Assembly: GCA_009746045.1 (NCBI GenBank)
Contig: RPFO01000256.1
Span: forward strand, 2,436,943-2,500,942
Source: Mesostigma viride
Lineage: Eukaryota > Streptophyta > Mesostigmatophyceae > Mesostigmatales > Mesostigmataceae
Length of the DNA: 64,000 nucleotides
Direction: 5' to 3'
The notes beneath the pieces were generated by a model. That model was not told the origin of the DNA. It saw only the letters and a program-made list of their open reading frames with translations, and searched no databases. Below, piece by piece: positions 1 through 64,000 of this stretch; within the stretch, counting starts at the first letter, position 1; every line of letters starts with the position of its first letter. The position numbers and the translations under genes were made by a program.

Positions 1-1640
1 GATGTCAAAGAAAAAAAATGATGAGGATTCAGGCTCCCATGGTGTCATCATGGCCCGTCTACGTACATGGATGTCAAGGAATAGTAAATGATGAGGATTC
101 AGGCTCCCATGGTGTCAGATGTCATGGCCTGTCTACGTACATGGATGGCATGTATGTAATTAATGATGAGAATTCAGGCTCCATTGGTGTCATCATGGCT
201 GGCCTACGTATGTACATGGATGTCAAAGAAAAAAAAATGATGAGGATTCAGGCTTCCCATGGTGGTCATCATGGCCCGTCTACGTACATGGATGTCAAGG
301 AATAGTAAATGATGAGGATTCAGGCTCCCATGGTGTCATCATGGCCTGTCTACGTACATGGATGGCATGTATGTATTTAATGATGAGGATTCAGGCTCCC
401 ATGGTGTCATCAATGGCTGGCCTACGTACATGGATGTCTCAGAAAAAAATGATGAGGATTCAGGCTCCCATGGTGTCATCATGGCTGGCCTACGTACAAT
501 GGATGTCAAAGAAAAAAAAAATGATGAGGATTCAGGCTCCCGTGGTGTCATTATGGCCCGTCTACGTGTTGTTGGCATGTATGAAATGAATGATGAGGAT
601 TCAGGCTCCCATAGTGGTCATCATGGCTGGCCTACGTACATGGTTGGCATTATGTAATTAATGATGAGGATTCAGGCTCCCATGGTGTCATCATTGCCCG
701 TGTATGTACATGGTTGGCATTTATGTAATTAATGATGAGGATTCAGGCTCCATTGGTGTCATCATGGCCCGTCTACGTACATGGACCGTGGCATTTATGT
801 ATTTAATGATGAGGATTCAGGCTCCCATGGGGTCATTGATGATCATGGCATTTATGTATGTAATTAATGATGAGGATTCAGGCTCCATTGGTGTCATCAT
901 GGCTGGCTACGTATGTACATGGATGTCAAAGAAAAAAAAATGAAGAGGATTCAGGCTCCCATGGTGTCATCATGGCCCGTCTACGTACATGGATGTCAAG
1001 GAATAGTAAATGATGAGGATTCAGGCTCCCATGGTGTCAGATGTCATGGCCTGTCTACGTACATGGATGGCATGTATGTATTTAATGATGAGGATTCAGG
1101 CTCCCATGGTGTCATCATGGCTGGCCTACGTACATGGATGTCTCAGAAAAAAATGATGAGGATTCAGGCTCCCATGGTGTCATCATGGCTGGCCTACGTA
1201 CATGGATGTCAAAGAAAAAAAAATGATGAGGATTCAGGCTCCCATGGTGTCATCATGGCTGGCCTACGTACATGGATGTCAAAGAAAAAAAAATGATCAG
1301 GATTCAGGCTCCCGTGGTGTCATTATGGCCCGTCTACGTGTTGTTGGCATGTATGAAATTAATGATGAGGATTCAGGCTCCCACAGTGTCATCATGGCTG
1401 GCCTACGTACATGGTTGGCATTTATGTAATTAATGATGAGGATTCAGGCTCCCATGGTGTCATCATTGCCCGTGTATGTACATGGTTGGCATTTATGTAA
1501 TTAATGATGAGGATTCAGGCTCCATTGGTGTCATCATGGCCCGTCTACGTACATGGGTGGCATTTATGTATTTAATGATGAGGATTCAGGCTCCCATGGG
1601 GTCATCATGGCTTGTCTACGTACATGGAGTCATATTGATT
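1..1640. repeat. Minisatellite array, ~65-80-bp unit, with higher-order repeat
   Basis: About 21 head-to-tail copies of a unit built on GATGAGGATTCAGGCTCCCA, then a GGTGTCATCATGG block, a palindromic CTACGTACATGG and a variable spacer (A-run, TTAATG or GGCATTTATGTA). Spacer types recur in the same order. The run starting with the AAGGAATAGTAAATG spacer near 298 restarts near 998, and the unusual GTGTTGTTGGCATGTATG spacer near 563 recurs near 1,338. This gives a higher-order period of about 700-775 bases; the later block carries one extra unit. Short open frames through the array encode repeats such as NDEDSGSHGV, but they follow the unit and shift frame between units, so I do not call a gene. 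The array may start left of the window. Confidence 0.93.
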
Positions 1641-1907
1641 CATGGAACAATGAGATACCATTCTTAATTGAAAATTGTTCTTGATACTTTCACATGCATG
1701 CCCGGAATCGTGAATTTGTGCGGGTTTCCATGATGACAATCCTCATTGAATTCTTGAGCACACAATATTGAGCAATTTAGGGGCACTTCGGCAATGTTGA
1801 CCATTTTCATTCATGATCAATAAAATTAACATTTAATGCAATAAATACATATTCCACTCATTTTAATAAACCATGCAAAAACTTTACAAGCACGCTCAAG
1901 CTAGGGG

Positions 1908-2668
1908 TGGGCTGGCATGCACGCGTGGGTGTGGGGGTGGGCTGGCATGCATGCGTGGGTGTGGGGGTGGGCTGGCATGCACGTGTGGGTGTGGGGGTGG
2001 CTGGCATGCATGCGTGGGTGTGGGGTTGGGCTAGCCTGCATGCGTGGGTGTGGGGGGGGGCTGGCATGCATGCGTGGGTGTGTGTGGGGGGCTAGCATGC
2101 ATGCGTAAGTGTGGGGGGGGGCTGGCATGCATGCGTGGGTGTGGGGGGGCTGGCATGCATGCGTGGGTGTGTGTGGGGGGCTAGCATGCATGCGTAAGTG
2201 TGGGGGGGGCTGGCATGCATGCGTGGGTGTGTATGGGGGCTGGCATGCATGCGTGGGTGTGTGTGGGGGGCTAGCATGCATGCGTGGGTGTGTGGGGGGG
2301 CTGTCATGCATGCGTGGGTGTGTGTGGGGGCTGGCATCCATGCGTGGGTGTGTGGGGGGGCTAGCATGCATGCGTGGGTGTGGGGGTGGGCTAGCATGCA
2401 TGCGTGGGTGTGGGGGGGGCGGTCATGCATGCGTGGGTGTGTGGGGGGCTGGCATGCATGCGTGGGTGTGTGGGGGGCTAGCATGCATGCGTGGGTGTGG
2501 GGGTGGGCTAGCATGCATGCGTGGGTGTGAGTGTGGGCTAGCATGCATGCGTGGGTGTGGGGGGGGCTAGCATGCATGCGTGGGTGTGGGGGGCCGGGGC
2601 CGGGGCTAGCATGCATGCGTGGGTGTGGGGGTGGGCTAGCATGCATGCGTGGGTGTGGGGGGGGGCTA
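1908..2668. repeat. G-rich minisatellite, ~30-bp unit
   Basis: About 25 tandem copies of CATGCATGCGTGGGTGTG followed by a G-run of 4-9 and CTGG or CTAG. Each copy has three or more G-tracts on the plus strand, so the strand can form G-quadruplexes. GCATGCATGC is a self-complementary decamer in nearly every unit. Two sub-types (GGCTGGCATG and GGCTAGCATG) alternate irregularly, which suggests unequal exchange. All long frames here are periodic His/Pro/Ala or Gly/Cys/Met artefacts. Between this array and the first one (1,641-1,907) I see only AT-rich unique sequence. Confidence 0.93.
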
Positions 2669-2689
2669 GCACGCCCCACCCCTCCATCG

Positions 2690-4230
2690 GCACAGCCAGC
2701 CTTGTGAGTCTACCCTTAACAACAAGGCTGGTAGGACGACACGCCTGAGCAGCATATGTCATGCCTATCTCAGGCTAATAATGTGTGATTTTGTGCCAAC
2801 AACCAAGTTGTTCCACCCAACAACACATTATAAACCCTCTTCCAAAATGCCCAACAAGCCGGACACGTGGAGGACCACACACGCAGTATATAAAGAGAAA
2901 ATAAGCTGACTTTTTATCCAGCCAACCTGTGGCTAGCTGCTCTGGTTAGCATGACAAATGCTAACATTTACTCAGTGGGAAAGGTGAAGAGACCATTGGA
3001 ACAGCCTACCTGACGCATGTGCCACCAAAGCATTGTGTCCCGCAAAATGCACACTGCCTCCTTTCTAACAAGCACGAGCCGCTCTCTTTAGGAGACAGGT
3101 GCCAGCTCGTCAGTGTCTGGGGAAAATGATGCCGCTGCTTAGGAAGACCGCGTGAATTTCCTCGAACACAACTGTCTATAAAGCAAAAGAAATTTCAGAG
3201 AAGCATGGAAATAAAAGCATTACACCTTCCCGACAGGTTGCGGGCCACGCGCTGCAGAAAGCCAGCCACGTCACAGACGATTAACTAGCTAAAAGACACC
3301 CAGGAATCCAGCGATGCAGCGCCAGGACCCGCAACTTTCTGGCTGCATCTGGCCGGAAAGAAGGCAAAAAGCTTACGCTCAACGAGGTAAGAAAGCAGGA
3401 AAACGCAAGCTTAAGACGTTTAACACAAGAACGTACCATAACGGGCATTTATTCGTGCCCAGGCGCACAAGAAAGTCCACCCTTTCATGGAGTGGTTGGG
3501 CAGTACGCATCGCGCAGGGCTAATGTTATCTTACCGCAAAATGACGGGAAAGGTAAAGATAGCAGCGGGAATTTTTACGGCTTTAGAAACATCATTAAAC
3601 TAGCTTTCCTTACGACCATCAAAACTGGCAACAATCGACAATCAACCCGGCAGGCATCCAATATACTTTATTCATCCCGACAGAAATTCAGGCCGGACCC
3701 CCCCTGCCGATGGCAAAGAAAAAAAGCCCGCGACATTATAGATCGCAACCATCCCGCCATAAATTAGAATCAGTAACTAATTTTCTCCAACAATCGAGCA
3801 TTTCTGCTTTCCGCGTGCCAGATTTGTCACGTTTCGTCTAAAGGCAGTCGCCATGGCCCCTACCGCAAGGGGTGCGCGCACCATGCCGACATAGCTTTTG
3901 GGCCTCAATTTGCACCGAAATTTGGTCCGTACCGTCCAGCTCAGTCGGATTATGTATGTGGATCGGCCGTGTTGGTTGCATACGCAGGTATATTAATTCT
4001 TGCATTCGCCCCGGACCTTCCCCAGGACAGGTCAGGATATAACAATAATTCTTGCATTCGCCCCCGCCCTTTCCTATGGCCTGGTCAGGTTTGGGCGCGA
4101 CGCCACTAGCGCGGCGCCCGCGACAGAGTGGCCAGGCTCGAGCACGTTTTCTGGATCCCAAGCACCGGATTGGACACTGTCCGAGGACTGGACAGGAATT
4201 GGCTGACCAATCGGATGCTTGCTCGTCGTC
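2690..4230. other. Unassigned intergenic sequence
   Basis: No convincing coding frame, RNA gene or transposon end was found. One local duplication is visible: AATTCTTGCATTCGCCCC occurs at 3,995 and again at 4,047, followed by similar C-rich text. Open frames of up to about 100 codons here have no recognisable motif. Confidence 0.5.
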
Positions 4231-4238
4231 TCCAAAAA

Positions 4239-4335
4239 CATATATATTAAAAATATAATTACTTACAGCAGAGTGAAATCACTCAAACCAAAGCAAACGC
4301 CCAGCTATAAACCTATATACAGAGCCAAAACATAT
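4239..4335 (-). repeat. Dispersed ~95-bp repeat, copy 1
   Basis: This is the reverse complement of 42,045-42,137 with very few differences; its core also occurs at 21,488-21,533. In plus sense relative to the 42-kb copy it carries GAGTGATTTCACTC (5-bp stem, 4-base loop), then CTGCTGTAAGTAATTATA and an AT-rich end TTTTTAATATATA. The three copies have unrelated flanks, so it is mobile or a conserved end of a larger element. I do not recognise the family. Confidence 0.75.
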
Positions 4336-4617
4336 ATAAAGAGCCAAATCGCGCGAACTACGCAAGGATCCTTTAAGCAGCGTTACTCTGCCGAAATGTC
4401 AACCTAGGCCGGTCAAGTGACGCCGAGGTGTTCACCGATAGTTCAGGTCAGCCACAGCGCGCCTTCGAATGTAGGCACGGTCGCATTTTTTTTTAGGAAA
4501 TGTAGAATTGTTGTCGACCAGCTACCAACGCCCGACCGGACCCATACAACGGAAACATCAAGGCGATGTGATGTAGGTGTGTCTGATATGTCATTAATAC
4601 ACAGAGCATCGTGAATA

Positions 4618-4760
4618 TAATATATAATATAAATTATATAATATACTATAATTAATATATAATTTTAATTTTATGTTAATTTTAATGTTATTTCATATAA
4701 CATAATATAGCATAATATAATATAATATAATATAATATTATATAAAGTAGTATATAAAAA
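4618..4760. repeat. AT-rich low-complexity tract (ATATA/TATAAT)
   Basis: Almost pure A/T sequence made of TATAATATA-type words. The following ~300 bases up to 5,070 contain no recognisable feature. Confidence 0.85.
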
Positions 4761-5070
4761 ATTAAAATGTAAAAGAAAAATATCTACCTTATTGGGGTTT
4801 AATGTTCCTTTCCAGTTCAGCATAAGTACACTCTTGAGTGTGTGCAATGTTTGGTTATACGCCATTGTCTTAAAATAGCAACCAATGTAAACCTCCGTCC
4901 TAACCACATTTGGATACAATAAAGACATTGATGCCTGACACATAGCATTCATTGCTTGAAATACCATGCATATTTTGTGTCAATGTTCTGCAGACCACAG
5001 CTTCAAGTGGGCATACTTCGCTTTCCTCAATATAATGGCGACATGGCATTTGGTGAAAGTGGTGAGTGCC

Positions 5071-5640
5071 ATGAAGTTGCGCCGGCCGTCGTTATCCATG
5101 ACGAACTGAATGGGTTTCGTGCAAATCAAGTTTTTTGTTTTGGTGTTCCAGTTGCGCCGGCCGGCGTTTCCAATGGTATCTTGCGCGCACTTGCAAAAGC
5201 TTGCACGCTTATCAACATTTTGTGTTGGTAAACATTTTATCACCTCTGGGATTTCCGCCTTCACTACCTGAGTTGCTTCTTTGTGGTTTTCAAATGCAAC
5301 CGAGTTACGCCGGCCGTCGTTACTCATGACAAATTGTAGGGGTTTTGTGCAAATCACTTTTGTATGGTTTATGTACATGCATCCAGTTGCGCCGGCCGGC
5401 GTTTCCAATGGTATCTTGCAGTTGCGCAATCAGGCCCCATTACCAAAAGTGTGTTTGTACATCTTTTTTACACCTGAAGGATTTCTGCCTGCATATCCTG
5501 AGTTGCTTCTTAATGGTTTTTAATTGCGCCCGAGTTACGCCGGCCGTCGTTATTAATGACAAACTGTATGTGTTTCATAAAATCACTTTTGTATGGTTTA
5601 CATGTATCCAGTTGCGCCGGCCGGCGTTATTAATGACGCT
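5071..5640 (+). repeat. ~230-bp direct repeats with alternating GCCGGCC-core motifs
   Basis: Six sites share GTTRCGCCGGCCGKCGTT. Three are the GTC type (near 5,075, 5,301 and 5,535). Three are the GGC type followed by GTTTCC or GTTATT (near 5,150, 5,390 and 5,610). They alternate with a period of about 230 bases. Between them lie repeated words such as TGTGCAAATCACTTTTGTATG and GAGTTGCTTCTT. The block ends directly in front of the transposase-like gene. The same 18-bp core lies inside an intron of that gene, near 8,264. Possible roles are transposase-binding subterminal repeats, repeated intron-like units, or promoter repeats. Confidence 0.85.
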
Positions 5641-5774
5641 TGTCGTTCTTGTTTGATGCCCATCGTTTTCGTCGTGTCTTTAATGGTGATTATTTATCAT
5701 TACTCATCCTCAGGGCTTTCGGTGCCGCGGGATTAAGAGGCGAAAAAAATCAGCTGCCGTCTGACCAAAGTCTG

Positions 5775-8700
5775 ATGGCGCGATCGGGGCGGGGGGCCGT
5801 TTCCGACGGTTCGCGTCCCTTGTCCAATGACGACCGGGAGCCTGCACTTCGCGGTCTCTGGAGCGACAAGTACATCGAGAACAAGGGGTACAAAATTGCC
5901 AATGACATCTTTCCTATCATGGCGGAACGCGTGAAAGCAAACAACCACAGGACGCCAGAGATGAGCGCGGAGGTTCTGTCTTGCGCAGCTTCAAGACTAA
6001 ATGCCATGGTGGCGGAGAGCAACGGCATTAAGAAGAGGAAGAACTGTGACGGCGGGCTTCCTGAAAATTGGGCGGAATCTCTTCGGGATAACATCAAGAA
6101 GGCTTTTGGCGACTTGGGAACATCTGAGAAGGATCGTGGGCTTAGGTGGGCCTTGTGTGGACTTGTTACGAAGGCAATGGAGGGCGTCCCGGACAGGATT
6201 GTGGAGCGCGCGTTCGGGATTGACAGGCGCTTTGTCGCAACTGTTCGGGGTCACAGGGATGGAATGGAAGAAGGGGAGGACGACCTTTTGATGAGTGCGC
6301 CAGAGAGGAGGAGGAGGAAAGACGAGCTTCCGACGGAAGTCATTGCCCTGATACAAGCGTGCTGGAGGGATGATAACTTGACGCGGGCGTCTCCGAACAT
6401 GAAGGATGTTCATTGTGAATGGACCAGAAAGGATTACAAACATACACTAGCGTTTTCGGAGGGTGCGCGCTACTATACTGTCTCCAAGTCGAAGATTTAC
6501 GAAGTGTTCATTTCCCGCCATCCGGAGTTGAAGCCACCGCGGCGGATGGACAGTAGGGAGGGGGGGGGGGGAGGGAGAGGAGGGTGTGAGGGGGGGAAAT
6601 CAGGTGATTTTGGAGACGGAGGCAGGGATGTCAATGCTACGCACGAATCAGAAGAGCACAGTTCATGTGGGATACACTACTTTTTGCAAGCATATGCCCG
6701 CATGCGTCAAGGGGCGGTGGAAAATGCGGAACTTGTGCGCATGCCAGCACCACACTACCATGCAGTCCATGGTTGGGGGGTTGGCCAAATTTCGTGCAAC
6801 TTTTCATGCCAGATGCGAGTGCGGACCTGAATGCCACGCGTGCGATCATGGTAGCCAGCTCGACGTGGGGTCGTCCGTGCCCACATGTTCCATTTTCAAA
6901 GCCACTCACACGACAGAGTGGGTGAACAAGTTTACTTGTGAGGTGGAGGGGATGAGGGAGGGGGGAGGTTCGAGGTCGTCTGTGGGGTCGTCGCGGCCGC
7001 AGGTTCAGCCTTTTCAGGGCGAACTTGAGGATCTGCCCATGCATGGGAGGGTGCTGGACGACGAGGAAGGGGTGCCCGATCATGACCTGGGCGAGGAGTT
7101 GGGGGTTTGCTCGATCCGGCGTAAGGCTTGTGTGTTGGGCACTTGCCTGGCTCCCAAGTGTGGAATTCGGAACTTCATGTTATGCGAACGGGAGGAGGCT
7201 TCCAACCACCTGATTTCATGGACCAGATACGAGATGCAGGATGTGCCGCCGGGTGCGGTTCTTGGGCCAGAGGTAATTTTTAGTGGAGTGGTTGCGCCCC
7301 AAGGCGTTTCTTTTGCAATGTTTCCTGAAGTTCTTGGGCCAGAGGTAATTTTTAGTGGAGTGGTTGCGCCCCAAGGCGTTTCTTTTTCAATTTTTCCTGA
7401 GGTCCTGTCTTTTTTCTTTCTACAGGTCATTGGTGGGTCGAAGTTGATGTCTTTTCTGTATGTGCACACTGCGCATATGCAGGACGACTGTGACGAGATC
7501 GCAAAGGCTGGTGGGCAGCGATTGACGCAAGTCGACGTCAAGTCCACACCAACGGAGCTAAAGGAGGCAATTGTGGACAAGTGGCCGGACTTCATCCAGC
7601 ATTGCTTCAACGCGTGGTGGCAAGCGGACGCCTCCAAGGAATGTCTCTCAAGGATGCGGGTGGGGGACCTTGTATGCCACACAGATTACGCCGAGAACTA
7701 CCAGTCTTACACCTATCACAATCTCCAAGCACAGTATTGGCATCCAGTCACATTCGTCCTTATGCCCTGGATCGTGCGCTACTTGGATCCAGCGTCGGGA
7801 AAGGTCGTGAGAAGGGAGTTTCACTTCATCGGACAGGGCGGAATGAAAAGGGACGGGCGGGCCCTCCGTTTTGCTATCCTCAAAATCCTGGCGACACTAC
7901 GGTCAGAAGGGGTAGAGGTGAAGCGCTTCATTGGGTGGTCGGACAATTGCTCCATGCAGTTCAAGTCAAGGAATGTGATCGCGGAAGTGGCCCGGCTGCT
8001 GACGGAGGATCCGCACCTGGAGTCATTTGAGTGGAATTACTTTGGGGAGCAGCACGGAAAGGGGGAGGTGGATGGAGCTGGTGGGACTGTGAAGTGCATG
8101 TTGAGGAGGTGGCACATCAGGGAAGAGAACCAGGACAAACAGACGGCCGCCCAGTTGGTGGAGAATCTGGCGTCGGGGGCGGTGGGCGGGACCACAACGA
8201 CCAGGCGTAACTTCTTCGAGTTCCCCGAGGTAATTAAGTGTACAGTCCTCGTTCAGGGAATAGTTACGCCGGCCGTCGTTTCTAGGGCGTTCTTGGAGTC
8301 CTGGCGATCAGGAGTGCTTAATAAAACACAACTAGCTCGATGGTCTCGTAACTTCAACTTTCCCTTGTGCAAATCTTGTCTTCGACGCGCAGGTGCTTCC
8401 TTACAGCCCAGGGCGCGGCGAAATCAAAGGAGTGAAGAAGGCGCACTGGTGGCGCATGGACAAGTCGAATGTGACGCGCTTAATGCTGCGCCAGTATTCC
8501 TGCTATTGTGGCGGTGCGTGCGCCGAGGAAAGGTGGTGGGATTGTCGAAAGGAGTGGACCGACATGGACGGCTGGAATGTGGGAGGTGCTCGGATGAAGC
8601 TCCACAAACTGGGGGAGCCAGTGCAAAGGAACCCAAACGGACAAGGGGGGCACGCAGGGACGCGACTGAACAGACTACAGGCAGAGAGGACGATGATGGG

Positions 8701-9124
8701 AAGGAGACTGAAGCTGCGAGACATTTTTGCCGTCGAGTCCTACTCTGGTGATGAGTCCCACGATCCAGATCATCCATATTGGCTAGCGGAAGTCTTGCAG
8801 GAGCCTTATCAGGTGGCCGCTACTTTCGTGAGGCGAGTGGCCGACAGAAACGGCAAGGTCGATAGGGAGTTGTTCCGTAAGGGACAATGGGTGGTGGGGG
8901 TGCGCTACTGGGACAGATTTCCGGGTATGGCGACGATGTTCAAAATGGACGCCGATGCGCAAGCTGAACAGCCAAACTTGGTCAATTGCTACCTGTGCAT
9001 GGACGCGGGGTTCGAACACACCATTGTTGTCAACCCAGCTAACAATCGCCAGGCCATCTTGACCATTCCGACAGACGTCGAGAAACGGCTCACGAACTTG
9101 GCCAAGAAGAGACCTGTTGAGTAG
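5775..9124 (+). CDS. DDE-type transposase-like gene with at least two introns and one frame change
   Basis: The product resembles a eukaryotic cut-and-paste transposase-type protein. Visible core motifs are HTDYAENYQ (first Asp, near 7,680), GWSDNCSMQFKSR (second Asp, near 7,940) and a distal FGEQHGKGEVDGAGGTVK block (near 8,045). An N-terminal helical region, a Cys/His-rich region (CACQHH, CECGPECHAC, near 6,730-6,850) and a C-terminal Trp-rich region flank the core. Two phase-0 introns fit GT-AG: 7,273-7,425 and 8,230-8,392; the second joins EFPE to VLPYSPGRGE. The first in-frame ATG is at 5,775, but upstream exons may exist. Near 6,561-6,572 a G12 run coincides with a one-base frame change between the N-terminal frame and the core frame, so this copy may be inactive or misassembled. 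The superfamily is uncertain; the HGKG...DG.GG.VK signature recalls transposase-like proteins common in corals and fish. Confidence 0.65.
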
Positions 9125-9668
9125 GCCAGCTCGCCCGGGCTTGGTTGGACGAGGTGGACAGCCTTGAGAGCACGTGCTTCGTTGTGAGCACTTGCCTTTC
9201 AGCCGTGATTTGCAAACGAGTTCCTTGTCCTGAATTGTAAAGCTCGATTCATGCTCTTTTAAGGAAGTGTATAATATTATCCAGATCATGTATATATTTA
9301 GATCTAGACCTGAGTTCAAATAACATTTCTTAGAGGGCTGAGATGCGCGAGGTCCAGCATACATGTATATATCCATGGAGACATGTTACAAACTCAAATG
9401 TTTCATTGTACGTACCACTAGCTCGTCGACGGGGGTATCCCATGTAATGTATGATTTATGAATTAATTAATCGCTTAATTGTACAATTTAAATGGATCAT
9501 GAACTTGTCAAGTGGCCTAATTTGGTTTATTTGGTTCATCATTTATTGATGTCAATCATTCTTAATTGAATCTCGAGCAATAGCAATCATGAAGCACATC
9601 CTAATCATGTGATTCGCATAATGAGAATAGGCAACAAGTGCTAAGTACTTTGAGGAATGCGGGGTTGG
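9125..9668. other. AT-rich sequence downstream of the transposase-like gene
   Basis: I see no open frame of note and no inverted terminal repeat matching the block before 5,640, so the right end of the element is not visible. It contains ATGTATATATT and TTAATTAATCGCTTAATTG words only. Confidence 0.5.
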
Positions 9669-11135
9669 TCAGGTTATTATAGAGCTAGAGCTACAAACGG
9701 CACATATATTGCAAACTTTGCGCTCCAGGCATGGAATTTCAAAAGTACCAAAATTGGAGCAGTAGATGTTGGGGACGCCCAACTTGTCCTCTTTGACCCG
9801 TGCAAACCAGGTGGTGTCACCATCGCTAACCACCTCCGCAGCGTACAAGCGTTGGGCCATTGGCTTTGGCAGCACCTCCTTCTCCCCTCCTGCCCCCTCC
9901 TCCCCTGCTGCCCCCTCCCCTGCTGCCCCCTCCTCCCCGTGCACCACCTGCCCCGTGCTGATGCCCGCAGCCGTGGATGCCAGGTCACGCAGCAAGAAGA
10001 CAGCCCCCTCCCCTTCCATGCTTCTACTGCTGCCTGTGTGGTTGAGATAGCACACATGGGGCCCGGGCTCCTTGCCTGCCTTGCTGGCCACCTCGCAAAC
10101 CTGACACCACTTGCCAGAGACATGGTGCCCCACACACAGCCCAGTGCCATCGTGAATTACCGACTGCTGGCCAAAGGGGGATGCAAAACCCCGGTTGGGC
10201 CATGACCCATCCAGCGTCACGCGGCAGCCCTGCCTCCCCTCCCCATCTACGCCAAAGCGCTTGTGCTCCTGCTCCCATGCCCGCACCGTCTCCCTATTCT
10301 CCATTAGCTGATCGTGCAGGTGCTCCTTGACAATAGACGTGGCAGCTGCGACATCCTTGCGCCACGTGGAATGCCCCGTGCTGCACCTCAGCCCTAGGAG
10401 CGTGGCTAGACGCACAAGCGTGGGCTGGCTGATACCAAACAACACCCCAGCCACTGCCATGAGGCTGTTGAGCATGTTGCGATCCACACCCGGCCTCAGG
10501 TCAGAATTAGGGGAGAGGATGGCTTTGGTACACCACCATGGCCCGCCATCTACCCCCGTGCAGCTGCTATTAGTGCACCATAGCACTACAGAAGATGGGC
10601 TGCCACGATCAGCAGTCGCGTGCAGCTCTGGTTCCCCTATCTTGACAGTGCACAGCTTGCAAGAGGGGCATGCCATGGCACCAATAATGGCCTCAAGATT
10701 GTGGGCATCTACCAGCAAACGAGGCATCTCAAATGGCTCGCCACGAGCAGGGGCAGGCACAGTATGAGGTGAGGCGTGTACCTTGGCGTGATGGCCACGC
10801 GCGTCCACCTTCTTGGGCGATGGACCATATTTCTCCGGTGCCTTCCGTTTGCGCCCAGCGCTTGACGGAGTTGAAAGCGCACCACCCTCGCTGCCAGGGG
10901 TCGATCCAGTTGCTGGTGTTGCTGGGCTGCTTGTAATTGATGCCTTGCTTTTCTTTTTATTCGACTGTGTGCGCCGCCGACCTGGCCCCTTCTCTTTCGT
11001 CGAGCCGCGAGGGCGCCCCCTGCCCCTGCGTTGCGGCGTTGCTGTTCCCTCTATATCGATGCCTAACCACGCAGCGGATGTCTCCGCTATCCGCCGCTGC
11101 TGCTGCGCTGCTTTACGAGTGCTGGGATTCGGCAT
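9669..11135 (-). CDS. Mutator-like (Kolobok/MULE-type) transposase, C-terminally truncated
   Basis: The frame encodes 488 residues from an ATG. Residues ~1-150 are basic and Ser/Pro/Lys-rich (RGRGRPRGSTKEKG resembles an AT-hook). A Cys region follows (CPSC, CTVK, CTNSSC). The catalytic domain begins with VTLDGSWPNRGF, containing the first catalytic Asp, then CVGHHVSGKWCQVCE, then HTGSSRSMEGEGA, then VVSDGDTTWFARV with the presumed second Asp. This motif order matches the Pfam Mutator-like transposase domain found in many algae and animals. The region with the third acidic residue and the C-terminus is missing, replaced by unrelated residues before the stop. A Gly/Glu/Ala-rich insertion (GEEGAAGEGAAGEEGAGGE) before the second Asp is GC-repeat expansion. 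Probably inactive. Confidence 0.72.
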   Translation of the reverse strand: MPNPSTRKAAQQQRRIAETSAAWLGIDIEGTATPQRRGRGRPRGSTKEKGPGRRRTQSNKKKSKASITSSPATPATGSTPGSEGGALSTPSSAGRKRKAPEKYGPSPKKVDARGHHAKVHASPHTVPAPARGEPFEMPRLLVDAHNLEAIIGAMACPSCKLCTVKIGEPELHATADRGSPSSVVLWCTNSSCTGVDGGPWWCTKAILSPNSDLRPGVDRNMLNSLMAVAGVLFGISQPTLVRLATLLGLRCSTGHSTWRKDVAAATSIVKEHLHDQLMENRETVRAWEQEHKRFGVDGEGRQGCRVTLDGSWPNRGFASPFGQQSVIHDGTGLCVGHHVSGKWCQVCEVASKAGKEPGPHVCYLNHTGSSRSMEGEGAVFLLRDLASTAAGISTGQVVHGEEGAAGEGAAGEEGAGGEKEVLPKPMAQRLYAAEVVSDGDTTWFARVKEDKLGVPNIYCSNFGTFEIPCLERKVCNICAVCSSSSIIT

Positions 11136-11177
11136 TATTCCTGTTTGCGGGCTAGTCTATACTGCACGAAAAAAATT

Positions 11178-11528
11178 CTATCTCTCACCCGTCGGAATAA
11201 AACCCACGTAGATCCCCTGCTCATCGGGAAAACGTTTGCGGATAGCTTTGAAAATCTCTTCCGGAAGTTCCTTGGCAGTTCCATCATCATTAATCCAGCC
11301 CAGCATGGCGGAAAACCAACGATAAGCAGCGTTCCTGAAAATGTTATTGGTATTATCGATGGCGGTTGGGGGTACGTGGTTGCGGCCAGCTGAACCGAGA
11401 GCAATAAGACTTTCCCGACTGCAAATACTTTCCAACGGGATTTCGCTATATCCGTTCGAAATTTTCCACGCTGAAACGGCCGACATTGCCTCAATTTCAC
11501 GCTGCATATCCACGCCCTGATCCGCCAT
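11178..11528 (-). CDS. Small ORF upstream of the transposase, inside the same element
   Basis: It encodes 116 residues from an ATG at 11,528 (MADQGVDMQREIEAMSAVSA...). The frame stays open further upstream into the terminal palindrome, but without an ATG. No family is recognised. It contains an aromatic segment (AAYRWFSAMLGWINDDG) and an acidic/basic C-terminal part ending GIYVGFIPTGER. Lying between the element's end and the transposase, on the same strand with a 42-base gap, it could be a second transposon protein or a 5' exon. I could not place a convincing splice site linking the two. Confidence 0.45.
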   Translation of the reverse strand: MADQGVDMQREIEAMSAVSAWKISNGYSEIPLESICSRESLIALGSAGRNHVPPTAIDNTNNIFRNAAYRWFSAMLGWINDDGTAKELPEEIFKAIRKRFPDEQGIYVGFIPTGER

Positions 11529-11559
11529 CGCACCCCAGCCCTCACCCGAATTTCGCCTC

Positions 11560-11634
11560 ACACGTGAATTTGTGGTCCGGTTCCGGCGCGAATTTTTTGG
11601 CGCCAAAAAATTCGGGCATGTCCCGTCCCCTTAA
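11560..11634 (-). repeat. Transposon end with 24-bp perfect palindrome and TTAA
   Basis: On the minus strand the sequence reads TTAA, GGGGACGGGACATGCCC, then GAATTTTTTGGCG and its exact complement, then GCGCCGGAACCGG and CACGTGTG. The same order is present in plus sense from 21,596 with about 80 percent identity. This identifies both as ends of one transposon family. Confidence 0.82.
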
Positions 11635-11814
11635 TTTAAAATGACAAAAATGTACCTGTATTGCTAGCAAATGTCACCAAGATGACGTCCGATCGATACC
11701 AAACTTTGTACGAGGTCTATTTTGGTTGCAAACATCATGCATGACAATTTTCAGCATAAAAAGACAAACTTCGGTACGAAGTACATTTTGCGTGCTGGAG
11801 TACATTCTTAATGG

Positions 11815-12893
11815 CTGGTAGGGGTTCGAGCCAGGCTTGGACATCCTTAACGTGAAAGAGCACGGCGGGGTTAGACCTGGTTACCGCCTTGCCGATCTGA
11901 TTTATGCGGATGATACCACCCTCATCGAGAGCCCCGAGCACATTCAGACCTGGCTGGACTGCCTGGGCCTGGAGGCTCGGGCGGTGGGGCTGGAGATTAG
12001 TGTCAAAACTGAGGCGATGGTGGTAGGAGCATCCAGTAAACCACCGCTGCCGCGCCTGCTCGACGGGACGGAGGTCCCGTTCCGCGACCGCTTCAAGCTG
12101 CTGGGGAGCTGGCTTCCTGACACCGCCGACGATGTGGACACCCGCATCGGCCTTGCCTGGGCCAAGCTCCGTTCGCTCACACCCTACTGGCGCTCGAAGG
12201 GCCTTCACGGGCACCGCAAGCGCATGCTCTTCAAGGTCCTCGTCCTCACGGTGCTCACGTATGGCGCCGAGGCGTGGACCCTCACACCCAAACTGGCAGC
12301 TCGGCTCGACGGCACAGTTTACAGGATGCTCCGGCAGGTCCTTAATGTAGGTTTTTCCGAGCGTCCGTCATCAGAGTCTTTGTATCATGGCATGCCTCGT
12401 GTTTCGGACGAGATTAGGCAGCGTAGGATAGCATTTGTAGGACACCTTGCACGCACCAGCCAGGTCGACACCACCCTCGGTCTGGCCGGCCCCCAGCGGC
12501 TTGGACAGCCAGGGCGGCACATTCTGACCTGGCCTGGCCCCAAGGACATTCCCAAAAGGGTAGGGAAACCTGTCACGAACTACGTTCAGATGTTGCTGGA
12601 CGACCTAGTGGTCCCAGCCCAGTTTGAGCACCGCATCCACTCTCTCTCCCGTCTTTGGACTGCCATGCAGGACAAGACGCGGTGGAAGAAGATTGTCAAG
12701 GCGCACACGCCCGACCCTGTGGGCAAGCCACCTCCCCCCAAGCGGAGGAGGCGTTTTGATGAGTAGTGCAGTTAGGATTTTCTAGATAGAGTTAGGATAG
12801 TTCGATCACGCGGCTTCCTCCACCCCATCCATCATGAAATATGTGCTACATGACCTCCCCACGGAGGCATGTTATAATTTAATTTAATTTAAT
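11815..12893 (+). mobile_element. 5'-truncated non-LTR retrotransposon (LINE-C)
   Basis: The element starts inside the reverse transcriptase domain, just upstream of YADD, and runs through the 3' UTR. The UTR carries a hairpin at 12,854-12,867 (CCTCC, loop CCAC, GGAGG) and ends in an ATTTA/TTTAA repeat tail. Truncation at the 5' end with an intact 3' end is the usual product of target-primed reverse transcription. It is related to LINE-A and LINE-B but clearly diverged from both. Confidence 0.85.
11837..12766 (+). pseudogene. Reverse transcriptase C-terminal fragment (LINE-C)
   Basis: About 309 residues, open with no ATG at its start. Motif C is LADLIYADDTTLIE, about 17 residues in. Next come GLEISVKTEAM and RFKLLGSWLP, then the thumb-like region with LTYGAEAWTLTPKL, and the RRIAFVGHLARTSQVDT motif typical of the C-terminal region in this type of LINE. 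The end is basic (PPPPKRRRRFDE). The frame is undamaged although the 5' part is missing, so insertion was probably recent. Confidence 0.85.
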
Positions 12894-13409
12894 TTAATAG
12901 CCCAGAGAAGGGGCATTAATGGCCTATAATACATTCTAAGCTAGACTTCCTGCAAGGGTGGGAATGTAAACGACACTTGCTCAAGGTGCACCAGGGCACC
13001 TGCACCCTCATGATCTATCACGCTATGCCCAGCTAAGGGGGAGCATGTCATGTGGGGGAAGATCATCATAGCTATACTCCTACACACACAGATCTCGAAT
13101 GATTTATCTAGTACCAAATCCGACAGGCTTGCATTACTCCCCGGAAAGGAGACCTTTTGCGGATGACTGTAGGTGTCAGTTGGCGATGCCTTAGGATCAG
13201 GAGACGTCCGTCCTGTAGTCAGCAAAAGTTGGTGCGAGAGGTCCCCAGTTCGATTCCGGCCTGGATTCATTTGCAGATCGCGTTTTCCGCGGACCGGCAC
13301 TGAACGCAAATGGTTTTCACCTTTGCGGCGTGCCAAATCAGAATAGCTATACAAAAGCTAGAGCGTGGCATCTCAGCAGAGAGCAGCTCTCTGCATGGGC
13401 ACAGCATAA
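12893..13409 (-). mobile_element. Half-LINE 3' UTR fragment, split by a SINE-like insertion
   Basis: 12,893-13,067 and 13,353-13,409 are the reverse complement of the 3' region around 50,640-50,880, including the GAATGTATTATAGGCC and CATTCCCACC words. The two parts are contiguous in the 50-kb copy, which therefore gives the empty site for the insertion at 13,078-13,342. Confidence 0.85.
13078..13342 (+). mobile_element. SINE-like insertion, 265 bp, with 10-bp target duplication
   Basis: The segment is flanked by ATAGCTATAC at 13,068-13,077 and 13,343-13,352. The corresponding site near 50,705 has the sequence once, with no insertion. A B-box-like AGTTCGATTCC lies near 13,249 and a weaker A-box-like TAGTCAGCAAAAGTTGG about 35 bases earlier, so a tRNA-derived SINE is plausible. 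A proper tRNA T-stem does not form. The left ~130 bases recur at 63,868-64,000. Confidence 0.8.
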
Positions 13410-13466
13410 CGATATAAAAGCGGGGACATTTATCAAGGAGAAAACCAGCGCAGGCCAGAAATCGGC

Positions 13467-14047
13467 CTTTATGTCAACAAGAAACTGTGGAAGCCCCCCC
13501 GGGCTCCCCCGGGATAGAGCACGAGTTCAAGCTAGTTGTCTAGATGGGGGATAATCGATTATGGGATAGCTTAGGCATTACAGCACTTGAAATGATATTA
13601 GCGCCCAGCGTTATAGTACCTTCAATTAGCTCTGCATGGCACCTTGTGGCCATCCGCTTGCGCCTTAGCCGACGTCTTGAGGCCACCTCACCTTTGTAGC
13701 ATCAGCTATGCGTCAGCCTACCTAGCTATGCATGCCGGTATTGCACTGGTTGTACTGCATCGACAGTGTTGCACCCCGGCACCATGCTGTGAAGAGAGCG
13801 CTCTGTGGCCTGCCCACTTGCGGCAGTGAGAGAAGCTAGGGCGCCCAGTCCCTCCTTCTCGCTGTGTATATAGGGTTGAAGGTTCCTTGACTCTGTACCA
13901 TTGGCACCCACGTGACGCAGTCACGTGCTAATTAATTAATTAATTAACTAATTAATTAATTAATTAATTAATTAATTAACTAATTAATTAATTAATTAAT
14001 TAATTATTTATTTATTTATTTAATTATTTATTTAATTATTTATTTAA
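13467..14047 (+). mobile_element. Non-LTR element 3' region with long (TTAA)n/(TTTA)n tail
   Basis: 13,467-13,927 is about 90 percent identical to 34,858-35,339, where it follows an ORF1 C-terminal fragment; here only the last codons (YVNKKLWKPP-like) and the 3' UTR remain. It ends with the hairpin CACGTGAC-GCA-GTCACGTG at 13,909-13,927, then ~115 bases of TTAA, TAAC and TTTA repeats. This tail is the longest in the window. Confidence 0.82.
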
Positions 14048-14794
14048 TACTGTTTAGATGGCGCGCGCTCGTAGCCAGGTTTGACAACTAATTTAAGTAG
14101 TGCAATGGCGCAGGATTTGCTGAAGCGTCATTGATCAGCATTTTGAAAATAGCTCATTAAAACTGAGGAACCAGAGCCTTGGCCTTGGACGATCGAGGTC
14201 GTTGTTCTCAATCGTTTCTCTCCCAGCTCATGTGCATTGAACTGGTTTGTGGTCTTCATATCGTACGTGGGGATGCGTCATCGAGGATCGATATACTTCC
14301 ATACATAATATAGCTGCTCGTTCCGGATCGCACGTGATCCCCCTGCCAGCCGGTGCACTCAGATCATCGAGTTGCGTAATCGCCCGCATCCGCCTGCATT
14401 CCCCTCGCACTTTCGTAAGCACGTGGCACCCGGCCCCTGATATTTGCGGATCGAACCAGTTGCATGCAGTTGCTTGTGAAATCTGACGAAGCTCTGCATG
14501 CAGGACTTCCCTTGAAACTCGCCCACGTACTTGCGCGCAGTGCCAGAGGAGTTTGTCGATGCGTTCAATAGATCGACATCCCGGCCGGCCTCAGAAATTC
14601 TAACGAGATTAGCATAGTACTCCGTGGCATTCCCATGCACATTCATGACACGCAAGCACGGTGAAAAATGGGTTTTGGACTAAAAACTCAGAAACTCGCG
14701 GAAAGGCCTGAGCCCTTGGGTTCGCGGAAACTGTGCGCGGGTTTGCGACGCGGCGCACAGGCTTTTAGCTTCAAGCTTCAAAACTTCGCGCAGG

Positions 14795-15340
14795 GGCGAC
14801 TATTTAGCGCCGCGTCGGTCCGGTGACTTTGTTTACTCCGTTGGTTGGATCTGCATCTACGGCGTTTGTAGGTTGTTTCGAAACCCGGTCGATGAGATTT
14901 AACGGAGAAGTCGTGTATATAACTGACCCTTTTTTGACAAATATCTGTGAAAATGTAAAAGTCGAAATGAATTAAACGGCTTGGCTGATGTTGACGTCCT
15001 AACTACAAGTTAACGCCAATCGAAACAAGCCTCCAAAAGTATATCTTGATAGAGGCATGCCTCTTATTTTAATTTCCACTCAAGGACTCGGAGGTGGAGT
15101 TTTGAGTTTGGACTCGAGCCAATACAGTAGAAAGGGTCTTGCGCGACATTGTAAAATGCCTGGAATCGAGGCGATTTCGCGCCGCGTTGGTCGTGACGTT
15201 GTTTGCTCTCTTGGATCTGCATCTACGGCGTTCATGGGTTGTTTCAAACCCTGTCGATGAGATTTGACGGAGAAGTAGAGTAAATATAAGTGATCCGACA
15301 CATCGGTGAAAATCTAAGTCGGAGCTAAGGCCGTCCGAAT
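14795..15340 (+). repeat. Direct repeat pair ~370 bp apart in intergenic DNA
   Basis: 14,795-14,990 and 15,166-15,340 share GGATCTGCATCTACGGCGTT, TGTCGATGAGATTTGACGGA (GGTCGATGAG in the first copy), GAGAAGT and GTGAAAAT in the same order, with a GCGCCGCGT start. No coding function is seen. The rest of 14,048-15,730 holds nothing recognisable apart from a ~60-base stretch near 14,600-14,660 that recurs at 29,391-29,450. Confidence 0.75.
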
Positions 15341-15816
15341 TGAACTTGACTTCGCGTAGTAGGTGAAAAACAAGCCAACAACCCATCCCGTCTTCAATTC
15401 CTTGAGGACTTATGCTCATGAGACGCAGTTACGTGTAAATTAGCAAAGTAATTAATTAATGTGAAAAAAGCAGAGAAAAAAATAAATAAAACATCCCAGG
15501 TCACCTGGGCAGTTGGACTGGTTGCTTGCTAGCAAACAACCAAGGAAAACAATAACAAATACTACTTTTAAGTTTAATCCCCAAGGCAGTGGGGAACAAC
15601 TAAAGCCAGTGTCATAAATGCAAAGCTTTTAGATCCAAATCTGCACTGCCAGCTGGTACACAAACCAACAAACAAAGGATTGCAAATAAATTAAGCCCTT
15701 GGGGGAGCCTTCCTTGGCATCAAACCCATTCCAGGCAATTGCCAAACACAAATTGGCTGAATACTATCTCCGACTCGCTAAATGGGGGCGGTCTACCGGG
15801 CAACCCTTCTGATAAT

Positions 15817-15821
15817 TTACA
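15817..15821 (-). terminator. Candidate TGTAA polyadenylation signal
   Basis: On the minus strand TGTAA lies 13 bases after the stop codon of the propeller gene. TGTAA is the usual signal in chlorophycean green algae. The 3' UTR would be very short, so a later signal may be the one used. Confidence 0.3.
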
Positions 15822-15833
15822 CCAGGTCATTGT

Positions 15834-18587
15834 TCAAGTGCGGCAGACGCCATTGTCCTCGCAGCCCTTTGCGCTGCACTGCGGGCACCAGGGTGACCCC
15901 TTGCATTTGGACCCATCGCACTGATTGGACGGGCACAGGAGCTGGCCGCACTTCTTGAAGGTGGGGGTCACCGTGAGCGCGGTCAGCGTCTGGCCCTTGT
16001 TGCCCAGGCCGAAATTGTTGTAGCCCGAACCGACGTAGATGTTGCCCATCACCACCGACGGCCCGCTGGCCACTGATGCGTTCACCGAGTACGAGGCCAG
16101 CAGCGCACCGCTGGTGGCGTTCAGGAAGGAGAGCCGGCCGCTGGGATCCATGGAGCCATACATCACAACGCCGTTTGCCACTGTTACAGGCGCCTGGCTC
16201 AGCGCGTTGAGCGCGGCGTTACCCATCTGGGGCGCCGGGTTGGCGTAAGTCCACAGGATGGTCCCGTCCCAAGCATCCAGCGCCGACACCAGGCCGCCCG
16301 TGGGCACAAAGCCGGTGTTGACGACCTTGAGCGCGGCCGTGTCCAGCGGCCGGTGGAAGTAGTTGTTGTTGCTCACATAGACGCGGCTGCCGTCCGTGGC
16401 CGAGCCCCACATCATGCCCCCGATGACGCCCCCTGGGCCAACCTGCTTCCACCACTCCACCGCGCCGGAGTCGGGCCGGAGGCCCCAGGCAATGCCGGCC
16501 TTCTGGCCGACCGCGAGCAGCTGCTTGCAGCCCGTGTACGTCGTGGTCTTGGTGGTGGTCCGGCCGTTCACCACCGTCGTGGTCGTCACGCTGCTGTTGC
16601 GGCACGTGGTGTACAGCATGGGCGCCTGGCCAAAGTCGTAGTCCGGCCCGGCGACGGATGGGCAGTTGGGGTTGGCACCGCCTGAGAAGCAGGCCGCATT
16701 CCACGCGTCTGCCCCGCCCAGCTTGGTCGCCCAGCGGGTGAGGCCGGTCTCCAACTCCACCGCGACAACCGAGTTGCGGTAGTTGGTCGCGCCATGGACC
16801 TCATTCTCGCAACGCAGCTGCTCCTCCACGTTGGCGTCCGTGAGCTCGCCCAGGCGCTCCAGGCAGGCCTCCACCGCGTCCGGCATCTGGTAGTTGTCGC
16901 CTGTGGCAATGTACGCCACGCCGCGCGCGGGGTCAATCGCGGGGTTGGAGCCCCAGACGGACGCCCCGCTCCAGCCCACGTGGTCGGGCACTGAGAACCA
17001 GTTCCAGAGAATCGTGCCATCCCTCACATCAATCTTGTGGAATGAGCCGCGGAAGTCGCAGCAGGGGTATCCCATGGCTGCGGCACGCGCCTCCTCGAGC
17101 GAGCTCAGGCCAATGTAGGCGTAGCCATTGTAGATGGAGGGTGACTGCGTCACGAGCGCCGCAGGGTGGTCGCTCAGCTTGGCCTTCCAGATGTAGGCAC
17201 CCGTGGCCGCATTGAGCGCCAGCACGTAGGGGTACCCCCCAATGCCGCTGCGCATCGTGCCCAGGATGATGCGCGCCGAGTTGAGGGAGTTGTCCTCCAG
17301 CAGGCGCCGGCTGCCGCCGCTGCTGCTCACGCGCACAAACGCGAAGCCTGTACGGGACATGACCGATGGTGCGTCACTGTCCGGCACATCCACCCCCGCG
17401 CCCTTGAGCAGCTGCACCACGCTCTGCTTCCAGATCTGGACCCCCGTCTGCGCGTTCAGGCAGAAGATGCTTCCGCCGTCGAGCGAGCCGCTGCCCCAGG
17501 ACGAGAAGTAGACCGAGCCGTTGTACACCATGGGCGTGGAGCTCACGTCACCGTCGGTGGTGAAGTTCCAGGCCTTCCTCACCGAGGAGATGGAGGTGGG
17601 GCTCACCGCGATCTCCTCCGTCGCACTGCGCGAGTTGTGGATGTCGTTGCTGGCCTGGGCCCAGCCCCGGTTCAGCACGCACGAGGTGCGCGCCTTGTTC
17701 GCCATGTAGTCCGTCGGGCACGAGCTGCAGACGGCAGTGGAGACGGTGCCACCGGGGCTCACGGTGGTCGACGAGCAGGGCTTGCAGGTCATGTAGGTGT
17801 TGTTGACGTTGTTGCTGGCTTGGCCGACGTTCCCGGGCGCACAGTTGCACTTGCCATCCTCGGTGAGCACGTACGAGGCGTTGAAGCAGGTGGCGCAGCG
17901 GAAGGCGGACGCGCAGATTCCGCAGGCGCCCGTGCTGGGGCACCCGCTGCTGTAGACGGGTGGCGGCGACGGTGAGGGAGGTGGCGGTGGCGAGCGAGGG
18001 GGTGGAGGGGACGATGGTGGGGGGCGCGGAGAGGGGGGAGGATTCGGGGGCGGGGGCGGAGACGGGGATGGGGCCACACATGCACCTGTCGCCGTCAGCA
18101 CGTACTGGTTCTGGTCAATGTTGTTCTGGTAACCGAGAGAGCAGCTGACGCGCAGGCTGATCTTGCTGGCGGGCTGCGACGCTGGGATGCTGAGCGTGGT
18201 GGCGAAGGACGTCATCGCGGTCTGCGTGAAGATGCGCGAGCCTGTGCAGCCCGAGGGCACCGTGTCCCCAAAGGGGAACAACCTGGACACGTTCGCCGTC
18301 ATGAACATGTAGCGGCTGCCGGAGGGGAAGCCGATCGTCAGCGTGTAATTCCTGCCAGCACACACGGTGGTGGTGATCTCCCCCGTCGTGGTGGTGATGG
18401 TGAACGAGACACCCGAGTTGCTGAAGAGCGAGTCGGGGACCGGGTGGAAATTGGAGGACAGAGTCGCCGCAGACGGGTGGTCGATGCAGCCGACCTTGTT
18501 GGCGTTGATATACTTAGTCACCCAAAAGGACGGGTAGGCGCTGGCCAGGGGTGCCGCGGCCAGCAGGGCCAGCAGCACCACGAGCAT
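15834..18587 (-). CDS. Secreted PQQ-propeller protein (polyvinyl-alcohol-dehydrogenase-like) with Hyp-rich linker
   Basis: 917 residues, no introns. I chose the ATG at 18,587 because it starts a classic signal peptide (LVVLLALLAAAPLASA); the frame is open to an ATG at 18,773 but that extension is not signal-like. Residues ~18-170: Cys-containing beta-rich domain (GCIDHPSA, GRNYTLTIGFPSG), vaguely Reeler-like. 173-210: SPSPPPPPNPPPSPRPPP-type linker typical of hydroxyproline-rich algal wall proteins. 215-303: Cys-rich EGF/ephrin-receptor-like modules. ~310-870: eight-blade-type PQQ beta-propeller with TTDGDVSSTPMVYNGSVYFS, FSVPDHVGWSGASVWGSNPA and ARGVAYIATGDNYQMPDA, as in PVA dehydrogenases. 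877-917: second Cys-rich tail. By family it may be a PQQ or sugar oxidoreductase, but no c-type haem CXXCH is seen and the substrate is unknown. Extracellular or wall location is inferred. Confidence 0.88.
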   Translation of the reverse strand: MLVVLLALLAAAPLASAYPSFWVTKYINANKVGCIDHPSAATLSSNFHPVPDSLFSNSGVSFTITTTTGEITTTVCAGRNYTLTIGFPSGSRYMFMTANVSRLFPFGDTVPSGCTGSRIFTQTAMTSFATTLSIPASQPASKISLRVSCSLGYQNNIDQNQYVLTATGACVAPSPSPPPPPNPPPSPRPPPSSPPPPRSPPPPPSPSPPPVYSSGCPSTGACGICASAFRCATCFNASYVLTEDGKCNCAPGNVGQASNNVNNTYMTCKPCSSTTVSPGGTVSTAVCSSCPTDYMANKARTSCVLNRGWAQASNDIHNSRSATEEIAVSPTSISSVRKAWNFTTDGDVSSTPMVYNGSVYFSSWGSGSLDGGSIFCLNAQTGVQIWKQSVVQLLKGAGVDVPDSDAPSVMSRTGFAFVRVSSSGGSRRLLEDNSLNSARIILGTMRSGIGGYPYVLALNAATGAYIWKAKLSDHPAALVTQSPSIYNGYAYIGLSSLEEARAAAMGYPCCDFRGSFHKIDVRDGTILWNWFSVPDHVGWSGASVWGSNPAIDPARGVAYIATGDNYQMPDAVEACLERLGELTDANVEEQLRCENEVHGATNYRNSVVAVELETGLTRWATKLGGADAWNAACFSGGANPNCPSVAGPDYDFGQAPMLYTTCRNSSVTTTTVVNGRTTTKTTTYTGCKQLLAVGQKAGIAWGLRPDSGAVEWWKQVGPGGVIGGMMWGSATDGSRVYVSNNNYFHRPLDTAALKVVNTGFVPTGGLVSALDAWDGTILWTYANPAPQMGNAALNALSQAPVTVANGVVMYGSMDPSGRLSFLNATSGALLASYSVNASVASGPSVVMGNIYVGSGYNNFGLGNKGQTLTALTVTPTFKKCGQLLCPSNQCDGSKCKGSPWCPQCSAKGCEDNGVCRT

Positions 18588-18789
18588 GCGCGCCCGCGAG
18601 CAGAGCGTACGCGCCTGCAAGCAGCAAGGGACAATCGACGAAGATTGGTTGGACGACAAATGGTTGGAAAGCGTTGCCCACGACTTAGGTTGGATGAGAA
18701 GCGGTGGTGTTGAAAGGCAAATTACAGGATGGCGCGATGAGTGCACAACAACAACGACGACCTGCAGAAACATTTGTTCTCACCATTAG

Positions 18790-20085
18790 GAACACTTTTC
18801 GACTTGGAAGACAACGTAAGAAGGTCCTTGGCCGGAGTGTGCCTTGACACTAATGAGGGTTGGACCGAGTGTTTCGCGTCCAGGTGCTAGATTAGTTTAT
18901 GCGACACGATCCGCGGAGCTGTGATGACAGCGAAGAGCACTGCCAACCAGGCATACGCCAAGAGAATGCCCCGGAAGCCGGAGCCGGCGTCAACCAAAAA
19001 ACTTACAAGAACGGCGCTGTCAGCACCGAACCCTGAATCCTAAAACCTAGATGCTAGGCCCAGCACCATGTAATGAGGCAACTTTAGTAGAACAAAACAC
19101 CAGGTTCACAAAATGCGATGGATTTCGGGGCTGGTTGCTTGAGGGTTTGGGATGTAAGGCCGCAGGCTTTTGTAGCTGTGGAGTATGTGTGGCCGAGCCG
19201 CGCATAATTTGGCATCTGTCAAGCGAGAGATTGCGTAGGCAACCGGTGCTGATGATCAATTTTTTTCGGCGGCGTTGTGTCTATCCAGCTAGACCTATGT
19301 TGACATATCTTTTGTCCAAGTGGACATGTCGGTCTAGTTGGCACATTGTGGTGTATCCGCAGCCACCACTTTTGGCGGCGCGGAAAAAGTGCACGGACAC
19401 CCGTGACGTAAGTAGCAGTGATCTCGCCAAGCTCATTGCCCGATGCATACGTAACACGCACAGTCCCTGAGTTCGATTCCCGCCAATATGAATGATGCAA
19501 CACACCAGGAACAGCCAGGAACACACTGTCACTTTGTTCTGGACATCACGCACCCGCAAACGCGCACTTTTCAACCTTCGTAGCTACAAATGACAGCTTA
19601 TTGGGACAGCTTGTCAGCTTGTCAGTGATGAATTGGAGTGAATTGGCATCTGATTATCGTCGTGACTCGGATTGACGCGGATTGCGTGGGATCCTGATCG
19701 ATCGCATTTAATCGATTCTGATGGCATCGACACTGAAACTGAACTGAACGTCTGGCGTCAGTCAGTTTAGTCCATATAATTACTCCATATTGCACGGCCG
19801 GCATGCACGGGACTGGACTGAAAGATTTTTTGGTAATTTGCAGCCGGTGCTGAACCTGGGTGACGAGTCACACGTGACAGCAGGGTACGGACTGTCCAAC
19901 CGTGATCGCTGTCCGCTTACTGCTTGGAACGACGTTGTCCTGTGTCCAATGGACACATGTTGGACTGGAAGGTTGGCGGCCGGTTCCCGACCGGTTCCTC
20001 ACCTGTCGGGCCCGCAGTCCAACATTGTCCAACATTCGGGGCAGACGCAAGTAAACAGAACCTGTGGCAGGCGACTACAAAATTA
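18790..20085. other. Intergenic region upstream of the propeller gene
   Basis: It should hold the propeller gene's promoter, but no TATA box or other element stands out. A tRNA B-box-like GAGTTCGATTCCC lies near 19,470 without a foldable tRNA and may be an old SINE. No gene is supported. Confidence 0.4.
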
Positions 20086-20089
20086 TTAT

Positions 20090-21590
20090 TCACGTCCGCT
20101 GCTATGGCGGTGCGAACAACCGACTGGGGCGAGAGCATGGCTTGACGTATTGGAATGAAAATTTGTAGGCATCATCCCTAGGTCTTATAAATGCTATATC
20201 CTTAGCCGTGAATCATTTGAAAATGCGTAGGTATGTCTCGAGGTGATGTCGCGGTGCAGCAAATCGTGTGGCCGGCTGGCGATGACAGTGCGAATTCTAC
20301 TTATTGCTCGGCAGAAAAAGTTGGGAATTTTGCGCATTGATGAGTTCGGTATGTCATTCCTAGCACATTTGATCGTCAATGGCAGCCAGGACATGCTTGA
20401 GGTTACGTTCGTGGGGTGGGCGTGCTAGCTCCTGCAAACAAGGTAATCTGCGGTTTCGACCAGGTACGTTTTAGCCTTTTAACATGTCTCAGTGACCGCG
20501 CATGTGTCATATATTGTTTCGATATCAGTCTTGGGGCTGTAATCGAGGCTTCATGACTGTCTTGCTGTTAACTTACTGTTGATTTTCTGTGCATAGGCTT
20601 GTGGTGGTTGGGTAGTAATGCTACCTCGGCCAGATTTTGGACGAGATTTGACTGCTTTTAGCGTATGCTACAACATCAATGATGGTAACGGCATATATCG
20701 TTTGTAAGAATGATTATTGTGATGATACGATGCTTTCCGTTGCTTAAACAACTCAGGGAGAGTGTTTTTCTGTCCAGTTCTAGGCATGTATGCTGGCCAA
20801 GTCCGCCTTCTTTTTGTGTGTTTGTTGTGTGTTAGAGACATGGAGATGCCTGGGATCTGCTTTTGGATTGCCTGGGATCAGCAAGTTGCTACTTTTGTTT
20901 CTTTCCTTTTTTCTTGTATTTTGAAGTTGTTTGTAGCCTATAGGATGCGTTGGCAATCGGCTCCTTGCATGTGCCTTCTACACCTGCTTTATGCCCAATA
21001 GCACTGCATGCTCAATATTATATAGCATGAGCTGCCGTTATATATGCTGGAAATGTGTTGGAGGATGCATGTGTGGCCACTGGCCAGTTATGATGTTTTG
21101 TGCCACATTGGGATAGGAAACCACAACGGTGGTGCTAGCCAACCACCCCCAAAAAACTTGGTCCTGTTTTTAGGACTGAGAAATGTTGGGCTTTTTGCTA
21201 GCTAGCTTGTGCGATTCTGTGGCATGTCATGTGGTGAATGTATTGATGGCATGCCTGTGATACAATCTAATTGCCTTTGAAATTCCAGGGCATACTGATT
21301 TGTACAAGTTGTCCATATTGCATGATGTATGTCTCAAATCCCATTTTTCCGTATCCCCTTGGGGTTGGCGCTATTTATAGCACCCAAAAGTCTTTGATAT
21401 GGGACCAATGGCACGCCCCCAAATAAATATCAAAGAGACAACCAGTGCATATATAACATAATATTACCAGTGCATATATAACATAATTTGAGTGATTTCA
21501 CTCTGCTGTAAGTAATTATATTTTTAATATATAACATAAATGCGAGCTTGGTACCAAGGTGTAGCCACAACAGAAACTGGTAATGTGGCA
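20090..21590 (+). repeat. Long interspersed non-coding repeat, copy 1
   Basis: This aligns collinearly with 40,350-41,740 in the same orientation, at roughly 65-75 percent identity by eye. Shared landmarks in order: CTATGGCGGTGCRAA, ATGGCTTGACGTATTGGA, AAGGTAATCTGC, TTTTGTGCCAC, TTGGGATAGGAAACC, GATGGCATGCCTGTGAT, GGTGCTATTTATAGCA and GCTTGGTWCCAAGG. Neither copy has a conserved open frame. A ~100-base insertion (21,440-21,540) in this copy carries the dispersed 95-bp repeat. Divergence this high with conserved order suggests an old mobile element or a conserved non-coding transcript. Confidence 0.8.
21488..21533 (+). repeat. Dispersed ~95-bp repeat, copy 2 (core only)
   Basis: Carries the hairpin GAGTGATTTCACTC and the AT-rich end seen at 42,090-42,137. 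It is preceded by two copies of GTGCATATATAACATAAT. Confidence 0.75.
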
Positions 21591-21595
21591 ATATG

Positions 21596-23890
21596 TTAAA
21601 GGAACGGGACACCCCCGAATTTTTTGGCGCCAAAAAATTCGCGCCGGAGCCGAAGGTCACAAATTTCACGTGCACGGTGCGCGCACCCCTTGCGGAAGTG
21701 GCCATGGCGACTGCGTTCAGGCGAAACTACCACACTAGGGCAGGCGAAATGCAAAATTTTTACTCGAATCTAAAAGGAGATGAGTTTATGATGTTAGTTT
21801 GTGGCGGAAATCAGCTGGTTTACAATATCGCTGTTGTTTTTTTATGCCATCGGCATGGGGGGTAATCTGAATTTTTTGGTCGCGCGGAATGAAATAGAAT
21901 TCATGATAGCGGCTGTAAAATAGCGGTTTCGGGGGCTGTTCTGACCTTGAAGCAGGCATTAATATCGGTTGCATCGAATTCTAAACCGAGCTGGTGCTTT
22001 TTGCCAGATTTTCGGCCATTATCGGTAAGTAATTGTTCAGACCTGCGCAGTGCGTGTCTGACCTGTCCATGGAAGAACGGCTGTTGTTGCGCGCCTGGGC
22101 GAGGGATTTACGAGGGCAAGGTACAGATTTGTCGCGAACGTTATCTGCTATCGGTGCTTTCTTCTATGAGCTCATCGTTCGAGGTTTTTTGCGTTCTTTT
22201 TGGGCAGTTTCCGCCAGCTAGCTCGCCGTCGCTTGCCGTTGTGTTGTCGAATACCTGGCAGCTTTAGATTGTTTTCGTCGATGTCGTGATCAGGGCCGCT
22301 TCAGTCGCAGCCTATAGCTCTTCGGGAAGGTATAAGGCATTTCATAAAACGTGTTCTGGCAAGGATGTTGTGCGTATGGACGCTTCTTGTTGTTTGAGAG
22401 TGACGCACCCTCTCCTCACAGGCCGCAGCGGCATCACAGCGCTCATGCGGTGAAGGGCCGCCAATGGTTTCTTTGCATTTTATCGTGCAGGGATGGAAGT
22501 GTTATAGTGATGATGATGTTGGAGATATTGCATTTGTGTGACTGCATGTAGATAGCTGGCACCAATGGTTGTTTGAGCTTTCCTTTGTTATGATGATGTG
22601 ACAAGACTACAATGTGCTGAGCCAACCATGGTTGACATGCATGACTGCATGCAAGCTATATATACCATGTTCTTACTTGGTTCCTTGCCCTCCGTAGTCC
22701 CAGTTTGTCATCCATGCCGGGGAGGACAGTTTAGGAGGTGTTGTTGTGTTGATTAGCTTGGCTGGCATCAACCTTACACTCTAACCTGGGAGAAACATAG
22801 GAAATGCTGCTTAGGCATGTTAGGGCTACCATCGTCAAGGCTATGCACATATTTACAAGGCTGGCCATGCTGGAGGGATGATGAAGACATATGAGGTGCG
22901 TGGCCACCCCTTTGTACTTTGTAAACATACTCTGCATGGTTTTGGTGCATGTTGGATGGCATATTAAGTGGCACTGTGGGGTTACTAACTTACTGAGTGG
23001 TCCTTAGTGCCTTGTCATGTGGTCATATAGGAAACCCATCAACTTGAGCAGTTCTTGTCGCAATGACCCCCCACATTGAGCATGCGTTGCCGTCAGCGTG
23101 CAAGAGTTGATTATGTGTGCTTTGGCCAGTTTGCAGATGTCTTTGATGAAGAAGGAGGTGCTAGTGTGGCTAAATGGTTACTCTAATTTCCTTGTAGCGT
23201 CTACATGGGTGGCCGTCTTGGAATGGTTGTAACGTGGGCAGTTCTTGTCAGAATGGCGTCAAACCTTGAACATAGGAGGTACCATATGTGCAGAGAATGG
23301 TAGTATGTGGTTTGGCCAGTTTTCATGAGGCTTAGATGTATAAAGGGGTGTTAGTGAGGTTAAATACTAGCTAAAACCTCCCTTAGCTTCGTCACAGGTG
23401 GCAATCTAGGAATATCCATCAAATAGGGCTGCGCTTGTCAGAATGACCTGAAAATTTGGGGCTGCATGTCCCCCCCTCTCTAGTATTTGGGAATATATGA
23501 TTTGGCACTATTGCATGTGTTTATGATTTGTTTTATTTTTTTTTGTTTAAAAAAGGACCCTTTTTGCGGGAAAATCCATCAATGTGTCTAAACATCATTA
23601 TTTTGTGCTCAAAATTAGGCAGGCTTTCTCAAAAGTGAGGGAACTATGCGGGAATATATGATTTGGTCCCAATATGTTTGCCCATTGTCCTAGGGAAAAT
23701 GTGACTAAAATAGCGTCTTTTTCTATTTTTAGCGCGTAACCGGTGTATGGTGGGGGCTAGTACCACCCCCAAGTGGCTGGAAATTTTTTTTTTAATCATA
23801 TTTATGGTCCCCAATCATAATTGGATTTTTAGCACATGCATAGGTATGGTTTCCAGAAAAGTGCCCTTTAGGGGTGTCCCCTCCCCTTAA
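21596..23890 (+). mobile_element. Non-autonomous TTAA-flanked DNA transposon
   Basis: The left end is TTAA (21,596) then AGGAACGGGACACCCCC and the long GGCGCC-centred palindrome. The right end is AGGGGTGTCCCCTCCCC then TTAA (23,887-23,890), an imperfect inverted copy of the left end. The left ~85 bases match the end at 11,560-11,634. The ~2.3-kb interior has no transposase. One 80-codon open frame at the left end starts near 21,700 but has no recognised family. An internal tandem of about three ~195-bp units lies at 23,040-23,440 (TTCTTGTCAGAATG words). A relic of the right end also occurs at 49,592-49,634. Confidence 0.7.
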
Positions 23891-24069
23891 GATACCTTTT
23901 TCAAACACGAACCAATTATCAAGCCAGCGAGCAAAAAGCAAGCATGTAATACATTTGGCGTAAGGCAAAGGAATTATGCATTCCCCAAATATATCAATGA
24001 AAAAGCCTGCACAGTAGTAGGAAACCGAGCAATTCAGGAATATTAGCATTCAGAATTAATTAATTAACC

Positions 24070-25391
24070 CACACCCCACAACCCTGTAACTAGGACCTAG
24101 ATAGCTTACATAATCCGTTCCATCCCATGTTCTCCTCCCACTGAGGATGCTCACGTGACGCAGTCACGAGTCTATTTATTAATTAACACGTAACAGCATT
24201 ACGTGAGTATAAGTCCTCAGTACAGTCATTAGCAGGAATATGAGCATTCAGGATAAACAGGCTAAATTAAGCACGCACAAGTACTAAGTATAAAGGAAAT
24301 AATGGAAACATGACATCCTGACTTTTGCCTCCGGCCATGAAATTACACGGCGGGTTGGTTGCAATAGAATCATCTTCTCACAAGACGAGCACGCTGATAT
24401 AAATACTTTTCTGCAGCCATTGATCGCGCCCAAGATTAATTAGTATAAGCTAACATCCTCTTTATTGTAGTGGATTATGGTAAGCGCCAGGCACGTGCTC
24501 GCTTCAATGCTAGCATTGCAGGTCGTGCCCCTGGCCTAGCGATCACGAACGAGCTTGGAGAAGGGGGGCCGACTAACAAGCAGAATTTACTAGCTGACCT
24601 CATTTATGCCGACGACATCACGCTCATCGAGGAGAAGCCGGAGTCTGCCCAACTTTGGCTAGCTGGACTGCCTGGCGCTCGAGGCTCGGGCGGTTGGTCT
24701 AGAAATCAGCCCCAAAACGGAGGCCCTGGCCCTCGGCATGGCAGGGCCCCCACCCACACTCCGCCTCTTAGACGACACCGAGGTCCCCTACCCTACTTCA
24801 GGCCGCTTCAAGCTGCTCGGCAGTTGGCTTCCCGACTGCGAGGACGACCTGACGACACGGATAGTCGGCATGGCGTGGGCGCACCTCCATGACCACCGCC
24901 GCTCGGGTGGAGCAACCCCGCCCTACCCCGGATCGTCAAGCGTGACCTCTTCAACTGGTCGTCATTCTGACGATCCTGACCTACGACGCCGAGACCTGGA
25001 CACTGACGCAGGAGCTGTCCAGAGCAACGACTCGACGGCAACGTCACCAAGATGCTGCGCAAGGCCCTTAACATCCCCTTTGGTTTGCACATTAGTAATG
25101 AGGATTTGTACGCTGATTTGCCCTATGTTTCCCACATTATTAGGCACAGGCGCCTGCGGGGCGGCTAGCCGGGCACCTGGCCAGCACAGATCAGGTAGAC
25201 ACATCAGATAGACTAGCTGGCACCAAACCCGCCCAGCCTGGGCGATATGTCCTCACCTGGCGTGCCCCAGGCCGCGCGCGGCAGGGCCGCCACCCGTGGA
25301 CTTTTCGTGATAGACTCGGCATGGACATGTGCTACACTAGACGCGACGGGCTCACGCCCGGGCAGCCTCCTGGTTTGTCTGTAATATGGAA
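24070..25391 (+). mobile_element. LINE-A pieces: 3' end, 5' region, then RT fragment
   Basis: 24,070-24,190 is the LINE-A 3' UTR with the CACGTGAC hairpin (one mismatch) and tail. 24,333-24,440 matches the LINE-A 5' region (complement of ~49,140-49,200). 24,463-25,391 matches RT sequence equivalent to 45,010-44,090. Jumping from 5' region to RT indicates a large internal deletion of a second LINE-A copy. The order 3' end followed by 5' region suggests the second copy inserted at the tail of the first. Confidence 0.8.
24463..25391 (+). pseudogene. LINE-A reverse transcriptase fragment, frameshifted
   Basis: It starts with RQARARFNASIAGRAPGLA and contains NLLADLIYADDITLIEEKPE, matching the 43-49-kb LINE-A except for an extra Glu codon. 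Indels then move the frame at least three times (near 24,665, 24,790 and 24,950). The last recognisable text is the LINE-A equivalent of GQPPGLSVIW. Clearly dead. Confidence 0.85.
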
Positions 25392-25554
25392 GGCCGAGTC
25401 GGCCAAGGCACCGTGAAACTTGAGGCAGTTGCTACCAAGGTAGACGCCCTGGCCACGCAGGTCCCCGAGATCGCCGAGCGAACGGCCACCATCGCCGCCC
25501 AACCTGCTGGTAGGGCTAGCGATGACCCCGGCTCGACTCGCGGCTCCTGGGCAG
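25392..25554 (+). pseudogene. ORF1 (half-LINE type) fragment, cut by the LTR element
   Basis: It encodes VDALATQVPEIAERTATIAAQ followed by PAGRASDDPGSTRGSWA. This parallels the QAVKDIAAQPASAGPASDAP...TWADLL segment of other ORF1 copies. The reading continues after the LTR retrotransposon at 33,639 as ADLLKSQASS, which identifies the insertion site. Confidence 0.75.
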
Positions 25555-26000
25555 TTGAGAAAGACTTTGGAATTAAGGGTTTGGTTGCAATGGCTGCGGC
25601 TCCTTGGCCGCTGTTTATTGCTTTAATTTATACATTTACAGCGTCAACCTTCTAGAGATGCCTAGAAACCTTGTCCTGCACTGTCGTTACAAGTATGGCA
25701 ATGCAGTATGCGTTGTGCACATGGAACCTTCTAGACACCAGACGCCAAACTTAAGTCTGCCATGGTTATATCTTAACAACCCGTGGCAAGACTGCAACCA
25801 TTGTGGCAACCATTTTGGCCAACGACATGAGTCGCGCCGGATTCATTGTCCGCATCCAGGTAATCAACATCACGTGCGGCAAACTGATATATTGCATAAC
25901 AGAAAACCTGGACAGAATAATGCATACGTTTATTTCAATGTGTCGTTCCGACAGTATTTTCCCGAGCCCTGCCCAGCATCATTTGTAATGCTTTACAACT
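25555..26000 (-). repeat. 3' LTR of the LTR retrotransposon
   Basis: 446 bp, differing from 33,194-33,638 by only a few small indels. The minus-strand ends are AGTTGTAAAG and CTTTCTCAA, giving inverted TTG...CAA termini. The long plus-strand open frame through this LTR is a by-product and is present in both copies. Confidence 0.88.
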
Positions 26001-26006
26001 CCAGCA

Positions 26007-26018
26007 CTTTTCTTTTTC
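26007..26018 (-). other. Polypurine tract
   Basis: On the minus strand GAAAAAGAAAAG lies a few bases upstream of the 3' LTR, where plus-strand DNA synthesis is primed. Confidence 0.7.
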
Positions 26019-26224
26019 ATGTGGCAAAGATGGCCAGCGTACTCTTATCAGTCATTAACGGCCGCGCGGGCCATGCCATCATGAATAGCAACTACAACAC
26101 CGACATAGTCTCAGAGGGTAATGCCCACTGAACATTATTATACAATAGGTAATCACTCCCGGGGAAAACCTACCAAGGCTGAAAACCCGTGGCGCGGGGC
26201 CATTCATGGCTCAACGCAACTCAA

Positions 26225-27164
26225 CTAGTGCGAAGACTGACCCAGTGATAGCCTATTCATCGTGTGTCGCAGAAGCGGGTACTGTGCCTTAGCTGAGCTA
26301 TACAGTTTAGTAAGGGCATCGGAGTAGTTCCTTTCGCCCGGTACATGCTGGGTACTGACACAATCAGAGAACTCCTTGACCCTGAGGAAGTCCAAGTCCC
26401 GGGTGCGGGCATAAGGGTTCTCAATGAAATCAACAACCGCCTGGCTGTCCGTGCGTATCACGCGACGGAGATGCGGAGTGGTGCCGCCCACCGCGAGAAT
26501 CCAGCAAATGAGCGCGTGGAAGTAGGACAGCTCGCTCGCAGCCTCGCAGTATGCGCGCGCCTCAGCGGTGTCGGATCCCACATACACGCGGCGGTGCAAA
26601 CGGGAATACCATGCAAAGATGGAAGACATCGTGGGTTGGTCAGCATTGCAAATGGTAGTGACAGCAGCGCACCTACCACGCATCTTGCATGGTGAGCACG
26701 CGGGCATCTAGGGAACTGTCGCAATAAGACACAAGCTCCACAGGCTTATCCCAGTCTACACCTTGTAACATCAACCCGGGTGAGGCCAGGAGGTACTGCA
26801 CAATCACCGCACGGTCAATAAGGCACAGTACATTGTCAGGCAGTCGGCTAAGGACAGCCAAATCAGGGCTAGTGGTGCAGGCCAGCCAATTAAGCTTGCC
26901 ACGCAATGTCCCACACTCAGACGCAAGAAGCGGCCCACTGCTGCTCATCACCTCCTTAACCAAATCCTGCACATAGCTGCCCTTGGGCTGAAGCAACATC
27001 GCCCACTTGCCATGCTCATCGTGATCCAGGACAGTGTCCATGCCCATGAACTGAACCACCTTGCCCGGCTCACGGAAAATAAGCTTGCCCACAGGGTACC
27101 TGGCATGCACAATGCTATAGGTAGAAGTCCGCAGGTGGAGGTTATTGGTCCTGAGGATACCCAC
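26225..27164 (-). pseudogene. Copia-type RT C-terminus and RNase H, one frameshift
   Basis: 26,673-27,164 holds the RT end (GKVVQFMGMDTVLDHDE, LNWLACTTSPDLAVLSRL) and the first RNase H Asp in SYCDSSLDA. 26,225-26,707, in another frame, holds SDTAEARAYCEAASEL (the usual STEAEY position), VIRTDSQAVVDFIENP and HVPGERNYSDALTKLY, the remaining catalytic acidic residues. The frames overlap by 35 bases, so one indel lies near 26,690. Sequence upstream of 27,150 no longer matches RT. This is the downstream half of the polyprotein at 29,517-33,164. Confidence 0.82.
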
Positions 27165-27269
27165 TACACTACCCGGCCTCGTCTGCCATTACAGTATCTA
27201 GAGGACAGCTCGGATGAGGATTACATCCCCATCTAGTGCTTAACGGTTGGGGGATGAGTTAAAGCCCGA

Positions 27270-27601
27270 CCGGCTCAGCTATGGCGGTCGGTCACGTTGA
27301 GCTTGGGATAAGGTGAACACAGAGAACTGCTGTCGGAGCTGACCAACCACTGGTTTATGTCTTAGCCAGCAAAGCCTATCCGGTTAGCCGTAACCGTAGG
27401 ACAAGCTAGCCGTCCGTACTGACCCGGATAAGGCCCCGGACTGGGGCCTAGGTGGCGCCGGCCCTAGGCGCCGCCCTTAGACCGGTCGCCCGCATCGGAC
27501 CGCCGGATTATAGCCGGCGGCTGAGCGGACGCTAGCGGAAGGCGTGCGGACGGACATGGGGAACTCAGAGCCAGATCCTAGGGCTCTAGAGTTACTCAAC
27601 T
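27270..27601 (-). repeat. 3' LTR of the nested gag-only element
   Basis: 332 bp, GC-rich, with a palindromic AGGGCCGG/CCTAGGCGCC region. Matches 29,012-29,343 over its full length. Confidence 0.85.
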
Positions 27602-28069
27602 CCGACATACTCTTTTGTTCTTTGATTAATTATCAAAATAATTACATCAAATGCAGACCATACAAAACCCTCTAAGGTAGGGAACTCAAGGGGGCCTCAA
27701 GGCCGTCAAAATCACCACGGTATCGACCCGCGCCCTTGTGATCACACATGAATAGTGATGTAATAAGTAGCGAGCAAAAAACCAACTATGCCACCAGACA
27801 AAAGGTGACCCATTTATTAGGACCAGTGACCCGCCGACGGGCCCAAGGCACCGTCCAACGTGGCTAGGGTATGGTCAGGACAAGCAAAAAAACTACCACC
27901 AAGATACTCGTGAATGCTATCAACACAGGGTGAGTTATGGCTGTATTCATAAAGCGCCCGAGCCGTAACCCTGTGGCAGTCATCCCGGACATGGCGACGT
28001 CCGAAGCAGCGCTCACAGCGTTGCTTGCGGTCAGTAGACGCCCCCTGCTGCCGCTTGGCCGGGGGATGA

Positions 28070-28993
28070 TCACCCTGCTTGGCGTCGCCACCATGCCCGC
28101 GCTTGCGCCCTCGATCGCTGGCCCCCGTTGTTGCCGTGGCCGACGACCTTTTTCAGGATGGCCGTAAGCTCCGACCGCGTAATTGGAGCCTCTGCGCCTG
28201 AAGAAGAAGACGCGCCGGCATCCACCTTGCGCAGGGATGGCAGAGCAGCCGAGGCAGCCGGCTTGGACTGCGCACTCTTGAAGCATGAGATCAAATACAG
28301 CGTGCCCTCGTCGAAACTGACGTCACTCTTCTTTTTGAGTTCCGTCGCTATGGTCAGATGCACATCCGACGAGAGGTCGCATTTCTTGAGAAATCGATTG
28401 CACAGGAAAATGGGCTTGAGAGTATCTAGCAGCTTGTGCTTGTGCACGAAGACCTGGAAATCACGTGCAGCCCCGGGCAAATTTGCCTTATTAACTGCAT
28501 AGCCCTCGGAGTCGTTGAAGGCTTGCTCGTCGGCCTTTTCCTTAGACCGCGACAAGTGGGCATCTAGACCGTTGTAAAAAACTTCCCAGGTTTGTTTGTT
28601 GTCGTCCGCAATGCGAACTAGATTGGCAATGTTTGGGTGCTTTGTTGTACTGCAGAATACTGCACGGAACTTGCCAATCAGCTCCGAATCTTTGTCTGCG
28701 CGTCCATCGCGCAGACGCTTGAGAGCAGCTAGAAAATCTGCTGCGTCGTCCGCCGTATAGTCGGCCGGTAGATCAGCGGGCACCTCCGTTTGCTTGAGAG
28801 GGCCGCGATTTAGTGCATCGTCAGCAGCAAGCATCAGATGCTTGAACTGCTGGGCCAGTTCAGGTTGCGCCACGAGGGTTTGCATCAACCTCGTGGCCTC
28901 GTCCGCACTAAAGCGTGGCAGGACGGACCCTGCGGCCTCGCCACTTGGCGTATCTGTGTGTTCGCCCGTGCGGCTCCGTGTACCGGAAGCCAT
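28070..28993 (-). CDS. Gag-like protein of the nested element
   Basis: 307 residues from an ATG. A helical capsid-like region is seen: SADEATRLMQTLVAQPELAQ, then DDAADFLAALKRLRDG, then FLCNRFLKKCDLSSDVHL. It ends in a basic tail. The frame stops at 28,070. One base over, the sequence continues as a basic linker and a perfect CX2CX4HX4C zinc knuckle (CERCFGRRHVRDDC, 27,976-28,017). A one-base indel near the G-run at about 28,130 has therefore probably cut the nucleocapsid from gag; programmed frameshifting is the alternative. It shares the layout, but little sequence, with the gag at the N-terminus of 29,517-33,164. Confidence 0.7.
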   Translation of the reverse strand: MASGTRSRTGEHTDTPSGEAAGSVLPRFSADEATRLMQTLVAQPELAQQFKHLMLAADDALNRGPLKQTEVPADLPADYTADDAADFLAALKRLRDGRADKDSELIGKFRAVFCSTTKHPNIANLVRIADDNKQTWEVFYNGLDAHLSRSKEKADEQAFNDSEGYAVNKANLPGAARDFQVFVHKHKLLDTLKPIFLCNRFLKKCDLSSDVHLTIATELKKKSDVSFDEGTLYLISCFKSAQSKPAASAALPSLRKVDAGASSSSGAEAPITRSELTAILKKVVGHGNNGGQRSRAQARAWWRRQAG

Positions 28994-29011
28994 CGGGATT
29001 TTTATGAATAC

Positions 29012-29343
29012 CCGGCTCAGCTATGGCGGTCGGTCACGTTGAGCTTGGGATAAGGTGAACACAGAGAACTGCTGTCGGAGCTGACCAACCACTGGTTTAT
29101 GTCTTAGCCAGCAAAGCCTATCCGGTTAGCCGTAACCGTAGGACAAGCTAGCCGTCCGTACTGACCCGGATAAGGCCCCGGACTGGGGCCTAGGTGGCGC
29201 CGGCCCTAGGCGCCGCCCTTAGACCGGTCGCCCGCATCGGACCGCCGAATTATAGCCGGCGGCTGAGCGGACGCTAGCGGAAGGCGTGCGGACGGACATG
29301 GGGAACTCAGAGCCAGATCCTAGGGCTCTAGAGTTACTCAACT
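29012..29343 (-). repeat. 5' LTR of the nested gag-only element
   Basis: See the partner LTR at 27,270-27,601. The 3' end on the minus strand (CATAGCTGAGCCGG) is followed by ~18 bases and the gag ATG, leaving almost no untranslated leader. Confidence 0.85.
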
Positions 29344-29442
29344 GGATGATGCAGACGATATTTGTTTAAACTTTTGTGTAATTATTTTTCTAATGAGATT
29401 AGCATAGTACTCCGTGGCATGCCTTTGCGCATGACACGCAAG

Positions 29443-29475
<33 letters not shown>

Positions 29476-29516
29476 TGCTATGGAACCAGGCAATCCATTC
29501 ACGCGGGCCAAAGCAA

Positions 29517-32500
29517 TCACATGCAGTCATCCGCATGCACGAACACAAACACCAGCTCGCCCTTCCAGACGCCCACAAACAAGGAGGGGTCCAAGTCACT
29601 GTACACCATGCGAGCTGTGTCAAGGAGAAGGCGCTCTAGGCTCAGGCGCCAAGCCCGTGGACCAGCCACGGTCCCATCAACCGCCTTTATCAACCGCATA
29701 AACTTCTTTCCTACAAGAGGCTCCCAGATTTTTGGTGTCCTAACATAGAGGGGTGTGGTGCCATCCCATAGCCGAGCACTTTCATTGGCATCCCCGTGGA
29801 GGTAGGCCTTTGAAAAATCTAGCACAGCGGACCCATGTGGCATGCCCCTATTCAAGCGCCCTAGATGAAAGCACACTACCATGCGCCACGTATCTTTGTT
29901 TAAACCTGGCGCAGTCAAGGCTGAAGGGGGCAGGTCAGAAGATCCAGAAAACTCTAGCACTACAGGTCTAGCGAATTCTACTTTCCTATCAGTGCCCGGG
30001 ACGGGCTTCATCTGAAATGTCCACTTAAAGCGAAGCAATCTGCCATCCCTCGGTACAACGTCCACAGGCTCCACACACCCCAGCCCTAGCCATCGTTCCC
30101 CCGCAGCCAAGATGGCACCTTGGGTATTGTCTAGACCCTCCTCAGTCGAGACGTGCCTGGCTACATCAAAGAAGGACATGGGGCTCTCTTTAGCAAAGTC
30201 ATGAAAATTAAGCCCCAAGCTTTCAGGGGTAAGGGCCTTAGGGGTAATGAGATCACGGGCAGGAGGCAACTCAGAATCATTGTACTCTACCCCTTTCAGG
30301 GCTGCCACCATAGGCAAGGAGAGGCCCCTAGTCGCTACATCAAGGGAGAAATTGTTTAATCTCAGGTAACCGAATCCCGCTCGAGACAACTGTGTGCTAC
30401 TAACTGTGACCCCGGGTAGGGACAAGAATGGCTGCCCCAAAAGTGCTGGGCCCTCGTATCCCTCCACCACACACATAGGCGTCTCAACACCCAGGATCTC
30501 TAGTGGGATCTCCCCCAAGACCTTGTAAGACCCCGACCTAGCAAAGTCAGTGACCTGGGTCCACCGGGAGGGAAACAAGGGACAATCATCATCTACACAA
30601 TACTCCCCAATAATGGAGACCTGGGCTTGGGTGTCTACGAGAAGCCCACACTGAAGTGACCAAGTGGCCGAGAGTGAGGAAATCACAGCGATGCTCGGGT
30701 CAAGCTGAGGTGGTGCACTGCCCATTGCACAGGTTGGGTTGCGAAGGGAAGCAAGCCCCATGGTATTGTCTCGGCGCCTCAGCCCTAGCACAATCTTGTT
30801 CAGCAAACCACCACGCCCCTGGCTAGGCTGACTAACGGCAGCCGGATCCTGGCTAACGGCAGGAGTAAAGCCCGCCCTACTACCCTCGCGCAGGTCAGCA
30901 GGGGGCTCGCTCATTACGCCTCGAACATCCTCCGCTAGAGCCCGCACGTCCCCATCATCATCTACGTCACCATCGTCCTCGCTATTCCCCACAAAGACAT
31001 CCATAGGGTCAGAGGCAGGCAGAGAACGAGGGGGAGAGGTGGGAACATCACCTGGCTCTCGCACGAAGTGCGCCACGTCCGCGTAGTAGTGGAGAAGTCG
31101 CTCCCATGCGCTCGTGTGCGGCAGGTAAGGCTTGAGTCTGCTCCAGGGAATGTGGTGTTGCTTGCCCTGCAAGGACACAATCGCCTTGCGTACATGCACG
31201 TCCACAGCCTCCACAGTGGCTGGGCCCTCCCATTGTCCCCTCTTGCCAAAGGAGCCCTCATCATGAATCCAAACCTGGTCCCCTACGCTATAGGCGGTAA
31301 CCGGCCTACGCATATCCCTTCGAACCAGATTGGCAAACTTTTGCTGCAAATGCTGTGCCCATTCCTCCTCTACTTCAGGCAGGTAGTGGCCATGCTGCAA
31401 GCCCTCTGCAGTGATAACACAATTGCGCGAAGGCACTGAAAGGAGCACACGGCGGTTTAGGCATGCAGAAATATGCAAAGCCCACACTAAACGGGAAGCA
31501 TAAGAACCAAGAGCAGCCTCACCGTTCCGCCGTGCAGCTTGTTTAAATTCCTGCACAGCACGTTCCACCAAACCTTGCCCTTCATGGTCTTGACGGCCCA
31601 CTGTCCGGAGGTACTCAAACCCCGGCTTGCCCTCAAAGCATGCGAACTGCCTGTCCATTTGTAGTGACTCAATAGGAGAGAAAAACGCAGAGAGAATGTC
31701 AATAGCCTCCGCCAAATCTTCCGCTGACTGACCCCGCAGCGGGATGACTGCTACATTATGAGCATACCTATCTATGGCTATGAAATAAGGGAGAAACGCC
31801 CAGAACAGTACGTCGCCTACAATCTGCCCTTTGCATGCGGAGGGATGCTTAGCATGGTGGCGGGGAAGCTTTGGCCCAGTAGCCTGACACACAGGACAAT
31901 GCGCATAGCAATCTCGACATGCTGCCAAAAGCTCTGCCCCACCCAGTGCATTTGCAAATTTATAAGCATTTGTGCCATGGCCAAATAATGTGTGCAGACG
32001 AGAGGCAATTCCGTAAATAGAAACAAGCTTTTCATTACCATCAGTTACGGGTACACTGTCCGATAAATCTTGTGCTGCCCCTTGATTCTCATTTGCCAAT
32101 GGCCGCTCCGCTGGGCTAGACTGCAGAACCCTATCACTGTCGAATACGCCCTGTCCTGGGCCGTCTAGTTTCCCTGCTGCGCCTGCTGCGCCTGCTGCGC
32201 CTGCTGCGCCTGCTGGGACGAACCCAGCGCATGCTCCGACGAGGCCTCCTAATGGGCCCGGCCCTACCCTCGTCGGCAGTGGCATCGTTTTTCTTGTCCG
32301 GCTGCCTGCCGGACTTGCAAAACCTGGCCTTGTGGCCTGGCTTGTGGCATTTGCCACACAAATTGGTCGACAGAGGAAAATTCTTGTTGGCATTGCAGCT
32401 GTCACGGTTGTGGCCAGTGCCCTGGCACCTCGGGCACTTCTCGCGTCTGTCGCCCTCCCCAAAACAGCACTGATGCTTGCTGTTCCCGCGGGCTTGGTGG

Positions 32501-33164
32501 CAGATCCCCTTCCCGCCAATTCCTGTGCCGCGCCACCGAGGGCGAAGGCCTCCCGGATGGCAGTAAAGCTGGCAGCCCTGCTTTCCAGCTTTTCCTTTGT
32601 CAGGACGGGAGCCAAGCCTTGGATACTGCTGTCAGTAATCACACCACTGGCGAGGGCCTTGCCCAGGAAAAGCACGACGCTGAAATCATCTGGAAAAGTC
32701 AACGTAGTGTCTTCCAGCATCCTCTCGAATGCCAGTGTCGCCTGGACCGGGTCGCCCGACACCTCAAAAGTGAGGATCCGCATCATATCTTTGATCGACT
32801 TGAGCAGGCCCTCGGGCACCAGGAGTTCCTTCAAACGGCTGTAAAAGTCCGCCCACTCCATCTTCTTCTCGTGGGCAATCCGGATCAAATCACGGACGGC
32901 CGGCATTCCCGACGAGCCGTGTCCACTGAATCGCAACGTAGCAACGTGGTCGTTGTCCAGGAAACTCACTGTCTTCGCGTACCAGTACCCCAGGCCGTCG
33001 TAGTAGTCCTTCTTCTCCGGGTCCTTGCTGCCGGGTGGCAGCGGCTTGGGCAGCAAACGCATTGCCAATTCGTGCTGCTTTAATTTGTTCATTTCCTTCT
33101 TGTCCTGTCCAGTCAGGACAATGGCGTCAGTCTCAGCGCTTGCTGCAGCACGGCTACGAGCCAT
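29517..33164 (-). CDS. Gag-integrase-protease-RT polyprotein (copia-like, rearranged order)
   Basis: 1,215 residues from an ATG 30 bases after the 5' LTR. 1-215: gag capsid-like. ~216-330: low-complexity Ala/Gly/Arg text that is really the nucleocapsid read out of frame (see findings). 391-426: integrase HHCC zinc site (H391, H396, C423, C426). 451-534: integrase core with D451, D504 and E534. ~620-690: GDQVWI...GPATVEAV...LKPY, a GPY/F-like C-terminal module. 841-915: retropepsin-like LLVDTQAQVSII and ALLGQPFL, with Gln where Gly is expected after Asp-Thr. 1110-1215: RT, with VLDFSKAYLHGD (motif A) and VHADD in place of YVDD. The frame ends just after HADD. RT continues at 27,150 beyond the nested element. 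Copia elements normally have protease before integrase. Confidence 0.75.
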   Translation of the reverse strand: MARSRAAASAETDAIVLTGQDKKEMNKLKQHELAMRLLPKPLPPGSKDPEKKDYYDGLGYWYAKTVSFLDNDHVATLRFSGHGSSGMPAVRDLIRIAHEKKMEWADFYSRLKELLVPEGLLKSIKDMMRILTFEVSGDPVQATLAFERMLEDTTLTFPDDFSVVLFLGKALASGVITDSSIQGLAPVLTKEKLESRAASFTAIREAFALGGAAQELAGRGSATKPAGTASISAVLGRATDARSARGARALATTVTAAMPTRIFLCRPICVANATSQATRPGFASPAGSRTRKTMPLPTRVGPGPLGGLVGACAGFVPAGAAGAAGAAGAAGKLDGPGQGVFDSDRVLQSSPAERPLANENQGAAQDLSDSVPVTDGNEKLVSIYGIASRLHTLFGHGTNAYKFANALGGAELLAACRDCYAHCPVCQATGPKLPRHHAKHPSACKGQIVGDVLFWAFLPYFIAIDRYAHNVAVIPLRGQSAEDLAEAIDILSAFFSPIESLQMDRQFACFEGKPGFEYLRTVGRQDHEGQGLVERAVQEFKQAARRNGEAALGSYASRLVWALHISACLNRRVLLSVPSRNCVITAEGLQHGHYLPEVEEEWAQHLQQKFANLVRRDMRRPVTAYSVGDQVWIHDEGSFGKRGQWEGPATVEAVDVHVRKAIVSLQGKQHHIPWSRLKPYLPHTSAWERLLHYYADVAHFVREPGDVPTSPPRSLPASDPMDVFVGNSEDDGDVDDDGDVRALAEDVRGVMSEPPADLREGSRAGFTPAVSQDPAAVSQPSQGRGGLLNKIVLGLRRRDNTMGLASLRNPTCAMGSAPPQLDPSIAVISSLSATWSLQCGLLVDTQAQVSIIGEYCVDDDCPLFPSRWTQVTDFARSGSYKVLGEIPLEILGVETPMCVVEGYEGPALLGQPFLSLPGVTVSSTQLSRAGFGYLRLNNFSLDVATRGLSLPMVAALKGVEYNDSELPPARDLITPKALTPESLGLNFHDFAKESPMSFFDVARHVSTEEGLDNTQGAILAAGERWLGLGCVEPVDVVPRDGRLLRFKWTFQMKPVPGTDRKVEFARPVVLEFSGSSDLPPSALTAPGLNKDTWRMVVCFHLGRLNRGMPHGSAVLDFSKAYLHGDANESARLWDGTTPLYVRTPKIWEPLVGKKFMRLIKAVDGTVAGPRAWRLSLERLLLDTARMVYSDLDPSLFVGVWKGELVFVFVHADDCM

Positions 33165-33193
33165 GGAAAAAAATGTGTGATTAAGAGTACGAG

Positions 33194-33638
33194 TTGAGAA
33201 AGACTTTGGAAGGGTTTGGTTGCAATGGCTGCGGCTCCTTGGCCGCTGTTTATTGCTTTAATTTATACATTTACAGCGTCAACCTTCTAGAGATGCCTAG
33301 AAACCTTGTCCTGCACGGCTGTCGTTACAAGTATGGCAATGCAGTATGCGTTGTGCACATGGAACCTTCTAGACACCAGACGCCAAACTTAAGTCTGCCA
33401 TGGTTATATCTTAACAACCCGTGGCAAGACTGCAACCATTGTGGCAACCATTTTGGCCAACGACATGAGTCGCGCCGGATTCATTGTCCGCATCCAGGTA
33501 ATCAACATCACGTGCGGCAAACTGATATATTGCATAACAGAAAACCTGGACAGAATAATGCATACGTTTATTTCAATGTGTCGTTCCGACAGTATTTTCC
33601 CGAGCCCTGCCCAGCATCATTTGTAATGCTTTACAACT
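33194..33638 (-). repeat. 5' LTR of the LTR retrotransposon
   Basis: 445 bp, partner of 25,555-26,000. The gag start codon at 33,164 is 30 bases downstream on the minus strand. Confidence 0.88.
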
Positions 33639-34385
33639 TGGGCAGACCTGCTCAAGAGCCAGGCATCCTCTACCACAAGGTCCTCGTCCTTCCTGTTCTC
33701 ACGTATGGGGCCGAGACGTGGACCCTCACCGCCGACCTGGCCCGCAAGCTGGACGGCGCGGTCACCAGCATGCTGCGTTCCATTTTCAGAGTAGGATATG
33801 CTGCTCATGTCCGCAATGAGGACCTGTACCAGGGCATGCCATATATCACCAGCACCATTAAGCAGCGGCGCCTGCAGCTAGTAGGGCACCTAGCTCGCAC
33901 CAACCAGGTAGACACCTCACGTGGCCCCCCCGCAGGACTGCGACCAGCCCAGCCTGCAGCCGGCTGCCACCTCCTGACGTGGGCCGGGCCCCCTGATAAC
34001 ATTAGACGCCGCAAGGCCCGCACCTTCAAAGAACAGCTATAGTAGAGGACATGGGGGGCCTATAGGCCTCTCTGTGATTTGGAAGAAGATGATGGACAAG
34101 GCCAAGTGGGCCCAGGTCATAGAGGACAACGAGCCCCCCCCAGTGGGGAAGCGCCCGCGGGTGCGATCCCGTGGGAGGCACGCCAGACAGCTCCCCTATA
34201 GGGCATCGTTAGGCTGTCTAGATAGATGTTGTAGGTAGAATGCTGTTAGATAGATGTAGTATGTAGCCGATGTAGATAGATTAGACCGGTAGGAATGTTT
34301 GCACCCATCCATCCATCCATCGGGGTTAATGCTCCGTGACTCCCCAACGGGAGCACGAGTCTAGTTAATTAATTAATTAATTAAT
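33639..34385 (+). mobile_element. LINE-B 3' fragment with frameshifted RT end
   Basis: It starts with ORF1-like ADLLKSQASS and switches near 33,677 to the RT thumb (KVLVLPVLTYGAETWTLTAD), collinear with the minus-strand LINE-B at 38-39 kb. It then reads LRSIFRVGYAAHVRNEDLYQ and QRRLQLVGHLARTNQVDT. One frameshift near 34,040 precedes GLSVIWKKMMDKAKWAQVIE. The 3' UTR has the hairpin CTCCC-CAAC-GGGAG (34,340-34,353) and an AATT repeat tail to 34,385. The ORF1-to-RT join implies internal deletion or chimeric reverse transcription. Confidence 0.82.
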
Positions 34386-34387
34386 CG

Positions 34388-35350
34388 TCTACCACGACCG
34401 CCATCACCATGCACCAACTGGCTCCAGGAGCTGGAAGACACGCGCCGCGAGGCCGCTGACCGCGACCGTCGCCGCTGCCGGGTCATCCTCAGGCGCTTCG
34501 ACATGCCGCCAGAGAAGACCCCAGACTCTCTTCTCGACGAGCTGAAGAAACAGCTCTTGGCGTGCATTGAGCTGCCAGGTGCGACACTGCAGGGTGCCTA
34601 CCGCCTGCCCCATCCACGGGCCAAGCCGGCTGGGCCCCCTCCATGCAGTGGTCCTTACCTTCAGCGACATCACAGCCCGATCGAGTTCGGTTCCTCTCTC
34701 GCCGCAAGAAGAGCGGTGGACACCTCCTGGCCGGGTCGCTTGATGACGACCTGACGCCAGCCCAGCAGCAGCAACGCCGCGATCAGTGGCCCGACTAGAT
34801 CCGCCATGCACAAGACCCGCAACCCCGAGAAGCCCCAAGTGTACTGGCGGGGCAGGGACCTTTATGTCAACAAGAAACTGTGGAAGCCCCCCCGGGCTTC
34901 CCCGGGATAGAGCACTCAAGCTAGTTGTCGAGCTGGGGGCAATCGATTATATGGGATAGCTTATAGGCATTACAGCACTTAAAACGTTAGTAGCGCACAG
35001 CCGCCACAGCGTTATAGTACCTTCAATTAGCTCTGGCACCTTGTGGTCATCAGCTTGCGCCTTAATTAGCCGACGTCTTGAGCCCACCTCACATTTGTAG
35101 CATAATTAGCTATTATGCGTCAGCCTACCTATATTATGGTATTGCACTGGTTGTATTGCACCCACAGTGTTGCGCCCCGGCATGATGCACCATGCCGTGG
35201 AGAGAGCGCTCTGTGGCCTGCCCACTTGCGGCAGTGAGAGAAGCTAGGGAGTAGGGCGCCCTCCCTCCTTCTCGCTGTGTATACAGGGTTGAAGGTTCCT
35301 TTACTCTGTATTGGCACTCACACGCGACGCAGTCGCGTGCTTACTAATTA
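34388..35350 (+). mobile_element. ORF1-only element fragment with 3' UTR and tail
   Basis: It begins directly at the previous AATT tail. 34,440-34,920 encodes, over several frames, an ORF1 C-terminus: DRDRRRCRVILRRFDMPPEK (RRM-like start), then PGATLQGAYRLPHP, then a PAQQQQRRDQWPD-like stretch, then VYWRGRDLYVNKKLWKPP. The 3' region matches 13,467-13,927. The terminal hairpin at 35,321-35,339 is CACGCGAC-GCA-GTCGCGTG, with changes in both arms that keep pairing. Pseudogenised. Confidence 0.75.
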
Positions 35351-35560
35351 TTAAATTATGGAGGCAGATGGTACGCAAGGATAGATGGCAAGTAGTGATC
35401 AATGAAGGAGACCACCCCCAAGTCTGTGGGAGCTCCGCGTGTGACCGCGTATGGCATTCATAGCGATTCGGGCCGTGGTGCCCACACCCCTGTAACTAGG
35501 ACCTAGATAGCTTACACCATCCATTCCATCCCAGCCACAAGCCACGAGGTAGCCATGGCT
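35351..35560 (+). mobile_element. LINE-A 3'-end fragment
   Basis: It matches the complement of 43,960-44,110, encoding the last RT residues (WRQMVRKDRWQVV equivalent) and the stop region, then the CCTGTAACTAGGACCTAGATAGC word of the LINE-A 3' UTR. No tail remains. Confidence 0.8.
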
Positions 35561-35679
35561 GACGGCGGAGCTCATAACTTTCACGTTTGAGCACGGAATT
35601 CAGCCGTGAATATCACTATCGCTTCGCCTTTCTAAGACGCACATGCTGATATAATTTTCCGAATCTAAAACGCAATAAA

Positions 35680-37083
35680 TGACGAGCAAACGCCCCTTGA
35701 CGCACCGCAGTTTAGCGGATGCGCTCGGCCATGAAAATACGTCCGTGCAGCTCAGGCTGCAGCTTCGCCCTCAGGTCCGGCAGGCAGCGGTGACACTAGT
35801 CGTGCACTGGTGGTCGCCCAGCAACCTCCCGGGCTCAATGCCTCGCCATCGGCATCGCCTGACCCGAAACGCACCCGCTCAGCCGACGAAACAGGAGGGT
35901 CTTCACGCCCCTCAGAACCGCGCTTTCGGCCCCAACCTTTCCAGGTCGATGATCATGACTGGACCAACATGTCTCCGAGCGATGAGCACTATCCATAGCA
36001 TCCTCTTCGGGGACTACGCCTCGCTTTACGACCTGTGCCTCCATCTCCACGACAACAATCGCCTCCGCCTCCCGGACGACCGCCGCTGGAACAACATCAG
36101 CATGCTGTTCGGGTGCCCACGCCCCCAACTCCAGCACACCATCCTCAACTCCCTTCTCCAGCGCTCTGACGGCGAGATCTGGGCTCCATCCATCTCCGTC
36201 CCCACACTTCGAGCTCCATATGATTCCTTACGGAAGCCTTTCAGCAGCACGTACGTGACCCCCCTTGCTGCCGACGTAGCAGCAATGGGTGGCACGCTGG
36301 CTACTGAACTTCCTCACATTTCGATCACCACCGCCGCCTCCAACTCAGCTGCCATTTCCGCCTCCACTGCCGACATCAAAGCCCAGCTCCTCGATCGACC
36401 TCGACCAACGCCTTCAAGCCACCGCCACCGCCCTTGAGTGCTTGCATGACACCGCCGGCCTCATCACCGCCCAGGCGGTGAAGGACATCGCCGCCCAGCC
36501 AGCACCTGCTGGCCCGGCCGGCGATGCTCCCTCCACCTGGGCGGACTTGCTTAAGCACCTCTACCACCTCCACCGACCATCGCGGCACAACTCAAGCAAC
36601 AAGCCCTCGACCTTAATTCGCGATCGAGCTAGGAGGCCGACATCACCAAGCGCAGCCACAATGTCATCGTCAAGCACTTCGACCAGCCGGCAGGTGATAC
36701 CTCCACGAGCCTTCTCGAGGTATTTAAATAAGCACGCCATTTAAATTGCCCCCATGCAACTCACTGGTGAGCTGCGGATGTCGGCTGTCCGCCTCCCCCG
36801 CGCGCGGGGTAAGGCTGGCCCGGCACCCGTGCTCCTCACCTTTAAGTACATGGCGGACAAGCTGGCGTTCCTTAAATGCCGCAAGAAGCTCTCGGAGACT
36901 CGCTTCACGCTGGACGACGGCTTGACCCTGGCCCAGCAACAGCGGCGACGCGAGCTATGGCCGACCTACCTTCAGCTCCGGCAGATCAGCGCAAGGGGGA
37001 AGCCGGTATACTGGAGGGGGGCGGTCATCCACGTTGACCACAAGCCCTGGCAGTGGCAGCCCCCTTCTGCCACCTCAGACTAG
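35680..37083 (+). pseudogene. ORF1 protein of half-LINE, frameshifted
   Basis: The N-terminal part is in one frame (ASPDPKRTRSADETGG, EPRFRPQPFQVDDHDW). The middle follows in another (ILFGDYASLYDLCLHLHDNN, RWNNISMLFGCPRPQLQHTI, DGEIWAPSISVP). A Thr/Ser-rich coiled region with AQAVKDIAAQPAPAGPAGDA comes next. The C-terminal part (36,754-37,083) reads ITGELRMSAVRLPRARGKAG-like text, then YMADKLAFLKCRKKLSETRF, then KPVYWRGAVIHVDHKPW. By architecture it is an L1-ORF1p-type RNA-binding protein: coiled coil, RRM-like domain, C-terminal domain. At least three frameshifts. Confidence 0.72.
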
Positions 37084-37099
37084 GGAATATATACCAGTA

Positions 37100-37644
37100 C
37101 CGTAGTGGCTGAAATCACATTGCGAATTAATCTTTTCGAATGAACCCCCGAAAAGTGCTAAAATAATACTTCAATTTACCCCGTAAAGTATGAAAACCGG
37201 AAGGCGCTACACCTGTTTCTGGCTGCAGGCCGCGGCGCAGCTAGATGAAGTGGAGCGCCGCGCTTGCCGCGCCGCGCCGCGTCGCGCCAGATTGAGAACG
37301 CGTTCAATTAGGGGCCCTGTTAGCACTGATTAGGGCCTTATGTCATACTGGTACTCACTTTATCGTCAGATAGGAACTGCGCTTGGTGGGTAATTAATCA
37401 ACTTGATAGGTTAGAATCCAAGTCAGACACTGAACTGTCAGATAGGAACTGCGCTTGGTGGGTAATTAATCAACTTGATAGGTTAGAATCCAAGTCAGAC
37501 ACTGAACTAGGTGCCCTAATATAGACAAGCTCCCGGGCTCGAAGTTTACCTAACCCGGGCTGAACTTTCCCCGTAAAGTGTCAAAACCATGCAAAAAAAC
37601 CCTCGAAAAATTATTTATTCGCAATGTGATTTCAGCCACTACGG
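37100..37644. mobile_element. MITE with 28-bp perfect inverted repeats and TA target duplication
   Basis: The ends are CCGTAGTGGCTGAAATCACA and 8 further bases, perfectly inverted at the right end, flanked by TA at 37,098-37,099 and 37,645-37,646. The homologous half-LINE near 43,390 has CAGTAGTGTAG without insertion. TA duplication fits a Tc1/mariner-type origin. The interior holds a 72-bp exact tandem duplication (37,365-37,508) and a short CCGCGCCGCG run. No gene. Confidence 0.9.
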
Positions 37645-37954
37645 TAGTGTAGATTAGTCAGGCTTAGCCTATAGCATGTGGCCCACGCGCATGTGCGCCC
37701 ATAATGGCCCCCATGGATGTTGCCTTCAGAAATTATTTAGCCAAGCCATGCCTATAATGGGACCCCCATGGATGTTGCATTAAGAATTTAGCCATGCTAT
37801 GCCTATGCAGAGAGATGCTCTCTGTCGAGGAGCCATGCCCTAGTAGATCTTGTATAGCCATGTTGATCTTCCCCACCATACACCTATGACGGGCTCCGGC
37901 CCCTTAGCTGGGAGTTGCCCGAGACTCTGGGTGGTGCAGGTGCCCTAGTGCACC

Positions 37955-39830
37955 TAATTAATTAATTAATTAATTAATTAACTAGACTCGTGCTCCCGTT
38001 GGGGAGGCGCGAAGCATTAACCCCGATGGATGGATGGATGGGTGCAAACAGTCCTACCGGTCTAATCTATCTACATCAGCTACCTACGACATCTATCTAA
38101 CAGCATTCTAACAACAACATCTATCTAGACAGCCTAACGATGCCCTAGGGGAGCTGTCTGGCGTGCCTCCCACGGGTTTGCACACGCGGGCGCTTCCCCA
38201 CTGGGGGGGGCTCGTTGTCCTCTATGACCTGGGCCCACTTGGCCTTGTCCATCATCTTCTTCCAAATCACGGAGAGGCCTAGGCCCCCCATGTCCTCTAC
38301 TAGCTGTTCTTTGAAGGTGCGGGCCTTGCGGCGTCTAACATCAGGGGGCCCGGCCCACGTCATGCAGGAGGTGCCGGCCAGGCTGAGCTGGTCGCAGTCC
38401 TGCGGGGGGGCCACGTGAGGTGTCTACCTGGTTGGTGCGAGCTAGGTGCCCTACAAGCTGCAGGCGCCGCTGCTTAATGGTGCTGGTGATATATGGCATG
38501 CCCTGGTACAGGTCCTCATTGCGGACATGAGCAGCATATCCTACTCTGAAAATGGAACGCAGCATGTTGGTGACCGCGCCGTCCAGCTTGCGGCCGGCCA
38601 GGTCGGCGGTGAGGGTCCACGTCTCGGCCCCATACGTGAGAACAGGAAGGACGAGGACCTTGAACAGGTCCTGTTTCTCGATCTTGCCCAGGGGCTTGCG
38701 CCACAGGGCCCGGTACTGGCGTAAAGCGTGCCAGGCGAGGGAGATGCGATGGTCCACATCGACCTCGCAGCTGGGGAGCAGGCTGCCCAGCAGCTTGACG
38801 CGGTCCCGATACAGGACTTGAGAGCCATCGAGGAGATAGAGGGGTGGCGGTGAGTGGGTGAGCCCAACCGCCAGGGCCTCTGTCTTCTTGCTGACCTCAA
38901 GCCGCCCCACTGCCCGAGCCTCGATAGCCAGGCAGTCAAGCCATGTCTGCACGTGCCCAGTGTCCTCGAAGAGGGTGGTGTCGTCTGCGTAGATGATGTC
39001 TGCCAGCCGAATCTCCGTGTCCGCTCCGCCATGCCAGAATTTGTTAGCAACCTGCATCCCTGGTTCCCTACCCACGATGCGGGCAAATCGCTTGCGCGCC
39101 TGAATCATTATGTATTCGACCACAATAATGAACAGGTAGGGCGACAGCACGCAGCCCCTGCCACACACCCTTCTGTAAAGGGCATGGTGGCGTGGTCCCG
39201 TAAGAAGTGCGCACCGAAGTGGTGGACCCTTCAATAAAGTTTGCGGATGACAGCAATCAGGGGGCGGGGGATCCGGAACAGCTCGAGGATGTCCCAAAGC
39301 GCAGGCCAGAAAACCGAATCGAAGGCTTTGATGAAGTCCACCAGCACAAGGTGCAAAGGGGACTCACCAGGCTGAAGGCGTTGCAGTTCCTCCACCAGTC
39401 GGCGAGTAGCGAAGAGCGCCTGTACCGTGTTGCGACCTGAACGGAAGCCGTGCTGAGTCTCGCTGAGGTGACCGTCCAGGGCCGTGCGCAGGCGGTTCAG
39501 GATGAGCCGCATAAGAAGCTTGAGGGGGGCACTTTGGATGCACACCCCCGTCTGTAGTTGCCGGGGTCGGCAGGCGACCCCTTGTTCTTGTACAGCATCG
39601 TGCGAAAACTGTGTTGCCAGGCCGCTGGAGGTGGTTGCGACGACAGCAGAAGGCGGTTGCAGATGTCCCGGAAGAGCAGCATAACACCTGTGTCCTCGAA
39701 TTCGGAGCACGAGACGGTCGGTGATCAGATTCCACCGTGCTGACAGAATCGATCTTGCAGGACGCGAGCATTGACAACTGAGGGGCGCTGCCGGAGCCCG
39801 ACGTACGCAGATATAGTCAAGGCACACCAC
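37955..39830 (-). mobile_element. 5'-truncated LINE-B
   Basis: RT from before motif A to the C-terminus, then a 3' UTR with the CTCCC-CAAC-GGGAG hairpin (complement at 37,993-38,006) and a TTAA tail at 37,955-37,985. The tail tract is shared with the half-LINE to its left, so the two elements meet tail to tail. Confidence 0.87.
38145..39830 (-). pseudogene. LINE-B reverse transcriptase, frameshifted
   Basis: 39,231-39,830 holds GVCIQSAPLKLLMRLILNRL and LVDFIKAFDSVFWPALWDI (motif A). 38,341-39,297 holds RGCVLSPYLFIIVVEYIM, RLADIIYADDTTLFEDTG (motif C) and RRLQLVGHLARTNQVDT. 38,145-38,414 holds the C-terminus GLSVIWKKMMDKAKWAQVIE. At least two indels (near 39,250-39,290 and 38,370). Closest in this window to 33,677-34,220. 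The region upstream of RT (39,600-39,830) no longer reads sensibly. Confidence 0.87.
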
Positions 39831-39854
39831 CCGATCCGACCGGGCCCAAAAATA

Positions 39855-40095
39855 CCTAGAGCAAGTGTTGTTTACATTCCCACCCTTGCAGGAAGTAGCC
39901 TAGAATGTATTATAGGCCATCTGCCCCTTCTCAAGGGCCATGTGCTATACAGATACTCCCAACGGAGTTATGTTCCTAATTAATTAATTAATTAACCAAT
40001 CAATTAATTAATTAATTAATTCCATCCCATGTTCCCCTCCCACTGAGGACTTATGCTCACGTGACGCAGTCACGTGTCTATTAATTAATTAACTC
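39855..40095 (+). mobile_element. Half-LINE 3' end followed by a LINE-A 3' end
   Basis: 39,855-40,020 is a half-LINE 3' UTR with hairpin ACTCC-CAAC-GGAGT (39,955-39,968) and TTAA tail. 40,021-40,095 is a LINE-A 3' end with CACGTGAC-GCA-GTCACGTG (40,058-40,076) and its own tail, inserted at the first tail. Nothing recognisable from 40,096 to 40,349. Confidence 0.83.
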
Positions 40096-40349
40096 TTAAA
40101 CCGTTCTCGCGCCGTTTTCGTGGTACCAGTTGAAGTCCTACCACTCTAACGGACTGAGTTTGTGCGCCTACCAGGCGCCGCGCCAATAATAATTTAACGG
40201 TCAAACCTGGGGGGATCGAAAGATCTAGACGTCAGCTTTCCGTAGAGCACTTCAGACCGTACTTTGGACACCTGGCCAGGGAGATATGCTTGAGCAAAGT
40301 TAGGGGGGTACCATGGTCCAACGGGACCGACGTGCAGGAAAAATATTGA

Positions 40350-41740
40350 CGCGCACGGCTATGGCGGTGCAAAGAACTGACTGGTACGAGAGAATGGCTT
40401 GACGTATTGGACTCAAATTTTGTAGGCATGATTCTTAGATCCTAAAAATTGAATATCCCTAGCCATGGAAGGTTCGGAGATACGTAGATGGGTCTCGGGG
40501 TGCTGGTCGGCGCAGCAAATGACGTTAGCGGCCAGGCAGTGATGGTGCGAGTGCTGCATGTTGCTAGGCCGAATTTTCCCAGACATCTGCGCATCGATCA
40601 ATTTAGTACGTTGTTCCAAACAAGATTTATTAGCATTGGCAGCCAGTAAAGGCTCGAGGCTACGTCCATGACTCTGGCGTGCTGGCTCGCGCAAGAAAGG
40701 TAATCTGCTGTACCGACCTGGTACGTTCTAGCCTCCAAGCGTGTTCTATTAGCCGTATATAGTTGTATTATCGTTTAAAGCTAATATCAGAGTTATTACC
40801 GAGGGGTTGTGATTGTCTTTTTGTTGTTTTGCTGCCTCTACGCATCGGCTTGTCATGGTTGGGGAATACCATCAGGTCAAGCAGATTTTGGACCATGTTT
40901 GGTCACCGTTAGCTGACGCTGCAACGGAAATAGCGAGGTAACGATTGTTATCGGTCACTAATATGGTAACGTTGATTACCCAATGCTTTTCCTTGGTCAA
41001 GCACCCCGAGACAAGTTCTTTTCTGACCAGTGTTAGGCGTGGCTTCTTGTTTTGCTGGCCAACGCCCACCTTCTTGTTTTGCATCCATTGCATGTGAAAA
41101 TCGTGGAGATACCCATAACCTGTTTGCATGGGAGCATTATACCAACTTATTCCTATTGTTTTATTCATTGTTTACAAGAACATGGAGGTGTTTTGTCGTT
41201 CATTGGGTGTGTTAGTGATGTAGCTCCTTGCCACCCTTTGTACGCGCGCTTTAGGCCTTGATATGAGCCTTACACCTATTGTATAGCATGAGCTTGTGTC
41301 TTATATGCTGGACATGGTGTTGGCATTGCTTTTGTGGCCATCTAGTTGTTGTTTTGTGCCACTTTGGGATAGGAAACCTATACGGCAGTTCTAGCAACCG
41401 TCCCAAAATAGCTTGCACCGTTATAACGGTCTGAGCTATTTTGGGCTGTTTGCTAGCTAGCATGTGCAGTTCTGTGACATTTCATGCTGTGAATGCATTG
41501 ATGGCATGCCTGTGATTCTAATAAACTGCCTTTAAAAGGCCAGGGCCACCTGATTTGTGTAAATGGTCTATAATGCATTATATATGTCTCCAACCCCATG
41601 TGCACCGTACCCCCCTGGGGGGGGTGCTATTTATAGCATGCATGGGGCATAGATATGTGACCAACCAAATTTCCCAAACATTATTTGATATAAAAGCATG
41701 CTTGGTTCCAAGGGTGGGCCAGAAAATGTTATTTGGCTAG
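40350..41740 (+). repeat. Long interspersed non-coding repeat, copy 2
   Basis: Partner of 20,090-21,590, lacking its ~100-base insertion. The best-kept stretch is near 41,340-41,530 (TTTTGTGCCAC, GGGATAGGAAACC, GATGGCATGCCTGTGATTC). The sequence from 41,741 to 42,044 holds nothing recognisable. Confidence 0.8.
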
Positions 41741-42044
41741 TTACTCTCAGGCGCACAAAGATACCCAAACTCAGTCCGTTTCGGTGGTTCCAGTCCAGAC
41801 GGTTGAAGAGTTAATGGACAGCAAACGCAACTCGACGAATCGCAGTTGGAGGCTGCAATGAGCCACGCAAATACGCCTGCAGCCCCAGCTGCCGAGTTCC
41901 GCCTCCCGGCCTCCCAGGCAGCGCGGTGCAACCCTAGCCAAGCGTCATGCAGTGGTTAATTCACTCGGCTGCTCGTGAACGCGGCCTTGCCATATATATC
42001 GGCCCGTTAGGCGTTTCCATTGGTCTTATCGTAGTATAGAGCTT

Positions 42045-42137
42045 TGACATGGCTCTGTATATAGGTTTATAGCTGGGCGTTTGTTTTGGTTTGAGTGATT
42101 TCACTCTGCTGTAAGTAATTATATTTTTAATATATAT
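42045..42137 (+). repeat. Dispersed ~95-bp repeat, copy 3
   Basis: Full-length partner of 4,239-4,335, from GGCTCTGTATATAGG to the AT-rich end. It abuts the 5' end of the half-LINE at 42,140. Confidence 0.78.
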
Positions 42138-42139
42138 CG

Positions 42140-43820
42140 GCATCGCCCGAAACCAAACGCAGTCGCCCATGCATCCGCGGTTCGCGAACCGCGTTTCAAG
42201 CCCAAAACCTTCAATGTGGACGATTACGACTGGTACAACATTGCCCCGTGCACTGTGCACATGCTCTGTCCAGAGTGCATTTTCGATACGGGGATTACTA
42301 CGCCTCGCTCCTTGATGAGCTGTGCCTCCACCTTCACAGCATCAACCGTCTTCTCGAGCCAGATGGCCGTGCGCAGGCTTCAAAACCGAGATCTGCTGCT
42401 GCATGACGGGCCTCAACTACAACCGGCCCGACCTTCAGCACCTGATTCTCTGCTCCCTCCTCACGATCGAAGTCTGACGGCGAGATCTGGGCTCCATCCA
42501 TCTCCGCATAGATCTACACTCCGCTCCATCCTTACGGAGGCCATCCAGCAGCACGTGACCTCCCTTGCCGCATGCAGATGTGGCAGCAATGGGAGGCACG
42601 TTGGCTGCTGAGCTCCCTTACATTTCCACCACCGTCACCTCCACCTCCACCCTCCTCGCCTCCACCTCCACTGCCGCCTCCTCCTCCACCGCCGACATCA
42701 AAAGCCAGCTCCACGACATCGACCAGCGCCTCCACGACCACGCCATCGCCATCGAATGCTTGCAAAACACCGCAGGCATCACCGCCCAGGCGGTGAAGGA
42801 CATCGCTGCCCAGCCGGCATCTGCTGGCCCGGCCAGCGATGCTCCTCCCACCCAGACCTGGGCGGACCTGCTCAAGCACCACTCCACCACCACCACCTCC
42901 ACCATCGCGGCACAGCTCAAGGAACAAGCCCTCGACCTCCGCGAGGAGGCCGACTGCACCCAGCGTAGCCACAAGGTCATCGTCAAGCACTTCGACCAGC
43001 CGGCAGATGAGACCTCGACGACTCTTCTCACGGCATTCAAGTGCGACATTCTAGCCCCCTCGCACATCACTGGTGAGCTGCGGATGTCGGCTGCCCGCCT
43101 TCCCCGCGCGCGGGGTAAGGCTGGCCCGGCTCTCCTGCTCCTCACCTTTAAAGTACATGGCGGACAAGCTGTTGTTTCTTAAAAACCGCAAGAAGCTCTC
43201 GAGGACTCACTTCACGCTGGACGACGACCTGACCCTGGCCCTGCAACAACGGCGACGCGAGCGGCCATGGCCGACCTACCTCCAGCTCCGGCAAAGCGCA
43301 GGGGGGAAACCGGTATACTGGCGGGGGGACGTCATCCACGTCGACCACAAGCCCTGGCAGGCACCCCCTGCCACCCCAGTCTAGGGAATATAGCAGTAGT
43401 GTAGATTAGTAATAAGGCTTAGCGCCTACCACGCGGCCCCAGTGCATGTGCGCCCATAATGGCCATGGATGATGCGTTTAAGAATTTAGCCACGCCCTGC
43501 CTATAATGGGACCCCCATGGATGACGCATTAAGATTCAGCTCAGCCCTGCCTGTATAGAGAAACACTCTCTGATGCATGAGATCCCATGCCCTAGCTCTA
43601 GCTTGTATAGCCATGGCTTCCCCCCCCATGACAGGCTCCCCTTAGTTGGGTTGAGCTCTGAGACTCTGGTGGTGCAGGTGCCGGCCTTGGTGCACCTAGA
43701 GCAAGTGTCGTTTATTATACATTCCCACCACCCTTGCAGGAAGTAGCTTAGAATGTATTAAAAGCCATATGCTCCTTCTCTGGGATATGTGCTACATATT
43801 AATTAATTAATTAATTAATA
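42140..43820 (+). mobile_element. Half-LINE (ORF1-only retroelement), second copy
   Basis: It is collinear with 35,800-37,980 but lacks the MITE. It contains one ORF1-like gene, then a 3' UTR (43,385-43,796) and an (ATTA)n tail at 43,797-43,820 shared with the opposing LINE-A. No endonuclease or RT. Confidence 0.78.
42150..43384 (+). pseudogene. ORF1 protein of half-LINE, two or more frameshifts
   Basis: The N-terminus reads ASPETKRSR and then, one frame over, EPRFKPKTFNVDDYDWY. 42,565-43,182 encodes 205 residues without interruption: ADVAAMGGTLAAELPYIST, a Ser/Thr-rich coiled stretch, ITAQAVKDIAAQPASAGPAS, TWADLLKHHSTTTTSTIAAQ, then the RRM-like start RSHKVIVKHFDQPADE and ELRMSAARLPRARGKAG. 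A frameshift near 43,150 is followed by YMADKLLFLKNRKKLSRTHF and KPVYWRGDVIHVDHKPWQ, stopping at 43,384. RNA-binding chaperone role is inferred from L1 ORF1p-like architecture. Confidence 0.75.
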
Positions 43821-43974
43821 GACACGTGACTGCGTCACGTGAGCATAAGTCCTCAGTGGGAGGGGAACATGGGATGGAATGGATTAATTAATTAATAGAC
43901 ACGTGACTGACATAAGTCCTCAGTGGGAGGGGAACATGGGATGGAATGGATGGTTTAAGCTATCTAGGTCCTAG

Positions 43975-45849
43975 TTACAGGGGTGTGGGCACCGCGGCCC
44001 GAATCGCTATGAATGCCATATACTTGGTCACACGTGGAGCCCCCACAGGCTTGGGGGTGGTCTCCTTCATCACTACTTGCCATCTATCCTTGCGCACCAT
44101 CTGCCTCCATATTACAGACAAACCAGGAGGCTGCCCGGGGGTGAGCCCGTCACGTCTAGTGTAGCACATGTCCATGCCGAGTGTATCACGAAAAGTCCAC
44201 GGGTGGCGGCCCTGCCGCGCGCGGCCGGGGGCACGCCAGGTGAGGACATATCGCCCAGGCTGGGCGGGCTTGGTGCCAGCTAGTCTATCTGATGTATCTA
44301 CCTGATCTGTGCGGGCCAGGTGCCCGGCTAGGCCCAGGCGCCTGTGCCTAATAATGTGGGAAACATAGGGCAAATCAGCGTACAAATCCTCATTACTAAT
44401 GTGCAAACCAAAGGGGATGTTAAGGGCCTTGCGCAGCATCTTGGTGACGGCGCCGTCGAGTCGTTGCTCCAGCTCCTGCATCAGTGTCCACGTCTCGGCG
44501 CCGTAGGTCAGGATCGTCAGAATGACGACCTTGAAGAGGTCACGCTTGACGATCCGGGGTAGGGCGGGGTTGCTCCACCAGCGGCGGTGGTCATGGAGGT
44601 GCGCCCACGCCATGCCGATCCGTGTCGTCATGTCGTCCTCGCAGTCGGGAAGCCAACTGCCGAGCAGCTTGAAGCGGCCTGAAGGAGGGTAGTTGACCTC
44701 GGCATCGTCTAAGAGGCGGAGTGTGGGTGGGGGCCCTGCCATGCCGAGGGCCAGGGCCTCCGTTTTGGGGCTGATTTCTAGACCAACCGCCCGAGCCTCG
44801 AGCGCCAGGCAGTCCAGCCAAAGTTGGGCAGACTCCGGCTTCTCGATGAGCGTGATGTCGTCGGCATAAATGAGGTCAGCTAGTAAATTCTGCTTGTTAG
44901 TCGGCCCCCCTTCCCCAAGCTCGTTCGTGATCGCTAGGCCAGGGGCACGGCCTGCAATGCTAGCAAAGCGAGCACGTGCCTGGCGCATAACATAATCCAC
45001 TACAATAATAAACAGGTACGGCGACAGGACGCAACCCTGCCAGACGCCGGTCTGCAGTGGGCATGGCGGGGTAATGCCGTGTTGAGTGCGCACCGAAGTG
45101 GTCGACCCCTCATACAGCGTGCGGATGACGGTAATCAGGGGAGTGGGGACGCGAGCGCGAGCAAGTACAGCCCATAGAGCGTCCCAGAGGACAGAATCAA
45201 AAGCCTTGATGAAGTCGACGAAGATCAGGATGGCGGGAAACTCACCAGGTTGCAGGAGAGCGATTTCCTCGAAGAGGCGACGCGCGACGAAGATGGCCAT
45301 GACGGTGTTGCGCCCAGGACGGAAGCCCATTTGACTTTCCCCAAGGTGACAGTCGAGAGCAGAACGAAGGCGGTTGAGGATCATGCGCATGAACAACTTA
45401 AGTGCGGCGCTCTGGATGCAGACTCCTCTGTAGTTGGCGGGGTCGTCAGGGGAACCTTTGTTTTTGTACAGCATAATACGGTAGCTGTGCTGCCACTCAG
45501 GAATCGGCGGCGCGTCGGCAAGCAGGATCCGGTTGCAGACGTCAAGCAGGAACCCCGTGAGCGCCGTCAGCTTAATCACCGGGGCTGGGAGCTGGTCAGG
45601 TCCAACGGCGGCATAGAAGCGGAGTTGCTTGGCGGCGGTGCTCAGCTCGAGCTCGGTGAACGGCGGGAGCTCGTTGGGGTCGGCCAGGGGTTCCGTCAGG
45701 GCTGGGTACGTGTAGTCCTGCTCAGCGGCGGGCGGCGTGGGCGGCGCAGGGACGTCCGCCGGTGCTACTGCCAGGCGTGCGGCCGCCAGAGGGCCAAGCG
45801 GCGGAGGCGGCGGGGGGCGCCGAGCAGCCGGGACTGGGAGGAATACCAC
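43975..45849 (-). CDS. LINE-A reverse transcriptase region (ORF2, 3' part)
   Basis: 624 codons are open, with no ATG before the RT core; the frame's first codon is GTG. Motifs: WQHSYRIMLYKNKGSPDDPA, GVCIQSAALKLFMRMILNRL, MGFRPGRNTVMAIFVARRL, IFVDFIKAFDSVLWDALW (motif A), GCVLSPYLFIIVVDYVMRQA, LLADLIYADDITLIEKPE (motif C), RFKLLGSWLP, and C-terminal RLGLAGHLARTDQVDT. The upstream endonuclease ORF overlaps by 85 bases in another frame. The join lies in a Pro-rich linker (ARRPPPPPPLGPL) with a C6 run near 45,812, so RT must be made by frameshifting or this copy carries one indel. All catalytic residues look intact. Confidence 0.9.
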   Translation of the reverse strand: MVFLPVPAARRPPPPPPLGPLAAARLAVAPADVPAPPTPPAAEQDYTYPALTEPLADPNELPPFTELELSTAAKQLRFYAAVGPDQLPAPVIKLTALTGFLLDVCNRILLADAPPIPEWQHSYRIMLYKNKGSPDDPANYRGVCIQSAALKLFMRMILNRLRSALDCHLGESQMGFRPGRNTVMAIFVARRLFEEIALLQPGEFPAILIFVDFIKAFDSVLWDALWAVLARARVPTPLITVIRTLYEGSTTSVRTQHGITPPCPLQTGVWQGCVLSPYLFIIVVDYVMRQARARFASIAGRAPGLAITNELGEGGPTNKQNLLADLIYADDITLIEKPESAQLWLDCLALEARAVGLEISPKTEALALGMAGPPPTLRLLDDAEVNYPPSGRFKLLGSWLPDCEDDMTTRIGMAWAHLHDHRRWWSNPALPRIVKRDLFKVVILTILTYGAETWTLMQELEQRLDGAVTKMLRKALNIPFGLHISNEDLYADLPYVSHIIRHRRLGLAGHLARTDQVDTSDRLAGTKPAQPGRYVLTWRAPGRARQGRHPWTFRDTLGMDMCYTRRDGLTPGQPPGLSVIWRQMVRKDRWQVVMKETTPKPVGAPRVTKYMAFIAIRAAVPTPL

Positions 45850-47588
45850 TGGTCGAGCTGCTGCTGCGGTGAGCCAGAGAGCGTCCGCGGCGCCGGCTGC
45901 GCGCCGCCGGCGGGCCGTTGGGCGTGACGCAGGCGGGTCCAGGCGTACTTGCCGTGCTGGTCCTTGAGGTGGGCGAAGTACTCGCGGACATGAAGGTCCT
46001 CCTGCTCCTTGGTCGCCTGCCGGATGGCCGAGTGGTAATCGGCTTTGAGGCGGGCGGGGTCGCTGTTGTCGCGCAGGGCTTGCCGGGCCTGGATGACGGC
46101 GGGGAGCCGGTGCAGGCTGGTGAAGCGGGGCGGGCGGCGGGGGGGCAGTAGGGCCCCGGCCGCGGGCAGCTTGTCAGCGAGGTGCCGAAGGGCCGATGCC
46201 GGGCCGGCAGCGAACAGCTGGGCGTGGCTGGCCGGGATGTCCAGCGCGTCGACGAACGCCTCTGCGGCGCGCTTGTGGGCGCGTTTTTCAGGGAAGTCCT
46301 CCAGAGCGTCGTCAGATTTCTCGAGCAACTGAAGTGTGCGCAAATCAGGTGGTGCCACGTGCTTACGAAAGGGCGAGGGGAATCGCAGGCGGATGCGGGC
46401 GGTGACGATGCGATGATCGGAGCGCACCAGGGGGATCACATGCGAGCGAGCAGCTAGTACAGATCCTTGATGACGCTTGCGCATTACAACATAGTCAATG
46501 CAGCGTTCAGTGCCAGTTGGCGAGGTGTGTGTGACCAAAGCATCTGGACTATGTGGAAAGCGGGTGTTGGCAGTGACCAAATCGCATGTCGTAAGCAAAT
46601 CAGCAAAAAGTTCAGTGTTGGCATTGGAGACCGTACCGTTGGGGGCGTGCTGACATCCGCCAGTACCCGGTGGTAGCGTGGCGTTGGCGTCCAGCAGCAG
46701 AGCGAGGTAGTTGCGACCAGGGATGCCGTTCGCCAGGTTCTCCAGCGCTGCAAAGAAGTCCTTGCGGTCTTGTTCTGGGTGGCCGGAGTGGGGTGCGTAA
46801 CCAACGCCCACCGTCAGGGCGTAGGTCGAGTGGCCCTCCATCGAATGAAAAGTGGCCACGAGGAGCCGAGCGTTGACCAGCTGGGGTTCGCCCATGTGGC
46901 GTACGGCGAGCGGGGAGCAGAGGAGACCGACGCCCCCGTTCCCGGTGCCGTCGCCGCCTCCGTAGTAGAACCGCCAGCCGTCGATGTCGTCAGCAACAAG
47001 GGCAGTTGATCCGCGGGCCGATGCAGTGCGCCTGTGTTCTTGGATTCCCAGGATGGCGATATTATTGTCGATGCAGAAACCAATAAGATTGGAGACTCGA
47101 TGGCACTGACAGTCGTCACTGCGCAGGCAGTGACAGCGGTCAGCGTCGGGCTGGAGCGTGCGGGCGTTGAAGGTGGCGATGACCAAGGGCGCGCGTTGAC
47201 CGAAAAGGGGGGTGCAGGCGGGGGTGGGGGCGGAGATGGAGCAGGGTGGTGATGGGGGTGGGGGTGGAGGTGGTGGGGTAGGGGGGGCGGGTTGGGGACT
47301 TATGCTTTCAATCACCGTTTCGATTCTTCCTGCCAACGCGTCGAGGCGACGCCGACGGTTGGCTCGGGTGGCCAGGTAGAATGAGTCTGCGTCTGCACGC
47401 ATAAGAAATGCGTGCAGTCTGAGGAGGTTTCGGAGGCGGCCGCGCGAGGCGGGGCGAACCTGGCTCACTGCCGACCCGTTGCTCTCTCTCCGACAGCCCG
47501 AGGGCTGCGAAGGCAAAGGGGCGGGAAGGGGAGTTAGGCAGATCCCACTGCTAGAGCCGCGGAGCCGCGGGGCCGCGAGCGTCGTCAT
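45765..47588 (-). CDS. LINE-A APE-type endonuclease region (ORF2, 5' part)
   Basis: 607 residues from an ATG that overlaps the ORF1 stop codon (ATGA). After a ~150-residue Pro/Arg-rich leader the endonuclease starts with VIATFNARTLQPDADRC. It then shows ILGIQEHRR (catalytic Glu), GWRFYYGGGDGTGNGGVGLL, YLALLLDANATLPPG (Asp/Asn), and the SDHRIVTARIRL signature (Asp-His). A ~130-residue linker follows (WTRLRHAQRP...). The frame ends at 45,765 before RT begins. The endonuclease would nick target DNA for reverse transcription; the (TTAA)n-rich neighbourhood suggests its preferred target. Confidence 0.9.
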   Translation of the reverse strand: MTTLAAPRLRGSSSGICLTPLPAPLPSQPSGCRRESNGSAVSQVRPASRGRLRNLLRLHAFLMRADADSFYLATRANRRRRLDALAGRIETVIESISPQPAPPTPPPPPPPPSPPCSISAPTPACTPLFGQRAPLVIATFNARTLQPDADRCHCLRSDDCQCHRVSNLIGFCIDNNIAILGIQEHRRTASARGSTALVADDIDGWRFYYGGGDGTGNGGVGLLCSPLAVRHMGEPQLVNARLLVATFHSMEGHSTYALTVGVGYAPHSGHPEQDRKDFFAALENLANGIPGRNYLALLLDANATLPPGTGGCQHAPNGTVSNANTELFADLLTTCDLVTANTRFPHSPDALVTHTSPTGTERCIDYVVMRKRHQGSVLAARSHVIPLVRSDHRIVTARIRLRFPSPFRKHVAPPDLRTLQLLEKSDDALEDFPEKRAHKRAAEAFVDALDIPASHAQLFAAGPASALRHLADKLPAAGALLPPRRPPRFTSLHRLPAVIQARQALRDNSDPARLKADYHSAIRQATKEQEDLHVREYFAHLKDQHGKYAWTRLRHAQRPAGGAQPAPRTLSGSPQQQLDQWYSSQSRLLGAPRRLRRLALWRPHAWQ

Positions 47589-49054
47589 TGATAGGAGAGA
47601 AGGGTTCGCAGCGCGGGCTCCGGCTCAGGTGCAAAGCGAACGAATTTATTAGGGGGACGGCCAAGCCTGGCAGCCATACCTGAGCTGAAGTTGCCCCGGC
47701 GGATCCCCACACGTGCTGGGGAGCAGGTGACCGTCGATGCCGGTGGCGATGGCGGTGACGGCGGGGGCCGAGCAGGGGGCTGGGGCGCTGGCACGGCGGT
47801 ATCCATGGGGGTCGCCGTCATTGGAGGAAGGTCCTGGCCGTTAATGCGGACGATGAAGACGCCATTAAAGAGGCGGGCATAGATGCTGCACCGTAGTTGC
47901 GGGTTGGCCTGCTTGGCTGCCCGAGCCTCGTGGACCTCCGGCCGGTTCAAAGCGGCAGCCCGGGCCTCAAGCTGCTCCGGGGTATAGTAATCGTCGATGC
48001 TCAGTTGGGTATCGTGGAGGTTCCGGCGGGCCTTCTGCACCTGCAGTTTGTCCTCCTTGCGGTGGAATTCCACCAAGACAGGGGCGGTGGGGCCGCCGAG
48101 CCGTCGTGCCGTTTTGATGACGACGCTTTGGGCCACGCCGAGCTTCCCCAGGAAGGGGTCGCCCCGGAGGTAGGTGCCCAGGCGTGCATCGTTGACGTTC
48201 GAGGGGACGCCACGTACCACAATACTGCATGAGCGAATGGGTTCGTGCATAGCATCCCTTGTGCTGGCCTTGACGGCTGTTTTGATTTCGTTGATGAGCT
48301 CCGTAGGGTTCTGAAGCGTGGCGGCATAGGTGGTCTTGGCAGGAGTTATGGAGGCGGCAAGTTGTTGCTGGAGCTGGTGGAGGAGCTGCTGCTGCTGCTG
48401 CAGCCCTGCTGCAATGTGGGTGATGGCGGAGTGGATGGAGGTGTCGGCGTGTGAGGAATGGGCGTGGTGGGTGGCGAGGTGGTTGTGGACAGGGTTGAGG
48501 GCAGCGTTGAGGAGGGGAGGGAGGCGATCGAAGCAGGTATTGGCGACTTGCTTGGCGGTGATGTTGATGGCGGCCGCAACAGTGGGGTCGGCTCCCAGGT
48601 CCAGAGAGGCCATGACAAAGCTCTCAAGGGCGCTGTCGGAAAGACGGGAGCACGTCCACCAGACTGCGAGGCAGAGGTCAGTGTCGTCGGGGTCGTCGTG
48701 GAGAAAGTCCGACAGGTGGGTAACCTGTTGGTTGCAGTCCCGGATCTCGCACTTTTTCTCGGCAGCCAGGTGCAGGATGGTGAGGGCGGCAGCTCGGGAC
48801 AGGCGCATGATGGCGTTAAGGCCTGGCCATTTGCCAGGTAAAAATGCGGCAGCTTCCTCGGCAGAAAAGGCCTCCTCGCGGGTATCCATGGCAGGGTCGC
48901 TGTTCGGCGGAGCGGTGGAGTGGAGCGGCTGGATGCTGACAGTGGCGTCCGGCAAAGCGTGCAAGGGTGTTTCCAATGACGCCATGGCTTCATCAGCGAG
49001 TTGGTGCAGGGCCGCGGACGCTTGTGATTGCTGGGATGAGTCGTATTCCGCCAT
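47585..49054 (-). CDS. LINE-A ORF1, RNA-binding protein
   Basis: 489 residues from the ATG at 49,054; the frame is open further upstream but runs into the 5' monomer. Residues ~1-150 are acidic/Ala-rich with DTREEAFSAEEAAAFLPGKW. A coiled, Gln-rich stretch follows (LQQQQQLLHQLQQQLAAS). Next is an RRM-like domain, SIVVRGVPSNVNDARLGTYL to PVLVEFHRKEDKLQVQKARR. The C-terminal part ends IYARLFNGVFIVRINGQDLP and a Pro-rich tail. This is the L1-ORF1p layout. The half-LINE proteins share it, with VYWRGAVIHVDHKPW in place of IYARLFNGVFIVRING. The stop overlaps the next start, suggesting termination-reinitiation. Confidence 0.85.
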   Translation of the reverse strand: MAEYDSSQQSQASAALHQLADEAMASLETPLHALPDATVSIQPLHSTAPPNSDPAMDTREEAFSAEEAAAFLPGKWPGLNAIMRLSRAAALTILHLAAEKKCEIRDCNQQVTHLSDFLHDDPDDTDLCLAVWWTCSRLSDSALESFVMASLDLGADPTVAAAINITAKQVANTCFDRLPPLLNAALNPVHNHLATHHAHSSHADTSIHSAITHIAAGLQQQQQLLHQLQQQLAASITPAKTTYAATLQNPTELINEIKTAVKASTRDAMHEPIRSCSIVVRGVPSNVNDARLGTYLRGDPFLGKLGVAQSVVIKTARRLGGPTAPVLVEFHRKEDKLQVQKARRNLHDTQLSIDDYYTPEQLEARAAALNRPEVHEARAAKQANPQLRCSIYARLFNGVFIVRINGQDLPPMTATPMDTAVPAPQPPARPPPSPPSPPASTVTCSPARVGIRRGNFSSGMAARLGRPPNKFVRFAPEPEPALRTLLSYQ

Positions 49055-49070
49055 ATCGAGCTGAAAAAAC

Positions 49071-49408
49071 AGCGATATTTGCTGGGCAGGGCGGTGCCGG
49101 TATCTTCGGAAATATTGAGCGATAGCTGTAGAAAATTGTATCAGCGTGTTCTTCTTCAAAAGACGAGTCTAATGCAACCAACCCGATGAAATTTCATGGC
49201 CGGAGTCAAAAGTTATGAGCATTCTCGTATATTGCAACAGCGATATTTGCTGGGCAGGGCGGTGGCGGTATCTTCGGAAATATTGAGCGATAGCTGTAGA
49301 AAATTATATCAACGTGTTCGTCTTCAAAAGACGAGTCTAATGCAACTAACCCGATGAAATTTCATGGCCGGAGTCAAAAGTTATGAGCATTCTCGTATAT
49401 TGCAACAG
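49071..49408 (-). repeat. Two 168-bp 5' UTR monomers of LINE-A
   Basis: 49,071-49,240 and 49,239-49,408 are nearly identical, with differences such as GGTGCCGG/GGTGGCGG and CTTCTTC/CGTCTTC. They contain the 5' region that recurs at 24,333-24,440. Repeated promoter monomers at LINE 5' ends are known from mouse L1; a promoter role here is inferred. Confidence 0.88.
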
Positions 49409-49745
49409 AGAAGGGGCATATGAGCCTATAATACATGGAATGGATGGTATAAGCCATCTAGGTCCTAGTTACAGGGGTGTGGGCACGGCGGCCCGAATCG
49501 CTATGAATGCCATACTTGTGCTACATATACTCCCAACAGAGTTATGTTCCTAATTAATTAATTAATTAATTAATTAATTAATTAATTTATAGGTTTGGAT
49601 TCCAGAAAAGTGCACTTTAGGAGGGTCCCCTTAATTTAGACAAAGTTCTGGGTACTGTATCTTACATAATCCATTCCATCCCATGTTCCCCTCCCACTGA
49701 GGACTTATGCTCACATGATGCAGTCACGTGTCTATTAATTAATCA
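49409..49745. mobile_element. Mosaic of small retroelement and transposon relics
   Basis: 49,409-49,438 is a half-LINE 3' UTR scrap (minus). 49,438-49,515 is a LINE-A 3' UTR scrap (minus). 49,515-49,588 is a half-LINE end with hairpin at 49,529-49,542 (one mispair) and TTAA tail. 49,592-49,634 is a relic of the TTAA-transposon right end. 49,665-49,745 is a LINE-A 3' end with the CACATGAT...GTCACGTG hairpin and tail. Confidence 0.72.
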
Positions 49746-50945
49746 ATTAATTCTAGGTATCTTAACATCCGCCTCCACCGACTCCATCACCGCCCAGCTC
49801 CGCTCGACATCGACCAGCGTCTTAAGGACAATGCCATCGCTATCGAGGTCCTGCAGAACACCGCAGGCCTCACCGCCCAGGCGGTGAAGGACATTGCCGC
49901 CAAGCCAGCCCCTGCTGGCCTGGCCGGCGATGCTCCTCCCATCACGACCTGGGCGGACGTACATGCTTAAGCAGCACACCACCTCCACCACCTCCGCCGT
50001 CGCAGCCCAGCTCCAGCGGCAGACGCTTGACCTCAGCGAGAAGGCCGAGCTCGCCAAGCGCAGCCTCAACGTCATCGTCAGGAACTTCGACATGGAGGAA
50101 GGTGAGAATTCCGAGAAACTTACGCGCGCGTTTAGAAATCCTTGGTCGCATGGGCCTTAATGGTGAGATCGAGCTGGTCGCCCACCGCCTTCCATGCGCG
50201 CGGGGTAAGGCAGGGGCGCCCCCGCTCCTTCTCACCTTTCAGAACCCGGCGGACAAGATTTCTTTCCTCAGACGCCGCAAGCGGCTCGAGAAGACTCACT
50301 TCACCCTTGACGACAACTTGACCCTGGCGCAGCAACAACGGCGACGGGAGCTATGGCCGACCTACCTCCAGCTCCGGCAGACCAAGGCGGGGCAGCCGGT
50401 GTACTGGAAGGGGGCGGTCATCTACGTCGGCCACAAGCCCTGGCAGGCGACCCCCGCGGCCCCAACGACTCCAGACGCCCCAGCTTAGGGGAATACAGCA
50501 GTAGTAGTGTAGAATAGATAGACCGTGGCCATGTACATGTACGCCTCCTACAGGCACTATACCAGCTGATTCACGAGCATTATTTAGCCATGTACATGTG
50601 TGCCTATGATGTGCCACACCCCAGATGATGCCTAGCTTTATTTAGTTATGCTGTGCCCATGCAGAGAGCTGCTCTCTGCTGAATTGCCACGCTCTAGCTT
50701 TTGTATAGCTATGATGATCTTCCCCCCCATGACAGGCTCCCCCATAGCTGGGCATAGCTTGATAGATCATGGGGATGCAGGTGCCCTGGTGCACCTAGAG
50801 CAAGGGTCGTTTACATTCCCACCGCTTGCAGGAAGTAGCTTAGAATGTATTATAGGCCATATGCCCCTTCTCAAGGCTATGTGCTACATATACTCCCAAC
50901 GGAGTTATGTTCCTAATTAATTTATTTATTTATTTATTAATCTTA
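49745..50945 (+). mobile_element. 5'-truncated half-LINE
   Basis: It begins directly at the preceding ATTAATT tail, within the ORF1 coiled region, and runs through a 3' UTR (50,490-50,890) to hairpin ACTCC-CAAC-GGAGT (50,892-50,905) and an AATTTATTTATT tail. No RT. Confidence 0.8.
49760..50488 (+). pseudogene. ORF1 C-terminal fragment (half-LINE)
   Basis: Early part: SIAIEVLQNTAGLTAQAVKD-like text and IAAKPAPAGLAGDAP. Then, in frame from 49,894, AVAAQLQRQTLDLSEKAELA, then KRSLNVIVRNFDMEEGENSE. A frameshift near 50,140 leads into GEIELVAHRLPCARGKAG, FQNPADKISFLRRRKRLEKT, HFTLDDNLTLAQQQRRREL and QPVYWKGAVIYVGHKPWQ, stopping at 50,488. The C-terminal half is the best-preserved ORF1 end in the window. 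Confidence 0.75.
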
Positions 50946-51905
50946 ACATCACGTGACCGTAATTAATTAATCTTAACATGACACAGTTTAGGCGAATTCA
51001 ACTATTGGTAAAGGAATTAATTTGCTGTATTTTGCCTTTACAGCCCGCCTAATGTTACATGGCAACTCAGGATTTCAAAAGGCTAAGCATCCTGCACAGA
51101 TAAGTTACAAACTGCTGTTCACACTGCAGCCGTGCGCAACATTCAGCTGTGCACGAGCAGGGTGCCTCAAGTCTATTAGGAGCCCATGACGCAAAACCCT
51201 ACATGGGGTTTAGACTGCACCCCCTCCAGGCGATCTAAATTGCCTTTGAACTGGGGCCGTATACACTTGGGTGAGAAACTGGCAATGCAAACAGTCCAAC
51301 CCGTCATGCAACGTGCTTCAGCACTCAACGGTGACCTTGACAACGGAAATGGCAACTTGAAAGTTTTCCTGCCCCTAATGGGTGAAGGGCTACTGAAGAT
51401 GAGCACACTTGCGAATTGATGCACCGCTGCAGGATGCTTGCTGTACACATTGCAGCCATACCAGAGGGCCTCAAGCCGCAAACAAACGAGAGGGCGACAG
51501 CAGACACGTTTTTGACCGTAAGCATCTTCTGGCAGACGCCATGAATGATGCCAGAGCCCATCAACACAAGCGCATGGCAAGGCCGTGGTTGAGGGCAAAT
51601 GCTAGAGGCAGCCTGGCCCCAGGCATTAGGTTTCCTTCATTCCACGCCTTCCAAGAAATCGACCCGTCCTTACTGGGCGCCAGGATTGACCCCGCCAGAC
51701 AAGTATAAACTTATGTCCATCACACGCACGGCTGCGCATGCGACACCCTACTGTCGGCAGGCTCACGCATACGCCAGAAAGCAGCCGATGCGCAGAAGTG
51801 CGATGCAACCTGTTTTTAACCACTTGATCGTGACAGCGGCGGTGTGTCTCCTGACTGGCGACCTAGCTAGCACTGAAAGTGGTACACAACGTGCCTGCGC
51901 CCCTC
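50946..51905. other. Unassigned intergenic sequence
   Basis: No gene or repeat recognised. Open frames on both strands are short and motif-free. Confidence 0.45.
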
Positions 51906-51908
51906 AAC

Positions 51909-52030
<122 letters not shown>

Positions 52031-52438
52031 AGAGGGAGAGTTAGAGGGAGAGGGAGAGAGCCAACGCACGTTTTTCTCTTGTTGCGTCCCCACCAAGGAG
52101 GGGGGGGGGGTGTATGCTGTCGCCTGCCCCCCACAGCAAGGGGGCTCGCCTCAAAGTCCCCTCTCTTGCAGCCAATGGCAACGATGCCAGCCATCATGGT
52201 AGCACCCAAAAGATCCATTGGACACGGTCCACTTTCAACCACCCAAGGGACCCGAGGTAGTCCTGGGGATGCATGTACTTCCATCACGCGTGATGCATGG
52301 ACGTAATGCCATCACACGTGACGAATGCGAGTAACCACCTGGTATTGACCAGCCGATTGAGCAAAGATAGCCCTCGTAAAGGAGAACACCACATGCTCTC
52401 ATCACCCGCTGGCATGGAGCCAACTTGTCCCCCCCGCT

Positions 52439-55400
52439 TCACCACCCGATGGATCCCAGGTAGTCCTCGTACTGCTTGGAGGAGAGGCCCAGCGGCGCGC
52501 GCATGACGGCGTCCGGGATGCCAAAGCCGTCGCACAGCGTGCCGGCCACCGCGCGCAGCTCGTGGCAGAGCACCTCCACCTGCTTCACAATGGCCTGCGG
52601 TAGAGGGGAAAAGGGGACGTGGTGGTAAAGACACAAGCGATGTGGAGAACCAAAACACAACAGAGCAGACCATGAGCCAATTGTTCACGGAAAACAACAC
52701 CAGAACAACGGACTGGCCATGTTGGGCACCACAGGCTCCTGCCATACTACCTGCACAATAGCTCCTGGTGAGATTGCCCTCACCATGGCTTGGTTATGCC
52801 CATGCGTCCATGCGCCTCCACAGACCTTGGCCGCATTGGCCGCGGCGTGCTTCTGCCCCATATCTTGCAGTGGAAGAAAGCTTGGCCCCAACATACGTAC
52901 CGTGGCCAATGATCTATATACCGAGGCTCGGCTCACCTTGGCCTTGTTGGGGGCCACATACTCCTCGGTACGGAACGTGTCCATGTGAATCATCACGCAG
53001 TTGAGCCCGTAGAGCGAGCACAGCTTGTGCAGCACGCGGCGGCAGCCCTTGTCCTCGCACCTGCGGCCGTTGGGAAACACAAAAAGGTTCGATTTTAGTT
53101 TCATGCCGTGGGCATGCCGTGGTGTCGGATGCACTGGCATGTAGTGCTCTTGAACGTGAATGTCCATGGGGACAGGGTTCAGATGCGTCCACAGGGCCCG
53201 CAGCAGAAGCCAGATGGGTGACCAATGCCAGAAAACGGACGCAATGTGGGCAAGGGATGGATGTAGGGGGTAGCGATAGAGGGGGAAGGGAGGGGGAGGA
53301 GGACGTGAAGGGAAGGAAACTGCACTGCACTGCACGGAACTGCACATCTCACACACACACTCCTACACACACACTGCTGCACACAAAACAGGCGTCTATA
53401 TCTGCACACAACAGTGTACAGGCGCCCACCTCTGCACGGCGGCGGCGAACTGCTGCATGATGACCACGTCCACGTGCGCCCGCGCCGTGGAGATGAGGTG
53501 GTTGAGGCAGCGGTTCCACCCGTGGAAGGAGCCCAGGCGTTGTGTGTGCTTGCGCAGGCGCAGCGCCACCGTGTGAAGCAGCTTGGCCGTGCGGTACTGC
53601 GGGGGGGGGGGGGGGAAAGACCGGGGGCAGAGGCAGCCAAGGGGCGCAGCAACGCTTTCAGTACCATGGAAGTGAGGATGAGAGAGAACGCCCCCCTCCA
53701 GCAGCTTAGCCGTGAGGTACTTGGATGGGTGGCACATGCGAGGGATGGGGATGGGACAAAGTTTGGCCATTCATCCGGCTTGACCGTAAGGTACCATTAG
53801 GCAGAGAGGGAAGGGGGGGGGGGGGGGGGGGATGAAGATACGACACATACCCTATACCATAAGATACGACACATACATATAAGATATAACACATACATAT
53901 AAGATACGACACATACCCTATACCACACACGCACACGCCTTGAGCACGTGCAGCAAAAAGCCACTGCCCCCCAAACATCAACACATGAACTAGGGGTGCA
54001 TACACCGAGGCGTGAACCATGGGTAGATCAAGCCAGCGAATTCCTTGTGTGCTTGTGTGCTCTCGGGGGGGCGGAAGGGGGCGGGGGCGGGGGGAGGGGG
54101 AGGGATCGCAAAAGAGGGGTAGCAAGTATGGGTATGCCTGCCTACCTCGAGCGCTTGTTAGTAGCACGCGTGCACACGCCTTAGCCTACCTCGAGCGCGT
54201 GCAGCAAGAAGCCATGGTCGCGCAGGTGCTCCGACGACTCGCGGTGCGTCGCGATCGGGTTTGTCTCCGACAGGTACTGCCCCATGCGGTTGGTCAGGTA
54301 CTGCCACGTGAGCTGGGGGGGTGACAAGGCGTGAACCAACAACACACAATGAAGGAAATGAGCCAGGAACGCGCGCCACACGGTTGCTAATGTATTACCG
54401 TGGGAGCATGGGGGCAAGGGAGGGGAGGGAAGAGGCAAGATTTGACACACAGTACACAAGGAGATCCACAGGGAAACCAGAGGATCAAACAGAAAACAAA
54501 TGCACGTCATAGAAGAAATGGGAAACAATAGCAGCCCAGCTATAATTGTGACCATAGCGACCAGCTACGTTGCGGCCGTTGCAACCAAGTAACAGGCGAC
54601 CTTGTCTGCCGGTGAATGGGGTAAGGGAAGAGTCCCGGCAGAACAGAAAGTGGCCGGCCCTTTTCCTTTAACTTGGATTTTGAGTTGGGGGATTCCCCCC
54701 CCCCCCCCCCCCCCTTCCTCCTCTTGAATGTCGTCTGTCTCCCCCCCTTCACTCACCACGAGCGCGCCACTCTGGAAGGACCGCTTGTACTGCTTGAGCA
54801 GTTCGCCCGCGACCTGCGCAGGGGACAAGGGGGCAGGTGGCAGAGGAATCACGGGAGCCACAAGTGCAAAGGCCGCCGAATTAAAATACGCTCTTTTTTT
54901 AATGCAGTCTACGTGCGTTTAATTCATGTGCAAACAGGGTGGACTACAGACTGTCACCACATGGAGGGGCGCCTGCACAGCACAGCTATGGAATTTATCT
55001 TATCCAACCCTGTTCAAAACATAGGAAAAAGACAGCAGCTGCGAGGATGGGATTCCTACGCAGATAATTCTTGCCACTCCTACGCAGAAAATCGTGGAAG
55101 TACACCCGCAAGCTTGGTATTACGTACGTACGTACGTACGCTGCCAACGGCACGCATTTGATTCACCGTAGTACTATACATCATTTATTGCCATATGCAG
55201 GACTGTGTGGTCGCCCAGGTATGCTACTCACATACACCACAGCAGATACTGTCGCAGTTAGCACACAGCATATACTGGCACGGCGTACCTGCTGCAGCAG
55301 AACCGTGTTGTCGCCCTCAAACGTCTGGAAGATGTCTGCGCTCCAGCGCAGAGGAGGGACAAACGCGACAGGTGGCGGCACCAGCCAGCATTGCACATAC

Positions 55401-58400
55401 ACAGGCTTCCGTCAACAAAAGAAGAAGAAGAAGAAGAAGAAGAAGAAGAAGAAGAAGAAGAAGAAGAAGAAGAAGAAGAAGAAGAAGAAGAAGAGAGGAG
55501 GAGGAGGAGGAGGAGGAGGAGGAGGAGGAGGAGGAGGAGGAGGAGGAGGAGGAGGAGGAGGAGGAGGAGGAGGAGGAGGAGGAGGAGGAGGAGGAGGAGG
55601 AGGAGGAGGAGGAGGAGGAGGAGGAGGAGGAGGAGGAGGAGGAGGAGGAGGAGGAGGAGGAGGAGGAGGAGGAGGAGGAGGAGGAGAGAAGAAGGAGAAG
55701 AAGAAGAAGAAGAAGAAGAAGAAGAAGAAGAAGAAGAAGAAGAAGAAGAAGAAGAAGAAGAAGAAGAAGAAGAAGAAGAAGAAGAAGAAGAAGAAGAAGA
55801 AGAAGAAGAAGAAGAAGAAGAAGAAGAAGAAGAAGAAGAAGAAGAAGAAGAAGAAGAAGAAGAAGAAGAAGAAGAAGAAGAAGAAGAAGAAGAAGAAGAA
55901 GAAGAAGAAGAAGAAGAAGAAGAAGAAGAAGAAGAAGAAGAAGAAGAAGAAGAAGAAGAAGAAGAAGAAATGGGCATAAAGCATAGTTCCTGGCCGTTCA
56001 TTGGTAAAGCTGGACCAACCGGAATCCAACGCGCACACAAAGAAACCGATGACAAGCGCGGTCCCGGGTTAATGCCAAAGGATCCCTGGCGCTGTCAACT
56101 TCATGCTTGTGAATGTCCACACATAGTACTCGTACAGCTAAACAAAGGGTAACCGCCAACCGAGGAAATCATTGCGCACCTATTTTCTACACTTAACCCC
56201 CCCCCCCCCCCCCTCCGTGCCCCCCCCCCCCGCATAGATACAAGAGGTCGATCACGCACCGTGGTCATTGCGCATGGCCCCCAGCCGGTTGATGGACGCG
56301 TAGCCGTGCCCCCCCGTGGCCTCCCGGCACACGTTGAGCGCCGACGCCGTGTAGTTCGTGATCACCGCCTTGAGGCCCGCGCTGAGCGCGTGCACGTCCG
56401 CGACTAGCGTCTCGTCGTGCGACCGCTTCATCTCGCTGTAGCGGCCGACCAGGTACTCGGCCGCAAAGTGGTTGGCGTACGCGTTCGCCAGCATGGGCAT
56501 CAGCTTCAGCTGCTGCGATTGGTAGTCCTGCGCATGGGGGGGGGGAAGGAGGAATAGCATGAACAGGGGGAAGGTTAAGCTGCTGTAGTATGGTCGTCCT
56601 GTGCAAGCATGGGGGCAGCCAATTGGAACAAGAGTGGTTTGGGCGGTGGCAGGGCGAAGGCAAGGATGGGTGGAGAGGGGTTCAGCTGCTGCGAGGGGTA
56701 GTCCTGCGTGAGGGGAGGAGAAGAAAGAATCGCACAAAGAGCAGAAGAGGGGGCTCAGCGGCTGTGGTCCGTAGTCCTGGCCATGGCAAGGGATAAAAGC
56801 AGTTTGCCACAATGGGGGTCTCCATGTCTTCACGTTTTTATACATCCGTGCATTCAACATCGCCCCTGCCCCCGCCCCCGCCCCCGAGATAGCCCTCATC
56901 CTGTGGGCCATACCAGGATGGAGAGCGCCCAATGGACATGCTCTCAGCCACAACATGATGCAGTCGATGCCAGGATGTGTGCCAGCGCGCCCTCACGCCT
57001 CGCCATGCATGACGTGAGACAACTATGCATGTTCCAAACACATGCTACGGCTTCGCATGGCAGCCGCCCAAGCGTTGTAGTGACCAGTATAGTGACCAAT
57101 GGGTCTACAGTATACTATGGCTTCTCAAGGCAACCCCTAGCAGGGGTTGGATTATGTTAAGGGGTTGGATTAGGAAAATGTTGAAGACCACGTGACCGCG
57201 TCCACCGTCCGCACCAGGATGGGTATTTCCACGCCCTCCGTCGGCCCGAACTGGTGTCGATAGAGCGAATATCGGACTGCGATGGTGGTGGCCATCTTGA
57301 GTACCGAAACGGAGCCCTGCGCGAGGCCGACGCGGCCGCCCACCTGCACAAAAGACACACACATGGGCGAGGGATGGAAAAACATGCACACCCCGTGGGC
57401 GGGAGAGAAAAACAAGCGCAGGGAAACACACAGGTACATGTGAGAGGGCGTAGATGCACAGATGCATATGCGTTTGCACGCACTTTTGAGCTGCAAAAGT
57501 ACAAGCACGCCCACAAGCAAGGTCTACACAACGCAAGCACACACGTGCACGGGAGAGGGAGCAACACACACACATGGGAGAGGGAGCAACACACACACAC
57601 ACACATGGGCGAGGGAGCAACACACACACAACACATGCACGGGGAGGGCATCAACGAGGCACACGGCTCCACCTATCCCCCTATCCCACCGTCCTGGACC
57701 ATCGATCCCACCGTGGTCATTTCTTCTTCACGAACGAAACGAAAGGGCGACAAAGGGGACAGTGGGCGGGGGGGCAGCGGAGACGGGGAGCAGCGGAGAG
57801 GGGGGAACAGGGGCGAGAGGGGGAAACATGGGAGAGGGGGAGCGCAGGGGCAAAGACGAGGCAGCTAGTAGTCCTTTCCAGCTCGCCCGGCGTGGCGGCA
57901 ACAAGTGAGGGTTAAGGGGGAGCAGGCAAAATAGAGGAAGAGATGGGCGGAGAAACCAAAGGTACTTGTCTCTCCTCACCAGCTCGCCCAGTGTGGCCGC
58001 GAACCGCTTGCTTGCCGTGGGCAGGGGGCTCGAGTAGGTGCCGTCGGGCGCAACATCGCCAAAGCTGGGCAAGGGGGTGCATGTTGGGGGGGGCGGGGGG
58101 CAAGGGGCACCGCGTGGGTGAGCATAAGGTTGATGGTATTCGGGTTTGAGAAAGCGCCTCCAAAGCTGAGCAAGGGAGCAAGGGGCCACAGGGGGAGGGA
58201 ACGGGGGTCCAGAGACGAGGGGAGGGGGAAACCAACGACAAGAATTGAGTAACCAGGGAGCAACCATGGGGTGGCAGAGGGAGGATGCGCCGAGGAGCGA
58301 AAAAATGGGGAGGATGGATGGCAGAGGGAGGATGCGCAGAGGATAGACAGGCGAAGGGGAGCAAACAGGGGGCGGGGGACAGCAGAAACAAGTGGGGAGG

Positions 58401-59071
58401 ATGGGTCGCAGGAACAAGGGAGGGCGTGCCTAGGAAGAAAAGATAAAGGGAGCATGGCAGGGAGGCCACCCATGAAGGGAGGCGCGCAAGTATAAACCAC
58501 CACACGTGCGCCCGAAGCACACACCCCACATGTACACAAAGCACGCACGCACAAAATGCGCACATGCATACGAAAAGCACGCACACACACAAAGCACGCG
58601 AGCACAAGAAAAGCGCGCACGCGCGGCCACGCACCGGTTGAGCAGGTTCTCGCGCGGGACCCGCACGTGCGTGAACTTGAACGCGCCATTGTCGATGCCG
58701 TTCAGCCCCACCTTGTGCCCGCAGTCCCGGATCTCCACCCCGGGCGCGTTGTTCCCCTCGGCGTCGCGCAGAGGGACCAGGAATGCGTGCACGCCGTAGT
58801 TGACTGTCTCCAGCCCGTTCTCGACCGTGTGGCCCTTACCCCCGCTCCCATCGGGCGCGATGCGGGGGATGCGGAGCTGCGCAAACACGGTGGCCATGCG
58901 GCCGTGGAGCGCCCCGTTCCCGATCCACCTGGCGCGTCAAGCGCGATGGTGTGTGAGTGGTTGTGTGCGTGTGCGCGCGTGTGTGTTTGAGTGTGTGTTT
59001 GTGTGTGTGTTTGTGTGTGTGTTTGTGTGTGCGTTTGTGTTTGTGTTTGTGTTTGTGTTTGTGTTTGTGTT

Positions 59072-59103
<32 letters not shown>

Positions 59104-59443
59104 GTGTGCAAGCGGATGGGGGAAGAGTGAGATGAGAATGAGTGGGAATGGGATACACGCGCGCTATTTGCCGATCCACCTGGCATGGGATTTGCACGAG
59201 GTGGCAGTGGTCCAGGAAGCGGTGGTGGGGAGGGAGCATTGTCAGGCTGCAACATGCGCGTGCCATTGCCGTATTTGCAGTTGTGTCTTTTGCTGTTGCC
59301 GATCCACCTGGCCCGTGTGGGTGCAAGAAAGGGAGTCTATGGCCGGTGCGTGCGCAGGCTAGGGGGGGGGGGGGGGGGGGGGAATCTATGGCCGGCGCGT
59401 GAGCAGGCTATGTCATCCACCCGACAAATGCGCGCGCGCGCGC

Positions 59444-59493
<50 letters not shown>

Positions 59494-61994
59494 GTGGGCA
59501 GCTGGGTGGGCATGGGGGTGGGTGTGCGCATGGTCCACAGCCCAGCCCTGAAACAGCAACGTACGTCATGGCCATGTGTGTGATAGAAGCACGGGAGGAA
59601 CAGAGCCACCGCCGTAGAACACCCACCACTCGATCGCACCCCGAGCGGGGCCATGTGTTGCGCCACAGTTCTTACATGAAGAGGTGACCCGTCGAATAGA
59701 AGTAAGTCCCGCCCCCTCCCATACTTCCTTGACCATCCACCACTCGATCGCGCCTCGAGTTAAGCGCGTGAATGTCACACGCAAACCTTCCCAAATGAAC
59801 AACAGTCGGCCCCTCTCATCGTTCGTCTGACACCCACCATCCCTCCACCATCCCTGCACCAACAGCTGGGCGATTCCCCACCCACCACTTGATCGCGCCC
59901 GAGTTGGGTGTGTGGATGTCAAACTCCTGCGTCTCGGGGATGTAGGTCGCCTCCGTCTGGACACCCTGCACATTGGAGCCTGGGGGGGGGGGGAGAGAGA
60001 GGGGAGGGAGGGAGAGGTGCGCACGGTCGCGGACAGAGGTTGTAGTTCAAGCGAGGCTTGAGCGGGTACCGGGTTCTGGGCTTCGACCTTCGATTTCAGA
60101 AATGGCTGGAGCTTCACCAGAGAGCCTTGAAATGGGAAGGGATGGAACTTCAGATTTGAAGCGATGGCTTCACAGTCGACAGGGATGGAGCTTCGCAGCT
60201 GAAAGGGACGGGAATTTCAGAAACAAGACGAAGGGCTTCACGATTGACGACGAGAAGCCTTCACACTTACCTACCCAGATTGAAAGACCGTGTCCAGTGG
60301 GGCTAATACACATCCCTAGAGTAACGAGCCGCACAGTTGAAGGAGAGGAGCTTCACAGCAAGGGAATCGAATTTGGGTTAAGGCATGGGCTCAACAGTAA
60401 AAACTGAAAGGGTTTCACATAAGACAAAGATGGATGGCTTAGTAGTGTTCAGTAGGTCTATCACCGCCCCCCCACCCCCCCCATCATCTCCCACACGTTC
60501 CAGTATATCTCGAACATGTCCCAGAATATCTATTCACTAAATGAACACATTCCATTATAGTGAACACATTCCATTATAGTGAACACATTTCAGTATAGTG
60601 AACACATTCCAGTATAGTGAACACATTCCAGTGTAGGACGCACGTCGCACAGTGCATGGCGCTGTGTGTGCCTTGTGGCATGTGTATATCTATTTAATAA
60701 CATGGCATCGGTGGTACTTGGCATGGCGAACGAAACAGGCTGTAAGGACCCCTGCCTTATGAGTGCCACCTCTACTCCGCATAAATGCATGTGATAACTG
60801 TCAAACCTCCTGCCTCATTCTGAAGTCCTGATGCGGTGGCGTGGTGAAGAGTGCAATGGGCTCCTGCTCCGCTACTAGTTCTACCCAGGAAAAGGGGCAC
60901 ACGTGGGTGCCCGGTTGTTCGACGCAGTAAACAGTGCAACACGGGCATTTCAGGCTGAGGGGAAGCCATCACGCGCGGTTGTGGCAATCAACTGCCTGAA
61001 ACGCTTGGTGCAATGAATGGCATCAAATGGCTACAATCTCCACAACTGCGGTCGCCATTAGGAACAAGACACATGCAATTTTTTGCCACACGAGGCAGAT
61101 ATAACTAACTGCAGAAGCAAGGAGACTGATGGAACACTAATAAGCCGATGATTCGGGATCTAAGATCTCGGGCTGGTATCTAGCGGATGACGGATCGGTC
61201 ACGTGTGCCGTTGCAGGCAAAATCCCAGCTGCCGCAAGGACCTAAGGATAATCAGAATGATTATATAGATCGGGAACAAAATCTTCCTTCATAACGGGCC
61301 TGCCACTGACAAACACAGCAACTACTTACCGTGATCCAGCTCGGTCATGGCGAAGCACCCGGGCAGCCGAACCGCCCCGATATCCGCCAGATATTTGTCG
61401 TGATGACGCTTGGTCCCGAGGTTAACGACGCTGCCGCCCCATAGACTAAATTGCACCCCTGTCTTGATGGCGAGCGACATGTCGATATGGCCCAGTGCTC
61501 CTACAACCGCGAAATACCTGCAATCAAAAGAGAATTCCGCCGCGATGGGCCAGCTAAGGACTAATCAGGGGTGGGCAAAAACCGCCTAGATCTAGATGAC
61601 GAATTGAGACGAAGGTGAACTATGGCGACAATCAACTTTCAATTTGCTATACATTGATTGCTTACTTGGCCGGGTCTGTTCGCAAATACGTCAGCGGGTC
61701 GATGCCCGCGCCTATCAAGGCATAAATCTGGCGAAGAACAAGCTTCCTGTGCTCGTCCTTCGAAATCTCCACCGGGGTGGTAAGCGATGGATTGCCGACA
61801 AACACGTCAAACACCCTCTTCCGAACTTGCGCAACATCATGTGGGCCACTCATGTAGCGAGCCAAGGCAGCGCCATCTAACACGGCAATCCGCCCCGTAG
61901 AGCTGCACGGTTGCAGCGTGAGCTGTTCTTCAGTGGTTTCCTCATTGCCAATAACCCGCGCAAAATGCTGCATCCTCCGTGTAGCGCTCTCCAT
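52439..61994 (-). CDS. ACX2: Peroxisomal acyl-CoA oxidase, plant ACX2 type, 13 exons
   Basis: FAD enzyme that makes trans-2-enoyl-CoA and H2O2 in the first step of peroxisomal beta-oxidation. Exons: 61994-61666, 61517-61330, 59979-59886, 58928-58635, 58064-57980, 57343-57215, 56527-56260, 55335-55289, 54813-54757, 54312-54190, 53596-53430, 53060-52937, 52594-52439. All introns fit GT-AG. The exons sum to 2,061 bases, 686 residues plus stop, close to the family length. Motifs: [130 protein letters not shown] (catalytic Glu), [21 protein letters not shown]. It matches long-chain ACX2 rather than ACX1/3/4. The PTS2-like start (RMQHFARVI) lacks the usual His/Gln-Leu, and the C-terminus (GSIGW) is not PTS1. 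Confidence 0.95.
53810..53832. repeat. Poly-G tract in ACX2 intron 10
   Basis: A run of about 20 G in the 595-base intron between exons 10 and 11. Similar mononucleotide runs lie at 54,690-54,713 (C, intron 9), 56,199-56,232 (C, intron 7) and 59,361-59,382 (G, intron 3). Such runs are prone to length error, so exact counts are uncertain. Confidence 0.85.
55421..55968. repeat. 548-bp (GAA)n-(GGA)n-(GAA)n block in ACX2 intron 7
   Basis: Pure GAA (55,421-55,494), then GGA (55,496-55,684), then GAA (55,700-55,968), with only two short joins. It lies within the 924-base intron between exons 7 and 8. On the transcribed minus strand it is a 548-base polypyrimidine stretch of TTC and TCC. Long open frames here (poly-Lys, Arg, Glu, Gly, Ser, Leu, Phe, Pro) are artefacts. 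Confidence 0.98.
58980..59102. repeat. (TG)n/(TTTG)n microsatellite in ACX2 intron 3
   Basis: Blocks of GTGTGTGTTT and TTGTGT repeated without other sequence. It lies just beyond the exon 4 acceptor, which is at 58,929. Confidence 0.95.
59429..59490. repeat. (CG)n-(TG)n alternating tract in ACX2 intron 3
   Basis: About 15 CG dinucleotides followed by about 16 TG dinucleotides. Alternating purine-pyrimidine DNA of this kind can adopt Z-DNA. Confidence 0.95.
60537..60640. repeat. 20-bp tandem repeat in ACX2 intron 2
   Basis: Five copies of AGTGAACACATTCCAGTAT with CATTATAG or CAGTATAG variants. Preceding text (GTTCCAGTATATCTCGAACA) looks like older degenerate copies. Intron 2 (61,329-59,980) otherwise holds GGAGCTTCACAG-type degenerate repeats at 60,090-60,370. 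Confidence 0.9.
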
Positions 61995-62840
61995 TTTGCT
62001 TGCTAAATTCTCAGGGGGCACAGTACTTTCGTGATTTTTTCACTGCGACGCAATTCAGCTCAGATTGTAATCTCATCCATACCTAAATCATGCCGACTTT
62101 ATGCCCGGACTTGTGAAATTGCCGACGCAAACCTGCACGTGCCGCGTCAGCTCCACACGGGCGGGGCTGGGGAATGACGCAGGTTTGCAATCCACGTCAG
62201 CGAGCGCCTCCAATTCTAGTCGCCGACACGGATTTTCGTGCGCCCCGCATTCACCCAGCGCGCCCGGTGCACGCTGCACGCGCCCCGATTTTTCTGAACG
62301 CGGCCACTGGGAGTGGGCACTGAGATGCTCACCAGTCACCATCGTATTGTAGCGTGACGCGTGGCCAAATCCCGCGAGTTGTATACATCCTCTCTGCTGC
62401 TCTTCGCGGGATCCAACGATCCAACTGACTGACTGTGGGCGTTCCTACGGCACGTATACAACGTGTACGAGCGCACGTCTATAGTGTGTACGAGCGTACT
62501 TTACTTGTCGACTGACGACCTACGGACCTAGTCGAGCCCTGGTCGAGCCGAAATTTTGCCTGGGCATGCCACGGCACACGGGCCACCTGTCTTGTGTCAA
62601 CTGTCGATTGTGTGTCTCTTTCCAGGCGATTTGATTCCTGAGTTGCCGGCCGCCTGCGGCTATGGCGGTGTTTGCCGTAAACTGATCATTCCTGAGCCGA
62701 GCTGTACCGTTCGCGGGTGAGCGCAGGCTCCTTCTGCACTACAGCGGATGAAATATAAAATAACGCCCGAGCTGTCTACGCATGCTTTACATAGTTTGTG
62801 CGATGCAATCATGAGCATACGGAAGGCAGAGTGGGCATCC
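61995..62840. other. Region upstream of ACX2 (5' UTR and promoter expected)
   Basis: It contains short CG-rich stretches and a repeated ACGTATACAACGTGTACGAGCG-like word in two halves near 62,452-62,510 (CGTGTACGAGCG and GTGTACGAGCG). No TATA element or divergent gene can be assigned. Confidence 0.4.
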
Positions 62841-62849
62841 GGCCGATAC

Positions 62850-63865
62850 AGCCTAGCTGGCACCAAGCCCGCCCAGCCTGCAAGGACGTTTTGTCCTCAC
62901 CTGGCGTGCCCCAGGCCGCGCGCGGCAGGGCCGCCACCCGTGGACTAAGTTCCGTGATAGACTAAGTAGGCATGGACATGAGTGCTACGCTAGACGAGAC
63001 GGCTCACACCTGGGCACTGAACCTCCTGGTTTGTCTGTAATAATATGGAAGCATTTGGCTCGCAAGGATAGATGGCTTAATTAGTAGTGATGAAGGAGAC
63101 TGTTACGACCTGGTTCTCCTCCACCTCGACCCCAGGACCTGACCTGTCCGAAACTAACTAACCCAGTAGAAGAAGAAACCCTGTTCTGCATTTTGAAAGA
63201 TCGTTGAACTCCCGACTCTAATGCTTTCCGATAATTGTTTCCATAAGTGAGCCATTGACACTTTTACTTAGACATCATCTGGCAATAATGTACATCCATG
63301 GTTCGATTAGCTGTAACAAGCCATATCAAAGCCAGGTCGAACTGTCAACACAAGGAAATTGCAACACCTAAATTGGCCGACAGCCCCGTGCGTGCTAGGG
63401 CCAAACATGGCCCTCGCCCGTACGATTACAGACAGCGGGTTAGATCTACGCAGGACAACATTCTAGTGCCACGTAGGGCGGCGCTGGTCCAGAACACACA
63501 GAGCGCCAACGGTCCAGGCCATAAAGTACGCAGCGCGGCGCGACTGCACCGGCCCACAGTACTGAACAATTGACACGTCACTGGACCAACTAACAACCGG
63601 TCAAAAGGATCCTAACCACACGTAAAGGTAGGAAAGACACAGTCGTAACCACGGACTGTTTCGGAATAGCTGAGGCCACCAATGACGTAAGGCCTCAATT
63701 TACGGCCGTAATAACACAGTTTGTTACGCGCCGTAACAGAGACCACGTACCCCAAGTCTGTGGCCGGGGCTCTGCGTGTGACCGCGTTTGACATTCATAG
63801 CGATTCAGGCCGTGGTGCCCACAACTGACCCTGTAACTAGGAACTAGATAGCTAAATTAAATTAA
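62850..63865 (+). mobile_element. LINE-A 3' fragment interrupted by a solo LTR
   Basis: 62,850-63,100 matches the complement of ~44,310-44,060 (AGCCTAGCTGGCACCAAGCC, CTCACCTGGCGTGCCCCAGG). 63,739-63,865 resumes with CCCAAGTCTGTGG, TTCATAGCGATTCAGGCCGT and the GTAACTAGGAACTAGATAGC word, then a short AAATT tail. RT codons are frameshifted and unusable. Confidence 0.85.
63101..63738. mobile_element. Solo LTR, 638 bp, with 5-bp target duplication
   Basis: It starts TGTTACG and ends CGTAACA, a 7-bp inverted terminal repeat with TG...CA ends. It is flanked by GAGAC at 63,096-63,100 and 63,739-63,743. The LINE-A copy at 44 kb and the fragment at 35,400 show the uninterrupted GAAGGAGACCACCC site. 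No internal region remains, so the element was lost by LTR-LTR recombination. It is unrelated to the LTRs at 25-33 kb. Confidence 0.9.
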
Positions 63866-63867
63866 AT

Positions 63868-64000
63868 TGGAACACATCTCCTGAATGATTTATCTAGTAC
63901 AAATCCGACTGGCTTGCATCACTCCCCGGCCGGACAGGAGAACTTTTGCGGTTGGATTGTAGGTGTCAGCTGGCGATGCCTTAGGATCAGGAGACGTCCG
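63868..64000 (+). mobile_element. SINE-like element, second copy, cut by the window edge
   Basis: It matches 13,082-13,210: GAATGATTTATCTAGTAC, AAATCCGACWGGCTTGCAT, ACTCCCCGG, then GGCGATGCCTTAGGATCAGG up to the last base. It follows directly on the LINE-A fragment's AAATT tail. Confidence 0.8.

Follow-up and report, generated by a model that had tools for sequence, protein, structure and literature searches.

Bulged 3' hairpins in LINEs and ORF1-only elements of Mesostigma viride as probable recognition signals used in trans

Both LINEs and shorter elements encoding ORF1 alone (half-LINEs) end in stem-loops in a 64,000-nucleotide stretch of the Mesostigma viride contig RPFO01000256.1, hereafter the window. 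We consider it likely that these hairpins are 3' recognition signals of the stringent LINE type, and that they are used in trans by HAL1-like ORF1-only elements. The occurrence of one hairpin in RT-bearing and in ORF1-only families, with letters that vary and pairing that is kept, suggests that the long families lend their enzyme to the short ones; from this we infer that ORF2 binds the hairpin and acts in trans, and which half-LINE goes with which LINE. The choice of RNA by a LINE enzyme is known from few elements, and thousands of copies in several linked families of one genome form a natural mutational record of the 3' signal, revealing which pairs may drift, how the bulge is retained and which loop letters hold.

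Hairpins at the 3' ends

The original prediction placed 5-bp stems with a CMAC tetraloop at five positions near the tails of three families, and all five are present with perfect 5-bp stems (plus strand, 12854, 34340, 39955 and 50892; minus strand, 38006-37993). This bears out the observation, which proves stronger than first put. The stem also extends further than had been described: a lower part of 4-5 bp and an upper part of 5 bp, which carries the CMAC loop, are set apart by one bulged nucleotide on the 5' side. The half-1 form is ACATA-t-ACTCC-CAAC-GGAGT-TATGT, and a sixth copy at 49523-49547, with one pair broken (C.A), had not been mentioned. Structure prediction gives the bulged form for 4 of the 6 window copies, and a (TTAA)n or (TTTAA)n tail lies behind the hairpin in most copies read (Table 1). 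By itself the hairpin count in the window is weak evidence, as the 6 perfect 5-bp CMAC hairpins, the only further one being at 62409 with no adjoining TTAA tract, compare with a mean of 1.15 and a maximum of 7 in 100 simulations. The genome, of 440 Mb, contains 26,751 matches to the bulged pattern against 3,131 to its reversed control; for the pattern without the bulge the figures are 3,462 against 4,008.

A second class of hairpin, with 8 bp, a GCA loop and no bulge, ends LINE-A and half-2, and the link between these two families consists of the 19-nt hairpin and the TTAA tail. Its covariation score in the window is modest, being reached by 14 of 500 shuffles, and no compensated change was found among the 100 copies listed.

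Judged from the DNA copies, the stem-loop is conserved at the element 3' end. Hairpins were found in 7/8 LINE-A, 8/9 LINE-B, 4/6 LINE-C, 9/13 half-1, 3/3 half-2 and 10/10 half-3 ends among 49 examined; ends without a hairpin, rather than being equally frequent, are a minority. Four half-1 ends that seem to lack it are split by nested insertions, and in three of the four the hairpin (one damaged) lies beyond the insert. The half-1 ends at 37955 and 43799 are interrupted by stretches with LINE-B and LINE-A tails respectively, and the hairpin-bearing remainders start at 39854 (copy 1) and 49517 (copy 2). TTAA-tailed inserts in half-1 include a LINE-A-tailed one with a 12-nt duplication and a half-3-tailed one with an 11-nt duplication. 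The stretch interrupting copy 2 contains the LINE-A ORF1, endonuclease frame and RT, and is composite, with a tandem pair of LINE-A 3' ends at 43807-43951 and a LINE-A 3' UTR piece with a half-1 piece near 49408-49515.

As for the coding parts, an open 1064-aa frame for LINE-C ORF2 is found elsewhere in the genome (L035). The LINE-A endonuclease frame gave no Pfam match of its own, and the best sequence matches of the RT among solved structures are L1 ORF2p and R2, matches which place no clade. Of the ORF1 proteins, in which comparison with HAL1 would lead one to look for a coiled coil, RRM and CTD, that of LINE-A was modelled (residues 270-450, pLDDT 65.9); human L1 ORF1p ranks first among its structural matches.

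Table 1. Positions of retroelement features in the window
Position	Strand	Feature	Details
11822..12766	+	LINE-C ORF2	C-terminal part of RT-bearing frame
12848..12872	+	LINE-C 3' hairpin	ACATG-a-CCTCC-CCAC-GGAGG-CATGT, then (TTTAA)n
13909..13927	+	half-2 hairpin	CACGTGAC-GCA-GTCACGTG
24152..24170	+	LINE-A-type GCA-loop hairpin	3' fragment; one mismatch; back to back with minus-strand one
24187..24205	-	LINE-A-type hairpin	CACGTAAT-GCT-GTTACGTG; one compensated pair, one wobble
33676..34385	+	LINE-B copy	3' part with hairpin and tail
34334..34358	+	LINE-B 3' hairpin	lower stem CGTG/CACG, bulge A, CTCCC-CAAC-GGGAG
34386..35359	+	half-2	ORF1-like remnant, 3' UTR, GCA-loop hairpin, tail
35321..35339	+	half-2 hairpin	CACGCGAC-GCA-GTCGCGTG; compensated pair
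35915..37954	+	half-1 copy 1	ORF1-like remnant and 3' UTR, 5' of LINE-B insertion; remainder 39854-39996
37955..39853	-	LINE-B copy (RT)	inside half-1 element; TTAA tail 37955-37981
37988..38012	-	LINE-B 3' hairpin, second copy	one lower pair broken
39949..39973	+	half-1 3' hairpin	end of LINE-B-interrupted copy; one lower pair broken
40058..40076	+	LINE-A-type GCA-loop hairpin	separate 3' fragment behind half-1 tail
42186..43799	+	half-1 copy 2	ORF1-like remnant and 3' UTR, 5' of LINE-A stretch; remainder 49517-49591
43800..49516	-	half-1-interrupting stretch	composite; flanked by 12-nt duplication TGTGCTACATAT
43823..43841	-	LINE-A GCA-loop hairpin	3' end
43975..46173	-	LINE-A open frame	RT domain
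45765..47624	-	LINE-A open frame	APE-type endonuclease (by eye and match to L035 ORF2)
47588..49168	-	LINE-A ORF1 frame	527 aa
49523..49547	+	half-1 3' hairpin	end of copy split by LINE-A stretch; one C.A mismatch
49712..49730	+	LINE-A-type GCA-loop hairpin	3' fragment
49768..50941	+	half-1 copy 3	ORF1-like C-terminal part, 3' UTR, hairpin, tail
50886..50910	+	half-1 3' hairpin	

Covariation in the bulged stem

Compensatory change was strong when followed over many copies. Of the 10 pairs in the stem of the six window copies, 6 are changed on both sides (a number reached by 19 of 500 shuffles), and 93.3% of 60 cells are paired; their score is 0.613, against 0.270 in shuffles, none of 500 reaching it, and at most 0.273 with slid partners. 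Among 33 distinct unselected copies, 84.2% of cells are paired against 71.9% when shuffled, 57 cells are changed on both sides against 22.9 (neither value being reached in 500 shuffles), and the score is 0.422 against 0.225. Two of the five covariation measures do not rise above shuffles. One is the count of doubly changed pairs, which is 7 in the 33 copies, a value that 100 of 500 shuffles reach; the other is the further pair types (reached by 278 and 487 of 500). In 15 of the 33 rows, mainly those of LINE-B and half-3, the outermost pair does not form.

Two separate sets of 100 copies, taken among the genome matches listed, were used for stems with some pairs left free. With two free pairs, one formed in 96 copies (shuffled mean 60, maximum 72) and the other in 82 (mean 49, maximum 63); with six, 545 of 600 pairs formed, against 166-384 for slid partners, and all six formed together in 71 of the 100. 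Several pair types occur at single stem positions in the genome listings.

The claim that stem letters vary while pairing is kept stands for the LINE-C/half-1 group and between groups; within the LINE-B/half-3 class, no compensated change was seen among 100 copies listed. The three families, moreover, cannot be taken as separate cases. The last ~40-45 nt of LINE-C and of half-1, the half-LINE of the original prediction, are homologous as judged by eye, and these families are thus not independent; nor are copies independent events, since families share tail ancestry.

Shared tails and the role of the hairpin

That ORF1-only half-LINEs borrow a LINE RT is supported, at the level of sequence, best of all by the tail of half-3 and LINE-B, a 3' end common to a LINE and a probable non-autonomous partner as in stringent-type LINEs. 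Copies of the two match only over the last 42-55 nt (~52), being 88-98% identical there, with about 34 nt preceding the TTAA tract; no match was found above it, and half-3 has an ORF1-like frame upstream. The half-LINE copies, read from the ORF1-like frame to the tail, have some 400 nt of 3' UTR behind that frame and give no RT match between it and the tail. The ORF1-like frame speaks against regarding them as SINEs, which are short and non-coding. Some 100 nt upstream of one LINE-B copy (L034), and running the same way, lies an ORF1 of half-1 type that may belong to this copy or to a neighbour; LINE-B and LINE-C, read in a few truncated copies, may have an ORF1 of their own or lack one.

We propose that the RNA of each family would finish with the stem-loop and, behind it, a few TTAA units. 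ORF2 from the partner LINE would bind the stem-loop through its loop and the general shape of the stem, and would set the TTAA end at the nicked target, where target-primed reverse transcription would begin. As half-1, half-2 and half-3, with ORF1 alone, bear a matching stem-loop, they would use the cognate ORF2 in trans.

A more elaborate version, which we put forward only tentatively, is that at least two hairpin codes in one genome (CMAC with a bulge, GCA without) sort the cognate sets LINE-B/half-3, LINE-C/half-1 and LINE-A/half-2. Half-LINEs would then be a stringent type of HAL1, with the loop as a swappable address and the stem drifting by compensatory change, and loop classes would predict which LINE mobilises which ORF1-only element. 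In its boldest form, half-LINEs would supply ORF1p to LINE-B and LINE-C, making a two-part retrotransposon.

It is unlikely that the stem-loop serves another step instead, be it forming the 3' end of the transcript, stabilising or exporting the RNA, or making a DNA cruciform by the palindromic TTAA tract. Its placement at the very 3' end would fit 3' end formation, and a strand test (15 G.U against 12 A.C) does not discriminate between RNA and single-stranded DNA as the selected form. However, the hairpin is common to RT-bearing and RT-less families otherwise dissimilar in their 3' UTRs, and the constant bulge and loop fit recognition by a protein, as described for L2 LINEs (PMC4176376). The hairpin may nevertheless have a double role.

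Common ancestry without function, in which tails of ~40-52 nt spread by template switching or recombination at TTAA tracts with the hairpin as a passenger, appears very unlikely. The tails are indeed homologous in LINE-C/half-1 and in LINE-B/half-3, and the latter are nearly invariant among the copies listed. This account is strained by the pairing held in 82-96 of 100 listed copies despite two-sided changes, above both shuffles and slid partners, because passengers would lose pairing when both sides change. That half-LINEs are internally deleted LINEs with an inherited tail, dead fossils never mobilised in trans, is likewise very unlikely. In its favour, the window has only broken ORF1 frames for half-1, and LINE-A ORF1 is distantly related to that of half-LINEs (27-32% identical over ~70 residues). 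Against it, the 36-mer end of half-3 occurs in 1,885 exact copies, some half-3 copies reach 93-98% identity across hundreds of bases and others 75-82%, half-3 gave no LINE-B match beyond the tail, and half-3-tailed inserts interrupt half-1, so half-3 moved as an element.

Comparison with known systems

Nested clusters of LINEs within LINEs are likewise described for Zepp of Coccomyxa/Chlorella (PMC3446292). Zepp forms one cluster per chromosome, whereas the matches listed here are spread along C1, and the part of its description available to us mentions no 3' hairpin, unlike the elements studied here.

Common 3' ends of ~50-80 nt are also described for the plant L1 group (LINE1-1_ZM and SINEs) and for Chlamydomonas L1-1_CR/SINEX-3_CR; the plant group likewise has a hairpin with compensatory changes and a conserved loop (PMC3747384). 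According to the same account, their partners are SINEs, unlike half-LINEs, and the Chlamydomonas elements end in poly(A) and not in TTAA.

The L2-clade LINEs UnaL2, ZfL2-1 and ZfL2-2 with their SINE partners are described as having, close to a repeat tail, a 3' stem-loop made up of an upper and a lower stem, the loop being the specific part and the tail common to non-autonomous partners (PMC4176376, PMC3747384). The ORF2 of zebrafish L2 LINEs is reported to bind the 3' stem-loop with specificity from the loop, and a single bulged nucleotide, present also in the CMAC class, to be required in UnaL2 (PMC4176376). The Mesostigma elements differ in their loop, which is a tetraloop (CMAC) or a triloop (GCA), in their tail of (TTAA)n and in having partners that encode ORF1; recognition by ORF2 is for them a presumed likeness, which implies no clade placement.

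Mammalian HAL1 (half-L1) is likewise described as non-autonomous, with ORF1p alone and thought to need ORF2p in trans (PMC3627910, PMC5753468), and the half-LINE copies read similarly have ORF1p without endonuclease or RT. Mammalian L1 is described as relaxed, recognising poly(A) (PMC3747384). Half-LINEs depart from HAL1 in their 3' end, which is no poly(A) but a conserved hairpin with TTAA repeats; if our reading is true, stringent LINEs, beyond poly(A)-reading L1, can sustain ORF1-only elements.

Pairing in the CMAC stem across genomic copies

The bulged CMAC hairpin of LINE-B, LINE-C, half-1 and half-3 keeps its pairing over many genomic copies. Patterns were counted in the whole 440 Mb assembly (2,243 contigs), using reversed patterns as controls, and pairing under the free-position patterns was scored in the 100 matches listed, all of which lie on C1, another contig of the assembly. 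A pattern that left the bulge and two pairs (15-31 and 17-30) free gave 12,833 matches, and its reversed form gave none. Pair 15-31 is formed in 96 of the 100 listed copies, compared with a mean of 59.6 and a maximum of 72 in 2,000 shuffles, and occurs as G-C (44), A-U (35), C-G (6), U-G (6) and G-U (5). Pair 17-30 is formed in 82 of them (shuffled mean 49.2, maximum 63); when the bulge is allowed to shift by one place the count is 98, against a shuffled mean of 91.6, with 98 itself reached once. Over the 23 distinct variants among the listed copies, the two pairs are formed in 19 and 18 (shuffled means 11.5 and 10.8). Leaving six pairs free gave 26,751 genome matches. The reversed pattern gave 3,131, which leaves about 24,000 CMAC copies in the genome and implies that roughly one in eight of the listed copies may be due to chance; 545 of 600 free pairs are formed in these copies, all six in 71 of the 100, and slid partners reach 166-384. 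The covariation over many copies that the original prediction called for is thus borne out, as these pairings exceed their shuffles or slid partners. Counts of G.U and A.C, at 15 versus 12, do not discriminate between RNA and DNA. Five of the 100 copies listed for the six-pair pattern form a further hairpin family (see table).

A second sample consisted of 41 tails gathered without any pairing requirement from twenty 10-kb stretches along C1, five more stretches and the window, among which L013 is all N, L022 is partly N and L029 was picked since hits lay there. A tail was accepted if, across 40 nt, it differed from one of four family strings at no more than 13 positions. Among the 33 distinct tail rows, 84.2% of 330 cells are paired (71.9% shuffled), 57 cells have both sides changed (22.9 shuffled) and the score is 0.422 (0.225 shuffled), none of 500 shuffles being as high in any of the three; with slid partners, pairing stays at or below 48.8% and the score at or below 0.194. 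In the same rows there is no excess in the number of pairs with double change (7, reached by 100 of 500 shuffles) or in further pair types (16, reached by 278), and the outermost pair is broken in 15 rows.

In the window (C1646:2436943-2500942, GC 0.54), 93.3% of 60 cells are paired in the six CMAC copies; six of ten pairs show double-sided change, two are invariant and two deviate solely through unpaired cells. Of 500 shuffles, 19 reach the number of double-changed pairs and 487 that of further pair types, the latter showing no excess in these copies. It had been proposed that pairing holds while stem bases differ between families. The covariation score of 0.613, compared with 0.270 shuffled (0 of 500 as high; slid partners at most 0.273), supports this for the window, but independent events are few, because the LINE-C and half-1 tails, compared by eye, are homologous along roughly 40-45 nt.

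Bulge, loop and the less variable classes

A bulge-less version of the six-pair pattern is at background in the genome (3,462 matches versus 4,008 in the control), and a second loop letter of G or T with the third free shows no excess (7,752 versus 22,545, this control being inflated by its own composition). Since the excess vanishes without the bulge or with an altered loop, the signal includes both the CMAC loop and the bulge, and shared ancestry adds to their constancy.

Two classes contribute little to the covariation case and look young rather than unconstrained. The LINE-B/half-3 class has 7,442 genome matches, with 7 of 100 listed copies varying at a free position (by eye) and no compensated pair. 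The GCA class, comprising the bulge-free hairpin of LINE-A and half-2, has 5,380, with 10 of 100 listed copies varying and none changed on both sides of one pair. Nine GCA rows in the window, one with its 5' arm deleted, comprise 64 cells, of which 95.3% are paired; two pairs are double-changed, a number that 14 of 500 shuffles reach.

Searching the window with the R1 model gave six matches above 70 bits, all being rows used to build it, and the next-best (37.3 bits) were other TTAA tracts. Rfam at gathering thresholds matched nothing in the window, and one 18-mer searched in viral_contigs had no match.

Ends without a hairpin and nested insertions

Anchors immediately 5' of the hairpin position were used to survey 49 ends from the tail sample and the window. 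A hairpin is found at 7/8 LINE-A ends (the script gave 8/8, one of which belongs to the next tail), 8/9 LINE-B ends (the ninth enters a CCAT array, with a tail beyond), 4/6 LINE-C, 9/13 half-1, 3/3 half-2 and 10/10 half-3 ends. A second survey, begun from longer 3' regions, identified a TTAA tract at 45 ends; 35 of these scored as carrying a hairpin of their own (one is a chance string) and 10 as lacking it. Hairpin-less ends as frequent as hairpin-bearing ones, which had been named as the outcome against selection on the hairpin, were not found; they are a minority. Of the 10, six point towards an end with a hairpin on the opposite strand; four of these were traced as nested insertions, the other two being window 12897 and L021:438. 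In the four traced cases half-1 continues on the far side, so that what first looked like the chief counter-examples are interrupted elements; true hairpin loss was rejected for these half-1 ends. The nested cases show that both RT-bearing and ORF1-only elements insert with TTAA tails.

Two scripted duplications were set aside: CCTAG, reported as flanking LINE-B in half-1, does not lie at the junction, and GTACA in L029 was left out of the evidence. For the end at window 12897, no remainder was found within about 260 nt beyond LINE-C. Convergent tail-to-tail pairs were rejected as a sign of target choice, with two hairpin-hairpin pairs versus a null mean of 0.47 and maximum of 6.

Features located in the window and in stretches sampled outside it (L numbers)
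Feature	Location	Details
CGTG-g-TYCCC-CAAC-GGGGA-CACG family	C1:735941, 1532691, 2023648, 2071187, 2398218	from pattern listing
LINE-A stretch in half-1	window	12-nt duplication TGTGCTACATAT; half-1 and hairpin resume at 49517
LINE-B in half-1	window	half-1 and hairpin resume at 39854; junction overlap ACC or ACCTA by eye
Half-3-tailed stretch in half-1	L027	11-nt duplication GCTATGTGTTA; two half-3 ends inside; resumed hairpin damaged
Half-3 in half-1 ORF1	L029	ORF1 continuation seen beyond insertion
Interrupted half-1 ends	window 37955, 43799; L027:6220 minus; L029:7175	half-1 resumes beyond
Other hairpin-less ends	window 12897; L021:438; L021:1248; L029:2407; window 63853	last is a fragment
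Second-survey labels	L021:1232; L021:1248; window 13929	chance or shifted strings
Mosaic	window 49408-49591	minus-strand half-1 piece, LINE-A 3' UTR piece, resumed half-1 3' end
Short DNA element inside half-1 copy	window 37091-37644	terminal inverted repeats CCGTAGTGGCTGAAATCACATTGCG by eye; TA duplication; empty site at ~43392
CCAT repeat of LINE-B 3' UTR	L027 7825-8650	seemingly grown to ~800 nt ahead of hairpin
Repeat abutting LINE-C	L035:1601-2812	99-100% identical in 39 other scored copies; end at ~L035:2812 is LINE-C start
LINE-B starts	window ~39853; L034 ~1540	near-same endonuclease-region base; unlike neighbours
Mutator-like transposase frame	window 9669-11156 minus	PF20700, E 5.3e-22
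Long tandem arrays	window 17-1628, 1904-2671	71-bp and 30-bp (89-bp) units

Shared tails and proposed copying in trans

Half-3 resembles LINE-B only in its last 42-55 nt (88-98% identical), of which about 34 nt precede the TTAA tract. An exact 36-mer of the half-3 end occurs 1,885 times in the genome (control 0), the 14-nt LINE-B/half-3 hairpin 8,576 times (15) and the half-1 hairpin 7,124 times (0). LINE-A and half-2 have in common the 19-nt GCA hairpin and tail.

As regards coding parts, ORF1 has no Pfam match at E values up to 0.01, and its sequence returned from PDB four unrelated weak rows only (best E 0.098). An open LINE-C ORF2 frame of 1064 aa lies at C1:9742599-9745793. The LINE-C copy in L035 abuts a different repeat. 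That repeat has 40 scored matches: one is this copy itself, and the other 39 stop at the same point. In L036 the sequence upstream of LINE-C is mostly N. Many near-identical LINE-C copies in the genome contain the match within an open frame that is exactly 556 aa long, which suggests a subfamily sharing a stop or truncation. Both LINE-B copies read break off within the endonuclease, and in L034 a half-1-type ORF1 (68% identical) lies about 100 nt upstream of LINE-B. The common LINE-B start may be a 5' truncation hotspot, a subfamily start or a splice product.

The structure, bulge, covariation, shared ends and insertions are established steps of the mechanism we propose. By analogy with ZfL2 and UnaL2, a LINE ORF2 would read the loop as the specific part and the stem for its general shape, with the bulge required, and would then copy the RNA starting at the repeat tail; ORF1-only families bearing the same 3' end could be copied in trans, each by a partner that the common ends may indicate. 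In the titles and abstract openings of the open-access papers searched, no description was found of ORF1-only elements sharing a hairpin end with LINEs. The components are already known: stringent LINEs have 3' stem-loops, a plant L1 hairpin shows compensatory change, and HAL1 encodes ORF1 only. ZfL2 and UnaL2 offer a precedent for ORF2 recognition of the loop and the general stem shape and, in UnaL2, for a needed bulge (PMC4176376), and copying in trans has been proposed both for HAL1 (PMC3627910) and for SINEs with LINE tails (PMC3747384).
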